In this document: positions 1 through 64,000 of the stretch, piece by piece
Layout of the letters: the number at the start of each line of letters is the position of its first letter
How positions within the stretch are numbered: the stretch's first letter is position 1
Assembly: GCA_021292105.1 (NCBI GenBank)
Contig: CM037866.1
Location: forward strand, 5,850,163-5,914,162
Source: Anadara kagoshimensis
Taxonomy: Eukaryota > Mollusca > Bivalvia > Arcoida > Arcidae
Length of the DNA stretch: 64,000 nt
Direction: 5' to 3'
The notes under the pieces: generated by a model
The model's input: only the letters and a program-made list of their open reading frames with translations
Told to the model about the DNA's origin: nothing
Database searches by the model: none
Position numbers and translations under genes: made by a program

Positions 1-120
1 TGATTGGTGATTAACGTTAGAAACTTCACTGCCCTAAGCGCACTGCAATAATCAAAATTAATGTCAATACATTAACACTTTTGTTAGTGATTTACTAATC
101 TAAGTAAAATATCTTTGAAT

Positions 121-430
121 TAGGATCACTACGCTTGCTAAGTGCTCGCTCCGTATGTGGGATCCATGGTTTCGAACCCCGGCTGAGGTCTGATAAGTCT
201 TGAAAATAGGTAGTGATTGTTCTTTCGACAAGCACTCGGCAATCAGAAATAAAAGCCTTCAGTTCCTTCGAAAAAGACCTTAAAACCGATATCTTGTGTC
301 ACGGCAGGCATGGCACATTAATGAAGCCTCCTTTCACATTGTCCTGTGAGCACTCAAAAGATAAAAAAAATGTCTGCACCCGTGTTGTCCCGATATAAGT
401 GTAATATCCTTGACTTGTACATAAAACCCT
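121..430 (+). repeat. tRNA-derived SINE, copy 1
   Basis: The head is tRNA-like, with a B-box-type stretch (GGTTTCGAACCCC) near 168-180. It is followed by the body shared by the other copies in this window: a 'gttctttcg..agcactcggc' block, then 'gtcacggcaggc', then a tail resembling 'cgatataagtg.aatat.cttgac'. The A box is degenerate. The same order of blocks occurs at 6,945, 14,548 and, reversed, at 5,036 and 20,163. Positions 1-120 show nothing recognisable. Confidence 0.6.
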
Positions 431-779
431 ATAAGACTAATCCAACCTGTTGTAAAGCACATGCCTATAATAATCACCTCATTCCCTATACACTTAACAA
501 TTTCAATACTTATTGCCAATGAAAAAACCTATTCCCATCTTAATAAAACTAAATTAATCTTAATTTTTCTCGAACTATTGATTTTTTTCATATAACCGCT
601 CCTTCTTCTGTTTTTATAGTGGAGCTCGTCGACAATTTAAGTATCAGATGTATATGCTAGATTGTTGTACAATAATATTGTTACGCCATTTTGAGATATT
701 TTAAATATCATCGTCATTTTTCTTTTTAGGCAGGCTGCTTGCAAATAAATTGTTGACTCAGGGATATTGCAACCCTAGG

Positions 780-1510
780 GTTATCAAGGTCCTCAAATGG
801 CCGTCATCACAGTATTGTTGATAAGTTTTATATCTCTGTGTCCAGGATTGCCCTGGATATATTTGACCTCACATAGTTTCATGTTCCTTTTTATTCCGAA
901 ATTAATATTACACACGTGGCATTACATACCCTACCAGAGCACCCGGCCTCACTTCCATGGTGGAAGTTCACATGTTAACCCCAAGTTTCAAAGCGTTTAC
1001 TTTGCTTCTGGATTGTGATTCGGACATAGATTAGTATTTTTTGATATCACAAATGCAACGGGTTTCAATTCCAATAATGCACACATGAGCACAAGATTGT
1101 AGATAAGCATGATGTCGCAGTATGTCACATAGTTCCATGTTCCTTTTATTTCCAATTTATTATTACACAAATGGCGAGTGTAGCTAGCTAAACAGGAGTG
1201 TTAAATAAAGGATAATGCTAGTATTAAATTACCAAGGCCCTCAAAAATTGATAGCTGTCATCACAAAATTGTTGATAAGTATGATTCGCCTGCATATAAA
1301 ATTAACTTGGTATTTTGACGTCGCATAGTTTCGTGTTACTTTAATTCTTAATTATTTTATACATGGCGAGTGTCGCTAACAAAATAGGAAACATTTAACA
1401 TTCCGGAGCACTCCAACTTAATTTCCTGGTGGAATTTTATGTGTTTAATTAAATTTAGCAGTTTTCCAAGTTTTTACTTTGCTTTTTCGGATGTGATTTG
1501 GACACTTACC
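780..1510 (+). repeat. Dispersed repeat, two degenerate copies in tandem
   Basis: Two related stretches (about 780-1040 and 1090-1510) share blocks such as 'gttgataagt', 'cacatagtttcatgttcctttt', 'atggcgagtgt' and 'tactttgctt..ggattgtgatt'. Further copies lie at 2640-2910, 27,753-27,990 and, reversed, 5860-6000. No coding content was recognised, so this is probably an old non-autonomous element. Positions 430-780 show only AT-rich unique-looking sequence. Confidence 0.5.
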
Positions 1511-1689
1511 GGTTTGGTTACTTTTGACTTTTGGGATTGTGATTTTAGCTCGGACTCCTATGTTTGTGTTTGACTTTTTGGATTGCACCGATATGTTAGT
1601 TTTTTTCATATATATAACCTTGATTTGGAATGTTTTTTATTTACTGGTGTCAATTACTAATTACTTGATTTGTGAATTGTCAATTTCAT

Positions 1690-4025
1690 TAACGGTTTAA
1701 CACAGGGTGCGAACCTAAGTCATAAACCCGACTTGGTAAACACAAAACATTGCGACGAAACCAGCGACTCGCGGTGACTTTTAACTGAATTTTCATACTT
1801 CCCATCAACTTATAGTTATCTCAATGTGTCTAAAGAAGACAGAAAAACTTCACGAACGATCAATTGATGTAACTGCTAGTTTTTTTTCAAATATTCGCGT
1901 CAAAGTAAACTTTTGTACCACAATGCCGTGCACACTTTTCACGACGGCAAGGAAAATAGCTGTATTTTTACCATTTAATCTCATCCTACTTACTATAATG
2001 ATACAAAAGGGATATGAAAAAACTGAAAGTAATATGCATCAAAGGAAAAAGTCCAAAACTAGGCCTAATAATAGCTATTTTAGCATTTTGGTTTATTGTT
2101 GTCGTGCATACATAATATTTACTAGGGAACTTTCAGAACAGTTTCACTGTCATAATAGATGTTTTTCTTGAAATGAATCAACATAAGATATTTTGAGTCG
2201 AAGTAAAAGAAAAAGGCCTATCTTAGAGTTTGAAAAGGTCATTGGTGCCATAAAAAGGTCTCCCTTCACCAAGCGTGCTAGGATCAGGATTCCTACTGCA
2301 GCAAAAACTGGATATATTTGTCGTCATGGCGATGTAAAATTCCAATCGCCAAAGAAATGGTAAGCAGCTACTTTTTCTGTTGGTTCAAAAATTTCAAAAG
2401 TGGTTACATATTTCAAACAAAAACCATCAAAACGTTCCCATAAAAGTAGTACTGGGGGGTGAACATCTTGCAAATAGATTCAAATATTATGCAAAGTTTA
2501 AAAGGCATATCTTTAATATAGTATGACTTTAAAAACCAAACAGAAACTAACTTAAAATCCATAGCCAGTCAAAAAATAACAAGGTAGACATACAGAAATA
2601 TAGATGGTGTTCTATCTCTGAATAATCCCAAATTTGGAGACTACGTGAATGCCATTGTTGACAAGTTATCCTGGATATATTGGACGTTCTATAATTCCAT
2701 GTTACTTCCATTTTGAATTTTGACTAAGCACGTGGATAGTTTATGTATCTAGCTAAACGGGAGGTGCTTCTTGTTCTGTAGCACCAGGCATTAATTAACC
2801 ACACTGTTTTCGTGAAAGGTCATATAGTAAACCTAATATGCAAGTTTGAATTTTGCTTTTGAATTATGATTTTGACATGGATTGATGTGTTTGTTTTTGA
2901 TTATACATGTACAAGTATGCCAGACAACTACTTCTGTTTACCGACTTAGTGGGTTTTTTTTACATTTACGGTGGTTGAAGCTAAAAGGGGGAGTATACTC
3001 TGTGAGCTACTGGTCCCATGTTCCTTTTTGCAACACTATTTCAAATATGGCACTGAATCATCAGTTGAGAGAAAACCTAAAGACAACAACAATTCAAGTC
3101 TGGGCGCCATTCTGTGTAGTACTTTTAAATTCATTTTAAACACATTTTTCTTAAATTGGAATTTCCCTATTCGTCTTACTACAAATCGGGAAAGACTGTC
3201 AAGATTATTTCACAAGAGCTTTTCAAATCTTTATTAAATAATAAATATTCTATTCTACATTTCCTTTTGAATGTCGACGGGATAACTTTAGATTTTTTTT
3301 AGATTATCTATCAAAAACCCTTTTTGGAGTTAAAATTGTGAATCAACGGAAGGAGAAGTTGTTAACCAAAAAATATGGTTTTCGCTGAAGAAGGAATCCG
3401 GTCCTGACATGACTTTTGAAGGGAGGCCTTTCTATGAAACAAATGACTTTTTCAAACTCTAGGATACGCTTTCTGCATTTGCCCTTATTCAAAAAATATC
3501 TTGAAATATAATGGCAGTGAAAACTGCTGTTCTGGATGTTCTTTTATAAATTTTTTGTGTGCACGACAACATTAGTTGCACGGAGTTTTGCCAAGTGTGT
3601 ACGACAACAATAAACAAAAAATAGCCGTTATTAGGTCCAGTTTTTGGACATTTTCCTTTGATACATTTTACTTTTATTTTATTCATATCTATTTGTTATC
3701 ATTATAGTAAGTAGGGGGGGGTTAAATGGTGAAAAATATAACTTTTTTCTTTGCCGTCGTGAAAAGTGTGGACGACATTGTGGTGCAAATGTTTACTTTG
3801 ACGCAAAAGTGTGAACAAAAACTAGCAGTTCTAAGAATATAGTCATAAACCGATCGCTCGTGAAGTTATTCAGCCTTCTTTAGACACACTGAGATAAATA
3901 AAAACTGATGGGAGGTATGGAAATTCAGTTAATTCAGTTAAAACTCATCGCGAAGCGATCGTTTCGTCGCCATTTTGTATTTACGAAGTCAGATTCATGA
4001 CGTAGGTTCGCCACCCTGTAACAGG
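1690..4025. repeat. Large imperfect inverted repeat (foldback-like), arms about 640 bp
   Basis: The left arm (about 1690-2330) reappears as reverse complement at about 3360-4025. Examples are the blocks around 1700 and 4005 (aacctaagtca / tgacgtaggtt), around 1830 and 3880 (tgtctaaagaag / cttctttagacaca), around 2050 and 3640 and around 2250 and 3420. The arms are clearly diverged. The spacer of about 1 kb includes a copy of the dispersed repeat at 2640-2910. The long open frame at 1824-2171 lies inside the left arm and is not supported as a gene. Confidence 0.6.
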
Positions 4026-4419
4026 AAGCTACCTTTGCCGATAGCGTCAAGTTGAACTTTTTATCGTGAAAAGTACATTTGGAACTCTAAAATACATTGG
4101 ATAAAGTAACCATCGATGGAACCGGAAACAGTAGACGACAAAAAAGGCGGTTGGTTTTTTTCAGCTCAGTGTTACGCGTATAATTTAGGAAATACATACC
4201 CGCCTGTTGCCATTTCCAAGTTCAAACTAGAGTTTGGTATATGGTGAATTTTTTCTTCAGCCAGCTAATTCGCTAATGCTTCCGGTAAGCGTGTATATAC
4301 CAGTTCATTCCGTTTTTTTTTTTTAATTACAGATGTTGCAATATTTGTAAAGGTGCCAACTTTTTCTCTTAAAGTTTCAAAGTTGTAATTTATTACAGTA
4401 CAGAACTGTCGAAAGTTTA

Positions 4420-5085
4420 ACATTGAGCTAATAAAAGGACGTCGATCTCGACTGTCTAGTGGTCATGATGTGGGTAGCTACTAACTCAAAATAGTTAAGT
4501 AATGGTGTTTAACGTCTCAGTCAAAAATATTTCACTTATATCGAGACGCTGAGCTAATGAGATGAAGTCCGATCTCTTCTGACTAGTGGTCATGATGTGG
4601 GTAGCTACTGACAGAAAACGTTGAGTTGAGTAACGGTGTTTAAAGTCACAGTCAAAAATATTTCACTTATATCGAGACGCTGAGCTAATGAGATGAATTC
4701 AGATCTCTTCCGACTAGTGGTCATGATGTGGGTAGCTTCTGACAGAAAAAAAGTTGTGTGTTGCGTTGAGTAATGGTATTTATTGTCCCAGTCAAGAATA
4801 TTTTACTTATATCGAGACATTGAGCTAATTAGATGGAGTCCTATCTCGACTTACTAGTGGTCATGATATGGGTAGCTACTGACAGAAAAAGAGTTGAGTT
4901 GTGTTGAGTAATGGTATTTAACGTCCCAGTCAAGAATATTTCACTTATATCGAGACATTGAGCTAATTAGATGAAGTCCGATCCCGACTGATTAGTGGCC
5001 ATAATGCGGGTAGATACTGACTGAAAAGAGTTGAGTAATGGTGTTTAACGTCCCAGTCAAGAATACTTCACTTATATCGAGACGT
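4420..5085. repeat. Tandem array, about 127-140 bp unit, five copies, SINE-tail derived
   Basis: The block 'gagctaat..gat' recurs near 4424, 4551, 4682, 4822 and 4961. It is followed each time by 'ctagtggtcatgatgtgggtag' and 'gttgagtaatggtgtttaacgt'. Half of the unit ('cagtcaagaatatttcact', 'tatatcgagac') is the reverse complement of the 3' tail of the tRNA-derived SINE family in this window. The array runs directly into a reverse SINE copy at 5,036. Confidence 0.75.
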
Positions 5086-5345
5086 CACCAGCTATAGGCA
5101 AAGGTGAAGAAATTTTGCCTGTGCGTTTCGCTGCTGGCATTATACAGTAGAGTAGGATTCTTTATCCTGACACGCTTATAGTGACACGAGACCTAGTTTA
5201 TTTTAAGTTCCAATCCAAAAGGACCGTGACTGTCATTTCGTAGTACCGAGTGCTTGGCGAAAGAACAGTCACAGCCCACTTTCAAGTCTTGGGTGAGACA
5301 CGGTCGGGGTTCGAACCCATGACCTCCCACACAAAAGAGAGATCG
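5036..5345 (-). repeat. tRNA-derived SINE, copy 2 (reverse)
   Basis: Reading the minus strand from 5345 there is a B-box-like GGGTTCGAACCCC (complement of 5307-5320), then the body blocks 'ctgttctttcgccaagcactcgg', 'gcctatagctgg' and the 'cgatataagtgaa.tattcttgact' tail. The tail abuts the satellite at 4,420-5,085. Confidence 0.65.
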
Positions 5346-5859
5346 TAGCAGCTGTCAATATATAGACTAACGAGAAGCCAAGATAAGCTGGCAATTCGCC
5401 ACCAATTGGCTGACTTTGTGTCAAACTTTCAACACGTCTGTACTGAACGCAATTTAATTTTGAGACATCTGTACCATTCATTTTAAAACATATAATGTAC
5501 ATTAAAATCCGCCCGAAAAAAAATAAAAAATTTATTAAAATTCAAACACTTGATTTTTTTTTTTTTTAAATTCGTTTTCAGCGCATTTTAGTGGTATCAA
5601 ATTTACCCTCTTCTTACCATCAAAGTGGGTTAATGTAGTAATTCCGCTTTTTATGGTCCAATTGGTTAGTTCTTGGCTGGTGGAGAAAGCTAGAGTGCCC
5701 GGTCTGTTTAACGTCCAAGTCAAATTATATTATTTCTATATATAAAAACAGCAATTTCTTTGATGGTGAAGAAAAAAAGAACTACCTGGTCAATGCCAAA
5801 ATATCAATCAGAAAAGCAAATTAAAAACTTCTAAACTAAGTTAAACACAAATGTGAAGT

Positions 5860-6000
5860 AAGACCGGGTGCTCCGGAAGGTTAAGCATCTTCTATTTTGT
5901 TAGCGGCACTCGCCACGTATAAAATTGATTAAAAAAAAAATAATGAAAGTATCATGTAACTTTGCGACGTCAAAAATATCCAAGTTAATTTTGGATATAG
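5860..6000 (-). repeat. Dispersed repeat fragment (reverse)
   Basis: On the minus strand this matches the family seen at 780-1510, with blocks 'gagcacccgg', 'gtggcgagtgccgctaac' and 'gtcgcaaagttacatgat'. The flanking stretch 5,346-5,860 has a T-run near 5,553 and nothing else recognisable. Confidence 0.5.
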
Positions 6001-6500
6001 GAGCAACATACTTATCAGCAATATTGTGATGAGGACCATGAAAAAACTTTTTGGGAACCTTGATAAGCCTAGACCTTTATTATCTATGAATCACCAATTG
6101 ATTTGGAAGCATCTTGCATTGTATAAAGTCCCTAAATAAGAACAAACTCTACCAGCATATTAAACGTGAAACAAAGTAGTGCTCACAATTGTAATTGCCA
6201 TGTTTTATTTTTGAATGCCTTATTTAACCAAAATTTTAAAAGTTCATTTTGGATACAGAAGCATCAAACTTATCAACAATATTGTGATGACGGTCATAAA
6301 AATCTTTTTGAGGGCCTTGGTAAGTCTAGAGCTTTATTATCCACGAGTCAGCAATTGATTTTGAAGCAGCTTGCATTGTATAAAGTCCCTAAATGAGAAC
6401 AAACTCTACCAGCGTATTAAACGTGAAACAAAAGTAGCACAATTGTAATTGTCATGTGCTATTTTTGAATGCGTTATTTTATAAAAAATTAAAAGTAGCA
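5985..6500. repeat. Direct duplication, two copies of about 257 bp
   Basis: The block starting 'ttggata.aggagcaacatactt' near 5990 recurs near 6249 and is followed in both by the same order of words (caatattgtgatga, agacctttattat, gcattgtataaagtcccta, aacaaactctaccagc, aaacgtgaaacaa). Divergence is modest. No coding potential was recognised. The stretch 6,500-6,940 shows nothing further. Confidence 0.65.
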
Positions 6501-6944
6501 GTTATATTGAGACAGTCAGTTCAAAGATGGTAAAGAAAATCTAGTACATGTATACCTTGAGAAAAACGCCAACCTTTTTCAAATGAAATTATGCGTTTTT
6601 CTGTATTTTCAGTTCACTTGCCACAGATACATGAAGGTTGTTGTGTGGGTTGTCCGTGACCTAAGTTCGCTTGTCTGTGATTGAGTGACTGTAGCTTCAG
6701 GTGGTTCATTGTAAATTGGTGGTTGTCTGCCAGTTCAGTATCCTTCAGAATTTTAGAAACTAAACTACATCGATATTTTAGTCCTACCGTAAAATCTGTC
6801 TCTTTAAACAGTTAAAGAGACTTGTCAAAAGTTTAACGCTAAGTTAACCATGTTAACCAACTAGTGTCCAATAGTCAGTTAACCTTGACCCCTTGTTAGC
6901 TAGTTATATCGGCATTTACTATTTATCATTTGATAGCTTCATCA

Positions 6945-7200
6945 CTGCGGTAGCTCAATTGGTACAGTGCTGGCTCCGTAAGTGGGAGGTCGTGGGGTCG
7001 AACCCCGACCGGGTATGACCCAAGAAAGTGGATACTGGTTGTTCTTTCGCCAGGCACTCGGTATTACGAAATGAAAGTCACTGTTCTTTCGGATAGGATA
7101 TGAAAATGAACGAGGTCCCGTGTCACGGTAGGCGCGACACTAAGGCAAAACATTCTGCACCTTCGCCTATAACTGGCTGACCTCGGCCCTTTGTCAGTAA
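6945..7200 (+). repeat. tRNA-derived SINE, copy 3 (best-preserved head)
   Basis: This copy carries a readable A box (TAGCTCAATTGG near 6952) and B box (GGTCGAACCCC near 6995) with tRNA-like spacing, so its head comes from a tRNA and would supply an internal Pol III promoter. The body then follows ('gttctttcgccaggcactcgg', 'gaacgaggtcccgtgtcacgg', 'cttcgcctataactggc'). It is not a functional tRNA because the head does not fold into a complete cloverleaf and continues into the SINE body. Confidence 0.7.
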
Positions 7201-7464
7201 TATCACGACAGTTTTTAGCATTTGTTATCTATTTCTTGACAACTTTATGTTGACAAGCTATCCATATCTCGGCCACATGACTTTCACGGCCCTTCTAATC
7301 GACTATTGTTAAATTTTCGACAGGTCTATATGCAAAATTCCTGCAGGGACTTTACATTAGGGGTCGCCAGTTTTTTTCTTCGTTTGTGTGCAGGTTTACT
7401 GAGTTGATTGGATGATATTTTATTATCGGTATTGTTACAGTACAGACATCATATCAGGGGCGGG

Positions 7465-7685
7465 TCCAAGATTTTTTGAAGGGGGGGGGTTGAGAATGAA
7501 TTATATCAATACTAGTTGCGAGCGCCGAATGCGCGAGCGTCCAGAGACGAGGGGTCTAGGGCAGAGCCCCGATGGGTTAACATATAGGGGGCAAATCAGT
7601 CAATAGCTCTCTCTCTCTTTAAATTTTTCAAGGGGGGGGGGGGCGGGTTGCAACTCCCGCACCCCCCCCCCCCCCCGTTAAATCC
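7465..7685. repeat. G/C homopolymer-rich low-complexity segment
   Basis: Runs of 8-15 G or C occur at about 7480, 7630 and 7660, with short CT repeats between. 'tccaagattttttgaaggg' and 'aatccgccactgga' at the edges resemble the ends of a worn mobile element, but I cannot name it. No gene was recognised. Confidence 0.4.
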
Positions 7686-7751
7686 GCCACTGGACCTGTC
7701 GAAATTCAACACCAGTACTATTACTGAGCGTAGGAAATTATCGTTTACTTG

Positions 7752-8025
7752 CAGGCTGACCAAATCGACGGAAAGTTTATCCCGTTTTTGTGACTGATTT
7801 GTACCATAAAAACAGATAAATGGACGGATTAAATGAAAAGGTCTTAGTCGGAATATCCCATTTTGACCGGTTTTTTTAATTAAAAGTAGATCGACTAAAT
7901 ATTTTGTTTGACTTTTTAAATGGAAATTGTACCAAAATCAAATACGATAAAAATACCTTATAACATGGCACTACTATGAAAATGTCCCGATCTGGACAAA
8001 TAAATGAATTTGATTGGTCAATCTG
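7752..8025 (+). mobile_element. MITE, TIR CAGGCTGACCAA, copy 1
   Basis: It starts CAGGCTGACCAAAT and ends near TTGGTCAATCTG, an imperfect inverted terminus. Internal blocks ('gtaccata', 'aacagataaatgga', 'tcccattttgac', 'tctggacaaataaat') match in order the element at 28,451-28,716, which has cleaner ends. No ORF. Confidence 0.65.
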
Positions 8026-8079
8026 TACTTGACATCTAAAACTAGTAATAAAACAATTTTAAAAAAGTTGAGAAAAATA

Positions 8080-8165
8080 GGATGGACTCAGGATCGAACC
8101 CTAAACCCCTCGCATTATAGACGCGTTATTCACTACTTGGGCTACCCAGATTGCTACGTTCTTTC
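8080..8165 (-). repeat. tRNA-like sequence, probably a SINE head (reverse)
   Basis: On the minus strand a B-box-type GGGTTCGATCC (complement of about 8091-8101) lies downstream of TAGCCCAAGTAGTG, an A-box-like block. Spacing is tRNA-like, but I could not pair a convincing acceptor stem, so a true tRNA gene is unlikely. Confidence 0.35.
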
Positions 8166-8895
8166 CCGTTACTTTTGCTTCCCAACAGTTTAACAAATGA
8201 AAAATCTCACCAAAACTTCATGGATATGATACACAATTCCGAGTTGACCTCTTTCAAACCTTCGCGGCACTACGCGAGTGCTTTTACCACATGACCCCAG
8301 GTTCACAAAAAATTATTTCTCTCAAATCTGTCAAAATTTGAAATCTTTTGCTATTCAGGAATTTAACTTTTCCTGGTGTCATGATTTTTTTTAAAAATAA
8401 CTATTTTACTCAGTATTGTTAAAAATGTTTATTCGTGCTGCCAAACAAAAATTAAAAATATTTGCTAAATTTTAAGTGAAGCAAATATTAGAAACGACTG
8501 TGAAACTGACACAGAAAACCATTGCACTTGCTTGTACTCAGTCAAAAGCAAATTATGGTTCTCCTACTAGAGGAAGGATATTTTGTATAAGGACGATATC
8601 TACTTTCGGTTTGGCTGATAAACTAAAATACCGCAAGTATCCACTATTCAGGCAGGGTTACTTTCAGACGTTCAAGGTAAATTAAGAGGAAAATGAAACA
8701 CAATTTTAGTAGTAGAATACGACAGAGAAATATAATAATAATAAATATCAATTTGATCAAATGACGTAGAAGTTTGAAATACCCGACTTTTCTACTTTCG
8801 GTTTCACCAGGAAATTGAAAATTCTGATTTAGAAAGAGAAAACATCATGTATTATCTATTAATGACTTAAATGATATCGGTATCTTGTCTAGGAG

Positions 8896-8896
8896 T

Positions 8897-8936
<40 letters not shown>

Positions 8937-9315
8937 TCTCTCCTCTCTTTTTCTGTGTGTGTGTGTGTATGTGGGAATGTTTAACTGTAAAATGGGGACA
9001 AGTGAAATAAACATGCAGTGGGGAGCCATGTTACTTCTGAAACTTTTTAAAGTGGGAACTTTCTTTTTTTTTTTTTTTTTTAAAAAAAAAAAATGGGGCT
9101 TTTTTCATGGACAAAGACAGAAGACCCCCCCCCCCCCCCGCCATTATTAAACTATTCTAACCCTACCTTAATTTATATAGCATTTTAGGACATTTAAACA
9201 ATCTGTAGATCTTGGTACACAAAATTATCTCCCAATCAACAGCGATGCTAAAAATTGTACTCATAACAAGGGCTGGAGCACTCTTTTCTCTCGATCTGTG
9301 ACATAGTCGCCATAT

Positions 9316-9355
<40 letters not shown>

Positions 9356-9360
9356 CTGTA
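8896..9360. repeat. CT/GT microsatellites and homopolymer runs
   Basis: (CT)n spans about 8903-8933 and again about 9318-9352. (GT)n lies near 8954-8970, a T-run followed by an A-run near 9063-9093, and a C-run near 9126-9139. Open frames here are created by the simple repeats. Confidence 0.85.
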
Positions 9361-10536
9361 TTAATGAGAAGAATACAAGACAAATAGGCATTTTAACTAA
9401 ATTAATGCTAAAACTTGAACTTAAGCTTAAATTTACGTGAAATGTATGTGTGTATTCTGAATGTGTTTAGTGACTGACTAGATGAAAATTTCCAATAAAA
9501 CCAGGGATTATCAATATGAGTTTTAGTATGTTTTGTTTCACATCATGAATAGCTGAAAAAATACTGATGCAATGTAAAACAACCAATCATAACATACCTT
9601 TATATCTATTTTAATTTTTATTTTTTCAGTAATGAAGATACTAGACCATGCAACACTATAGAAATAATAGATAAAAATAAAACATTTTTATAATATTAAT
9701 CTGATATTAGAGAAGAACTGATCATTGATGCTACATTAATATTGTACAGTACAGAAATAAAAAAAACTAAGTGAAGACAAGTGGGAGACCATGTTTATTC
9801 TACACATAAACAGATAAAAGTACAACAATTTTGCAGACTGGGGAGATGCCGGAAAAATTTGCAGAAAACTAATGCTTTAAATTATTGGAGAAAAACTGAC
9901 CATTAATGCATTTGCTACATTGAGATTAAAGTCAAAACTCACAATTAGAAATTTTAAATCAGTAACCATGGTAACTGTAACTTGAATTGATGGTTTACTT
10001 ACGACAGAATTAGTTTAAGGAAATTAACTGCTTAAATCCTGTAGCATATACCCTTTACTAAACTGCAATATCGGTGTAGCAGAGCTGAAAGAGTTTTGTG
10101 TCATAGTCGTATATAAAGTTCAAATACCGGTAACAGAGGGATTTACTGCCAGGTTCAAATACCAGTAACAGAGGGATTTACTGCCAAACATTCTGATGGG
10201 ATTTTAGCCTTATGGAAGCTAAAACATTCATTAATCACCGAAAGAGGTGGTTCAATATGTAGCCTAGGCACTTAAAGAAGTCAATTTTTTGGGAATTTCC
10301 ATGCAAAGTGGGACTCTTTTTTGTTGGAATTTACTTTGTTGATGGTTGTTATATAAAATTCAAACAAGATTATGTATCCCTTCACAAACCTGGCAAGTGA
10401 TTTCAGGTTTGTGTATGCCATGAAATTTGTGCTACAATATGTATCAAAAAAGATTTCAAGATTTGACTAGATTTCTGTTCAAGACTTTTTGAAGTAAAAC
10501 TATATTTGATCAGAGAAACCTCTTCTACTTTTAAAT
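9361..10536. other. Upstream region of the OTU-Mab-21 gene
   Basis: No gene was recognised. 9,472-9,525 carries one isolated unit of the 53-56 bp repeat that is tandem in intron 3 (gactgactagatgaaaatt). 9,541-9,595 resembles the 3' tail of the second SINE family (aatagctgaaaaa..gcaatgtaaaac). 10,115-10,185 has a short direct duplication (aaatacc.gtaacagaggg). The promoter and 5' UTR must lie here, but I see no decisive core element. Confidence 0.4.
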
Positions 10537-12066
10537 ATGTCAGATGATGAGGAATTTGAGAACATATTTTTCAATGAAGTTGAACATTTTCCTGGTGAAC
10601 CGAGTTATTTTGGAAACCAAACATTCAGTGTGGAGTCATCTCCCTTGAATTTCATACCAAACAGTCAACAGTTTTGTAACTGTTCTACACATGAATATGA
10701 ACAACAAGGTTTTCAGGGTCAAAGTTCAACTTCAGCGCCCAATCAAAGTAGCTTTTGTGAATTAAGTGAAATTGAATATGATTGGAGATATCCTGGTGAG
10801 ATGTCAGGGTTTAACTCAGACTCATTTACTTGTCCTGGGATGAGCTCGCCTGACTGGGGTGAGCATGTCAATCAAAGTTTCCATGGAAATGGTAAACATT
10901 TGTCAACAGATCATTTGGAGAACCATGGAAACCAGAATGAAAACAAAACAACTCCTTTACGTAGATTGGTGTTCACATTGCGCATTGATGTTCCGGAACA
11001 CCTGGATGTTTACCCTGAAGTCAATTGGAAAGTTGTTCCAAGACAGGGATGGAACCAATCTTCTTATTTTACAAAGTTCAAGGCCAAATCATCAACAGGT
11101 TATGATTCTAAGACCGAAAAATGGAGAAAGACTTTGGGAAAACTTCTAAGACATTTTTGAAGAATTTATGGTCTTGTCTTGGGAAGAATGAAAATGATCA
11201 AAATATGACTTCAGAATCATCAATAAACAGTCAACACATTCCTGAAGAGGAAATGGAACATTCTGTGTGTGATAAACCAGCTCCCATCTCTCAAAATTAC
11301 GATAAAAACAGTATTTTGAATAATGCTTTCGAACCATGTAATCAGATTACCAATAATTCTCAAGATGGTTTTGAAGAAACTGAAACAATGTCAGAAAAAA
11401 AATTGTCATCAGAGGGAACTCATTTTATTAATTCCTTAATGGAAAATTCAGGGGGCAGTTTTATCAGTTGTACTCCAGGGAAAGATGCATATTTTTACCG
11501 GGGTTCAGAGGTAAATGGTCAATTGGGTCAAAGTTCAGAATCTCAATCTGTTTCTGGTAACCATGCATTTTCTGAAGGAAGGAACTCTCAATATTTTGAA
11601 CAAGTAGCAAACCAACCATGGCCTGCACCAATGTCTGATCAAAATTTACAATCAAATAATTCCATGTTTGATGACCAACAATGGTGGGATAATGGTGGTA
11701 ACTATGACAACAAGGATGGTGGTTACCATGACAACCAAAATGGTAGTGACCTGACATCCATTGATCCTACAGCAAGTAATAACACTATGAATTCTTTGCC
11801 AACAAGCGTAGAAAACACTACAGAAGCGAAACAACAACAGGTTAAGCAAAAAAGTTCAAAACATGCAAAAAGAATCAATGGAGGACACCGAAGGCTAGAT
11901 GATTTGGATGACTGGGATAGTAATGACAGTGGTGATTACAATGTTTGGAATGGCAACGGAAGTGATGACGACAGTGATGACAACAGTGATGAAGACAGTG
12001 ATGACGACAGTAATGACGATGATGGTTATAATCAGCTTGGTTATCATCCTCTTTATAACAGTAGTG
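10537..12066 (+). CDS. OTU-Mab-21 gene exon 1: acidic low-complexity N-terminus
   Basis: Starts at ATG 10537 (MSDDEEFENIFF). The frame ends at a stop at 11158-11160, while the frame one base back is open from 11121 onward and is of the same Asn/Ser/Gln-rich type. The switch is explained by one missing A in the A-run 11117-11121. A less likely reading is that the protein starts at 11121 and the upstream frame is a separate ORF. A more structured patch near residues 145-180 (LRRLVFTLRIDVPEHLDVYP) is not recognised. The end is very acidic (alternating DDDSDDNS). Donor: GTGAGT at 12067, leaving phase 1. Confidence 0.7.
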
Positions 12067-15000
12067 GTGAGTATATATTTATCAGAATTTTTTTAAATTG
12101 TTATACCCCCCCTCCCCCGCCGCCGAAATTAGTTTGAGGGGGTTAAGTTGGAATCACCATGTCTGTCTGTGTAAATTTGTGTCTGGGCCATATCTCATAA
12201 TTGCTTCACTTCATGAATAATGTACATGGTCTAAAGGTCTGTCATGACCTTGATTCAAGGTCATATAAGAAAGGTCAAGGTAGCAAGAAACCCTTGTAGA
12301 TAGCCTATGTAAAAGTGAAATATTCTTGATTAGGACATTAAGCACCATTACTCAACTCAACTCTCACTGCCTGGTTTCATATCTTAAACAGGATAGATCA
12401 CAGTGTAAAAACTTTTGTCATGTCACTTGCCAAAGATCCATGGTTTTCTTCGGGAATCTGGTTTTCTCCACCATCCTGGAACTGACAGAATCAATATAAA
12501 TGAAAGAATCTTGACTAGAGTATTAAATTACATTACACCACACTATATAATAAAATGGTTCAGTCCAGTGAGACTTATATAAAACATAAAAGAAAGAGAT
12601 TTTAACACTTCAAAACTGACCCTTGCATTAAGTTGCAGATAAAAGCATTTGTCGTTACTGGACCCAGCATGTATGTACTACATGTTTTGTTTTTACTTTT
12701 ATTGTAACCAAGTTAAAGCAGGGCTTTAAAACACTGACAATTGGTATGTGTTACCATGTGTTACTATGGATACTTGGTCCTGCATGGACTACATGTGTTA
12801 CCATGGTTACTTGGCCCTGCATGGACTACATGTGTTACCATGGATACTTGGTCCTGCATGGACTACATGTGTTACCATGGTTACTTGGTCCTGCATGGAC
12901 TACATGTGTTACTATGGTGAGTTGGTCCTGCATGGACTACATGTGTTACCATGGTTACTTGGCCCTGCATGGACTACATGTGTTATCATGGTATCTAAGC
13001 CCTGCATGGACTACATGTGTTACCATGGTAACTTGGATCTGCATGGACTACATGTGTTATCATGGTATCATCTTGGCCCTGCATGGACTACATGTGTTAC
13101 CATGGTAACTTGGCCCTTCATGGACTACAAAGCCAACTTACCACGATAACACATGGAATTAAGCAGAGCCAAGTTACCATGGTAACACATGTCATTTAGT
13201 TTATACAGGGTCAAGTTACCATGGTAACTAAGCCCAGTCTGAACTACATTTAATCATTTTACTCTTTTTTGTAGCTAAGTTAAAGCCAATTGGTGACAGT
13301 AGTTTAGCTCCATTGTTAGAGTCTTTAGCGGACTACGAGGGGTTTGAAGTCCATGATGTAGATGCTGATGGCAACTGTATGTTTGCTGCAGTACTTGACC
13401 AGTTACACATCAGTGGACAGTTAAACCATTCTGTAAAGTCACTCAGAAAGTCTGCTGTGAGGTGAGTATCTAAAATTAACAAACATATACAGTCAAATCT
13501 GTCTATAAAGGCCACCCAAGGGAACCAGTAAAAGTGGTCTTAATGGGCAGGTGGTTTTTATATGCAGGTTAAAATAATTTAAATAAAGAACAATTGGAAT
13601 ACAATTCTACTGGCCTTTATTGTTAAGTCCACTAGACATCAAGTATAACACCACTTACCAAGAGCATGCTACAATCATGACCATGTTGTCAATGGCGCCA
13701 AACTAGAACTCTTCAACTTCTGGAGGTAGTAAAAGCTTCTGGAGATTGCAATAGCAAAATTGGATATGGTTCAGGACCTGACTGCCTATCAGTCAATAAT
13801 GAAACAATTTATAAGCAGGTGGACCTTATATAGAGATGACCTTTAAGGCAGGTTGGACTGTATATGACAATGGAACCCATCTTAACTGAACCCTAGGTAA
13901 ACCTGTCTAAATGAAACCCTTGTGTGAGCCCCCAATTTTTTCTACTAAAATGGTGGCCATATAGACTTAGAATTGTGTCTGGCAACCTAAATTTGGAAAT
14001 AGTGGCCAGCTTGTCTACTTTAAATTTGAACTTTTGTGACCAGAGAACAGATATTATTTCTGTGTTACAGAATTTTCATGATACTGTTCCCATTTCAACC
14101 AATATAATGTTTTTAAGTCAATAATAAAAATGTACATTTTGTTCTCCATACCTAATAGAATTGTTTTAATGTTCCTTCATTTGGAAGAAAAGGTTGCCTG
14201 GCCACTTGAATTTTGAATTTCCCCTGGTCACCTGAAAATTTAAATTGGTGGCCAGCTGGCCACTTAGTTTTGAAACCCACTTTGAGGGCTGTGTGTGAGA
14301 AAGTTTGTAGTACTGTTTACCAAAGGTTTGGCCACTTTTGTTTCCTTCAAAGTCTCTGCACTCATCTCAATGTAGTGAAAGATTCTTGACTGGTCCATAA
14401 AACACCATCCCAGAAATGACTGATTTGATACAAGTGAAAAAAAACTTGACTGGTGAACAAAACACCATTACTTCACTCCACTATCCCAGAAATGACTGAC
14501 TTAATGTGAGTGGGAAGAAAACTTGAAGCTGTTAACAGAGTTTTAAGAAACTCAGTGGGAGGTTGTGAGTTCGAATCCCGTGGGTAGTGACTGTTCTTTC
14601 GCAAGCGCTCGGCATCACAAAATAAAAGTCACGGTTCTTTCGGATGGGAACTTAAAATAAACGAGGTCCCATGTCTTGGTAGGCTTGGCATGATAAAGAA
14701 CCCTGCTGTATAATGACATCAGCGCAACGTACAGGCAAAATTTCTGCACCTTCATTTATAGCTGGCGACATCTCGATATAAGTGAAATATTCTTGACTGG
14801 GACGTTAAACACCATTACTTCACTTCACTATCCCAGAAATGACTGATTTAATGCGATTAAAAAAAACTTGACTTGTGAATTATACACGATTACTCCATTC
14901 CACCATCCCAGAAATGACTGATTTAATGCGATTAAAAAAAACTTGACTTGTGAATTATACAGGATTACTCCATCCACCATCCCAGAAATGATTGCCTTGA

Positions 15001-17354
15001 TATGAGTGAAAGAATCTTGACTGGTGCATAATACACCATTTCTCCACTCCACCATCCCAGAAATGATTGCCTTGATATATGTAAAAGAATCTTGACTGGT
15101 GCATAATACAACCTTACTCCACTCCACCATCCCAGAAATGATTGCCTTGATATAAGTGAAAGAATCTTGACTGGTACATACTACACCATTACTCCACTCC
15201 ACCATCCCAGAAATGATTGCCTTGCTATCAGTGAAAGAATCTTGACTGGTACATAATACACCATTACTCCACTCCACCATCCTATAATTATTATATATTA
15301 ACCTGTAGATATTTTTGCATGTGTAAAATTTTGCTGTAATTTCTTTAGCGCAAAATAAGCATAAATTTTACCCACACACAAATTTCCCTTTTATAGTAAT
15401 TGGTTCTTCTTATTTTCACAGTTATCTGAGGGAGAATCCAGTCCAGAAAGATGGAACACACTTGGAGTTGTTTTTACAGACAGAAACCTGGGAGGAATAT
15501 TTATCACGCATGTCACGTGACTCAGTTTGGGGTGATCACATGATGCTAAATGCCTTGACAGAATTTCTTGGTTACCGTGTGGTTGTCATGACAACCAATC
15601 CAGAGAGCCAGACAAAGACTGTTATTGAACCAGCATCTTTTGATATTAGTCGTGGACTATTTACTCTTTATCTTGGACATATTGGAGACTGCCATTTCAA
15701 TAGTCTGAGACCCAAAACTTGGGAGGAAGATTGGCCTGCTAGTAAGTACTTCATTTCAATGGTCTGAGACCCAAAACTTGGGGAAAAGATTAGCCCACTA
15801 GTGAATACTTAATAAGGCCCTCCAAATTGCTATATGGATCTGTATGTCCTGAATTTATACCTGAATATAAAAACTGTTCCCAGCATAACCATTTATCTTC
15901 TGATGTAATTGATGGAATATTCCTTCTCTGGTGTCATGTTATGTGATGCCATTTAGTGTAATCAATAATTTTATTCTGTGAAAATGTGTCCGAGAAGATA
16001 TCATTTTATACATGTTTATAGTAAAATCTATCCAGCAGAATTAATATCATGGCTTATTCTGTGAAATCTTGTCCATGGATAATATTTACTTATAAAATAT
16101 TATTCATGGAAAAATCTTAAAAGAAAATTTTATCCCAGGAACATATTACACTGTTACATGAGTGTCGATTCTTCACCAACAAATTGTTCATGTAACCTAG
16201 AATCGCAAATCATGCTGTGTCTAGTTGCTTGTTATGGAATGTGCTTTAGTATTTGGAAGATTTCATAGTGACTGACTAGATGAACATCTTCAATCAAACC
16301 AGAGATGGTACGATTTCATGGTGACTGACTAGATGAACATCTCCAATCAAACAAGATATGGTAAGATTTCATGGTGACTGACTAGATGAACATCTCCAAT
16401 CAAACTGGAGATGGTAAGATTTCATAGTAACTGACTAGATGAACATCTCCAATCAAACCAGAGATGGTACGATTTCATGGTGACTGACTAGATGAACATC
16501 TCCAATCAAACAAGATATGGTAAGATTTCATGGTGACTGACTAGATGAACATCTCCAATCAAACTGGAGATGGTAAGATTTCATAGTAACTGACTAGATG
16601 AACATCTCCAATCAAACCAGAGATGGTAAGATTTCATAGTGACTGACTAGATGAACATCTCCAATCAAACCAGAGATGGTAAGATTTCATAGTGACAGAC
16701 TAGATGCACATCTCCAATCAAACCAGAGATGGTAAGATTTCATGGTGACTGACTAGATGAACATATCCAATCAAACCGGAGATGGTAAGATTTCATAGTA
16801 ACTGACTAGATGAACATCTCCAATCAAACAAGAGATGGCAATATTTTCATTGTGACTGGCTAGATGAACATCTTCAATCAAACTAGATATTATAAGATTT
16901 CACAGTAACTGGGTAGATGAACATCATTCTATTAAACCGCATTCATTCTGAAATTAAAAAAAAAAACGTTAAAAATTCAAATCATTTTCAGATAAAATTC
17001 AGACAATTTTTTTATGATTGCAATCATTTTATGTTTTGTAGAGGCGAAGATCTATCAAGAAAAGACAAACTTAATTCATTGGATAGAGTCAACATGTGCA
17101 GTACCATGTAATGATGGACAGCAGAAATTACAGAATGGTGGCACAAGAAGTGTTAAAGATGATGCATTGTGGGAGACTGGGGCAGAAATTAAAAAGGAAA
17201 TGGGAGATAAATCAGAGTCTGAAGTCAAGGAGAAAAAAGAAATGGAGAAAGATTTAACAAAAGTTAGAGTTAATAGCATAAATAATGAGACAGATGTAAA
17301 AGAAAATAGAAATGAGCAACAACTACAACAACAACAACAACTACAACAACAACT

Positions 17355-17387
<33 letters not shown>

Positions 17388-20300
17388 GTCAAAAATGGAA
17401 AATGAGAAATTAGGTGACAGAGATTTTACTAGACAGAAAGATAAGTCTTCAAATTCAGAAGATCTCATACAAAGGAAGAGCACTGAAACACAAGATGTAT
17501 CATCAGACAAAATACGAACAAATGAAGGGAAAGATGACAGAATTGAAACTTATCAAAAACAAGAAACAGGAAATGAAGAAATAGGAGAGCAATCGGTAAA
17601 TGATACAAATAAAGTTCGAGATGAAACGGAAGAACAATCGGGAAATGATACTACAAGTCAAAGGCGGGATGAGGTTTTAAACAAACTATATGGTTTAATC
17701 TATCAAATTTGTGAAGAAAATGAAATTGAAGATGAATATGAGAATCTGAAACTCACAAAGACGGATGATGACTCGAGTAAGTATGAATAATGATTATCAG
17801 ATTAATAATTTTAGAACACAAACATAACCGTCCATGTCCCAATCATAATCCCAAAAGTGAAGCAAAATCTTTGAAAATTTTCATTTTAGTGGATGTTTTG
17901 GAACCAGACATATCTATTGCCCGGGGTATCTGATCATCATTGATACCACGGGACAAAGGATTGAAAAAAAACCTGTTTTAATGCCTGTTTATCTCACCTG
18001 GTCCCATCTTAGCTATTTTGACCATAAGTTATCTGTCATACGTCATCCGCCCATTGTCAATTCATAAACTTTTACTTAAACCACTTTTTAGCTCACCTGA
18101 CCGAAGGTCATGTGAGCTTATGGCATAGCGCAGCTTGTGTATGTGCGTGTGTGCGTGTGTGCGTCGTTAACACCTATTTGCGACTTCTCCTCTGAAACTA
18201 CTGGACAGTTTTTAATGAAACTTTGTCAGAAGTATATATGGGCCGGTGCAATTCAGATTTGTTCGTGGCGTTGCCATGGCTACCATAACTAGGTCAAGGT
18301 GACCTAGGGGTGCAAAAATCTTAAAAAATCTTCTTCTCCGAAAGTACTTATTGGAGAAAAAATCTGATGTGATATTTGGCTTCTCTAGGGTCTTAAGCCT
18401 ATAGTTTGTTCATTTTGTAAAAATCGGATAAAAAATAGGTTACGCGTTTTTGCGTTTAATTTTGAAAAAATCGTAAAATAGCTTCAAATTGTTATAACTT
18501 GACTATTTGACCAGATAATGACATGGGGTTTTCAGTTTTGACATCTTCTTGTTAGTATCTTCAAAATGAGGTCAAGGTCAATTGTGAAGGTCGTGACCTA
18601 ATTTTTTTTACCTCTGATTATAATTATTATCTCGAAAACTATAAACTTTTTGTATAGGCATGTATATTAGAATGTTGTAGGTATCGATACAACGATCATT
18701 TTGATGTATAGAAAAAGGTCATGGGTTCAAAGGTCAAGGTCACAGATGCGAAACAATACCGAAATGGTTAATTATCTCGAAAACTATAAACTTTTTGTAT
18801 AGGCATGTATATAAGAATGTTGTAGGTATTGATACAACGATCATTTTGATGTATAGAAAAAGGTCATGGGTTCAAAGGTCAAGGTCACAGATGTGAAACA
18901 ATACTGAAATGGTTAATTATCTCGAAAACTATCAACTTTTTGTATAGGCATGTATATTAGAATGTTGTAAGTATTGATACAACGATCATTTTGATGTATA
19001 GAAAAAGGTCATGGGTTCAAAGGTCAAGGTCACAGACACGAAACAATACCGAAATGGTTAATTATCTCGAAAATTATAAACATTTTGTATAGGCATGTAT
19101 ATTAGAATGTTGTAGATATTGATACAATGATCATTTTGATGTATAGAAAAAGGTCATGGGTTTAAAGGTCAAGGTCACAGATGCGAAACAATACTGAAAT
19201 GGTTAATTATCTCGAAAACTATAAACTTTTTGTATAGGCATGTATATTAGAATGTTGTAGGTATTGATACAACGATCATTCTGATGTATAGAAAAAGGTC
19301 ATGGGTTCAAAGGTCAAGGTCACAGATGTGAAACAATACCGAAATGGTTAATTATCTCAAAATCTATAAACTTTTTGTATATTCTTGTATATTAGAATGT
19401 TGTAGGTATTGATACAATGATCATTTTGATGTATAGAAAAAGGTCATGGGTTCAAAGGTCAAGGCCACAGATGCAAAACAATACCGAAATGGTTAATTAT
19501 CTCCAAAACTATAAACTTTTTGTATAGGCATGTATATTAGAATGTTGTAGATATTGATACAACAATCATTTTGATGTATAGAAAAAGGTTATGGGTTTAA
19601 AGGTCAAGGTCACATATGCGAAACAATACCGAAATGTTTAATTATCTCCAAAACTATCAACATTTTGTATAGGCATGTATATTAGAATGTTGTAGGTATC
19701 GATACAATGATCATTTTGATGTATAGAAAAAGGTCATGGGTTCAAAGGTCAAGGTCACAGATGTGAAACAATACTGAAATGGTTAATTATCTTGAAAACT
19801 ATTAACTTTTTGTATAGGCATGTATACTAGAATGTTGTAGGTATTAATACAACGGTTATCATGATGTAAAAAAAAAGTCATTGGGGTTTAGTATTTATGT
19901 TTTCTTTAAATCTATCAGCCATTAGTTATCAGGTGAGCGTATCAGGCCCATGGGCCTCTTGTTCTATAAATTCACCGGGAAGAATTTATTCAAACTTGGT
20001 AGGAATATTACTTGGATGATACCATTTTAAGTTTGTGCATTTACTGTTTCAACTTGACTGTCCAGAGGAAATAAAAACCCCACAAAAACAACAGGTTACA
20101 CAGCCCAATGTATCCTGTCAGAAATTTATGCACCCTGAACTGCAGGCTTAAATTATATAGGAGTTGAGTTGAGTAATAGTGTTTAAAGTCCCAGTCAAGA
20201 ATATTTCACTTATATCAAGACGTTGCCAGCTGTAGGCAAAGGTGCAAAAATTTTGCCTGTGCATTGCACAGATAGATTTATAAAGCAGGGTTTTTTATTG

Positions 20301-23300
20301 TTCCAAGTCTATTGTGACAAGGGACCTCGTTTATTTTAAGTTCTCATCCGAAAGAGTCGTGCCTTTCATTTTGTAATGCCGAGTGCTTGGAGAAAGCACA
20401 GTCACTTCCAACTTTCATGTCTTGGGACAGACCCGGCTTGGGATTGAAACTGCATTCTCCTACTTACAGAGTATATAGGAGATCAGATTATATTATTTTA
20501 CCTCATTGAATAAATACTATGTTATCTGTAATTTGATTGGATCATCCGATCATCTGATCAGGGTGAAGAAAGCATCCTGTATCCCATCCTGAAAACATCA
20601 TATCCCATCCCTTCAGAACACACATTTATATCACAATGATATGACGTCATTGATAGAAAATTGGTTTCGACATTCTAACGTTTGCCTCTGATGAGTTTTA
20701 ATAGGAGAAAAATTATTAGGAGACAGATTTATGGTCATTTCAAACGATTACAAAACCAACTCTCTTTTCTATACCATGGTGATCTTTCATTTTGATGTAT
20801 TTAAAAAAATGTATTGTCTTTCACATGTTCAGTTAGGAAAATATGAACATTCGCTCTGGGACAGTATAACTTGTTGCTGGTGAAAAAATGTTCATATCCC
20901 TCGCACTCAAAGGCAATAAATTGATATTATTATACCTCATTAGAAAAATATGATACTGTCTGTAATTTGATTGGATCGTTCGATCATGTGATCAGGGTGG
21001 AGAAAAACACTGTGTATCCCTCTGAAAACATCATATCTCACCCCTTTGGAACACATCATGACGTCACAATGATTTGACGTCATCAATGCAGAATCGGTCA
21101 CGACGTTCTAGCGTTTACCTCCGATGAGTTCCGATAGGAAAAAAAGCCATGAATCGGAGAAGGACTGATGTTTTCAGATTGTCTTTTTAAAAATAATTTT
21201 CTTTCTTTCTGTCTTTTTTATTACCATGTTTATACTTTGGTATAATAAACAATTTATTGCCTTTGTTTGAGGGAGATATGAACATTTTTTCATCCTTAAA
21301 AAGTCATATTTAAGTCAATATGACTTGTTGCAGGTGAAAAAATGTTCATATATTCCCCTCACTCAAAGGCAATAAATGAATAATTTACACTGTTATATTT
21401 TGTAGGTGGACATGGTACCTTATTTGATGATAGATTACAGATTGACCCGGTCAGCGGTGTAGCACTTCCTCATCTGAGGTTTATACTCCGGAATATTCTT
21501 CGTGAATCACAGGAAATTTTTTGCTGGCCTTGTTGCACATCTAGATTATTTCCCGACAAAGCCAGAAAGTATATAGAATGTATTGGGAGCACAGTGGAAG
21601 GATTGGATTACTACTTGTTTGACCGCTCCAAATTTATGGCGGGAAAAATACAACCTAAAAAACTAAAGTTACTTTTCTCTGTTGGACAGTCAAAAGTGCA
21701 TACGTCTGCATCAAATCAACAAATTGATCAAGACGATGTTTTGTCTGTCACACAGAATATTCATCCTGGCTATCTTAACTTGAAACCAGTTAATAAAGAA
21801 AGATGGAAGAAATATGTCAATGAAGAAGTAGACGAAAATTTTATCATATGTCCGACACTGCCCGCTCCCATATTTGCAGAATTGAAGAATAAAAAAGGAT
21901 TTATTATAATGTATAAGTTGTTTTGTCCGGAATGGCCAGAATCTACGTCAGAGTGGGTTTGTCGTGATCGTCCATCAAATTGGCCATATCCACATTTAAT
22001 GGAACAGATAATGAATTACGGTTGTTATGTGGTGTCCAAGCCACACCCCCAAAGTGCGAAACCTGAAATTGAATGGATGTACATGTTTACAAGGGCAGAG
22101 AAAACACTCGTTTCTGAGGCTTTAACCGTGGATATGAAATACTGCTTCAGCCTCTTCAAAATCTTTGTGGATTATCAAACAAAAGGAATACAACCAAAAT
22201 TGTCCACTAATCTGCTCAAAACTGTGCTTTTCTACGCATGTGAAGTTGTCCCCCCTTCATGCTGGATTAACAATGTAAGTGGCTGTTTTTTATATTTATT
22301 ACAACATCTTTTGAGGTGCCTAAAGGACAGGAACATTCCAAATTACTTTATCAGGGAAAACAACATGATCGATCATTTTCCAGAAGATTCCATTGGAAAG
22401 TTTATCAGGAAAATAGAAATTCTTAGAACTTTTCCAGTGTTGTCTCTAAAGTTTCTAGCAGAGCATCATTCTCTAACGTCAAAACTGTGGATGCTGAAGA
22501 AAGTAGTGTTTGATATGGAGAAGTTTAGGAGTGACGGGAATTTGGAGGGAACCGTTTATAGGTGCTTTGTTAAAGTGGCAACTGAACAGTCCAAAAAGTA
22601 TGTTAACTTTGAGAAATACGACAAAGCTTATGGCAGCATGGAACAAATTTACCAGGAAGAAATTCTATCTACACACACAAGTCCACCTTCTTTTCAAGAA
22701 TTTTTTGAGAGTGTTTTGAGTCAGGAAAAAGATGAGGTTTTCCTTTTTTGGTTAGGATTTCAAGCAGAAATAACGTTAGGAAAAACAATACTACTAAAGC
22801 TGCTTCAGAAGGTTAACACAGTGCCGATAGGCCAAGTAGCAGAGGGAGTTAGTCCTGGTAAATATGATGCTGTACCAGTGCCAAAGTCATTACTTACTCA
22901 AGGTCAATTTGGAGAAATATCATTTTTGGATAAGTTTATCACACAATTGTACCATTGTAAAGATTACAAAGAAGGCGACCATTACATCATTTGTAATATC
23001 TCAAAGATAAAGTCGGCTCAGCAGACGACAGTTGACATTAGTGAAGTTACAGAGTCACAGATTAGATATCAGGTCACCAACAAGACAAAGTCACTAGATA
23101 GACTCTTGTTTAATAACATGTATGACTTGTTGAAGAATTTCTATCAGGAACGCAACATGGAGAAGATCCGAGAATACAAGAATGAATTTGAGGAATGCTG
23201 TAAAAAACTCGACACCACGGAGGCTTACAGAAAATTGTCGTATGTTTGGGATTGGCTGGAATCAGAAGAAAATCCAACAGCTAATTCTGGCCATAGTAGT

Positions 23301-23531
23301 TATAGACACACATCAACCTATACTTCTAGCTGGCCTTCATCAAGTTCCCAGACATGGTCTACCAAGGGAGATAATTCACTTTCTTCAACTGCCGACAATG
23401 GGTCGTTTTCAAAACTTAATCCATCTCCATCAGGGTCTTTCAGGGAAGGCGTAGACGAACTAGAAATGCTGGATTATGTTTTGTCAGGTTTGAGTGAATA
23501 TAATACAACTGATGAGGACATATTAGATTGA
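10537..23531 (+). CDS. OTU deubiquitinase - Mab-21/cGAS-like fusion protein (whole gene, 5 exons)
   Basis: Five exons join in matching phases: 10537-12066, 13275-13461, 15422-15741, 17042-17776 and 21406-23531. With one missing base in exon 1 the coding length is 4,899 nt, a multiple of three (about 1,632 aa). Order: acidic Asn/Ser/Gln-rich N-terminus (about 510 aa), OTU cysteine-protease fold in exons 2-3 (DGNC nucleophile, CHFNS histidine motif), polyQ and charged linker in exon 4, then a complete Mab-21 module of about 700 aa in one large exon. OTU domains cleave ubiquitin chains; Mab-21 proteins include cGAS-like receptors that make cyclic dinucleotides. One protein with both would couple ubiquitin removal to nucleotide sensing or signalling. 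That role is inference, and the NTase active site looks degenerate. Splice sites are predicted by eye. Confidence 0.82.
12743..13235. repeat. 37-bp minisatellite in intron 1
   Basis: 'gcatggactacatgtgtta' recurs about every 37 bp near 12782, 12819, 12856, 12893, 12929, 12966, 13003, 13041 and 13080. Each is followed by CCATGG within GTTACCATGGTAAC, a perfect palindrome. From 13,140 the motif continues in opposite orientation. Open frames on the plus strand exist only because the unit lacks stops. The rest of intron 1 (12,067-12,742) carries SINE-tail words near 12,310-12,360 and no gene. Confidence 0.85.
13275..13461 (+). CDS. OTU-Mab-21 gene exon 2: OTU catalytic cysteine half
   Basis: Acceptor TTTTTTGTAG at 13265-13274, donor GTGAGT at 13462; enters in phase 1 and leaves in phase 2. 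Encodes 62 residues including DVDADGNCMFAAVLDQL. The D-G-N-C core (13367-13378) is the signature of OTU cysteine proteases, with the nucleophile Cys at 13376-13378 at the start of the catalytic helix. The preceding LLESLADYEGFEVHDV matches the usual N-terminal strand and helix of the fold. Confidence 0.88.
13488..13868. mobile_element. MITE-like element with CAGTCAAACCTGT termini (intron 2)
   Basis: The left end is 'acagtcaaatctgtctataaagg' and the right end is 'ttggactgtata', its approximate inverse. Internal words (gggaaccagtaaaagtgg, ataaagaacaattgg) match the elements at 29,503-29,662 and 29,991-30,257. A stretch around 13,630-13,790 may be a further insertion. No ORF. 13,870-14,540 holds only tail fragments of the SINE family. 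Confidence 0.55.
14548..14822 (+). repeat. tRNA-derived SINE, copy 4 (5' truncated)
   Basis: Begins near the B box (GAGTTCGAATCCC at 14568) and continues through the body (gttctttcgcaagcgctcgg, acgaggtcccatgtc.cgg) to the tail 'cgatataagtgaaatattc'. It passes directly into the tandem array that follows. Confidence 0.65.
14820..15290. repeat. 60-65 bp tandem array grown from the SINE tail (intron 2)
   Basis: 'catcccagaaatga.tg' recurs about seven times between 14,829 and 15,220, each followed by 'agaatcttgactggt' and 'accattactccactcc'. These words are the SINE tail (tattcttgactgg..gttaaacaccattacttcact), so the array extends the 3' end of the SINE at 14,548. Minus-strand frames here are by-products. 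Confidence 0.8.
15422..15741 (+). CDS. OTU-Mab-21 gene exon 3: OTU catalytic histidine half
   Basis: Acceptor CACAG at 15417-15421, donor GTAAGT at 15742; phase 2 in, phase 1 out. Encodes about 107 residues continuing the OTU fold. It contains TWEEYLSRMSRDSVWGDHMMLNALTEFLGYRVVV, the usual helix-strand segment in which the W-G-D-x-x-x-L-x-A pattern is widely conserved. It ends GDCHFNSLRP, where His (15693-15695) and Asn (15699-15701) fit the catalytic His and its partner. Cys, His and Asn/Asp are all present, so the protease could be active. Confidence 0.88.
16255..16920. repeat. 53-56 bp tandem array in intron 3, about 12 copies
   Basis: 'gactgactagatgaacatct' recurs about every 55 bp, with the spacer 'ccaatcaaaccagagatggtaagatttcatagt' varying slightly. 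A longer higher-order pattern is suggested because blocks near 16,310-16,430 repeat near 16,465-16,600. A single copy also lies at 9,472. The rest of intron 3 (15,742-16,254) shows nothing. Confidence 0.85.
17042..17776 (+). CDS. OTU-Mab-21 gene exon 4: polyQ and charged linker
   Basis: Acceptor TTTTGTAG at 17034-17041, donor GTAAGT at 17777; phase 1 in, phase 1 out, 735 nt. About 245 residues, strongly hydrophilic and probably disordered. A Lys/Glu-rich segment is followed by a glutamine tract (17317-17388) encoded almost only by CAA with CTA interruptions, then more Glu/Asn/Thr-rich sequence with two near repeats (GEQSVNDTNK, EEQSGNDTTS). It ends in a short helix-like part (VLNKLYGLIYQICEENEIED). 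No catalytic motif is seen, so it most likely links the OTU and Mab-21 modules. The minus-strand cysteine-rich frame is a shadow of the CAA tract. Confidence 0.75.
18091..19975 (+). mobile_element. Tandem-core non-autonomous element (Helitron-like/'pearl'-style) in intron 4
   Basis: The 5' end AGCTCACCTG follows a T-run. The 3' end is CAGGTGAGC, then GGCCCATGGGCC (palindrome) and TCTTGTT. Between them a 145-bp unit repeats about eight times ('ggtcatgggttcaaaggtc' at 18717, 18862, 19007, 19152, 19297, 19442, 19587 and 19731). An element with a tandem core, a 3' hairpin near a short terminal word and an insertion between T residues resembles Helitron-like non-autonomous families such as bivalve pearl elements. 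That assignment is inference. A relative lies at 24,447-25,668. Confidence 0.6.
20163..20470 (-). repeat. tRNA-derived SINE, copy 5 (reverse, intron 4)
   Basis: The tail complement 'gagtaatagtgtttaaagtccc' with 'atatttcacttatatca.gac' comes first. The body (gaccttgtcac.., 'gcactcggcattacaaaatg' on the minus strand) and a degraded head near 20,430-20,470 follow. It matches the copy at 5,036-5,345 in order. Confidence 0.65.
20486..21395. repeat. Direct duplication, two diverged copies of about 440 bp (intron 4)
   Basis: 'gtctgtaatttgattggatc', 'atctgatcagggtg.agaaa', 'gaaaacatcatatc', 'tgacgtcat', 'gacgttcta.cgttt.cctc' and 'gtgaaaaaatgttcatat' appear once in 20,486-20,920 and again in the same order in 20,930-21,375. 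The second copy ends immediately before the exon 5 acceptor. No coding potential was recognised. Confidence 0.75.
21406..23531 (+). CDS. OTU-Mab-21 gene exon 5: Mab-21/cGAS-like module and C-terminal tail
   Basis: Acceptor TTTTGTAG at 21398-21405; enters in phase 1; stop at 23529-23531. About 707 residues. Seen in order: an NTase entry with GSTVEGL (21585-21605); HPGYLNLKP; an intact Mab-21 core with CPEWPESTSEWVCRDRP and WPYPHLMEQI; EWMYMFTRAEKTLV; the C-terminal helical bundle with LLKTVLFYACE and NYFIRENNMIDHF; then a long C-terminal extension ending in a Ser/Thr-rich tail (about 23280-23480). A single large exon is common for this family. The acidic metal-binding pair expected 13 and 15 residues after the GS glycine in human cGAS (E225, D227) is Arg and Lys here if aligned without gaps, so nucleotide transfer may be lost. 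Confidence 0.88.
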
Positions 23532-24446
23532 AGAGTATAAAGAGTGTTTTGTTTCCGAATTTATACATTTATTTGGAACATATGTGAAAATCAGGGGTAA
23601 TACTCGACTTAGTTTTTTAATAATCTATAAATTAACAGAAGGGTGTTACTTTTAGTTTTCCGGAATGTTATTGTTCTCTCTTGATAGGTGGCGCTGTAGA
23701 AAAATTACCATGTGACCGAAGGTAAAGGTATTGATTTTTATGCATGAAAAAAATTATTATAGCTTATTTGTTGATAACAGTGATCATTTATGTCATGCAA
23801 ATTGCCATCAGGTGGTGCAAAGTACTGAACCTCTTAAGCAAGTCGAAAACCTTCTCTGAAATTTTAGCATGTGGAATGGTATACAGGTCCATCTAGACAG
23901 TTTGGACACCCCATAAAAGTGACACATAGCTAGCCACAATTTTTTTGTGATAACAATTTTTGACATGCTTTATCAGTGATTTGTTTAATAGTTGGTTACA
24001 TGTGACATACAACTAAATCTAATCGATGTAACTTGGGCACAATAAAATTGTAAGAATACACTGTTATCTCCCTTTATATATTCCAGACACAAAAACGAAT
24101 GTCCTTTGGCAAAAATGATTTTAAACAATGAGAACAAAGTATCTGTTCCACAACATAAGTAAAAATGTTTTTTCAAATAATACTATAAAACATCTTTTTG
24201 CAGGAGGAAATGAACGTTATACAAAAAATAAATAATCGTTAAATACACTAATGAAAAATCCAGTTTTACCATATTTCTAAATATTTAAGTATTTTCAATA
24301 CAGAAGCAATTTTAATAGATAAAATGACATATTTTACCTGGAAAGTATAATCACATGAAACTAAGTGTTTAAATTTGTTTCCAGTATTTTCTATTTATTA
24401 AGTCCATATTTGAAGAAATAGGATTTTCCCAAAATATTTTCATTTT
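23532..24446 (+). other. 3' flank of the OTU-Mab-21 gene with candidate poly(A) signal
   Basis: AATAAA at 24041-24046 is the first canonical hexamer I see after the stop, about 510 bp downstream. Otherwise this is AT-rich sequence with no gene or repeat recognised. Confidence 0.4.
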
Positions 24447-25668
24447 TTAGCTCACCTGAGCCGAAAGGCTCAGAAAAGCTATTGCTATCTATCACCGTCC
24501 GTCGTGCGTCGTGCGTAAACTTTACATTTTAATCTTCTCCTCCAAAACTACTGAGCCAAATTTGATGAAACTTGGTGATTTTTTTCAAAATTATGTTCAG
24601 GGTTTGACCACGCCCAACAATATGGCTGCCGTTACTATAAATAGCCAAAAGACAAAAAAATCTTCTTCTCTGAAACCAAAAGGTGCAGGCAAATTTTGAT
24701 TGGATATTTGGATTCAGGATACCTAGATACACTAAAATTGTGTTTTTCATGAAAATTGGACGAAAAATAGGTTACGCGTTTTTTGCGTAAAATTATGTAA
24801 TTTTTAAAATGAGACATTTATTGTTATAACTTCATAATGGCTAAAGATAATTGTATGGAGTTTTCACTGTTGATCTTGTCTTGCAATTGATGTCAAGGGC
24901 AAAGGTCAAGGTCATGTCCCAGTTTTTGACCTTTGATAAAAAAGCTATTTTTTAAACATTTCTGGTGATAATGATGTAGGATTTTTGGTTAATTGTAGGT
25001 ATTGACATGACGATCATTTCAATATATTGATTAAGTTCATGGGTTCAAAGGTCAAGGTCACAGATGTAAACAAGTACTGAAATGATTATTTATCTCTAAA
25101 ACTATAGACTTTTTGTATAGGCATGTATATTAGAATACATGTATTTTAGCTATTATCCTAACGATCATTTGATATATGAATGAAGGTCATGGGTTCAAAG
25201 GTCAAGGTCACAGATGTAAATGAATAACTGAATGGTTAATTATCTTGAAAACTGTTCACTTTATGTATATGCATGTATATTAGAATATTGTAGTATTAGC
25301 CTAACAACCATTTTGATATATAAATGAAGGTTATGGGTTCAAAGGTCAAGGTCACAGATGTGAACAAGGTCTGAAATGATTATTTATTTCAAAACCATAA
25401 ACCTTTTGTATAGGCATGTATATTAGAATATTGTTGGTACTGGCACAGTGGTCATTTTGATATATGAATGAAGAGCATGGGTTCAAATATCAAGATCACA
25501 AGTATCAAACAAGTACTGAGATGATTATTTATCTCAAAAACTATAAACTTTTTGTATAGGGATGTATATTAGAATATTGGCCAAATTATTAAATTTAAAA
25601 TATTTGAATGAAGCTCATGGGTTCAAAGATCACAGGTGAGCGTTAAGGCCCATGGGCCTCTTGTTTTA
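24447..25668 (+). mobile_element. Tandem-core non-autonomous element, second copy
   Basis: Starts AGCTCACCTG after a T-run, with a hairpin directly after it (CTGAGCCGAAAGGCTCAG). It ends CAGGTGAGCG and then GGCCCATGGGCCTCTTGTT. The core has about five diverged units with 'tcatgggttcaaaggtcaag' and 'tttgtataggcatgtatatt' (near 25,030, 25,190, 25,330, 25,470 and 25,615), the same family as the 145-bp array at 18,717. It is more diverged than the intronic copy and therefore probably older. Confidence 0.6.
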
Positions 25669-27752
25669 TCACTTAGTGTTCACTAAAAACTAAAATTGAA
25701 ACTTTCATCAATTGTGCCATTTAAATAACATTCTAGGTAGTATGTTAAATTAGTCTTTCAACAAATATAAGTGAACAAAACACCATGTACCAAGACCATT
25801 AAAATTACTCGACTTTTACAAAGGTTATAGAAGGAGATTTCTTGCACCCCAGATAGAAAAATCCATAAAAAAAAGAGGTGCAATTAAGATATCTCAATCT
25901 TGTACCCCCTCAAAATTTTATCAACAAAATCAGAGGTGTATCGAAATTGAAATTGATTTAAAATTGAAAAATTGTACTTTCTGATGCAAGAAATAGAATC
26001 AATCACTACTTGTGGTGCCAGATAAGGAAATCTCAACCCTCGTTCTAATATATTTTGTCCAGAACGAGGCTTGCCGATAGATTCTATTAGTCCAAACTTT
26101 ATGGATGAGCCTGTAAACAATAAAGACTGTTACATGTGTTGGCGATACACTTCAAATTTCTTAACTTACTAAATTAAGAGTTTTACAACCTTCAACCACT
26201 CATAAACTTGTTCATGTTGTTTGTAATATTACTGTAAAACAGGAAAAATTCACATGAAGGTTATTTCCATGTGATTCATGAGTTAAAAAAAATCGCAAAA
26301 TTAATGTGTGCGACGAAAATAAAATTGAACAAATGTAAATAGAACATCGCTCACAGGTGAGTACACATGGATCAAGTGACCTTAATTGATGTTTCCTTGG
26401 TTACGCTGTAAATAGTTACTATGACGACAAAAATAAACATTCATTATGTTAGTGATGTAATAATGGTATTGCCAGAGTACTTACTACAAGTGTGATTAAT
26501 ACCAGCATTATGTGTAAACGGAAAGATTGGGAAAATGTTTGCATTGAAAATTACTGGAAACTTGTATGCATTAGAAAATTCCTGGGAAAATGTTGGCATT
26601 GGAAATTCTAAGGAGAATGGTTGAATTGAAAATTCTGGAAAGTTGTTCGCATAGAAATTTCCTGGGAAAATGTTGGCAGATTGAGCTAGACATGGTGTTG
26701 AAGTGTTCTATATATATATATATTAGTTATAACAGAGTGAGTTACTACCAGACTTAAAGGTCTGAATACTTCAGCCTTGTGGTACAATGCTCACGTTTCT
26801 TGTAGGCTGATCCTCAGTTGGGGCACTCAGTGAGGAGCTTTATATTGATTAAAAATGTAAAAATTCCACATTTCCATATCCAATGAAAATTGTGAAAATA
26901 ATAGTTCGGTATTTTGTGATAAGTACATTTGCACAAACTTCGTTAGAATTTAAAATTGTGTATAAAATTTTATTAAGAGATAAATTAAAAAAAAACATAC
27001 TGTGATATATTTGTATTGATAGCTATATACACATGTATATTATGTAAATTTCCTGGATTTCTGAAATCCAATCCATATTACTGTAAACGTCTTAAATTTC
27101 GTATTTCAAGGTATATGAAATTTAGACAAAATTATCCACTTAACTAAAAGGGAACTTTTTAAAATATGTAACTCAGTAAGCATAATATACTGTGAAATCA
27201 TTTATTTTTGAGGTGTTCAATTTTCGTGCTTGTAAGTTAAAATACTATTTTGTGTGATTTTATTTGTTGTTTGAGTTAACAAGTTAACAGTACCTTTGTT
27301 ACATAAAATATTTCGTCGACATGTAAATTCATGGGTCATACAATGAAAATTGAGACACCGTGAAAATTAATAATTACACAGTAATTTTCACTCTGAATTA
27401 TTTTTGGCAAAACGAACATACACAAAACAAGCAAAAATAAATATGTTTACAGTATATTAATAATTGTATTATAATTGTGTCCATTTTGTAATTATTATAA
27501 TTTATGACAAGCAGAGACAATTAACACAAGAAGTATTACTGTATGATTTAGATTAACAGCATTGACCTGTCCGTTTGACCTTTCATTAGGAATATTCACA
27601 TAGGAGGGACCACTCAATATGCTGGTGTTTAAGGATTCCCAGTTTATACATAAATATATTGCCCATGATTAGTGATATATGAAATATACACATATGATCC
27701 CTATTATTCCTCCATAATGTATATCTAAATCAAAGGTCAAGTTGACAGGTCA
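25669..27752. other. Intergenic, AT-rich, minor repeats only
   Basis: 26,525-26,690 holds about five loose copies of a 35-38 bp unit (gggaaaatgttggcattg). 27,075-27,450 has MITE-like words (actgtaaa, tactgtgaaatcattta, gaaaattaataatta) that also occur near 29,165-29,390. No gene was recognised. Confidence 0.45.
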
Positions 27753-27990
27753 ATGTTGTTTGCCTATGCAGTGCCATGCCAAAAGTCTTTCACATCATGT
27801 ATTACGCACGTGGTGGGTGTAGCTATATCAAAAGGAGGTTCTTACTCTTCTGCAGAACCTGACCTAACACTCTTGGTGGAAGTTCACATGTTTAACCTAA
27901 TCTGTCATTTTCAATGTTTTTACTTTGTTTTAGGATTGTTATTTAGACATGGATTAGTATGTTTATTTTTGATTTCCCATTGCTTTTAAT
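27753..27990 (+). repeat. Dispersed repeat copy (family of 780-1510)
   Basis: Blocks 'acgtggtgggtgtagcta', 'tggtggaagttcacatgttt' and 'attgttatttagacatggattagtatg' match 860-1040 and 2740-2900. The 78-codon frame across it is not supported as a gene because the other copies are broken in that frame. Confidence 0.55.
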
Positions 27991-28450
27991 GTTAAATTGA
28001 TTTTATTATTTTATTTGAATCGAAAATTTTTGTGTTAGATTTTATTGTTGTCTAAATTTGTGACTGTAACCATAGTAACAACATAAAAAATTTAACTTTA
28101 ACAATATTTCATTTTGATATATAATCAGACAATGCGAAAATAAAAATATGCGGAAACATGAAGATGACAATTTTCTCGCAAAAAATCATGAATGCCAAAT
28201 ATTTTTCGATTTATATTATCGGTACTCCTGAACTTATTTCTAGGCTGATATTAATAAAGGGTGTCAGAAGATTCAGATGATCATCATTTGAGCATTCAGG
28301 ACCATCTCTCAATCATTCTCAATTTGCACTCAAATAATTTTTCTTTTGGAGGCATGAGTAATGGCATTCTATAACTACACTTTTTTTATTATTTTATTTG
28401 CATTATTTTTTTTCTTGCAGAAAATGTCCACAATTTTTTTATATTATTTA

Positions 28451-28716
28451 CAGGCTGACCAATTCAACGGATTTGTCTTTTTTTACGGATTGTACCATAA
28501 CAACAGATAAATGGACTGATAAAATGAAAAGGACAAATAAGACAGATTTTTCCCATTTTGACTGTTTTTAATGTAAAATACTAAAAATCCGGACTTTTTG
28601 TATGGAAATTGTAGCAAATTCAAGGACTAACTGATTAAAAAAGTACCTAAATTGCAACCTTGCCCACTAAAAATGTATCAATCTGGACAAATAAATACAT
28701 TTGATTGGTCAGCCTG
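28451..28716 (+). mobile_element. MITE, TIR CAGGCTGACCAA, copy 2, TA target duplication
   Basis: The ends are CAGGCTGACCAAT and ATTGGTCAGCCTG, near-perfect inverted termini of about 13 bp, flanked by TA on both sides (28449-28450 and 28717-28718). It is 266 bp with no ORF. Its size and TA duplication fit a mariner-type or similar MITE. The copy at 7,752-8,025 is more worn. Confidence 0.75.
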
Positions 28717-29502
28717 TATTTAGTCAGAACTTCACAAAATCAAATAAGCGCGGTTTTTGTTTGATATGTCACATATAGATATTTTAAGTAAAAATTGTCT
28801 AATTCATGCACAGTGGGTATCTCTTTACGGTTTAATTTTGTTTTCTGTTTTTTAATGTGTTTGTAAAAATATACAGTAAATATTATATTGTTTTAATGCC
28901 CCTCAATATCTTTGAGGCCTCACTTTAATATCACGATAGTATTTTGAAGTCACAAAGTCTAATTTCTATTTTATATTTTTCTTTATTATCTCCCTTTATT
29001 TATCACCAATATTCTTTATAAATAAAAACATCTGACTGAACAAAGGGTGGTGATGAAATGATGTTTTGTCGTATGTTTTACAGTTAATGAAATAAAAGGA
29101 CTTCCATTTGTACCCCCCCCCTCCCTTTAATTAACTTCTGTGTTAATTTTAGGATCTGCATACCGTAAAATGCATATATTATGCTGTGGTTTTATTTTCG
29201 CTATATTCACGGTCCAGTGTATACCCGCAAAAATAAAACGCTGCAAATACATGGGGTATTACCAGTCCATTAATCTAGCTTGATTCATTTTCCTTTAGTC
29301 GGATAAGACCACAAAAATAGGACACTGCAATCACACTAATCATCATCAAACCGCGAAAATTTGACACCGTGAAAATAAAGCAATATACAGTAATGGCCTG
29401 CAGTCCACATGTACATGATGTAGACATTAAACTGTGACTATCATCAGTAAAACTTGTGATTTACCATTTAGTTCAATTTCAGGGTTTTAGTCAATATCTG
29501 AA

Positions 29503-30257
29503 TACAGTCCAACCTGTCACAGGCCACCCCTATATAAGGGCCACTTGCTTATAAAGGCCAGTGGAATTGAATCCCAATTGTCCTTCATTTATATTATTTG
29601 AACCTGTATATAAAGGCCACTTTTACTGGTTCCCTTGGATGGCCTTTATAGACAATTTTGACTGTATTTAATTTTTTGATTTTTAAGGTTAAAAATTGGA
29701 AGTCCTTACGAAAAAATTTATTATCATTGAGTAAAAGACTTCCTTTTGTATTCCCCCACCTTATATTAAATTTTCTGTAAAAATTTAGAAAAATGATTTT
29801 TTTTACAGAAATAATCAACATCATTTTATAAGTACCAGTCATACCTACTTTAAGGGCTACTTGCTTTAATAAAAAACCAATAAAATTTTATTTCAATTGC
29901 TCAAAGTTAACTGGTGATGTCTCGATATAAGTGAAATATTCTTGACTGGGATGTAAAACCCCATTCATTGATTCAATCATTTAACTACAGTCAAACCTGT
30001 CTATAAAGGTTATCCAAGGGAACCAGTAAAAGTGGCCTTTATGGGCAGGTGGACTTTATATACAGGTTCAAATAATATGAATAAAGAACAATTGGGATAA
30101 AATTCTTCTGGCCTATATAAGCAGTTGGCCCTTATATAGAGGTGGCCTTTAAGGCGGGTTAGACTGTATGCCATCAAAACTAGAATATAAAGGCCACCTA
30201 CCATTAAAGACCGCTGTAACTGGCTTAGGGTGGCCTTTATAGACAGGTTTGACTCTG
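29503..30257. mobile_element. Two MITE-like elements with CAGTCAAACCTGTC termini, with a SINE tail between
   Basis: At 29,503-29,662 and 29,991-30,257 the ends read acagtc.aacctgtc and its inverse, with shared inner words 'gggaaccagtaaaagtggcc' and 'ataaagaacaattgg'. Between them, 29,910-29,960 is a SINE tail fragment (ctcgatataagtgaaatattc). The stretch 30,258-30,800 is AT-rich with no recognisable content. Confidence 0.55.
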
Positions 30258-30806
30258 TAACATAATTTTAGTCTTTGTAAGAAAAATATTTGAATTTTTA
30301 AATGATTGTGGATAACAATTGAAAGTCCTGAAAGAAATTTATTATCGACCTTGATAATTATTATTTGCAGAGTGAAATCTTGACGTAAAGTGATGATATT
30401 TACCGAAAATGATGCAAATACTGATTTTTACAAAATTTTAGTTCTTGCTTTTCAAATATTTTATCGTTTTAGGTGCAAAAATAATTTTTTCACATATTAT
30501 AATTGCTAGACATGAAGATTAAATGACGAAATTTTCATCAAGATATATAGTGTAATTACATGTATTTTTAACGAGCATTTTAAAATGGGACAGATATTTT
30601 GAAACACCCTGTATTAATATCAAACTTATATTATTTTTACAAAATAATTGTGATGAAATAAAAATATTTTATGTTTTTTATATGTACATGTATATTAGTA
30701 TTTTTATGTATAACATGATGGAGTAATTGGTTCATTGATTTGGTAAAATAAGGTTTTTTATTTAAGAAATTACATTCTGATCATGATATTTCAAGGGGTA
30801 ATGAAA

Positions 30807-30895
30807 GATAGTGTGGCGTGTGCCAAATTCGATGAAGGGCCAAGATAGTGTGGCGCGTGCCAAATTCGATGAAGGGCCAAGAAAGTGTGGCACGT
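30807..30895. repeat. 37-bp direct repeat at the left flank of the transposon locus
   Basis: 'ga.agtgtggc.cgtgccaa' begins at 30807, 30844 and 30881, giving two full units and one partial. The third is cut by the CCCCAGTG end of the transposon arm. The flanking dinucleotide here is GT, not the TA seen at the nested junctions. Confidence 0.7.
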
Positions 30896-31627
30896 CCCCA
30901 GTGAAAATGTACTCAAAATTCCAGTGGAATTTCCACTGGAATACCAGTGGAAAAGCCACTGGAATACCAGCAGTAAAATTTAACTTTTTCACCAGTGGAA
31001 ATCACTGGAATTCCACTGGTAAACCAATGGAATTGCACTGGTATGCCACTGGAACCCAAGTGGCAGTCCACTGGTAGATCACCAGCATTCCACTGGTATA
31101 CCAATGGCATTCCTGGTGAAAAAGAGTTAAATTTACCGCTGGTATTCCATTGGCATTCTGCTGGTATTGCATTGGCATTCCACTGGTATCCCAATGGCAT
31201 TCCGCTGGTATTCCATTGAGTGGAATTATAAAACTATAAAAACCTTTAAACTTTTTGAACCTTCATATAGTTTCATGGTTCTACCTCGCCTATTGGTTAC
31301 ATAGATCTAACTGTGTGTGCCGATGCACACATGTACGCAGAGCGTACACCAATAGTTCTTCCCAACTTTGTTGAGATAAACTTAAATGAATGCATGTTTT
31401 TAAACAACAAGAATTACACGTATGTCTTGCTGTACGTGTCTACCAAAAACTTAACATTGAAACTTAACAACACCACCAATGTCGACGAAAAAGTTACACC
31501 TATGTCTCGCTCTCACTTTTGCTCCTTCATTGCAGTGAGACAATAAGAAATATCACAAAAAATATAAATACTAAGTTGAAATGAAATAGACTTATCATTA
31601 TAATGATGAGTGAATTAAATCATGAAT

Positions 31628-31738
31628 TTAATGATTTTTAGTTCTTTTTTCCTGATTTTGTCATTCACTGCTCTCACGGTGCTCCCCCATATCTGTGTTT
31701 ATCAGATTCACTACAGGTGAAATTGCTGAATATACAAC
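31628..31738 (-). pseudogene. BEN exon 11, outermost arm (frameshifted)
   Basis: Acceptor rc(CTGCAAAAC) as in the intact copy. Two single-base differences are visible: one T fewer in the 'tgtgttt' run and one fewer in the 'gttctttttt' run. The frame therefore closes early, after a Gly-Gly-Ala-Pro end. Confidence 0.7.
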
Positions 31739-32811
31739 CTGCAAAACAATAAAAAAAAAAAATAATAAAATAAAAATAAAAAACAACTATAGAATGTTTG
31801 TGAAACCATACATATACCCCCTCCTGGGAAATGGACCAAAATGAAAGACATATACCCCCGCCTGGGAAATGAACCAAAATGAAAAAGATTAACCAAGCAA
31901 TTCATACAGAACATACAAGTCACAGTGACTACTTTTACCTAGTGGTGCAGTACTCCCCAAGGTTGACCCACATAAGAAGTCTGATGAAGTGTCTTATAGT
32001 TACAGAGAAATGGACCTAAATGCAAATTCTAACTAAAGTCATTCATACAGAAAATGTAGGTCACAGTGACCTACTTTCACCCTAATGGTGTAGTAATCTT
32101 CAAGGTTAATGCACATATGAAGTTTGATGATGAAGTGTCTACAGTTCCAGAGAAATAGATCTAAATGCCAAAGTATAACCAAAGTCATTCATGCAGAAAA
32201 TGTAGGTCACAATGACCTACTTTTACCCTAGTGGTGTAGACTCCCCAAGGTTAATCCACATATGATGAAGTTTGATGATGAAGGGACTTATAGTTCCTGA
32301 GAAACAGACCTCAACACAAAGTCTAACTGAAGACATTCAAGCAGGAAATGTAGGTCAGGGTGACCTACTTTTCCCCAGGTGGTGTAGTACTCCCATAACC
32401 TAATCACATATAAAGTTTCATGACCAACACTTATAGTTCCTGAGAAATGGACATTAACGCAAAGGTTAACCAAGCTCGGACGGATGAACCCATTGCTATA
32501 TCCCCTCCGCCAACTTCGTTGGGCGAGGGGATAATTAACCATTATATTAATTATCAAACTGATGAACTTTCAGATCAATATCTTGCCTTTTAAGGACACT
32601 AGCTTATATGTGCAATTTAAAATGGAAGTACAGGACTAAAAGTGAATTGGAACAAAATCCAGATCTCTTGACCAGTACAATTTCGGTATTATATATGACT
32701 TAACATCCCACGAATATACTGTTGCACCTCTGAGAGAAATGTATTTTTAGTAAATCAAATTTTGACCCTTTGAACCCCCCCCCCCAAAAAAAAAAACACA
32801 ATAAAACTTAC

Positions 32812-33024
32812 TTCTCAAGGCCTCCCTTTTGCTTTCTTCCATGGGAAGGAGTTTGTGCTGCACGTTCCCATATACACTTATAGAGTTTATTTCCTCCTTA
32901 CTGAGGATAAACTCTATAAGATTTAAAGCCAACTTTTCTGCTGACTTTGCTGTCAGTAGACATCTTTGATAATCTACAGCTTTTACCCTAACACCATATC
33001 TTGATTCCCCTACATATACCAAAG
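32812..33024 (-). pseudogene. BEN exon 10 copy, outermost arm
   Basis: 213 nt with intact frame, encoding the same residues as the complete copy at 40,875-41,087. It is called a pseudogene only because the arm lacks the upstream exons and a working exon 11. Confidence 0.65.
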
Positions 33025-33687
33025 CTGCAAAAAATAATAAAGACTTAAGATCAACAACTTGCCTTAATTTCGAAAAATATACCTCTAAACATACATGTAA
33101 GGAAAGAAAGTGTGGAAAACTAATAACAATTTCGTGAGATTTCTCATTTTTAAGGTTCCAAAACTCAAAAAACTAAGTCAATCAACAGATTTCTCAAACT
33201 TTAAACTGTACTTTGTCATAGAAAATAAACATGTCAAATATATCATTTGAATATAATTTTGTGAAATTTCTCATTTCTAAGGTTCCATAACTCTCAAAAA
33301 ACTAAGTCAATCAACAGGTTTCTCAAACTTTAAACTGTACTTTGTCATAGAAAATAAACATGTCAAATATATCATTTGAATATTTGTAACCATAAAATGA
33401 AAGTGCAGAAAACTGAAAAATTTCTTTAAATATACAATTTCCAGTATAAGGGTCATACATGTAACTCTCACAAAACTATATGTATAGGTCAATCAACATT
33501 GAACTTTTAACATAAATGGTATCTTGTCTTAACAAAGATATATAACAAATATTTAAATACCTGCAAGTATAGGGAAAAAAGTGTGGAAAACTCGGGACAG
33601 ATGAACAGAAGAAAACTATAGTCCACCTCTGATTTATGGGGGAGGGGACTAAAATTAAAAGACCTTCATTATATAATTAAGACTTAC

Positions 33688-33759
33688 AGGTATCGCTGTC
33701 TACAGTCTGGACTTCTTCAATTGATTTTACAGTCTCTACAACTTCTTTGCTTTTATTAT
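33688..33759 (-). pseudogene. BEN exon 9 copy, outermost arm
   Basis: 72 nt, identical splice borders and frame to 41,751-41,822. It is detached from a complete gene. Confidence 0.6.
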
Positions 33760-34183
33760 CTGCAGAAAATGCATAGTATAAATACAAATACTTATGTATA
33801 TACTTATTTTTTCTCTTCACATTTAGCATTGGTTGGTCAGGTTTACATAACTTCAAGCTTTATTCAGTTAATATTGAAATTGAACGAGTTTAATTGGTGA
33901 AGGAAAATAACATATTTTTAGAAATACTGTTTTCTTGCATATGGCAAGCCACAAAACAAGTTAAAGAGAGGTAAAAGAGTATACATCCTGAGCCAAAATA
34001 TAACATAATACATGCTCTTTACCACTTGCATGTTTCCAACCTTTCAAGACTACACAGTAATTTATAAAAGACGAATTAACAAAATTTTTATCATATTTGT
34101 GACACTGACAGTGATTTGTCCAAGTTGTTTGTTACAGATTTTGAAAAGTATGGTTTAAGCTGTATTTCTATTTATATATTTAC

Positions 34184-34252
34184 CGTCATTGTCTGCAGTT
34201 ACAGAACTAAATGGCTTCTGAATAGAACTGAATGACTGTTGGATATCCAAGT
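34184..34252 (-). pseudogene. BEN exon 8 copy, outermost arm
   Basis: 69 nt, same borders and frame as 42,246-42,314. The region between exons 8 and 7 carries a 37-bp direct duplication (near 34,272 and 34,312) and an A-run, as in the other arms. Confidence 0.6.
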
Positions 34253-35667
34253 CTTTTGTGCATAAAAAAAATAAGAATATAAATTACATGAACCAAAAGT
34301 TATATAGACCAAAGAATATAAATTACATGAACCAAAGTTATATAGACCAAATATGATTTACTATAAAGGTGTCATGAATGGTTAAACATTTGACTTAATC
34401 ATGAAATTTCTAAATTGCACTATTCCAAAAACAGTACTTAAAAAAAAAAAAAAAAAACAGCTATCACCAATAAAAGTAATGATCAAGTTTGAGTTTGACC
34501 TCTAAGTTTAACCTGGACTTTGAGATTAAGATTATCAATATGAAATCTGTATCAAGGATTTTGTCTTCAAATGTTGAACAACTGTACTAAGTTTCATTAC
34601 AATTCATCCATGGATTCAAAAGTTTTGAATGGACAGATGCACAGAGCAACAAACAGGAAAAAAATAAAATGCCCCGGTCAGTCAATCCAGGTGCATTAAA
34701 AAAACAACACATTTTATGACCATAAAACTGCTGACTTTTCAACATAGTTATAAATTAAATTATTAAATTAATTATAATAATCTGAATGAAAGAGATTCTA
34801 TTATGTCAATCTCAAATATATATGGCATTATACAATATTTCAAGGTTCATAAACAAAACAAAATACTTGACTGCAAAATGAATATATATCATATATATAT
34901 ACATACCAGAATCAATATCTGAACACGGCATTACCCCAGTGAAAATGTACTCAAAATTCCAGTGGAATTTCCACTGGAATACCAGTGGAAAAGCCACTGG
35001 AATACCAGCAGTAAAATTTAACTTTTTCACCAGTGGAAATCACTGGAATTCCACTGGTAAACCAATGGAATTGCACTGGTATGCCACTGGAACCCAAGTG
35101 GCAGTCCACTGGTAGATCACCAGCATTCCACTGGTATACCAATGGCATTCCTGGTGAAAAAGAGTTAAATTTTACCGCTGGTATTCCATTGGCATTCTGC
35201 TGGTATTGCATTGGCATTCCACTGGTATCCCAATGGCATTCCGCTGGTATTCCATTGAGTGGAATTATAAAACTATAAAAACCTTTAAACTTTTTGAACC
35301 TTCATATAGTTTCATGGTTCTACCTCGCCTATTGGTTACATAGATCTAACTGTGTGTGCCGATGCACACATGTACGCAGAGCGTACACCAATAGTTCTTC
35401 CCAACTTTGTTGAGATAAACTTAAATGAATGCATGTTTTTAAACAACAAGAATTACACGTATGTCTTGCTGTACGTGTCTACCAAAAACTTAACATTGAA
35501 ACTTAACAACACCACCAATGTCGACGAAAAAGTTACACCTATGTCTCGCTCTCACTTTTGCTCCTTCATTGCAGTGAGACAATAAGAAATATCACAAAAA
35601 ATATAAATACTAAGTTGAAATGAAATAGACTTTATCATTATAATGATGAGTGAATTAAATCATGAAT

Positions 35668-35779
35668 TTAATGATTTTTAGTTCTTTTTTTCCTGATTTT
35701 GTCATTCACTGCTCTCACGGTGCTCCCCCATATCTGTGTTTTATCAGATTCACTACAGGTGAAATTGCTGAATATACAC
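35668..35779 (-). pseudogene. BEN exon 11 copy, middle arm
   Basis: 112 nt against 113 in the intact copy. One base is missing directly at the acceptor (tacacctgc rather than tacaacctgc), which breaks the phase with exon 10. The rest of the frame to TAA at 35668 is intact. Confidence 0.65.
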
Positions 35780-36852
35780 CTGCAAAACAATAAAAAAAAA
35801 AAAATAATAAAATAAAAATAAAAACAACTATAGAATGTTTGTGAAACATACATATACCCCCTCCTGGGAAATGGACCAAAATGAAAGACATATACCCCCG
35901 CCTGGGAAATGAACCAAATGAAAAAGATTAACCAAGCAATTCATACAGAACATACAAGTCACAGTGACCTACTTTTACCCTAGTGGTGCAGTACCCCAAG
36001 GTTGACCCACATAAGAAGTCTGATGAAGTGTCTTATAGTTACAGAGAAATGGACCTAAATGCAAATTCTAACTAAAGTCATTCATACAGAAAATGTAGGT
36101 CACAGTGACCTACTTTCACCCTAATGGGTGTAGTAATCTTCAAGGTTAATGCACATATGAAGTTTGATGATGAAGTGTCTTACAGTTCCAGAGAAATAGA
36201 TCTAAATGCAAAGTATAACCAAAGTCATTCATGCAGAAAATGTAGGTCACAATGACCTACTTTTACCCTAGTGGTGTGTACTCCCCAAGGTTAATCCACA
36301 TATGATGAGTTTGATGATGAAGGGACTTATAGTTCCTGAGAAACAGACCTCAACACAAAGTCTAACTGAAGACATTCAAGCAGGAAATGTAGGTCAGGGT
36401 GACCTACTTTTCCCCAGGTGGTGTAGTACTCCCCATAACCTAATCACATATAAAGTTTCATGACCAACCAACTTATAGTTCCTGAGAAATGGACATTAAC
36501 GCAAAGGTTAACCAAGCTCGGACGGATGAACCCATTGCTATATCCCCTCCGCCAACTTCGTTGGGCGAGGGGATAATTAACCATTTATATTAATTATCAA
36601 ACTGATGAACTTTCAGATCAATATCTTTGCCTTTTAAGGACACTAGCTTATATGTGCAATTTAAAATGGAAGTACAGGACTAAAAGTGAATTGGAACAAA
36701 ATCCAGATCTCTTGACCAGTACAATTTCGGTATTATATATGACTTAACATCCACGAATATACTGTTGCACCTCTGAGAGAAATGTATTTTAGTAAATCAA
36801 ATTTTGACCCTTTGAACCCCCCCCCCCAAAAAAAAAACACAATAAAACTTAC

Positions 36853-37064
36853 TTCTCAAGGCCTCCCTTTTGCTTTCTTCCATGGGAAGGAGTTTGTGCT
36901 GCACGTTCCCATATACACTTATAGAGTTTATTTCCTCCTTACTGAGGATAAACTCTATAAGATTTAAAGCCAACTTTTCTGCTGACTTTGCTGTCAGTAG
37001 ACATCTTTGATAATCTACAGCTTTTACCCTAACACCATATCTTGATTCCCTACATATACCAAAG
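36853..37064 (-). pseudogene. BEN exon 10 copy, middle arm (frameshift)
   Basis: One C is missing in 'gattccctac' (four C in the other arms), shifting the frame near its start. The remainder matches the BEN exon of the complete copy. Confidence 0.7.
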
Positions 37065-37721
37065 CTGCAAAAAAAATAAAGACTTAAGATCAACAACTTG
37101 CCTTAATTTCGAAAAATATACCTCTAAACATACATGTAAGGAAAGAAAGTGTGGAAAACTAATAACAATTTCGTGAGATTTCTCATTTCTAAGGTTCCAA
37201 AACTCAAAAAACTAGTCAATCAACAGATTTCTCAAACTTTAAACTGTACTTTGTCATAGAAAATAAACATGTCAAATATATCATTTGAATATAATTTTGT
37301 GAAATTTCTCATTTCTAAGGTTCCATAACTCTCAAAAAACTAAGTCAATCAACAGTTTCTCACTTTAAACTGTACTTTGTCATAGAAAATAAACATGTCA
37401 AATATATCATTTGAATATTTGTAACCATAAAATGAAAGTGCGAGAAAACTGAAAAATTTCTTTAAATATACAATTTCCAGTATAAGGGTCATACATGTAA
37501 CTCTCACAAAACTATATGTATAGGTCAATCAACATTGAACTTTTAACATAAATGGTATCTTGTCTTAACAAGATATATAACAAATATTTAAATACCTGCA
37601 AGTATAGGAAAAAAGTGTGGAAAACTCGGGACAGATGAACAGAAGAAAACTATAGTCCACCTCTGATTTATGGGGGAGGGGACTAAAATTAAAAGACCTT
37701 CATTATATAATTAAGACTTAC

Positions 37722-37793
37722 AGGTATCGCTGTCTACAGTCTGGACTTCTTCAATTGATTTTACAGTCTCTACAACTTCTTTGCTTTTATTAT
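37722..37793 (-). pseudogene. BEN exon 9 copy, middle arm
   Basis: 72 nt, same as the complete copy in frame and borders. Confidence 0.6.
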
Positions 37794-38216
37794 CTGCAGA
37801 AAATGCATAGTATAAATACAAATACTTATGTATATACTTATTTTTTCTCTTCACATTTAGCATTGGTTGGTCAGGTTTACATAACTTCAAGCTTTATTCA
37901 GTTAATATTGAAATTGAACGAGTTTAATTGGTGAAGGAAAATAACATATTTTTAGAAATACTGTTTTCTTGCATATGGCAAGCCACAAAACAAGTTAAAG
38001 AGAGGTAAAAGAGTATACATCCTGAGCCAAAATATAACATAATACATGCTCTTTACCACTGCATGTTTCCAACCTTTCAAGACTACACAGTAATTTATAA
38101 AAGACGAATTAACAAAATTTTTATCATATTTGTGACACTGACAGTGATTTGTCCAAGTTGTTTGTTACAGATTTTGAAAAGTATGGTTTAAGCTGTATTT
38201 CTATTTATATATTTAC

Positions 38217-38285
38217 CGTCATTGTCTGCAGTTACAGAACTAAATGGCTTCTGAATAGAACTGAATGACTGTTGGATATCCAAGT
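38217..38285 (-). pseudogene. BEN exon 8 copy, middle arm
   Basis: 69 nt, same as the complete copy in frame and borders. Confidence 0.6.
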
Positions 38286-38967
38286 CTTTTGTGCATAAAA
38301 AAATAAGAATATAAATTACATGAACCAAAAGTTATATAGACCAAAGAATATAAATTACATGAACCAAAGTTATATAGACCAAATATGATTTACTATAAAG
38401 GTGTCATGAATGGTTAAACATTTGACTTAATCATGAAAATTTCTAAATTGCACTATTCCAAAAACAGTACTTAAAAAAAAAAAAAAAAAAAACAGCTATC
38501 ACCAATAAAAAGTAATGATCAAGTTTGAGTTTGACCTCTAAGTTTAACCTGGACTTTGAGATTAAGATTATCAATATGAAATCTGTATCAAGATTTTGTC
38601 TTCAAATGTTGAACAACTGTACTAAGTTTCATTACAATTCATCCATGGATTCAAAAGTTTGAATGGACAGATGCACAGAGCAACAAACAGGAAAAAAATA
38701 AAATGCCCCGGTCAGTCAATCCAGGTGGCATTAAAAAAAACAACACATTTTATGACCATAAAACTGCTGACTTTTCAACATAGTTATAAATTAAATTATT
38801 AAATTAATTATAATAATCTGAATGAAAGAGATTCTATTATGTCAATCTCAATATATATGGCATTATACAATATTTCAAGGTTCATAAACAAAACAAAATA
38901 CTTGACTGCAAATGAATATATATCATATATATATACATACCAGAATCAATATCTGAACACGGCATTA

Positions 38968-39300
38968 CCCCAGTGAAAATGTACTCAAAATTCCAGTGGA
39001 ATTTCCACTGGAATACCAGTGGAAAAGCCACTGGAATACCAGCAGTAAAATTTAACTTTTTCACCAGTGGAAATCACTGGAATTCCACTGGTAAACCAAT
39101 GGAATTGCACTGGTATGCCACTGGAACCCAAGTGGCAGTCCACTGGTAGATCACCAGCATTCCACTGGTATACCAATGGCATTCCTGGTGAAAAAGAGTT
39201 AATTTTACCGCTGGTATTCCATTGGCATTCTGCTGGTATTGCATTGGCATTCCACTGGTATCCCAATGGCATTCCGCTGGTATTCCATTGAGTGGAATTA
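38968..39300 (+). repeat. Left terminal inverted repeat and subterminal CCANTGG array
   Basis: After the 13-bp terminus, CCAGTGG, CCACTGG, CCAATGG, CCATTGG and near variants recur every 8-20 bp, often paired around GAATTC or GAAT as local palindromes (for example TTCCAGTGGAATTTCCACTGG). The array ends near 39,295. Identical arrays start the other two arms (30,896 and 34,934). It is a candidate binding array for an element-encoded protein. Confidence 0.8.
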
Positions 39301-39691
39301 TAAAACTATAAAAACCTTTAAACTTTTGAACCTTCATATAGTTTCATGGTTCTACCTCGCCTATTGGTTACATAGATCTAACTGTGTGTGCCGATGCACA
39401 CATGTACGCAGAGCGTACACCAATAGTTCTTCCCACTTTGTTGAGATAAACTTAAATGAATGCTGTTTTTAAACAACAGATTACACGTATGTCTTGCTGT
39501 ACGTGTCTACCAAAAACTTAACATTGAAACTTAACACACCACCAATGTCGACGAAAAGTTACACCTATGTCTCGCTCTCACTTTTGCTCCTTCATTGCAG
39601 TGAGACAATAAGAAATATCACAAAAAATATAATACTAAGTTGAAATGAAATAGACTTTATCATATAATGATGAGTGAATTAAATCATGAAT

Positions 39692-39804
39692 TTAATGATT
39701 TTTAGTTCTTTTTTTCCTGATTTTGTCATTCACTGCTCTCACGGTGCTCCCCCATATCTGTGTTTTATCAGATTCACTACAGGTGAAATTGCTGAATATA
39801 CAAC
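39692..39804 (-). CDS. BEN gene exon 11 (terminal): end of BEN domain
   Basis: Acceptor rc(CTGCAAAAC), phase 1 in, stop TAA at 39694-39692. Encodes SCIFSNFTCSESDKTQIWGS and then TVRAVNDKIRKKR, the W-x(4)-A(V/I)N-x-(K/C)-R end typical of BEN domains. It is the only one of three copies in the window that stays in frame. Confidence 0.78.
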
Positions 39805-42800
39805 CTGCAAAACAATAAAAAAAAAAAAATAATAAAATAAAATAAAAACAACTATAGAATGTTTGTGAAACATACATATAACCCCTCCTGGGAAATGGAC
39901 CAAATGAAAGACATATACCCCCGCCTGGGAAATGAACCAAAATGAAAAAGATTAACCAAGCAATTCATACAGAACATACAAGTCACAGTGACCTACTTTT
40001 ACCCTAGTGGTGCAGTACTCCCCAAGGTTGACCCACATAAGAAGTCTGATGAAGTGTCTTATAGTTACAGAGAAATGGACCTAAATGCAAATTCTAACTA
40101 AAGTCATTCATACAGAAAATGTAGGTCACAGTGACCTACTTTCACCCTAATGGTGTAGTAATCTTCAAGGTTAATGCACATATGAAGTTTGATGATGAAG
40201 TGTCTTACAGTTCCAGAGAAATAGATCTAAATGCAAAGTAAACCAAAGTCATTCATGCAGAAAATGTAGGTCACAATGACCTACTTTTACCCTAGTGGTG
40301 TAGTACTCCCCAAGGTTAATCCACATATGATGAAGTTTGATGATGAAGGGACTTATAGTTCCTGAGAAACAGACCTCAACACAAAGTCTAACTGAAGACA
40401 TTCAAGCAGGAAATGTAGGTCAGGGTGACCTACTTTTCCCCAGGTGGTGTAGTACTCCCCATAACCTAATCACATATAAAGTTCATGACCAACCAACTTA
40501 TAGTTCTGAGAAATGGACATTAACGCAAAGGTTAACCAAGCTCGGACGGATGAACCCATTGCTATATCCCCTCCGCCAACTTCGTTGGGCGAGGGATAAT
40601 TAACCATTTATATTAATTATCAAACTGATGAACTTTCAGATCAATATCTTTGCCTTTTAAGGACACTAGCTTATATGTGCAATTTAAAATGGAAGACAGG
40701 ACTAAAAGTGAATTGGAACAAAATCCAGATCTCTTGACCAGTACAATTTCGGTATTATATATGACTTAACATCCCACGAATATACTGTTGCACCTCTGAG
40801 AGAAATGTATTTTTAGTAAATCAAATTTTGACCCTTTGAACCCCCCCCCCAAAAAAAAACACAATAAAACTTACTTCTCAAGGCCTCCCTTTTGCTTTCT
40901 TCCATGGGAAGGAGTTTGTGCTGCACGTTCCCATATACACTTATAGAGTTTATTTCCTCCTTACTGAGGATAAACTCTATAAGATTTAAAGCCAACTTTT
41001 CTGCTGACTTTGCTGTCAGTAGACATCTTTGATAATCTACAGCTTTTACCCTAACACCATATCTTGATTCCCCTACATATACCAAAGCTGCAAAAAATAA
41101 TAAAGACTTAAGATCAACAACTTGCCTTAATTTCGAAAAATATACCTCTAAACATACATGTAAGGAAAGAAAGTGTGGAAAACTAATAACAATTTCGTGA
41201 GATTTCTCATTTCTAAGGTTCCAAAACTCAAAAAACTAAGTCAATCAACAGATTTCTCAAACTTTAAACTGTACTTTGTCATAGAAAATAAACATGTCAA
41301 ATATATCATTTGAATATAATTTTGTGAAATTTCTCATTTCTAAGGTTCCATAACTCTCAAAAAACTAAGTCAATCAACAGGTTTCTCAAACTTTAAACTG
41401 TACTTTGTCATAGAAAATAAAACATGTCAAATATATCATTTGAATATTTGTAACCATAAAATGAAAGTGCAGAAAACTGAAAAATTTCTTTAAATATACA
41501 ATTTCCAGTATAAGGGTCATACATGTAACTCTCACAAAACTATATGTATAGGTCAATCAACATTGAACTTTTAACATAAATGGTATCTTGTCTTAACAAA
41601 GATATATAACAAATATTTAAATACCTGCAAGTATAGGGAAAAAAGTGTGGAAAACTCGGGACAGATGAACAGAAGAAAACTATAGTCCACCTCTGATTTA
41701 TGGGGGAGGGGACTAAATTAAAAGACCTTCATTATATAATTAAGACTTACAGGTATCGCTGTCTACAGTCTGGACTTCTTCAATTGATTTTACAGTCTCT
41801 ACAACTTCTTTGCTTTTATTATCTGCAGAAAATGCATAGTATAAATAAAATACTTATGTATATACTTATTTTTTCTCTTCACATTTAGCATTGGTTGGTC
41901 AGGTTTACATAACTTCAAGCTTTATTCAGTTAATATTGAAATTGAACGAGTTTAATTGGTGAAGGAAAATAACATATTTTTAGAAATACTGTTTTCTTGC
42001 ATATGGCAAGCCACAAAACAAGTTAAAGAGAGGTAAAAGAGTATACATCCTGAGCCAAAATATAACATAATACATGCTCTTTACCACTTGCATGTTTCCA
42101 ACCTTTCAAGACTACACAGTAATTTATAAAAGACGAATTAACAAAATTTTTATCATATTTGTGACACTGACAGTGATTTGTCCAAGTTGTTTGTTACAGA
42201 TTTTGAAAAGTATGGTTTAAGCTGTATTTCTATTTATATATTTACCGTCATTGTCTGCAGTTACAGAACTAAATGGCTTCTGAATAGAACTGAATGACTG
42301 TTGGATATCCAAGTCTTTTGTGCATAAAAAAAATAAGAATATAAATTACATGAAAAAAGTTATATAGACCAAAGAATATAAATTACATGAACCAAAGTTA
42401 TATAGACCAAATATGATTTACTATAAAGGTGTCATGAATGGTTAAACATTTGACTTAATCATGAAATTTCTAAATTGCACTATTCCAAAAACAGTACTTA
42501 AAAAAAAAAAAAAAAAAACAGCTATCACCAATAAAAAGTAATGATCAAGTTTGAGTTTGACCTCTAAGTTTAACCTGGACTTTGAGATTAAGATTATCAA
42601 TATGAAATCTGTATCAAGGATTTTGTCTTCAAATGTTGAACAACTGTACTAAGTTTCATTACAATTCATCCATGGATTCAAAAGTTTTGAATGGACAGAT
42701 GCACAGAGCAACAAACAGGAAAAAAATAAAATGCCCGGTCAGTCAATCCAGGTGGCATTAAAAAAAACAACACATTTTATGACCATAAAACTGCTGACTT

Positions 42801-45800
42801 TTCAACATAGTTATAAATTAAATTATTAAATTAATTATAATAATCTGAATGAAAGAGATTCTATTATGTCAATCTCAAATATATATGGCATTATACAATA
42901 TTTCAAGGTTCATAAACAAAACAAAATACTTGACTGCAAAATGAATATATATCATATATATATACATACCAGAATCAATATCTGAACACGGCATTAGGCA
43001 CTTTGGTTTTAATGAGGCCACTGATGCTACAACCGGCAATTTTTGTGATGGAGAAGACATACTGCATGCAGACCCAGATGGAGAAGACATACTGCATGTA
43101 GACCCAGATGGAGAAGACATACTACATGCAGTACCAAATAGTGTTCCTGGCAATGCTGGTTGGTTAAGTTTCTACAAAACAAAAGAAATAAATACGTACA
43201 TGTATATGAACTTAAAAAAACCTATTCTAAAGACATTTTTTCTATGAAATATTTCGATCCTCAAAGTGAATATCATTCTGAATGTTTTACATGCACAAAT
43301 ATATCTGTAATATACATGATGACTTTGTCATGAATCCACCTTCTTAAGATTAAGACTGGTATCAGCAGTTATAAAATATAGCTTGCATATAGCATCATGT
43401 TTCATTTCAAAGTTAATATTCTATCACATACATGACATATGGTTAAAACACTTTTTCATATTTCTACAATTTTACTGTTTTATATATATACCTTGTATGC
43501 TTTCTTGACACAAGTCTTGCAGGCAAGGAAGGCATCTACCATGCTTGTAAGGGTTTCTATCTAGCAATAAAATCCATTTAAATTGGTTTTCAATATGACA
43601 AATTGGTTCATGTGATTATATATTAATAATATGCACTTGTCTTGCCACTTACACATACATGTGTATTTAATAGGGATTTCTTGATATGAGCCAGTAAATA
43701 TTAATTCATCCTATTCCAATGATAATCTGTCATATGTTAACATAAACACTGATAATACTGATGAAATTGTAAATCTGAATGAAACTAGAATTAGTGTCAT
43801 CCATTGGATGATTGATCAATACCCCCGCCCCTTCCCCTCCCTTTAGTTGCACACCTTTAATATGTGGCAATAAGGGTGCAAGAAAGGTTTAGTAAAAATC
43901 TGTCTCATAATCTCTAAGAGTAGTGCAATCAAACACAGCATCCAATCTGCTGATGAAAAAAAAAAAAAAAAAAAAAAAAAAAAGGAGAGTTTGGTGTATC
44001 TTTCCCTTCTGTAAGGCGATAGTACATTACAAACTCAACATTTCATTTATGTTGATGACAGAAGGATGCACGCTTTATCATGACATAATTAAGCCTCACA
44101 TGACTTTGCCAGGTGAGCTAAAAATGAATGAAATCTGACAACTAAAATAATTGTGAAATTTCTATAGCAAGAAATATTTGTGTAAAGTAAAAGAGAAATT
44201 AACAACAAAAAAGTCCAAAACTTACTTTGTTTTCAACTCGAAATAAAACATTTTTTACTTCTTGGTCTCTTGTCATCATTTTTTCTAGATTTTGTGTTTC
44301 AAGCACTTTGCTAGACTTTTCTAGGGAGGTGTGATGACGTTCCTCAGCAAGCTCTCTGTTCTTTTTCTTGTCTGCTGCAGCCACTTTTTTAGCCTAAAAA
44401 CATACACATAATTTTACACATGTTAACATGTTTAAAATTAAGTATTAAATAAATTATCTGAGCCATCGAACTCACATCCTAGAAAGCGTGAATTCTACTA
44501 CCAGACATTGTGAAATTTGTTGATGATTTACACACATTCGGTCAGGTAAAACATTATTAGCCAGATGAATTTTTACACAGACATTATTTGCTCATGTGAA
44601 TTTAATGTGAATTGAGCTTATGTTTTCGGACACTGCCAATTTTTCCTGGCCATAATTTTGAAAGTGCTTCTAATTCATCGGACAGGCAGAGTGAGTGAAT
44701 TATTGTTTTAAGCTGCATCAGCAATATTTCAGCTATTCACGGCCGGACAGGCAGAAAATAATTATTAAAAACAGTCCAGAGACTTGTGCGTTTATAACAT
44801 CGTAATCACCAAGGCGTTTGTATCATTTCAATGTTGTATAGTCTTAATTTAAGCGTCTCGATAACAAAGTTTAGCGACTAAATTGTCAAGGGAAAAGAGA
44901 AATGACCTTGAAAGTATCGATGCGGCATCGGCAAGGAAAAAAAAAAAAAAAAAAAAGCCAGCGGATATTTTCAATAAAATTTTTTCAGTTGGCAAAATTT
45001 TTAATGGTCGGTGGCGCAAGGGGAAACAAAGTATATTTTTATTTTGGCCTAAACTTGTTTGTTTATCTGTCACAAGAATAAATCATACTGGATGATACCA
45101 ATGTGCAATACCAAAAGGTTCATCACAGTCACAAGAGCAATTTCAAATCCAGGTCACATAATTGTTATTGTCCAGCCTCTATATGACTTAAGAAGGAGCA
45201 ATGGAGCAGCACTACCATGGTGCACACAGAACTTGGTAAAAGTTTGTAGTTGACTTCACCAAACTGGTCTCACCAGATAAAGTGTATATTAAAGTTTTCA
45301 AGGGTAAGTAATAACTGTTAGTAAATTATCATGAAGACTTCTGTTTATTTTTGCGAAATACAACCCTGTTTATTTGTGTGAAATACTGGTTGTAGAATTT
45401 TATTTTTTTTAACTGGTTGTAGAAGACCTATTTCAATCTGATTATTTTTTCGCCAGAGCTGTTTGGTTTCTAGCCAAATTTCGCCCAGATGTTTATATCA
45501 ATCTGTTTACTGAAATATTTTCGATATTCTATAAATATTTAAATGAAAAAATATTAATTACGAGGAATTCATATTGGGACAAAGTTATTGCAAACCTGAA
45601 TTATGTATATTTTCGTTACTGTGTCTGCATGTATTGTCAATATTGTGCAATAGCAAATAAAGATCGGGAACAAACAAAGGCATCAATTAATGCCCTTGTC
45701 CCAGAATGAGAGTAATAAAGATTGGGATTACACCTAGCAAATTGTTAGGTCCCGAGCATGGAAGGCTTGATGCTGTAATGTTAATATACTTATTTTAATT

Positions 45801-48800
45801 GGTTTTTATGCCCCGGCCATGAAATGATCGGGGGCATATAGATTTACCCTTGTCTGTCCGTCATTTTGACGTTTTCCGAGGTTTTTCGTTATGGTTTAAG
45901 CTATATCGCTCTGATATTTGGAATGTGGCTTTGTTATAAAGAGTTACAGATCAAGTTTTAGTTTCACCCCGTTGCGGTCATAATTGATGGAGTTATGGCC
46001 CTTTGATAAAATATTGTTTTCCGGGGTTTTTTTTCATTATGCTTTGAGCTATTGCTCTGATATTTGGTATGTGGCTTTGTTGTGAAAAGTTACAGATCAA
46101 GTTTTAGTTCCATGCCCTGCGGCCATATTTGACAGAGTTATGGCCCTTTGATTAAATATTGTTTTCCGGGGACTTTGAGAGTTATGGCGCTTTGATAAAA
46201 TGTTGTTTTCCAGGTACTTTGACTCCCAGCAGGGGCATCAGTGTCTTACAGACACATTCTAGTTTTTTTTTTCATACAACATGTACAAAGAATTAGTGCA
46301 AAACAATGGAAACCATGTGATGCAAATTTTTGTTTCATACCACAATGGCAGAAAAATGTGACATCATCTTACCTCCTTAAGTTCTTACATGTCATGTACA
46401 TGAATGTTCATTGGATGAATAGAGATCTTGCCCTGGGGTCATTTCCAGGCCACATTGGGAATATAAAAGTGATTTTAAACTTGTTCTCCTAAACTATAGA
46501 ATAACCATATATAATTTAAACATGATCGATGCATTCAAATCCACTTTTGGCTTAAGGAAGTTTACTCTTGTGCTCCCTGAAGCTCGTTTAGTAAAATTCA
46601 AGTTCCCAAGAACAGAATAAAAATAAATCAAATGATTTCCGTGAATTTTTGCAACTATTTTTGAATAATGCCCCATATGAATGAAAGGGATATGTACCTC
46701 ATCGCTGATGTCACTTGCTTTCTTTTTCTTGGGCAATTCAGAGCTGTCAAGGTTTTCCTTATCATTGATACTGGTGGTTTTCTTCTTTTTGGCTGGTGGA
46801 TTTGCATCATTTGAGTTTGATTCAATCTCTTTTCTCAACTGCTGTGTTGTCTGAAAGAAAGATTTAGTATCTCAATATTGCTGAAAAAGTTTGTTTTTCT
46901 CAACATTTTGATTTTGTCCTATATAGGTACCCCATTTCAGAACTGAATGTTATTTTGTATGCAGTCAAGAGGCTCTGAGGCTATGAATACATTGGTTCAC
47001 GTTCAAATTAAGTGATGCGAATGTGACCCAGCCCCTTAAATGCTTACAAAATGACATTCAATTTTTATACAGTATTTACATTTTTTAAAATCTTTTTAGA
47101 AATAAAAAATACGTTGCTGGGTTGCCAATGTTATGTAAATTCTCACAAATGTGTAAATTTTTTGTTGTTGGGTCAATTGAAAGAACAGCCAATTGTATAA
47201 AAATACAAAAACACAGATTAAGCATGAAGAAAAGAATTTTTATTAATATCATCATCAACATTTTCATTGTTCTAAAATTGGAATACATGTATTTCATTAA
47301 TAACAAGAGATCCCAGAGGGATCTTGACGCCCACCATCCATTGCTCTTTATTTGATCTATTAAAGAATGATCTTTTCTCTTATCACAAAGTTGCCTGCCA
47401 CCGATATAGTTTTTCACATCGGCAAAAAAAATGTTATCACTACAAGGACCTAAGAGAAATCTGCATACAAAATCTCAGAAAGATCCTTCCAGTAGTTGCT
47501 GAGAAGTAGGGATCACAAACTTTGATTTCAATTTCAAAATGGCCACCTGGTGGCCATATTGTTTTTCTGATCGGACAAAAAAAAAAAAAAAAAAAAAAGG
47601 TATGTTGCCAGTGTTCGAAATTAAGGCTGGTCCCATAGCCCGAAGCCAGTAACTTTTCTGCTGGACCAATAACATTTGCAAGTCTTCCCATATATACTAA
47701 AATAGGAATTATATATGGTTAGACTGAAACACCAGAGTGACATTGCATTGCAGGCATTCCAGTTGTTACTGAATTTTTCAAGATGCTTATTTCAGAATGC
47801 TCGATAACTGTCAATTTCAACAATATTAATAAGTGGTTGTTGGATGATGATGATGATGATGCCCTTTAGTGGCCGGCAAACACTCAAAAAAAGAATTATC
47901 AAATAGAGTGATAAAAAAATTCGTTTTGGTTTTGTTCCGTCTGCCATTCTTGATTTTAGTGACGTTTTCAATTTCACGATGTCATGTAATGTCAAAAGTC
48001 AGCGTGTGGGACAATGTATTCATCAAGCATTGCAAGCATCTTGTTTACCAAAGTTCAAGGGGCTACATTCGAAATGTAAATACATATGGTTGAAACTAGT
48101 GTCGGAGAAGGTAATGAGCATGTTTAGTTTGTCTGATGCTATTCATATATACAACCATAGACTTACCTTGTTATCTTCTGCTGATCTTTTGACAGAGATA
48201 GATTGTTTTCCCTCATCATTGTTTGTATCTCTCTTTGCTTGGAAAATATATAGAAATATTATTGTTATGATTAATTTGTATGGAAGCATTTTGAAATAAA
48301 TAGATGGGTCAGTTCAGGAATGTGGAGGGAACCAGAGTGCCAAGACCATCAACCTGTGACAATCAAGGTGCCATGGCCTGCAGCCATATTGAAAATCTTG
48401 CGGGGTCATTGCCCATTGGATATTATTTTGGTAGAAGACCAACCACCCAGGGAACATTTCTAGTAAGCAAGGTTCAAATTGGCCCAGTAGTTTCTAACAA
48501 GAATTAAAACTAGATTGTTTTTGTGAACAAAAACATATGTCTCCCCCTTGACAAAATCACAAATAAAAGTTATTGAAAAATAACATACAAGTATATGGAG
48601 TATGCATGTCTCAACTTATATGCTATGCAAGAGCTTCAAACAAATATGAAGACTTTCTTGTACATGGAAAGCTGCTAGCAAGCTGCTGACTCAGGGTTAT
48701 GTTAAGTCCAAATTTGCAATTTTTATTAAACATTATTACAGATGGATGCACAAAGGCAAGCCTCGCTATGCCACAAGCTCACATGGCCTTTGACCAGGTC

Positions 48801-50312
48801 AGCTAAAAATAGCAAAAAGTGCAAAGTTTAGAAAGTTCCAACAAAAATACGTTTATTATAACCCCAAATAAATATATTTTCTTTATATTTTATTATTAAG
48901 ACAGGTAAATCTGCCCAATGGTTCTGGAAAAGTTGTTTAATAAGTGAAAAGTTTACAGACGGACGATGGACAAAAACAGTATCGCGGTATCACATGAGCC
49001 TTGCGCTCAGGTGAGCTAATTATACTTACAATGAAGCACTGAAGACTCAAAAGTAAATTTCAGTTTCTCCTTTTTCTTTCTTTCCAAAAACCCTCTGTCA
49101 TCTAAATATACATATATAACGTATTTATTTAAACCATAAACATACATATACATTTGTAAGATCCTCTGTTAAAATAATAAATTTTTTTCTAAATAAGGTA
49201 ATACAGTAGTCCCTCCTCTTAATGAGGCCACGGGCCACGAAATTATGCAGTAAAATTTCGCAATTTGCGATGTGACTTTATCCAGTCATTGCAATTTTTT
49301 GCGATATAGATTTCCAGGTTGTTTCCCTGGTGGTTCAGTGGTAGAGCGTTCGCCTCAAGAGCGGAAGGTCGTGGGTTCGAACCCCGGCCGGGTCATACAT
49401 AAAACTTTAAAATTTGAGATACTGCTTTCTCGCCTGGCGCTCGGTATAAAGAGGATAGAGTATCGACTGGTTCACCCGGTGCCAGGATAATGTGACCGGG
49501 GGAGTGGTGTGCTTGTCTGCGGCATATTGACTCGGTGAACTAGTACCTTACCAAAAAGACGCCCTGACTGCGCGCTAGTACAAGGCAGACCATAAACACA
49601 TTCGCACATCTCACGCATACACAACCTTGTTCTTAGATTAATCCTTAGAGGTTAATAAACTTGCTCTCATCGTGAATAGCTGAAAAATTGCTGATGCGAC
49701 GTTAAACAACATTCCAACCAACCAACCCCTGACCAAAGAACATATTGATCAAGATTTGCAAATCTGGTTCTTATTTGAAAGTGATCACACTGTTTGCCAA
49801 TTTTATATTCATTTATATGCTAAAATAGACATACAATATAACACTGCCAGACTGTTATCAATGACAAATAACAACTTGTCAAAACATCGATACAGTTGAA
49901 TCAAAATCACTGGAACGTATCGCAAATACGCTGCATGTCCGCCATTTTGGCTGGGTGAAAAAAAAACCGGGCTGCAGTACAAAGACAACCTAGGCGTCAG
50001 TGCATATTAGAAAAACACCCCACTCCCAATATCAACAAGTTTCTATGATATAAAAAAGAAGCGATTTACATAAAGATCTATTCTTTATTTATACTCACGG
50101 CTTATCTCGCTAATAACAGCGTCATATATCTTCCCTTTGAAATTTGCCTTGATATACTCCCCTTCTCGGTAATTTGAAACGTCTTTGCGTGGATATTTCA
50201 CAGTTTCTAGATCAATCACATTTATGTACAGATCCTCCCAATGAAGCAATCCATAACGTTTATCCATCTTTTTTGGTTTTTTGAGCAAAATGACGCAGTG
50301 GTCTACTTTCAT
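39692..50312 (-). CDS. BEN-domain protein of the transposon (whole gene, 11 exons, intact)
   Basis: Exons on the minus strand: 50312-50099, 49101-49030, 48237-48167, 46850-46698, 44393-44226, 43560-43492, 43171-42970, 42314-42246, 41822-41751, 41087-40875, 39804-39692. All phases match; total 1,416 nt, 471 aa. N-terminus: unnamed globular module (HWEDLYINVIDLETVKYP, GEYIKANFKGKIYDAVISEI) such as precedes BEN domains in invertebrate proteins. Middle: basic tracts likely to be nuclear signals (AKKKKT, PKKKKA), a charged helical part and a Ser-rich repeat. C-terminus: BEN domain (YGVRVKAV, AKSAEKLALNLIEFILSKEEI, then WGSTVRAVNDKIRKKR). BEN domains bind DNA; some recognise CCAATTGG-like palindromes. 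Inferred role: DNA-binding partner of the transposase, acting on the subterminal arrays. Confidence 0.8.
39965..40610 (-). repeat. Tandem-core repeat in BEN intron 10 (also 31,930-32,560 and 35,940-36,590)
   Basis: A diverged unit of about 115-125 bp ('aatgtaggtcacagtgaccta', 'gtagtactccccaaggtt', 'agtttgatgatgaag', 'agttcc.gagaaa') repeats about five times and ends in 'cgcccaacgaagttggcg' on the minus strand, a hairpin. The same family appears at 56,050-56,550. It is a non-autonomous element carried in the intron and copied with each arm. Confidence 0.6.
40875..41087 (-). CDS. BEN gene exon 10: core of BEN domain
   Basis: 213 nt, phase 1 in and out, acceptor rc(CTGCAAAAAA), donor GTAAGT. 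Encodes LVYVGESRYGVRVKAVDYQR, then TAKSAEKLALNLIEFILSKE and EINSISVYGNVQHKLLPMEE. The pattern of G-V-x-V, S-x-x-K-L-A-x-x-L, F-x-K-E-E-I and a closing 'L-P-M-x-x-x-K-x-x-A-L-R' fits the BEN helices. A 118-bp direct duplication sits upstream in the adjoining intron (near 41,200-41,450). Confidence 0.8.
41751..41822 (-). CDS. BEN gene exon 9
   Basis: 72 nt, phase 1 in and out. Encodes a hydrophilic linker (DNKSKEVVETVKSIEEVQTV) just before the BEN domain. Borders rc(CTGCAG) and GTAAGT are clear in all three arms. Confidence 0.72.
42246..42314 (-). CDS. BEN gene exon 8
   Basis: 69 nt, phase 1 in and out, donor GTAAAT. Encodes a short Ser-rich linker (DLDIQQSFSSIQKPFSSVTA). Conserved in all three arms. 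Confidence 0.7.
42970..43171 (-). CDS. BEN gene exon 7: Ser-rich in-frame repeats; insertion target
   Basis: 202 nt, phase 0 in, phase 1 out, donor GTATGT. Contains three in-frame 30-bp repeats (CSMSSPSGS type) and ends CLMPCSDIDSG. The codons around CLMP hold the CATTAGGCAC site (TA at 42995-42996), which in the neighbouring copy is split by the whole element. The host copy at 61,503 has only two of the 30-bp repeats. Confidence 0.75.
43492..43560 (-). CDS. BEN gene exon 6
   Basis: 69 nt, phase 0 in and out. Encodes IETLTSMVDAFLACKTCVKK and AYK, a short amphipathic helix with a Cys pair. Donor GTATAT, acceptor rc(CTAGCAATAA). Confidence 0.7.
43956..43983. repeat. A-run in BEN intron 5
   Basis: About 28 A in a row. 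The host copy has a shorter run at 62,436-62,460. Such runs are hard to sequence and also appear at 44,937-44,956, 47,577-47,598 and 42,500-42,518. Confidence 0.8.
44226..44393 (-). CDS. BEN gene exon 5: charged helical segment
   Basis: 168 nt, phase 0 in and out. Encodes AKKVAAADKKKNRELAEERH through MMTRDQEVKNVLFRVENK, highly charged and probably coiled-coil. The same exon in the host copy (62,704-62,870) is one base shorter. Confidence 0.75.
44690..44760 (-). repeat. SINE 3'-tail fragment (second SINE family)
   Basis: The reverse complement reads 'gaatagctgaaatattgctgatgcagcttaaa', matching the tail of the SINE at 49,318-49,730. The same fragment is in the host copy near 63,175-63,235. Confidence 0.5.
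45810..46265 (+). mobile_element. Non-autonomous repeat with GGGGCATATAG hairpin ends (BEN intron 4)
   Basis: Starts TGCCCCGGCCATGAAATGATCGGGGGCATA, a hairpin, followed by 'ccttgtctgtccgtc'. A core of two or three units follows (gagttatggccctttgataaaata). It ends 'aggggcatcagtgtcttacagacacattctagt', another hairpin. Similar starts or ends occur at 56,060, 59,115 and 60,420. It is a mollusc-type interspersed repeat with no ORF. Confidence 0.55.
46698..46850 (-). CDS. BEN gene exon 4: nuclear-signal-like basic tracts
   Basis: 153 nt, phase 0 in and out, acceptor rc(CTGAAAGAAAG), donor GTACAT. Encodes TTQQLRKEIESNSNDANPPA, then KKKKTTSINDKENLDSSELP and KKKKASDISDE. Two K4 clusters after proline are good candidate nuclear localisation signals. 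Confidence 0.75.
48167..48237 (-). CDS. BEN gene exon 3
   Basis: 71 nt, phase 1 in, phase 0 out, donor GTAAGT. Encodes a hydrophilic linker (SKRDTNNDEGKQSISVKRSA and EDNK). Confidence 0.7.
48770..49025. repeat. Fragment of a tandem-core type repeat (BEN intron 2)
   Basis: It contains 'aggcaagcctcgctatgccac', 'agctcacatggcctttgacc' and closes 'cttgcgctcaggtgagctaat', sharing the GCTCAC / GTGAGC ends of the 18,091 and 24,447 elements. No ORF. Confidence 0.4.
49030..49101 (-). CDS. BEN gene exon 2
   Basis: 72 nt, phase 1 in and out, acceptor ATTTAG, donor GTAAGT. Encodes HDRGFLERKKKEKLKFTFES and SVLH, continuing the N-terminal module with a basic stretch. Confidence 0.72.
49318..49730 (+). repeat. 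tRNA-derived SINE, second family (BEN intron 1)
   Basis: The head has an excellent A box (TGGTTCAGTGGTAGAGC) and B box (GGTTCGAACCCC) with an anticodon-like arm (TTCGC CTCAAGA GCGGA). The acceptor stem and the outer T-stem pair do not close, so it is a SINE head and not a tRNA. The tail 'gaatagctgaaaaattgctgatgcgacgttaaacaaca' ends in AACC repeats. Tail pieces also lie at 9,541 and 44,690. Confidence 0.75.
50099..50312 (-). CDS. BEN gene exon 1 (start codon)
   Basis: ATG at 50312-50310, 71 codons plus one base, donor GTGAGT. Encodes MKVDHCVILLKKPKKMDKRY, then GLLHWEDLYINVIDLETVKY and a strand-rich end. This is the only ATG-initiated frame that joins exon 2 in phase. Confidence 0.75.
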
Positions 50313-50679
50313 AAATTTATCACATAGTTGCTGAGGCTGAGCAGCCGACGTTGAACTTGGCGCGAATTTCCCACTTTAACCAATCAGATCTGGTCGCAGT
50401 CATCCGTTGTCCGATGTGTCGGCCGGATATTATCGAATGCCGTGTAATAAAACTAACGGAGTTCAAAGTAAATTTTAAAAAAAGGAGTCAACATATAATA
50501 ATAACAAAGGATTTTTTATCACCATTTATTTTGATTTAAAACGTTAAAACGTTTTCTCGCAATTTACTGTAACGTCAGCGTCAGTTACATGATTGTATTC
50601 ATTCGGCCCCATTGTTGTAGTAGAAGCGTTTTTGTGACTTTCAAACGCGCGTTAATATTGAAATGATTTTGGTAGGGAT
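50313..50679. promoter_or_regulatory. Shared bidirectional promoter of the BEN and transposase genes
   Basis: Only 367 bp separate the two start codons. The region is richer in CpG than its surroundings, with GGCGCGAA near 50359 (E2F-like) and a CCAAT box in AACCAATCAG at 50380-50384. No clear TATA box lies in the expected place. The compact head-to-head layout suggests that one promoter drives both transposon genes. Confidence 0.6.
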
Positions 50680-51517
50680 ATGTCTTGGGACCATTCCGAC
50701 TCCAGTAGTCCTACAACGAGCAGTTCTGATGAAACCGATGATATTGACGACAGTTCAGATTCAAGGAAAAGTATTAATCCTCAAAAGAGGAAAAAAAGGG
50801 GAAAATACAAAAGAGCTTTACACTATGGATTCGATAAAGGACGATCTTACTATCATAATATGCCATGTGAAAGTGATAAAAATCAAACAAAAAAACCTTG
50901 CCCTAGTAATTCGACTGAAAATGTCGAATTTTTAGACCAACAGAATGACTTGACGTTTATGCATGATCATGATGATGTCGACAATGATGGGGAAATGCAA
51001 AATTATTCTTCATCTTCACTCACGTCCAATGAAAGTGAATTTAGTGATACCAATGACTCGATAGACATATCTAATACGTCAGAATCAGATTTTGCCAATA
51101 GTTCAGAGTTGGGAAGTTTCACATCATTTTCTGACTCTGATGACGATCAATCTTCGGGATTTAGGCAGCCACTGTATGAAAATAGCAGGCAAACTGTGCA
51201 TAGTTCATATACCCTTATAATGCTTTTTGTGATGAAACATTCTTTGTCAAGAGATGCCTTTTCTGACCTATTGAATTTGATTTCGTCACATCTCCCAGAA
51301 CCTTCTAAATTCACAACGTCTGTTTACAAGGTTAAAGAAACATTGAAAAAAGGCACAGGCTTCAAAGAACCTGTTATTCATTATTACTGTGGAGGTTGTC
51401 AAGAGTACCTACATGAAGACAAAACCTGTGAGAAAGTAATTTGCAAGAGAAATGACTCCAAAGTTGAAGAATTTTATGACTTGCAAATTTTGGACCAATT
51501 GAACAGTTTATTTAAAG
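50680..51517 (+). CDS. Transposase exon 1
   Basis: ATG 50680 (MSWDHSDSSSPTTSSSDETD). Long Ser/Asp-rich, probably disordered start with a basic patch (PQKRKKRGKYKRAL). Then the first conserved block LIMLFVMKHSLSRDAFSDLL and the Cys-rich YYCGGCQEYLHEDKTCEKVI. Donor GTAATT at 51518, phase 1. An alternative, unspliced reading would end at a stop at 51601-51603. Confidence 0.8.
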
Positions 51518-54500
51518 GTAATTTTATTGACATTAAGGTTGAAACGTTTAGCAAATTTAGTAAAGTGTACACGCAAATCATTAAACGAAATGATTCCGTT
51601 TAAGAGTCTAGTAGATTGCTCACTCCGGTAGTGCGATTCTGAATTCGACAAAAGTCAGACACATATATCTCATTTTAAACAGTTGCAATTTTTCTGAATT
51701 TGAAATAAAACTGTGCTCTAGTGCATAAAGAAGCTTTATATTATTTGAAGATGAATAAAATAATAAAATTGTGAAAATACAGATGAAATAAATTTCATAC
51801 CTTTGTGCACAGATACAGGTTTTAATAGAAATCCATTTGAAATAAAAAACACGTATCTATTCCCGAGCATCTCAACTAGATGCCACAAGAAATAAAATAA
51901 CGATATTCACACGTTAAAAGTCCTAAAATGTGAAGAAACAGTAAGACAGATTCAATCGCGCTGAATGAAAATTTGCATATGATAATGGACTGAACAAAAG
52001 GGTAATTACTGCAAATTGCCCATGTAAAATCTTGTATAAATTATAAAATATTTGATATGACCTTTAAGATTCAATACAAAAATCAACATTCAGCGAATAC
52101 TTAAGTAAACATTTACGTTTATATTATAAAAATGTAACTCAAAACATCATGTCCCTTTGTTGGGCCCAATAATCATGTCTGACCGATATACCAGAGCATG
52201 AGTTTTAATATGCATATAACAACATGTTGTTTGCCAAATTCAGAATGTTTGTTTACATTATTAAACTAAGTATTTTTCTTTTTTAAGTCTAGAACTTGTA
52301 ATTTTTGTCGCTTGTGGCATCTAGAGATATTAAGGATTATAACCATCATGTAAGTGTTATCTCATAAAAATATGTATTAATACCTGTACCTGTGCACAAC
52401 ATTATATAACTTTTCATTTACATGATCTTTAACTAGATCATACATGTATTAGCTTCAGATTAAACAAGAAATTTTATTGCGTCATATTCATAGTGTTATG
52501 CATACACGTATTTAAGTAATGCCTGTATGGATAAATTTGACTTTTGGAAATATAAAAGGAAATCCGGCCAGATTTGATTTTTTTCCCTTGCAGATGACAA
52601 CTTTGTCAAACTGATTCAACAGCACAAAACACCCAGAAGACCTGGATTCATAGCAGATATTGTTGATGGTTCAGTGTATCGAAAAGTTCTTCACGACAAT
52701 GCTAAAGACAGCTGTGAAACCAAAGCAGATTTTAATTTGACTTTTACAATGAATACAGGTAAATTTAAAGATTTATGGAGTACACAGGAAAAGTTGCAAC
52801 GTACGTTTTTCATTCGTTGTTAAACGGCTGAAAAACAGCTGAATAGTACCACACCTGCAATACATCCGAACAAATTTGATAAAAAAAATTTAACGTTTGA
52901 AATCCCAAAAGCTACCCACCCGTGGACGCTTAACAAAGAAAAAAACTGGTGCATGGCCTTACGTAAAACGGCTGTTTCACAGGTTGTCCTATGAAAAAAC
53001 GGACGTTTAACGCACGTTGTTCTAAACTGATGAAAAACATATGTTGAAACTTTTCCTGTGTAGTGATGAAACAAATTGAAAGCCAGTCGCTGAATACATA
53101 GCAATTTTGATTACGATTTGACAACAGACCTTTGGAAATTGAATTAATTGCAATTAATTACGGTACATTTTCTGATGTAGTTGAATGTAATGTGTCAAAT
53201 TGACAAGGTTTCATAATGAATTATAGCTAAAAGGGTTGGCTTCATTTGGGAAGGATTTATGGTGATCTTACAACTTGTATATACGATTATCAGGACATAA
53301 AAAGGTCATCTGCAGCCATTGTAAAAGAATTTAGTGTTGAAAATCTTATAACCATATCTACAGATCGAGCGGGGAGTGGGGGATATTAGTCATTTTAATG
53401 ACAATCTCTTGTTAGATTCTCATCCCCGCCCAACCCAATTTTTTAATTTTTGTTTTTGTTTTAATTTACGTAATTTCTGCTCCGTTTCCGTTTTCCGATT
53501 ACCTTTCGTCATGTCAGAAGTTTATAAATGTAAGTAGAAAAGCATGTACACAATCTATGAGTAGTTGTTATAAACTGAAAAATTATGATGTTACCACTCC
53601 TGTACCAAATAAAATCCTCCCACCTGCCCCATACTTTTTGTCAAACCTGGATGAGAATCTAAAAATTAAGTTGAATTGGCCTAATGGTTTCAATCCTAAT
53701 TAAGTCTCTTATGTGCATGGCTTTTTTTATGTATAAAAATCTATATACTGTAATAATTATTTTTTAGATGGCGTATCACTTTTCTCATCATCAAAGAAAG
53801 GAAGTCTGTGGCCAGTGTATTTGGCAATTAATGAACTACCCATTACATTAAGGTAATTTGTTTGCATTCAAAATGATACTTCTTTAAATAATGTCTCTGA
53901 ATTAGCTTTCTGTATAGCACAGTACATGCATTGAGGATTACCTAATGCCGCATATATTTTGTTATATAATTACCTTAATGTATTATATTTGTATGGACAC
54001 GGGGTATTTCTATTAGATGTTGATATATTATTGGATACAATTAAGCCATATTGAAAATCTGGAAGGTCATCTGATAAAATTTTGGTATAGGACCATCTAA
54101 GAAGCAATCCTGCCAAGTTTAGTTCAAATTGGCCCAATATCTCTGATGAGAAGAGGAAAATGTCATGCTGTCTGTCTCTGTCCATTAACATTTAGTCCTA
54201 CAGTTTTTAAAAGAATTTAATGAAATGTGGCAGGCGTGTTTGTAATGATCTGACAGTGTGTGTGTGTGTGCACATTATTAATTCCTGATGCTGCAAGTAT
54301 TCAACAGAGTTATGGCCCTTCTTGAGCTTATGTGAAACTTGTGAGCTGATAACTAGTCCTACAGTTTTGAATGCCTGTGCAGTGAGGTTAATTAAATTAG
54401 TTATGTATGTCACCTTTAGCATGACTGAATACTGTTAACATGGAAGTACTTCCATTTATACAGGTGAATAAAGCAGTTATGTTTTGATATGTAATATTAT

Positions 54501-57500
54501 ATTATTTGCTTAATTGTGATGTCTCTCCTGTTACTTTATTTCAATATTGAACCTTTCTTTATTTTTGCAGATTTACAAGGAAATATTTATTACCATGTAT
54601 GTTGCATTGCGAAGTAGAGAAACCAAACATGCTGACATATTTGTCACCACTGATGCAGGATTTACAATGTCTACATCAAACTGGTATCAGGGTCAACACT
54701 ACAAATGGGAAGCTGTTGGTGAAAGCACGTTTGATAGCGGTAGCAACTGACCTCCCAGCTAGGGCATTAGTCTTAAATATGAAACAGTTCAACGGGAAAT
54801 ACGGCTGCAGCATTTGTTTGGATGAAGGAGAATGTCCTCCAGGAAGACCATTGTTAAGATTTTATCCATTTCGCACAGCTTTCAGTGAAAGGACCCATCA
54901 GTCAATGCTTACAGATGCAAATGAAGCTTGCAGAACAGGAACTGCAGTAAGTAATTGATATATGCACATTTTTTTCTTTCAATGGGACTGGGGTACATTA
55001 AAATGTGTCTGTGTTACTTCCAGTATATTACATATCATCTTGCCTGAAACAAACAACAAATATGCTTTGTATTAGAAAATGAAAATATATATATGGCATG
55101 GTGTGGCGTTCGTCCGTCCGTCAGTCCGTAAAACTTTATCTTCTCCTCTGAAACCACCAGGTCAGTATTGACCAAACTCGGTATGGAAGGTCCGTTGGTG
55201 ACACAGATTTGAAGTTATGCCCGGTGACTCCACCTGACATCCAAGATGGCCGCCTTTACTGAAAATAGCAAAAACCAATAAATGGCCAAAAATCTCTTAT
55301 TTCATAATCAAGTTGGCTCAGATTTGAAATGTAAAAAGCATTTCACATATAATACAGGTTTTTCTGAGATACTTTTTTGTTTTCCAGATTTTAGACAATT
55401 GTACAAATAAGATGCCTTTAGAGCCACATATTTTAAAAATCTTCCGGTTTAATTTAAACGGATTAGGTAGCATAGAATAAAAATTTTGTCGCGTTACTCC
55501 ACCTGTCATCCAAGATGCTGCTATTACTAAAAAATAGCAGAAACCAATAAATGAGCAAAAGTTTGCTTGTTGAGCGTTACAGGCCCAATTGGGCCTCTTG
55601 TTTGTATTAGGAATTTTTGCAATCCTTCTACCAGTGTGCAGGTGCAGGGTATTGAGCATGCTGACTAAGTTCTTTCAGTACCATTAAATCAAATACCAAT
55701 GAAAATGATTGTAATGAAGTTTCCAATTCTTGTAGGTAAAAGGAATAAAGGGAGCATCTGCATTAATGGTCCTTAGTTATGCTGACTTGCCAAAATTTTT
55801 TGTCATTGACTGGATGCATGGTGTTCTGCTAGGGGTTACCAAGGCTCTTATGACATTATGGTTGAATAGTAAATACAAGGACAAAGATTTCTTTATTGGC
55901 AACAAGGTAACATTTATTTACTCTGTAGAAGATGGTAGGCCACATTCCACCAGTTTGTTGTGTGATTTTTGTTATTATGTTCTAATGTCAGTTTTTGAAT
56001 GACTTTTGTAAATACATGTATTTACGAAAAATCACAAATTTTTTTGTTGTTTTAAAAAATTTTTTGCCCCTGCCATGAAATGGTCGGGGACATATAGTGT
56101 TTGCTCTGCGTCGGTCAGTCTGTCCGTCTGTTCGTGTCCATCACACCTTGGTTAGACTTTGCGTTTAGGTCCATTTCTCTTGAACTGTAAGTCCTTTCAT
56201 CATCAAACTTAGTATGTGGATTGATTTTGGGGAGTACTACACCACCAGGGTAAAAGTAGATCACTTTGACCCATATTTTCTGCTTGAATGACTTTGGTTA
56301 GACTTTGCATTTAGGCCCATACCTCTTGAACTATTAGTCACTTCATCATCAAACTTCATATTTGGATTTACCTTGGGTAGTACTACACCACTAGGGTAAA
56401 ATCAGGTCATGAATTATATATATTATATTTATATTATAAAAATGTAACTCAAAACATCATATCCCTTTGGGCCCAATAATCACGCCTGACCAATATGCTG
56501 AGAATGAATGTGCCAGGTGAGTGATACAGGCCCTTTGGGCCTCTTGTTTTTCTGTCAGCAGCATGGTCAACATTAAGTTTTTACTTTTTAACTCCAATGT
56601 TCAGTTTTGGGGGACACAGGGAGACATATAATTACATGTAATTCTTGTTATATTACAGACCACATTATTGAACAAGAGACTAATGAATATAAAAATTCCA
56701 GACTTTATTTCAAGAAGACAAAGAGGTGTTGATGAGCATACACATTGGAAAGGTAAAATTTATGCAGCTGAAATGTATTTCATTCACCACTTTCCACTAT
56801 GTATCCATTAGTTAGTATTTATTTATAATACACACAAAACTGTATAAAAGGCAATTGTGGTAAAATGAATATGTGCTCTTGGTGTGTTTGAAATGCAAAA
56901 AAAAAAAAATAAATAAAAAAAAATAACTCGCTTCTGAACATGTTGAAAACTGTAACTTGCCTAATAAATAACACATAGACATTTGAGGCAACTGATAATG
57001 TAGGATAAACTTCCAGCACAAAATTGAAAAGGGCCTAATAAAATAAAGACCAAATTTTAACTACTGAGGAAATTTTAGAATGTTAAGAATTAGTTGAGCT
57101 TATCTCTGGTTTGATTGGAGATGTTACTGCGAGATCCAACTGTTGTTACTTTTTTCACCTGATTTATAAGACCCTTAAAGTTAAGATATAAAATACATGA
57201 AGAAAGATAATAATGATATAACCATGACATGTTCTGTATATCTAGACTTGCTTATGCAGGACCTTATTTATTTCAGCTTCGGAATTCAGGGAATGGTTGC
57301 TTCATTTTTCAGTTCCAGTATTACAAGGAGTCTTAAAATCATATCCTTTTGTGCATTATCTTCTTTTGGTGACAGCAATGTCAATTTTGACCAAAGAAGA
57401 AATTACACTGGAAGAAATTGATGATGCCGAACAAATGCTACTGGATTTTTGCAAATGTTATTCTAGTATATATGGTAAGTTTAACAATTTATAATTTCAG

Positions 57501-60329
57501 TATATTACATGTTTTTTGGAAAGAGTAGTAAACGTAGATTGTATTTGAATGATATTAGTTTTTTTTAGCCCATTTAGTATTGTACAACTTCACATAATAG
57601 CGTGCAACTTCACGACCAATGCTAACAGAAGATAAAGTAAAATTAAACTTACAGGTGTTATATATAAAAGTTAATGAAACATGATGATATCTCATTAAAC
57701 AAAACCCTGCATTTAATGTATATTTAAAGTGAACCATATTCTAATCTGACAAAACATCCAAGTAAGATACCATGTCTTGATAATGTATTTGTACTTTCAA
57801 TGTTTTTACTTTTTATTACAGGTATGACTGCACAATCCATGAATCTGCATCTTCTTCGACATCTTGCCAATTTTACAAGACTTTATGGACCATTGTTTTG
57901 TTTCTCCTTATTCGGATTTGAATCGATGAATTCATTTTTGAAAAAAATGGTTCATGGGACTAGACACATTAACAGTCAGGTAATATACTGTACTCAAATA
58001 CTCAAAACTTGTATTCCACTTCATTTACATGATGATATCTCATGAAACAAAAACCTTGCTTTCATGTTATTAATTAATGTATATTTAAAATAAACCATAC
58101 TAATCTGTATATACATGTACCCGATGCCATGTTGGTGTCTTTTTTGCCAATCATAGTTGAATGAAGACATATCATTTATTGACAGACTAATCACGGTGAC
58201 ATTTTTTTTTCTGTTTCTTTGTCCTGAATTTCCTTCATGTCTGGAGCACCACCGACAAAGTAACTTGTATCAAATATTCAACATAAATCATAGTCTAGAA
58301 ATTTACTATCAGTCTGTATTTTAAACAAATACATATATTATAAGTTATAAAATTTGAAGTGGAAAGACAGTCCAAAAAAAAATCCAACCACTACAGAATT
58401 TTTTCACATTTTTCTCAGTTTGTGACGTTTAGCCATAAGGGTTGTTTTGTCTCGGACTGGCTCAAATAATGTATAGGATAAGAATAGAAAAGAAAAAAAA
58501 AAAAAACAAATTTAAAAAAAATGCCACAAAGACCAGAATTTTAATCAAGTCAATCCATGTTCAGTGCATGCTGTGTCATTTTTTGTAAAATGCTTATTTT
58601 AACCATTATTTTAACCATTCATTCTGGGACCCAACTTATAGATGGGTTTGACCCCAATCTTTATTTCATACTTTCCGGGACTCGGACACACTTTGTGTCT
58701 TCATTATTCCCAATCTTTATTAACAACCATTCTACATTATTACACACACACACAAGACAATATTTTCATTGTACATGTATTAATAATTTTCTATTGGTGG
58801 AGGGTACATATTACTCAAATGGGGGGGGGGGGGATTTGAATGAAGTCCAGCATGGGAACTATGTGCTACATGCATGTAAATCCTTGGGTATCTTATTCAA
58901 CTATTTTAGCTAACAATTACCTTAAACCTTATTGCATCAATAACTCTGCATGGTCAGAGTTTCAGAAACCATTAGCCAAGGAAGTAATACAAAGTACAAA
59001 CACACCATTTGGAAAACATACCTAAAATCCAGGTTGAGTTCATCCATGTTGTGACTATTCCATATATTTGGCGTTATATCCCTTTTCAAAAAAATCTGAT
59101 TTAAATTTTGCTGCCGGGGGGCATTAATGTCTGTAATTCATGTCTTACAGGCACATCTAGTTTTAATTTGATTTTTCATTTTATTTTATACGTGTATATA
59201 TGTCTTGTTATTTAGGTCGGTTTTGCAGTTATAATGTCGAAGAAATTGCCAAGCTTTATAAAACAGTTGTCCAACATCACAGTGGATCAAAATATAAAGC
59301 GTCTGACACTTCGCCTTGGTTCCAAATTTTTGACGTAAGTGTTATATTACACATTTTATTGCCATGGTAATGGGGAAAGATGAAGATCTGTTTATCCAAA
59401 ACTGTTCAATATTAATGTAAACCTGTGTATAGATACATCTAGGCGAGTAGACCAGACTCCAGGCAAAAGTAGGTCACTGTGAACTGAATATCATGCTTCC
59501 TTCACTTTGGTTCAATTTTACTGAATTGTCTCCCCAAGTACACGTACTTGGAGAAAATGTACCCTTATTTACATGAGTAGGTCAGCCTCCTGGCAAAAGT
59601 AGGTCACTGTGACCTACTTTTCATGCGTCATTGACTTTGGTTCAATTTGCACCAAGTTGTTTGTCACTGTTTGGTCAGAGAAAATGCATCTTTGAGATGA
59701 GAGAATCTCGGGCAAGTATTTCGTGAGGCGAACTTGGTAACTGTTGATTACCCTATGTTTTAATATAAAAGATTCTTATAAGATACATTTTTATTTTATA
59801 TTATTAGAGAGGATGAATTACATACAGACAAAATGACAACTCCACTGGGAAAAGCAAAGAAATTGATGATTGGTAATGAAATTTTGAGCTGCTGTCACCA
59901 GAAATGAAAAAAGAAAATTTATCATCATTTATGAGAATTCAAAAAGGAAACTCAGTATTTTATGGAAATGAGTACAAACAGGCAAAGACACGGAATTCCA
60001 ACACTGTTGTATATAATGATGGTATAAGGGAGATTTACGGTACCATTACCAGTTTCATAAATGTGGGAAGCAGGATGTTTGCTGTAATGCAAAATTATGA
60101 AACATTGCCTTTTACTGTTGGAATTACAGTCAGCAGTGCAATTGAAAATTCAAATTTGAAAGATTACCTATGGAAAAAATTGTGTCCACATATGGTACAA
60201 GTAATAAAAAAATGTACTGATAAACACCTTGTACCTGTGGAAAACTTGAAAAGGAAGTGTTTATTGTTGGATGCAAACAAAAACACTATATACATCAGCA
60301 AGCCACCAAATCTGGTTGAACATGGTTGA
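50680..60329 (+). CDS. tnp2/CMC-family DDE transposase (whole gene, 10 exons)
   Basis: Exons 50680-51517, 52594-52758, 53768-53852, 54571-54946, 55736-55906, 56659-56752, 57277-57474, 57822-57979, 59216-59334 and 59808-60329 join in phase. With one T added to the T-run at 59882-59885 the total is 2,727 nt (908 aa). Seen: acidic Ser-rich N-terminus; HYYCGGCQEYL with four Cys (zinc-ribbon-like); the NTG-D-GVSLFSSSKKGSLWPVYL block; TDLPARALVLNMKQFNGKYG with C-S-I-C; FFVIDWMHGVLLGVTK; and LFGFESMN. Asp (54749), Asp of DWMH (55808) and Glu of FESMN (57920) fit the D-D-E triad, including the D-x-x-H around the second Asp typical of CMC transposases. The enzyme cuts and rejoins DNA at the element ends. 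Neighbour: the BEN gene, divergent. Confidence 0.83.
51518..52593 (+). other. Transposase intron 1
   Basis: AT-rich; nothing recognised apart from short words (gggcccaataatca.g.ctgac near 52,165) that recur near 56,470 in intron 5. Confidence 0.4.
52594..52758 (+). CDS. Transposase exon 2
   Basis: Acceptor TTGCAG, donor GTAAAT. Encodes DDNFVKLIQQHKTPRRPGFI, then ADIVDGSVYRKVL and ADFNLTFTMNTG. The DI-DG-Y and NL-x-x-T-x-NTDG pattern is characteristic of this transposase family. Confidence 0.85.
53768..53852 (+). CDS. Transposase exon 3
   Basis: 85 nt, phase 1 in, phase 2 out. Encodes DGVSLFSSSKKGSLWPVYLA and INELPITL, the conserved 'S-S-x-W-P-x-Y-L-x-I-N-E-L-P' block. Intron 2 (52,759-53,767) contains nothing recognised. 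Confidence 0.85.
54571..54946 (+). CDS. Transposase exon 4: first catalytic Asp
   Basis: Acceptor TTTTTGCAG, donor GTAAGT at 54947, phase 2 in, phase 0 out. Encodes RFTRKYLLPCMLHCEVEKPN, then MLTYLSPLMQDLQCLHQTGI, then VATDLPARALVLNMKQFNGK and YGCSICLDEGECPPGRP. Asp 54749-54751 in T-D-L-P-A-R is the likely first catalytic residue; C-S-I-C is probably metal binding. Confidence 0.87.
55080..55615 (+). mobile_element. Non-autonomous repeat in transposase intron 4
   Basis: Starts with 'tggcgttcgtccgtccgtcagtc' and 'cttctcctctgaaaccacc', words shared with 18,150-18,350 and 24,490-24,560. It ends 'gagcgttacaggcccaattgggcctcttgttt', the palindromic 3' end of the tandem-core family but with no array inside. 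Confidence 0.55.
55736..55906 (+). CDS. Transposase exon 5: second catalytic Asp (DWMH)
   Basis: 171 nt, phase 0. Encodes VKGIKGASALMVLSYADLPK, then FFVIDWMHGVLLGVTKALMT. D-W-M-H (55808-55819) matches the second-Asp D-x-x-H signature. Donor GTAACA is slightly weak, and a read-through version would continue to a stop near 56,000. Confidence 0.87.
56050..56550 (+). mobile_element. Non-autonomous repeat in transposase intron 5
   Basis: The start 'gcccctgccatgaaatggtcgggg' is a hairpin followed by 'gtcggtcagtctgtccgtc'. Two units of about 120 bp follow (gactttgcgtttaggtcc, acttcatcatcaaactt, ggggagtactacaccacc), then 'caggtgagtgatacaggccctttgggcctcttgttt' at the end. This combines the 5' end of the 45,810 family with the 3' end of the 18,091 family. 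Confidence 0.55.
56659..56752 (+). CDS. Transposase exon 6
   Basis: 94 nt, phase 0 in, phase 1 out. Encodes TTLLNKRLMNIKIPDFISRR and QRGVDEHTHWK, the 'I-x-x-P-x-x-I-x-R-x-x-R' segment between the second Asp and the Glu. Intron 6 (56,753-57,276) has an A-rich run and a short word (tctctggtttgattggagatg) matching the 53-56 bp repeat of intron 3 of the other gene. Confidence 0.83.
57277..57474 (+). CDS. Transposase exon 7
   Basis: 198 nt, phase 1 in and out, donor GTAAGT. Encodes ASEFREWLLHFSVPVLQGVL, then KSYPFVHYLLLVTAMSILTK and a helix rich in Glu. The 'W-K-A-S-E-x-R-x-W-L-L' junction with exon 6 is typical of the family. Confidence 0.85.
57822..57979 (+). CDS. Transposase exon 8: catalytic Glu
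   Basis: 158 nt, phase 1 in, phase 0 out. Encodes GMTAQSMNLHLLRHLANFTR, then LYGPLFCFSLFGFESMNSFL and KKMVHGTRHINSQ. Glu 57920-57922 in F-E-S-M-N, followed by 'G-T-R', is the likely third catalytic residue. Confidence 0.87.
57980..59215 (+). other. Transposase intron 8
   Basis: A G-run at 58,820-58,833, a CA run at 58,744-58,753, and a tail of the GGGGCAT-type repeat at about 59,115-59,160 (gggggcattaatgtctg, cttacaggcacatctagt). No gene. The 118-codon frame at 58,557-58,913 has no recognisable content. Confidence 0.45.
59216..59334 (+). CDS. Transposase exon 9
   Basis: 119 nt, phase 0 in, phase 2 out, donor GTAAGT. Encodes VGFAVIMSKKLPSFIKQLSN, then ITVDQNIKRLTLRLGSKFL. Hydrophobic helix after the catalytic core. 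Intron 9 (59,335-59,807) holds short gtaggtcactgtgac words of the repeat family at 39,965. Confidence 0.78.
59808..60329 (+). CDS. Transposase exon 10 (terminal), apparent frameshift
   Basis: Acceptor TTATTAG, phase 2 in. The first part (EDELHTDKMTTPLGKAKKLM) runs into TGA soon after 59,885 because of the T-run 59882-59885. One base on, the frame is open (ELLSPEMKKENLSS to a TGA at 60327-60329) and carries a plausible C-terminal domain (YGNEYKQAKTRNSNTVVYND, YGTITSFI). A homopolymer miscount is the simplest explanation. Poly(A) signal AATAAA at 60489-60494. Confidence 0.72.
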
Positions 60330-61150
60330 AAAGAAAAATCTCACTACAGAATCTATTAATTTCTATTTCATTATTTGATACCCAAACTTGGTCATGTTAC
60401 CTTTTTAGTGACAGTTGCTGCCAGGGGCATATGTTATTGTGTTTCACAAACACATTTTGTTTTTAAATCTTTTATAACAAGAGTTCAAAATAAATACATG
60501 TTTACTTTACATCAAGGGTAACACCTCAGCTGACATTGTTTTTCTTGAGGTGACAATATGTACTGTCAGATAACAGTTATGGTATGATTACAGTTATCTC
60601 CCTTATATTCCATATTACATGTATATCATCATTGAGTAGATAATCTATTTTCTTGTGTTTTTTTTTTGTGCTTGCAGAAACTGTACTTGCCAAAATTATG
60701 TTGTTCAAAATTTTGAAATTTCTCAAAACAGGTTTGTTTCCGCAAGCAAAGCACTCATTAGCTGGAACAAGATCCAAATGCTTTAGGAACGTTGGGTTAA
60801 CTTGTATTCATAATGATTGGGCTTAACATTTATTTCTTTCAAATTTTTGGCTCCTAATGTCACCGATTAGGAATTTATTTTCAAAATATGTGCATATACG
60901 GCCAAATTCAGCAGGTAATTTTTGTTGCGTGATTTACAATTATGCAGTTAATGATATATATATATACTATTGAGAAGTCGAAAATAGTATTCTGTTTCAT
61001 TTCAAAAGGTCTTTATAAAAGGAGCAGCAACAGTGGTGAAAATGCGCAGGAGGGATAGATTAAATATGAAAGTATTGAAATTTAACAGTAGCAAATTTGT
61101 TAAAATATCTTGAGTAAATAAATATATCTTATATTGGAATTAATTTGGTA
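60330..61150. other. 3' flank of the transposase gene
   Basis: AATAAA at 60489-60494 is a good poly(A) signal. Near 60,420-60,465 there is a worn 3' end of the GGGGCAT repeat (gggcatatgttattgtgtttcacaaacacattttgtt). Nothing else is recognised before the right subterminal array. Confidence 0.45.
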
Positions 61151-61159
61151 CGTATTGGA

Positions 61160-61500
61160 TATTTAAAACCATGATTCCAGTGGAATGTCACTGAAATATT
61201 GCTCATTGAAATTAATTACTGCATGCTTATGAATTTGTATGATTCCAGTGGAACACCACTGGATTATTGCTCACTGGAATTTCTCTGGAAGTTAAGTCAT
61301 TGATTCCACTGGAATTCCACTGGAATATTATTCACTGGAATTTCTCTGGAATTTTGAACCATAATTCCAGTGGGATTCCACTTGAGCACTTACAGTACCA
61401 CTGGTATACCAGTGGAATTTAAAATTCCATTGAATTCCAGTGGAATTCCAATGGATTCCAGAGGTATTCCACTGGAATTCCAATGCTATTTTCACTGGGG
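61160..61500 (-). repeat. Right terminal inverted repeat and subterminal CCANTGG array
   Basis: Dense CCAGTGG, CCACTGG and CCAATGG motifs, many around GAATTC, from about 61,170 to 61,485. The array then ends with TATTTTCACTGGGG. The last 13 bp are the exact inverse of the left end; inside that, the two ends share motif type but not exact order. Confidence 0.8.
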
Positions 61501-61502
61501 TA

Positions 61503-61647
61503 GGCACTTTGGTTTTAATGAGGCCACTGATGCTACAACCGGCAATTTTTGTGATGGAGAAGACATACTGCATGTAGACCCAGATGGAGAAGACATACTA
61601 CATGCAGTACCAAATAGTGTTCCTGGCAATGCTGGTTGGTTAAGTTT
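61503..61647 (-). pseudogene. BEN exon 7 of the host copy, interrupted by the inserted element
   Basis: It begins KLNQPALPGTLFGTACSMSS and is cut at the TA where the complete element is inserted. It has two 30-bp in-frame repeats where the inserted copy has three, so it is distinguishable and not a simple assembly echo. Confidence 0.8.
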
Positions 61648-61970
61648 CTACAAAACAAAAGAAATAAATACGTACATGTATATGAACTTAAAAAAACCTA
61701 TTCTAAAGACATTTTTTCTATGAAATATTTCGATCCTCAAAGTGAATATCATTCTGAATGTTTTACATGCACAAATATATCTGTAATATACATGATGACT
61801 TTGTCATGAATCCACCTTCTTAAGATTAAGACTGGTATCAGCAGTTATAAAATATAGCTTGCATATAGCATCATGTTTCATTTCAAAGTTAATATGTATC
61901 TATCACATACATGACATATGGTTAAAACACTTTTTCATATTTCTACAATTTTACTGTTTTATATATATAC

Positions 61971-62039
61971 CTTGTATGCTTTCTTGACACAAGTCTTGCA
62001 GGCAAGGAAGGCATCTACCATGCTTGTAAGGGTTTCTAT
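61971..62039 (-). pseudogene. BEN exon 6 of the host copy
   Basis: 69 nt, same borders and frame as 43,492-43,560. Part of a gene that is split by the insertion. Confidence 0.7.
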
Positions 62040-62703
62040 CTAGCAATAAAATCCATTTAAATTGGTTTTCAATATGACAAATTGGTTCATGTGATTATAT
62101 ATTAATAATATGCACTTGTCTTGCCACTTACACATACATGTGTATTTAATAGGGATTTCTTGATATGAGCCAGTAAATATTAATTCATCCTATTCCAATG
62201 ATAATCTGTCATATGTTAACATAAACACTGATAATACTGATGAAATTGTAAATCTGAATGAAACTAGAATTAGTGTCATCCATTGGATGATTGATCAATA
62301 CCCCCGCCCCTTCCCCTCCCTTTAGTTGCACACCTTTAATATGTGGCAATAAGGGTGCAAGAAAGGTTTAGTAAAAATCTGTCTCATAATCTCTAAGAGT
62401 AGTGCAATCAAACACAGCATCCAATCTGCTGATGAAAAAAAAAAAAAAAAAAAAAAAAAAGGAGAGTTTGGTGTATCTTTCCCTTCTGTAAGGCGATAGT
62501 ACATTACAAACTCAACATTTCATTTATGTTGATGACAGAAGGATGCACGCTTTATCATGACATAATTAAGCCTCACATGACTTTGCCAGGTGAGCTAAAA
62601 ATGAATGAAATCTGACAACTAAAATATATTGTGAAATTTCTATAGCAAGAAATATTTGTGTAAAGTAAAAGAGAAATTAACAACAAAAAAGTCCAAAACT
62701 TAC

Positions 62704-62870
62704 TTTGTTTTCAACTCGAAATAAAACATTTTTACTTCTTGGTCTCTTGTCATCATTTTTTCTAGATTTTGTGTTTCAAGCACTTTGCTAGACTTTTCTA
62801 GGGAGGTGTGATGACGTTCCTCAGCAAGCTCTCTGTTCTTTTTCTTGTCTGCTGCAGCCACTTTTTTAGC
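62704..62870 (-). pseudogene. BEN exon 5 of the host copy (one base short)
   Basis: 167 nt against 168: the T-run in 'aaaacatttttac' has five T rather than six, shifting the frame. Either true decay or homopolymer error. Confidence 0.7.
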
Positions 62871-64000
62871 CTAAAAACATACACATAATTTTACACATGT
62901 TAACATGTTTAAAATTAAGTATTAAATAAATTATCTGAGCCATCGAACTCACATCCTAGAAAGCGTGAATTCTACTACCAGACATTGTGAAATTTGTTGA
63001 TGATTTACACACATTCGGTCAGGTAAAACATTATTAGCCAGATGAATTTTTACACAGACATTATTTGCTCATGTGAATTTAATGTGAATTGAGCTTATGT
63101 TTTCGGACACTGCCAATTTTTCCTGGCCATAATTTTGAAAGTGCTTCTAATTCATCGGACAGGCAGAGAGTGAGTGAATTATTGTTTTAAGCTGCATCAG
63201 CAATATTTCAGCTATTCACGGCCGGACAGGCAGAAAATAATTATTAAAAACAGTCCAGAGACTTGTGCGTTTATAACATCGTAATCACCAAGGCGTTTGT
63301 ATCATTTCAATGTTGTATAGTCTTAATTTAAGCGTCTCGATAACAAAGTTTAGCGACTAAATTGTCAAGGGAAAAGAGAAATGACCTTGAAAGTATCGAT
63401 GCGGCATCGGCAAGGAAAAAAAAAAAAAAAAAAAAGCCAGCGGATATTTTCAATAAAATTTTTTCAGTTGGCAAAATTTTTAATGGTCGGTGGCGCAAGG
63501 GGAAACAAAGTATATTTTTATTTTGGCCTAAACTTGTTTGTTTATCTGTCACAAGAATAAATCATACTGGATGATACCAATGTGCAATACCAAAAGGTTC
63601 ATCACAGTCACAAGAGCAATTTCAAATCCAGGTCACATAATTGTTATTGTCCAGCCTCTATATGACTTAAGAAGGAGCAATGGAGCAGCACTACCATGGT
63701 GCACACAGAACTTGGTAAAAGTTTGTAGTTGACTTCACCAAACTGGTCTCACCAGATAAAGTGTATATTAAAGTTTTCAAGGGTAAGTAATAACTGTTAG
63801 TAAATTATCATGAAGACTTCTGTTTATTTTTGCGAAATACAACCCTGTTTATTTGTGTGAAATACTGGTTGTAGAATTTTATTTTTTTTTAACTGGTTGT
63901 AGAAGACCTATTTCAATCTGATTATTTTTTCGCCAGAGCTGTTTGGTTTCTAGCCAAATTTCGCCCAGATGTTTATATCAATCTGTTTACTGAAATATTT

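Follow-up and report, generated by a model that had tools for sequence, protein, structure and literature searches.

The window analysed here, a stretch of DNA of 64,000 nucleotides, contains a large element with the ends of a DNA transposon, and the locus raises the question whether the BEN-domain protein encoded beside its tnp2-family transposase belongs to the transposition machinery or serves some other end. The element has the architecture described in the earlier note, with exact 13-bp terminal inverted repeats (TIRs), the right one being the reverse complement of the left, TA at both flanks, and between them two divergent multi-exon genes, 11 BEN exons on the minus strand and 10 tnp2 exons on the plus strand (Table 1). 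The match between the TIRs stops at 13 bp, with no further shared bases.

Table 1. Coordinates of the element, its genes and related copies (positions in the window unless a contig is given)
Feature	Position	Strand	Remark
Whole element	38968-61500		22,533 bp
Left TIR	38968-38980	+	CCCCAGTGAAAAT, 13 bp
Right TIR	61488-61500	-	13 bp; exact reverse complement of left TIR
TA target-site duplication	38966-38967, 61501-61502		left copy, right copy
Unoccupied copy of TA target	42995-42996		inside BEN exon 7; insertion point of the element in two siblings
Left subterminal array	38981-39307		TTCCASTGGAA-type odd palindromes
Right subterminal array	61158-61487		palindrome as in left array
BEN-domain partner gene	39695-50312	-	11 exons, GT-AG junctions, in frame
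BEN exons 1-6	50312-50099, 49101-49030, 48237-48167, 46850-46698, 44393-44226, 43560-43492	-
BEN exons 7-11	43171-42970, 42314-42246, 41822-41751, 41087-40875, 39804-39695	-
Exon with first part of BEN domain	40875-41087	-	rest of domain in 39695-39804
Exon for N-terminal domain	50099-50312	-	also present in the family B, F and G partners
tnp2 transposase gene	50680-60329	+	10 exons
tnp2 exons 1-5	50680-51517, 52594-52758, 53768-53852, 54571-54946, 55736-55906	+
tnp2 exons 6-10	56659-56752, 57277-57474, 57822-57979, 59216-59334, 59808-60329	+
Outermost sibling X1, left 4.0 kb	30896-34933	+	remainder runs past the window end, as far as window coordinate 99872
Middle sibling X2, left 4.0 kb	34934-38967	+
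Middle sibling X2, start of remainder	61501-64000	+	continues to window coordinate 80660
Family B element	C4:54130534-54148276		TIR to TIR, both genes; TSD TA
Family B element	C6:40600488-40618251		TIR to TIR, both genes; TSD TT
Family D element	C8:41016548-41027322		TIR to TIR, both genes; TSD TA

The two genes and their products

Complete, phase-matched exon chains had been claimed for both genes. This holds for the BEN gene, in which 1413 nt encode 471 amino acids with intact phases and TAA as the next codon, but not for the transposase gene, where the reading frame of the last exon is disrupted near 59,875 in the window copy. We did not accept this break as showing that the family is dead, since the two sibling copies described below differ from the window copy at this site. 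The window transposase matches the Pfam family Transposase_21 (PF02992) with 43 bits against a cut-off of 28.6. Invariant in a six-row tnp2 alignment are D (NTDG), D (DLPA), CxxC, DxMH and E (FGFESMN), which we take to be the catalytic residues. Among 19 pattern matches obtained when viral contigs were scanned with the six-row transposase alignment, no relative was confirmed.

The partner protein of the window's element, which represents family A of the tnp2 elements in this genome, carries what sequence comparison indicates to be a divergent, BANP-like BEN domain. The Pfam BEN model (PF10523) gave no match to the window protein at E<=1, nor to the domain alone at E<=10. A search of PDB sequences with the domain gave four matches, of which the three strongest were BEN chains of BANP (E 0.1-0.14), and a two-sequence profile of families A and E reached BANP at E 0.0017-0.0018. 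The BEN assignment is based on these matches together with the N-terminal homology of the window protein to the partners of families B and F, both of which have a BEN domain at Pfam level. The BEN model scored above its curated cut-off for the partners of families B, C, D and F (in F with 23.3 bits against 23.2), and the family E partner was likewise not called by Pfam. Profile matches of the partners of families B, C, D and F and of the L003 locus were to BEND6 and Insv chains, and the profile comparison between the BEN domain of the window and those of the other families is weak (hhalign probability 11.5%). The main BEN exon alone (70 aa) gave a predicted fold with pLDDT 67.8, and a Foldseek search of the PDB with this single-exon fold returned 42 matches, the best with E 1.7, none of them BEN. 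For the N-terminal exon the predicted fold was poor (pLDDT 47.6); profile searches of its domain against PDB and Pfam gave nothing convincing, the best PDB match being a deacetylase at E 0.02, and no Pfam family matched it above cut-off. The middle part of the protein looks charged by eye. DUF4806, which a passage in PMC11075544, citing Pan et al. 2023, gives as a BEN subtype, had 0 matches in this genome and 0 in the control genomes as well, a result that does not demonstrate its absence.

Subterminal arrays

Directly inside the TIRs of the window's element lie arrays of odd palindromes, and CCASTGG occurs 10 times in the left 340 bp, 10 times in the right 345 bp and once in the 21,850-bp interior. 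Even palindromes were not enriched at the left end of family A (reached in 236/300 shuffles). The BEN-carrying families examined have family-specific motif arrays, palindromic in most: TTCCASTGGAA in A, ACCATGGT in B and G, TTCATGAA in C, GTTCATGAAC in D, GGGATCCC in E and GTTCAAGAAC-like words in F, where the subterminal words are mixed. Enrichment of palindromes is marginal in family E (18/300 shuffles reach it), and family H, with no detectable BEN, has a subterminal repeat and no palindrome enrichment.

The identity of BEN domains peaks between B and G (46%), the two families with a common motif, and their transposases, at 43% identity, are no closer than those of B and C or B and D (45%). 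Families C and D form a second motif-sharing pair, which is not separate evidence, since their transposases are the closest of all (56%). BEN and tnp2 identity showed no significant correlation in a Mantel test (57/720 permutations).

These arrays bear on the possibility that the BEN protein is encoded by the element mainly as a regulator (a repressor, an activator, an insulator of the divergent genes or an anti-silencing factor) and stays outside the transposition complex. The known BEN proteins act as chromatin or transcription factors (PMC6911014, PMC11472053), and the start codons of the BEN and tnp2 genes lie 367 bp apart, so that one control region could serve both. However, arrays are present at both ends in families A, B, C, D and G (E and F were examined on the BEN side only), even far from the gene starts, as end recognition would predict. 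TnpA, moreover, has both roles (PMC1636069), and the regulator reading therefore overlaps with the TnpA-like one. A mainly regulatory protein is an unlikely explanation.

Recurrence of the pairing in the genome

The tnp2-BEN pairing recurs in this genome. A tnp2 match lies within 20 kb of 14 of the 23 BEN matches, where 0.07 would be expected, and all 14 neighbour pairs are divergently oriented. These paired matches fall in three families other than that of the window, and three more families, examined at single loci, give weaker to fair support for the pairing. Both genes lie between TIRs in family A and in two others (B and D), and are neighbours in four further families, which bears out, in other families and copies of the same genome, the co-occurrence that had been proposed as a check on the first reading of this locus. 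In family A, each of the 7 places among the matches listed had both the first BEN coding exon and the first tnp2 coding exon. All family A ends found, at least 5 left and at least 6 right, derive from copies with both genes or from remnants of them; no TIR-to-TIR copy of family A excluding the BEN gene was therefore seen, the kind of copy that the earlier note had named as evidence against its reading. The partner region of family H had seemed BEN-like by eye, a candidate dropped when profile, Pfam and PDB searches found no BEN there, and the pairing is hence common and not universal.

Large CACTA elements can carry pieces of host genes, and the BEN gene could in principle be such a captured passenger with no role in transposition; in line with this, no tnp2 match is present within 20 kb of 9 of the 23 BEN matches. 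Against it, the divergent layout recurs in the strongly diverged families A, B, C, D, F and G (tnp2 identity 27-56%), which makes passenger status unlikely, and an N-terminal domain is common to the partners of A, B, F and G. We consider a passenger very improbable; the repetition of the pairing in related elements of the same genome argues that the BEN protein is probably part of the transposition machinery.

Neither in the earlier note, where the gene pair was not recognised as a described animal transposon, nor among the open-licence PMC papers listed by our searches was a description of the pairing found.

Nested copies and probable recent activity

Three copies of the window's element are nested at one TA, the window's copy being the innermost. 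Both flanks of this copy are parts of the two further copies, which had been overlooked in the earlier note. The uninterrupted target, GCAT-TA-GGCAC, can be read within the element's own BEN exon, and this paralogous empty site proves the insertion of the window's element. The target-site duplications (TSDs) of the C10 nest are TA, TA and GT; GT around the outermost copy rules out a TA-only target and sets the rule at 2 bp.

Over their right part the nested copies are near-identical, differing by 0 to 2 substitutions across about 14,500 bp, which speaks for recent activity or exchange. X1 and X3 differ unevenly along their length, with 0 substitutions over 14,510 bp, 24 over 3,864 bp and 10 over 4,012 bp, so that sequence must have been exchanged between copies after nesting. 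A tandem duplication or assembly artefact behind the flanking repeats was discarded, as the copies are not identical and nesting correctly predicts where the right junctions and the outer TSD lie. That the BEN protein picks target sites, the repeated insertion at one TA of its own exon reflecting sequence-specific targeting, would agree with the three copies at an identical TA and with the C11 array, where two right-end junctions have the same flank, but is hardly credible given that other insertions vary (GT around the outermost C10 copy, other flanks in C11 and C14, TA and TT in family B) and that one self-insertion followed by unequal exchange would yield the same layout, with the uneven X1-X3 divergence.

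Proposed role of the BEN protein

The reading that we consider probable is an animal TRC/CACTA transposon in which a TnpA-like BEN protein binds palindromic arrays beside a tnp2 transposase. In En/Spm, TnpA binds the subterminal repeats, and by analogy we infer a TnpA-like role for the BEN protein, with the subterminal arrays in support. As in the TnpA/TnpD system, a second element-encoded protein recurs with the transposase, family H being the exception. The element would belong to TRC, the animal branch of the CACTA (En/Spm) superfamily, as a cut-and-paste DNA transposon of large size and recent activity. It encodes two proteins in divergent genes, a tnp2-family DDE transposase and a BEN protein in which an N-terminal domain and a middle part precede the C-terminal BEN domain. 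A dimer or oligomer of the BEN protein may bind the palindromic arrays at both ends, bring the element ends together and load the transposase onto the CCC... TIRs, as TnpA does for TnpD, and by binding next to its own gene the protein might also adjust expression of the element.

It is tempting to speculate, if only as a doubtful possibility, that BEN partners of tnp2 transposons are an old and diverse class, their BEN domains co-evolving with the palindromic arrays, and that Insv and BEND6 are domesticated descendants of them; such a descent would account for the short palindromes bound by host BEN proteins. The recurring BEN partner with its matched arrays is a cheap-to-test candidate for the TnpA part in animal TRC/CACTA elements, may point to a mobile origin of a DNA-binding domain of chromatin proteins, and supplies up to seven natural protein-motif pairs from which the DNA choice of BEN domains might be learned.

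Comparison with known systems

The termini of families A (CCCCAGTG), B (CCCAGACG) and D (CCCTGTCGA) begin with CCC, as in the animal TRC branch, and the TIR of family G is approximately CCCCTGC and imperfect. The TRC elements, SmTRC1 of Schistosoma mansoni and its Aedes and Tribolium relatives, likewise have Transposase_21, CCC TIRs and 2-bp end repeats, and are given in PMC1636069 as elements of about 4.7, 5.2 and 9.2 kb with one predicted Transposase_21 ORF, the transcripts of which are alternatively spliced into different proteins. The window's element differs in its 22.5 kb and its second, divergent gene, and the term "BEN domain" is absent from PMC1636069.

With plant En/Spm the element shares a tnp2-family transposase, a second DNA-binding protein and repeats at both ends. 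TnpA and TnpD of En/Spm, however, come from one transcription unit and are separated by splicing (PMC1636069), and the plant TSD is 3 bp (PMC4158355), whereas the element described here has two divergent genes, a BEN domain, mostly palindromic motifs, a 2-bp TSD and the CCCCAGTG termini in place of CACTA.

Insv, BEND6 and BANP resemble the partners in their C-terminal BEN domain, and palindromic sites are known for Insv, which binds TCCAATTGGA as a homodimer (PMC6911014); NACC1 binds CATG motifs (PMC11472053). The partners differ from them in being encoded by mobile elements and in an N-terminal domain with no Pfam match above cut-off. A recurrent accessory gene is also found in fungal DNA transposons with TET/JBP dioxygenase genes and in KolobokP with a homing endonuclease (PMC12730594 and PMC9587614), where the accessory proteins are of kinds other than BEN.

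Pairing of BEN and tnp2 genes in the genome

The genome searched (1.115 Gb in 36 contigs) gave 23 matches to BEN (PF10523) and 88 to the tnp2 transposase (Transposase_21, PF02992), and 14 of the 23 BEN matches had a tnp2 match within 20 kb (0.07 expected), all 14 pairs being in divergent orientation. Equal or near-equal scores and frames, and in part the DNA, assign them to nine, three and two copies of the transposon families B, C and D, so they are not independent and a binomial figure computed from them exaggerates the association; the unit of evidence is the family. Together with elements of families B and D that could be followed from one terminal inverted repeat (TIR) to the other (see table), this gives the recurrent co-occurrence that the earlier note named as support for the pairing. 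The window's own family, A, had the first coding exons of both genes together at 7/7 places among the matches listed. Family E has an A-type BEN (42% identity) and a 27.8-bit tnp2 match 9 kb apart on contig C17, and family F a BEN/tnp2 pair at C9:22.27 Mb. Family G has eleven tnp2 matches of equal score, and profiles built for this analysis detected both BEN (E 4.7e-22) and the N-terminal domain (E 1.3e-6) at the single locus read. The pairing is general in this genome, though not universal.

The other nine BEN matches had no tnp2 match within 20 kb; for two of these, tnp2 lay at 30 and 47 kb and was not divergent or belonged to another copy. The scores and frames of C18:15225487 and C15:37100708 suggest copies of B and C that lost their tnp2 match or never gave one, and some others may be host genes. 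In the tnp2 family H (815 aa, eight equally scoring matches) the situation differs: of 17.7 kb read around one copy, the 15.0 kb outside the 2.7-kb transposase stretch were searched with the BEN profiles, and no BEN was detected. Family H (L056, L068 and L069; C1) carries ACCAGGCGTAA-type subterminal repeats with other open frames upstream, and may use a different partner. Five further tnp2 ORF families (C10_904, C3_931, C11_751, C2_663 and C11_918) entered the analysis by alignment only. On contig C14, BEN/tnp2 copies cluster at 66.48-66.65 Mb and 69.22-69.39 Mb, with A and B in both regions and an E-type BEN match in the former.

Features of the window element and related families
Feature	Position	Length or sequence	Remark
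Element (family A)	window 38968-61500	22,533 bp
Three-fold self-nest	window 30896-64000 and C10:5881058-5950034		same TA
tRNA-Leu (caa)	window 49323-49396		ARAGORN call, in BEN gene intron
0.7-kb insertion	window coordinates 65453-66148 and 84647-85342 (L010, L012)	CAGTGCTTCAGATTGTT	inverted ends
Family B element, TIR to TIR	C4	17,743 bp	duplication TA
Family B element, TIR to TIR	C6	17,764 bp	duplication TT
Family D element, TIR to TIR	C8	10,775 bp	duplication TA
Subterminal motif, families B and G		ACCATGGT
Subterminal motif, family C		TTCATGAA
Subterminal motif, family D		GTTCATGAAC
Subterminal motif, family E		GGGATCCC
Subterminal repeats, family F		GTTCAAGAAC-like

The two genes of the element

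The partner gene has eleven exons on the - strand and encodes 471 aa in a single frame, and the transposase gene has ten exons on the + strand, its protein matching Transposase_21 at 43 bits. The last transposase exon of the window copy contains a frame break where sibling copies differ, and of the two phase-matched exon chains described earlier only that of the BEN gene therefore stands complete. A six-row tnp2 alignment shows no variation in the D of NTDG, the D of DLPA, CxxC, DxMH or the E of FGFESMN; all of these also line up in a twelve-row alignment, in which family F is too short to reach the last.

The identification of the partner as a BEN protein is supported: the best PDB matches of its domain are three BANP BEN chains (E 0.1 to 0.14). 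A Pfam search of the window protein did not call BEN. A two-member profile (window and family E) matched BANP with E 0.0017. Compared with the corresponding exons of the partner genes in families B and F, the N-terminal exon shows 51% (E 3.4e-12) and 43% identity (E 4.5e-7), respectively; in both of those genes the C-terminal domain is BEN by Pfam (F just at the cut-off). A profile of B, C, D, F and one further BEN locus (L003) matched a BEND6 chain (E 4.6e-9) and an Insv chain (E 1.3e-6), and comparing the two BEN groups directly, profile against profile, gave a weak match (probability 11.5%). We take the window domain to be a divergent, BANP-like BEN. The sequence context of the tRNA-Leu call suggests that it probably belongs to a tRNA-derived short interspersed element.

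Subterminal arrays

Family A has ten CCASTGG motifs in the left 340 bp and ten in the right 345 bp, with one in the 21,850-bp interior. Palindrome enrichment was judged against 300 dinucleotide shuffles in regions chosen for repeated words, family H being chosen likewise. Odd (3+1+3) palindromes of family A were reached by 0/300 shuffles at either end, and even 6-bp ones by 236/300 (left) and 2/300 (right). For even palindromes at the two ends, the observed numbers were reached by 0/300 and 5/300 shuffles in families B and G alike, 0/300 and 3/300 in C, and 0/300 and 0/300 in D; F gave 0/300, with mixed words, and E 18/300. Family H was not enriched in them (79/300 and 201/300).

B and G, which have a motif in common, are the most similar BEN pair (46%), and their transposases (43%) are no closer than those of B-C or B-D (45%). 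C and D have related motifs and the second closest BEN pair (36%), but their transposases are also the closest (56%). Across all six families the correlation between BEN and tnp2 identity was weak (Mantel 57/720).

Ends, target site and self-nesting

The exact 13-bp TIRs claimed previously are confirmed as CCCCAGTGAAAAT at both limits of the element, which TA adjoins on either side. The uninterrupted TA target is visible at 42995-42996, within the element's own sequence, a consequence of its insertion into other copies of the same element. Its left 4.03 kb occurs three times (30896-34933, 34934-38967 and 38968-42996), followed by the complete innermost copy, X3, and the remainders of the middle and outermost copies, X2 and X1, running to window coordinates 80660 and 99872 beyond the window. 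Both internal junctions use the same TA, and GT is common to both outer flanks of X1; the rule is therefore a 2-bp duplication, and the TA flanks noted before apply to the window element, not generally.

Contig C11 holds a second array with three right ends; the same TA flank adjoins two of them, and the outermost has a different one. The innermost copy of this array is truncated inside, and contains part of, the 0.7-kb insertion, which is present in X1 and X2, absent from X3, and resembles a small non-autonomous DNA element. X1 and X3 differ by 10 substitutions in 4,012 aligned bases of the left part, by 24 in 3,864 of the initial stretch beyond the site and by 0 in 14,510 of the rest (24/3,864 against 0/14,510, Fisher p 5e-17), and divergence this uneven is therefore not of one age. 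A site preference would explain repeated insertion at the same TA, and we find it less likely; we read the nest, on these alignments, as an apparent single self-insertion with subsequent sequence exchange between copies.

In BEN exon 7, an in-frame tandem repeat of SMSSPSGS type (by eye; window 43040-43171) adjoins the nesting site, and sibling alignments break at this repeat. A family-B BEN/tnp2 element starts inside exon 7 of a family-A copy (L038 position 5407 onward, C14:66584407), about 130 bp from the self-nest site. Elsewhere in the window, a tandem array with units of about 145 bp (18626-19884) is related at about 80% to another at 24992-25579.

Comparison with known systems

Insv is a homodimer on palindromic DNA (PMC6911014), and NACC1 recognises CATG (PMC11472053), the four bases around which the motifs of B, C, D and G are built. 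By analogy with TnpA and TnpD of plant En/Spm, the BEN protein would most likely act as array binder: it would bind the subterminal arrays at both element ends and, so bound, would assemble the transposase there, and a regulatory role may accompany end binding. Outside this genome, a lead for the same pairing comes from DUF4806, termed a BEN subtype in PMC11075544; according to PMC7642931 it is expanded in two Hydra genomes (69 and 54 versus 0 to 6 in other cnidarians) and tabulated together with transposase domains.

The element resembles the animal TRC elements of the CACTA superfamily, for which DeMarco et al. describe TIRs starting with CCC, 2-bp duplications and a Transposase_21 transposase (PMC1636069), all of which it shares. 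What is new relative to the described animal TRC elements is the BEN partner.
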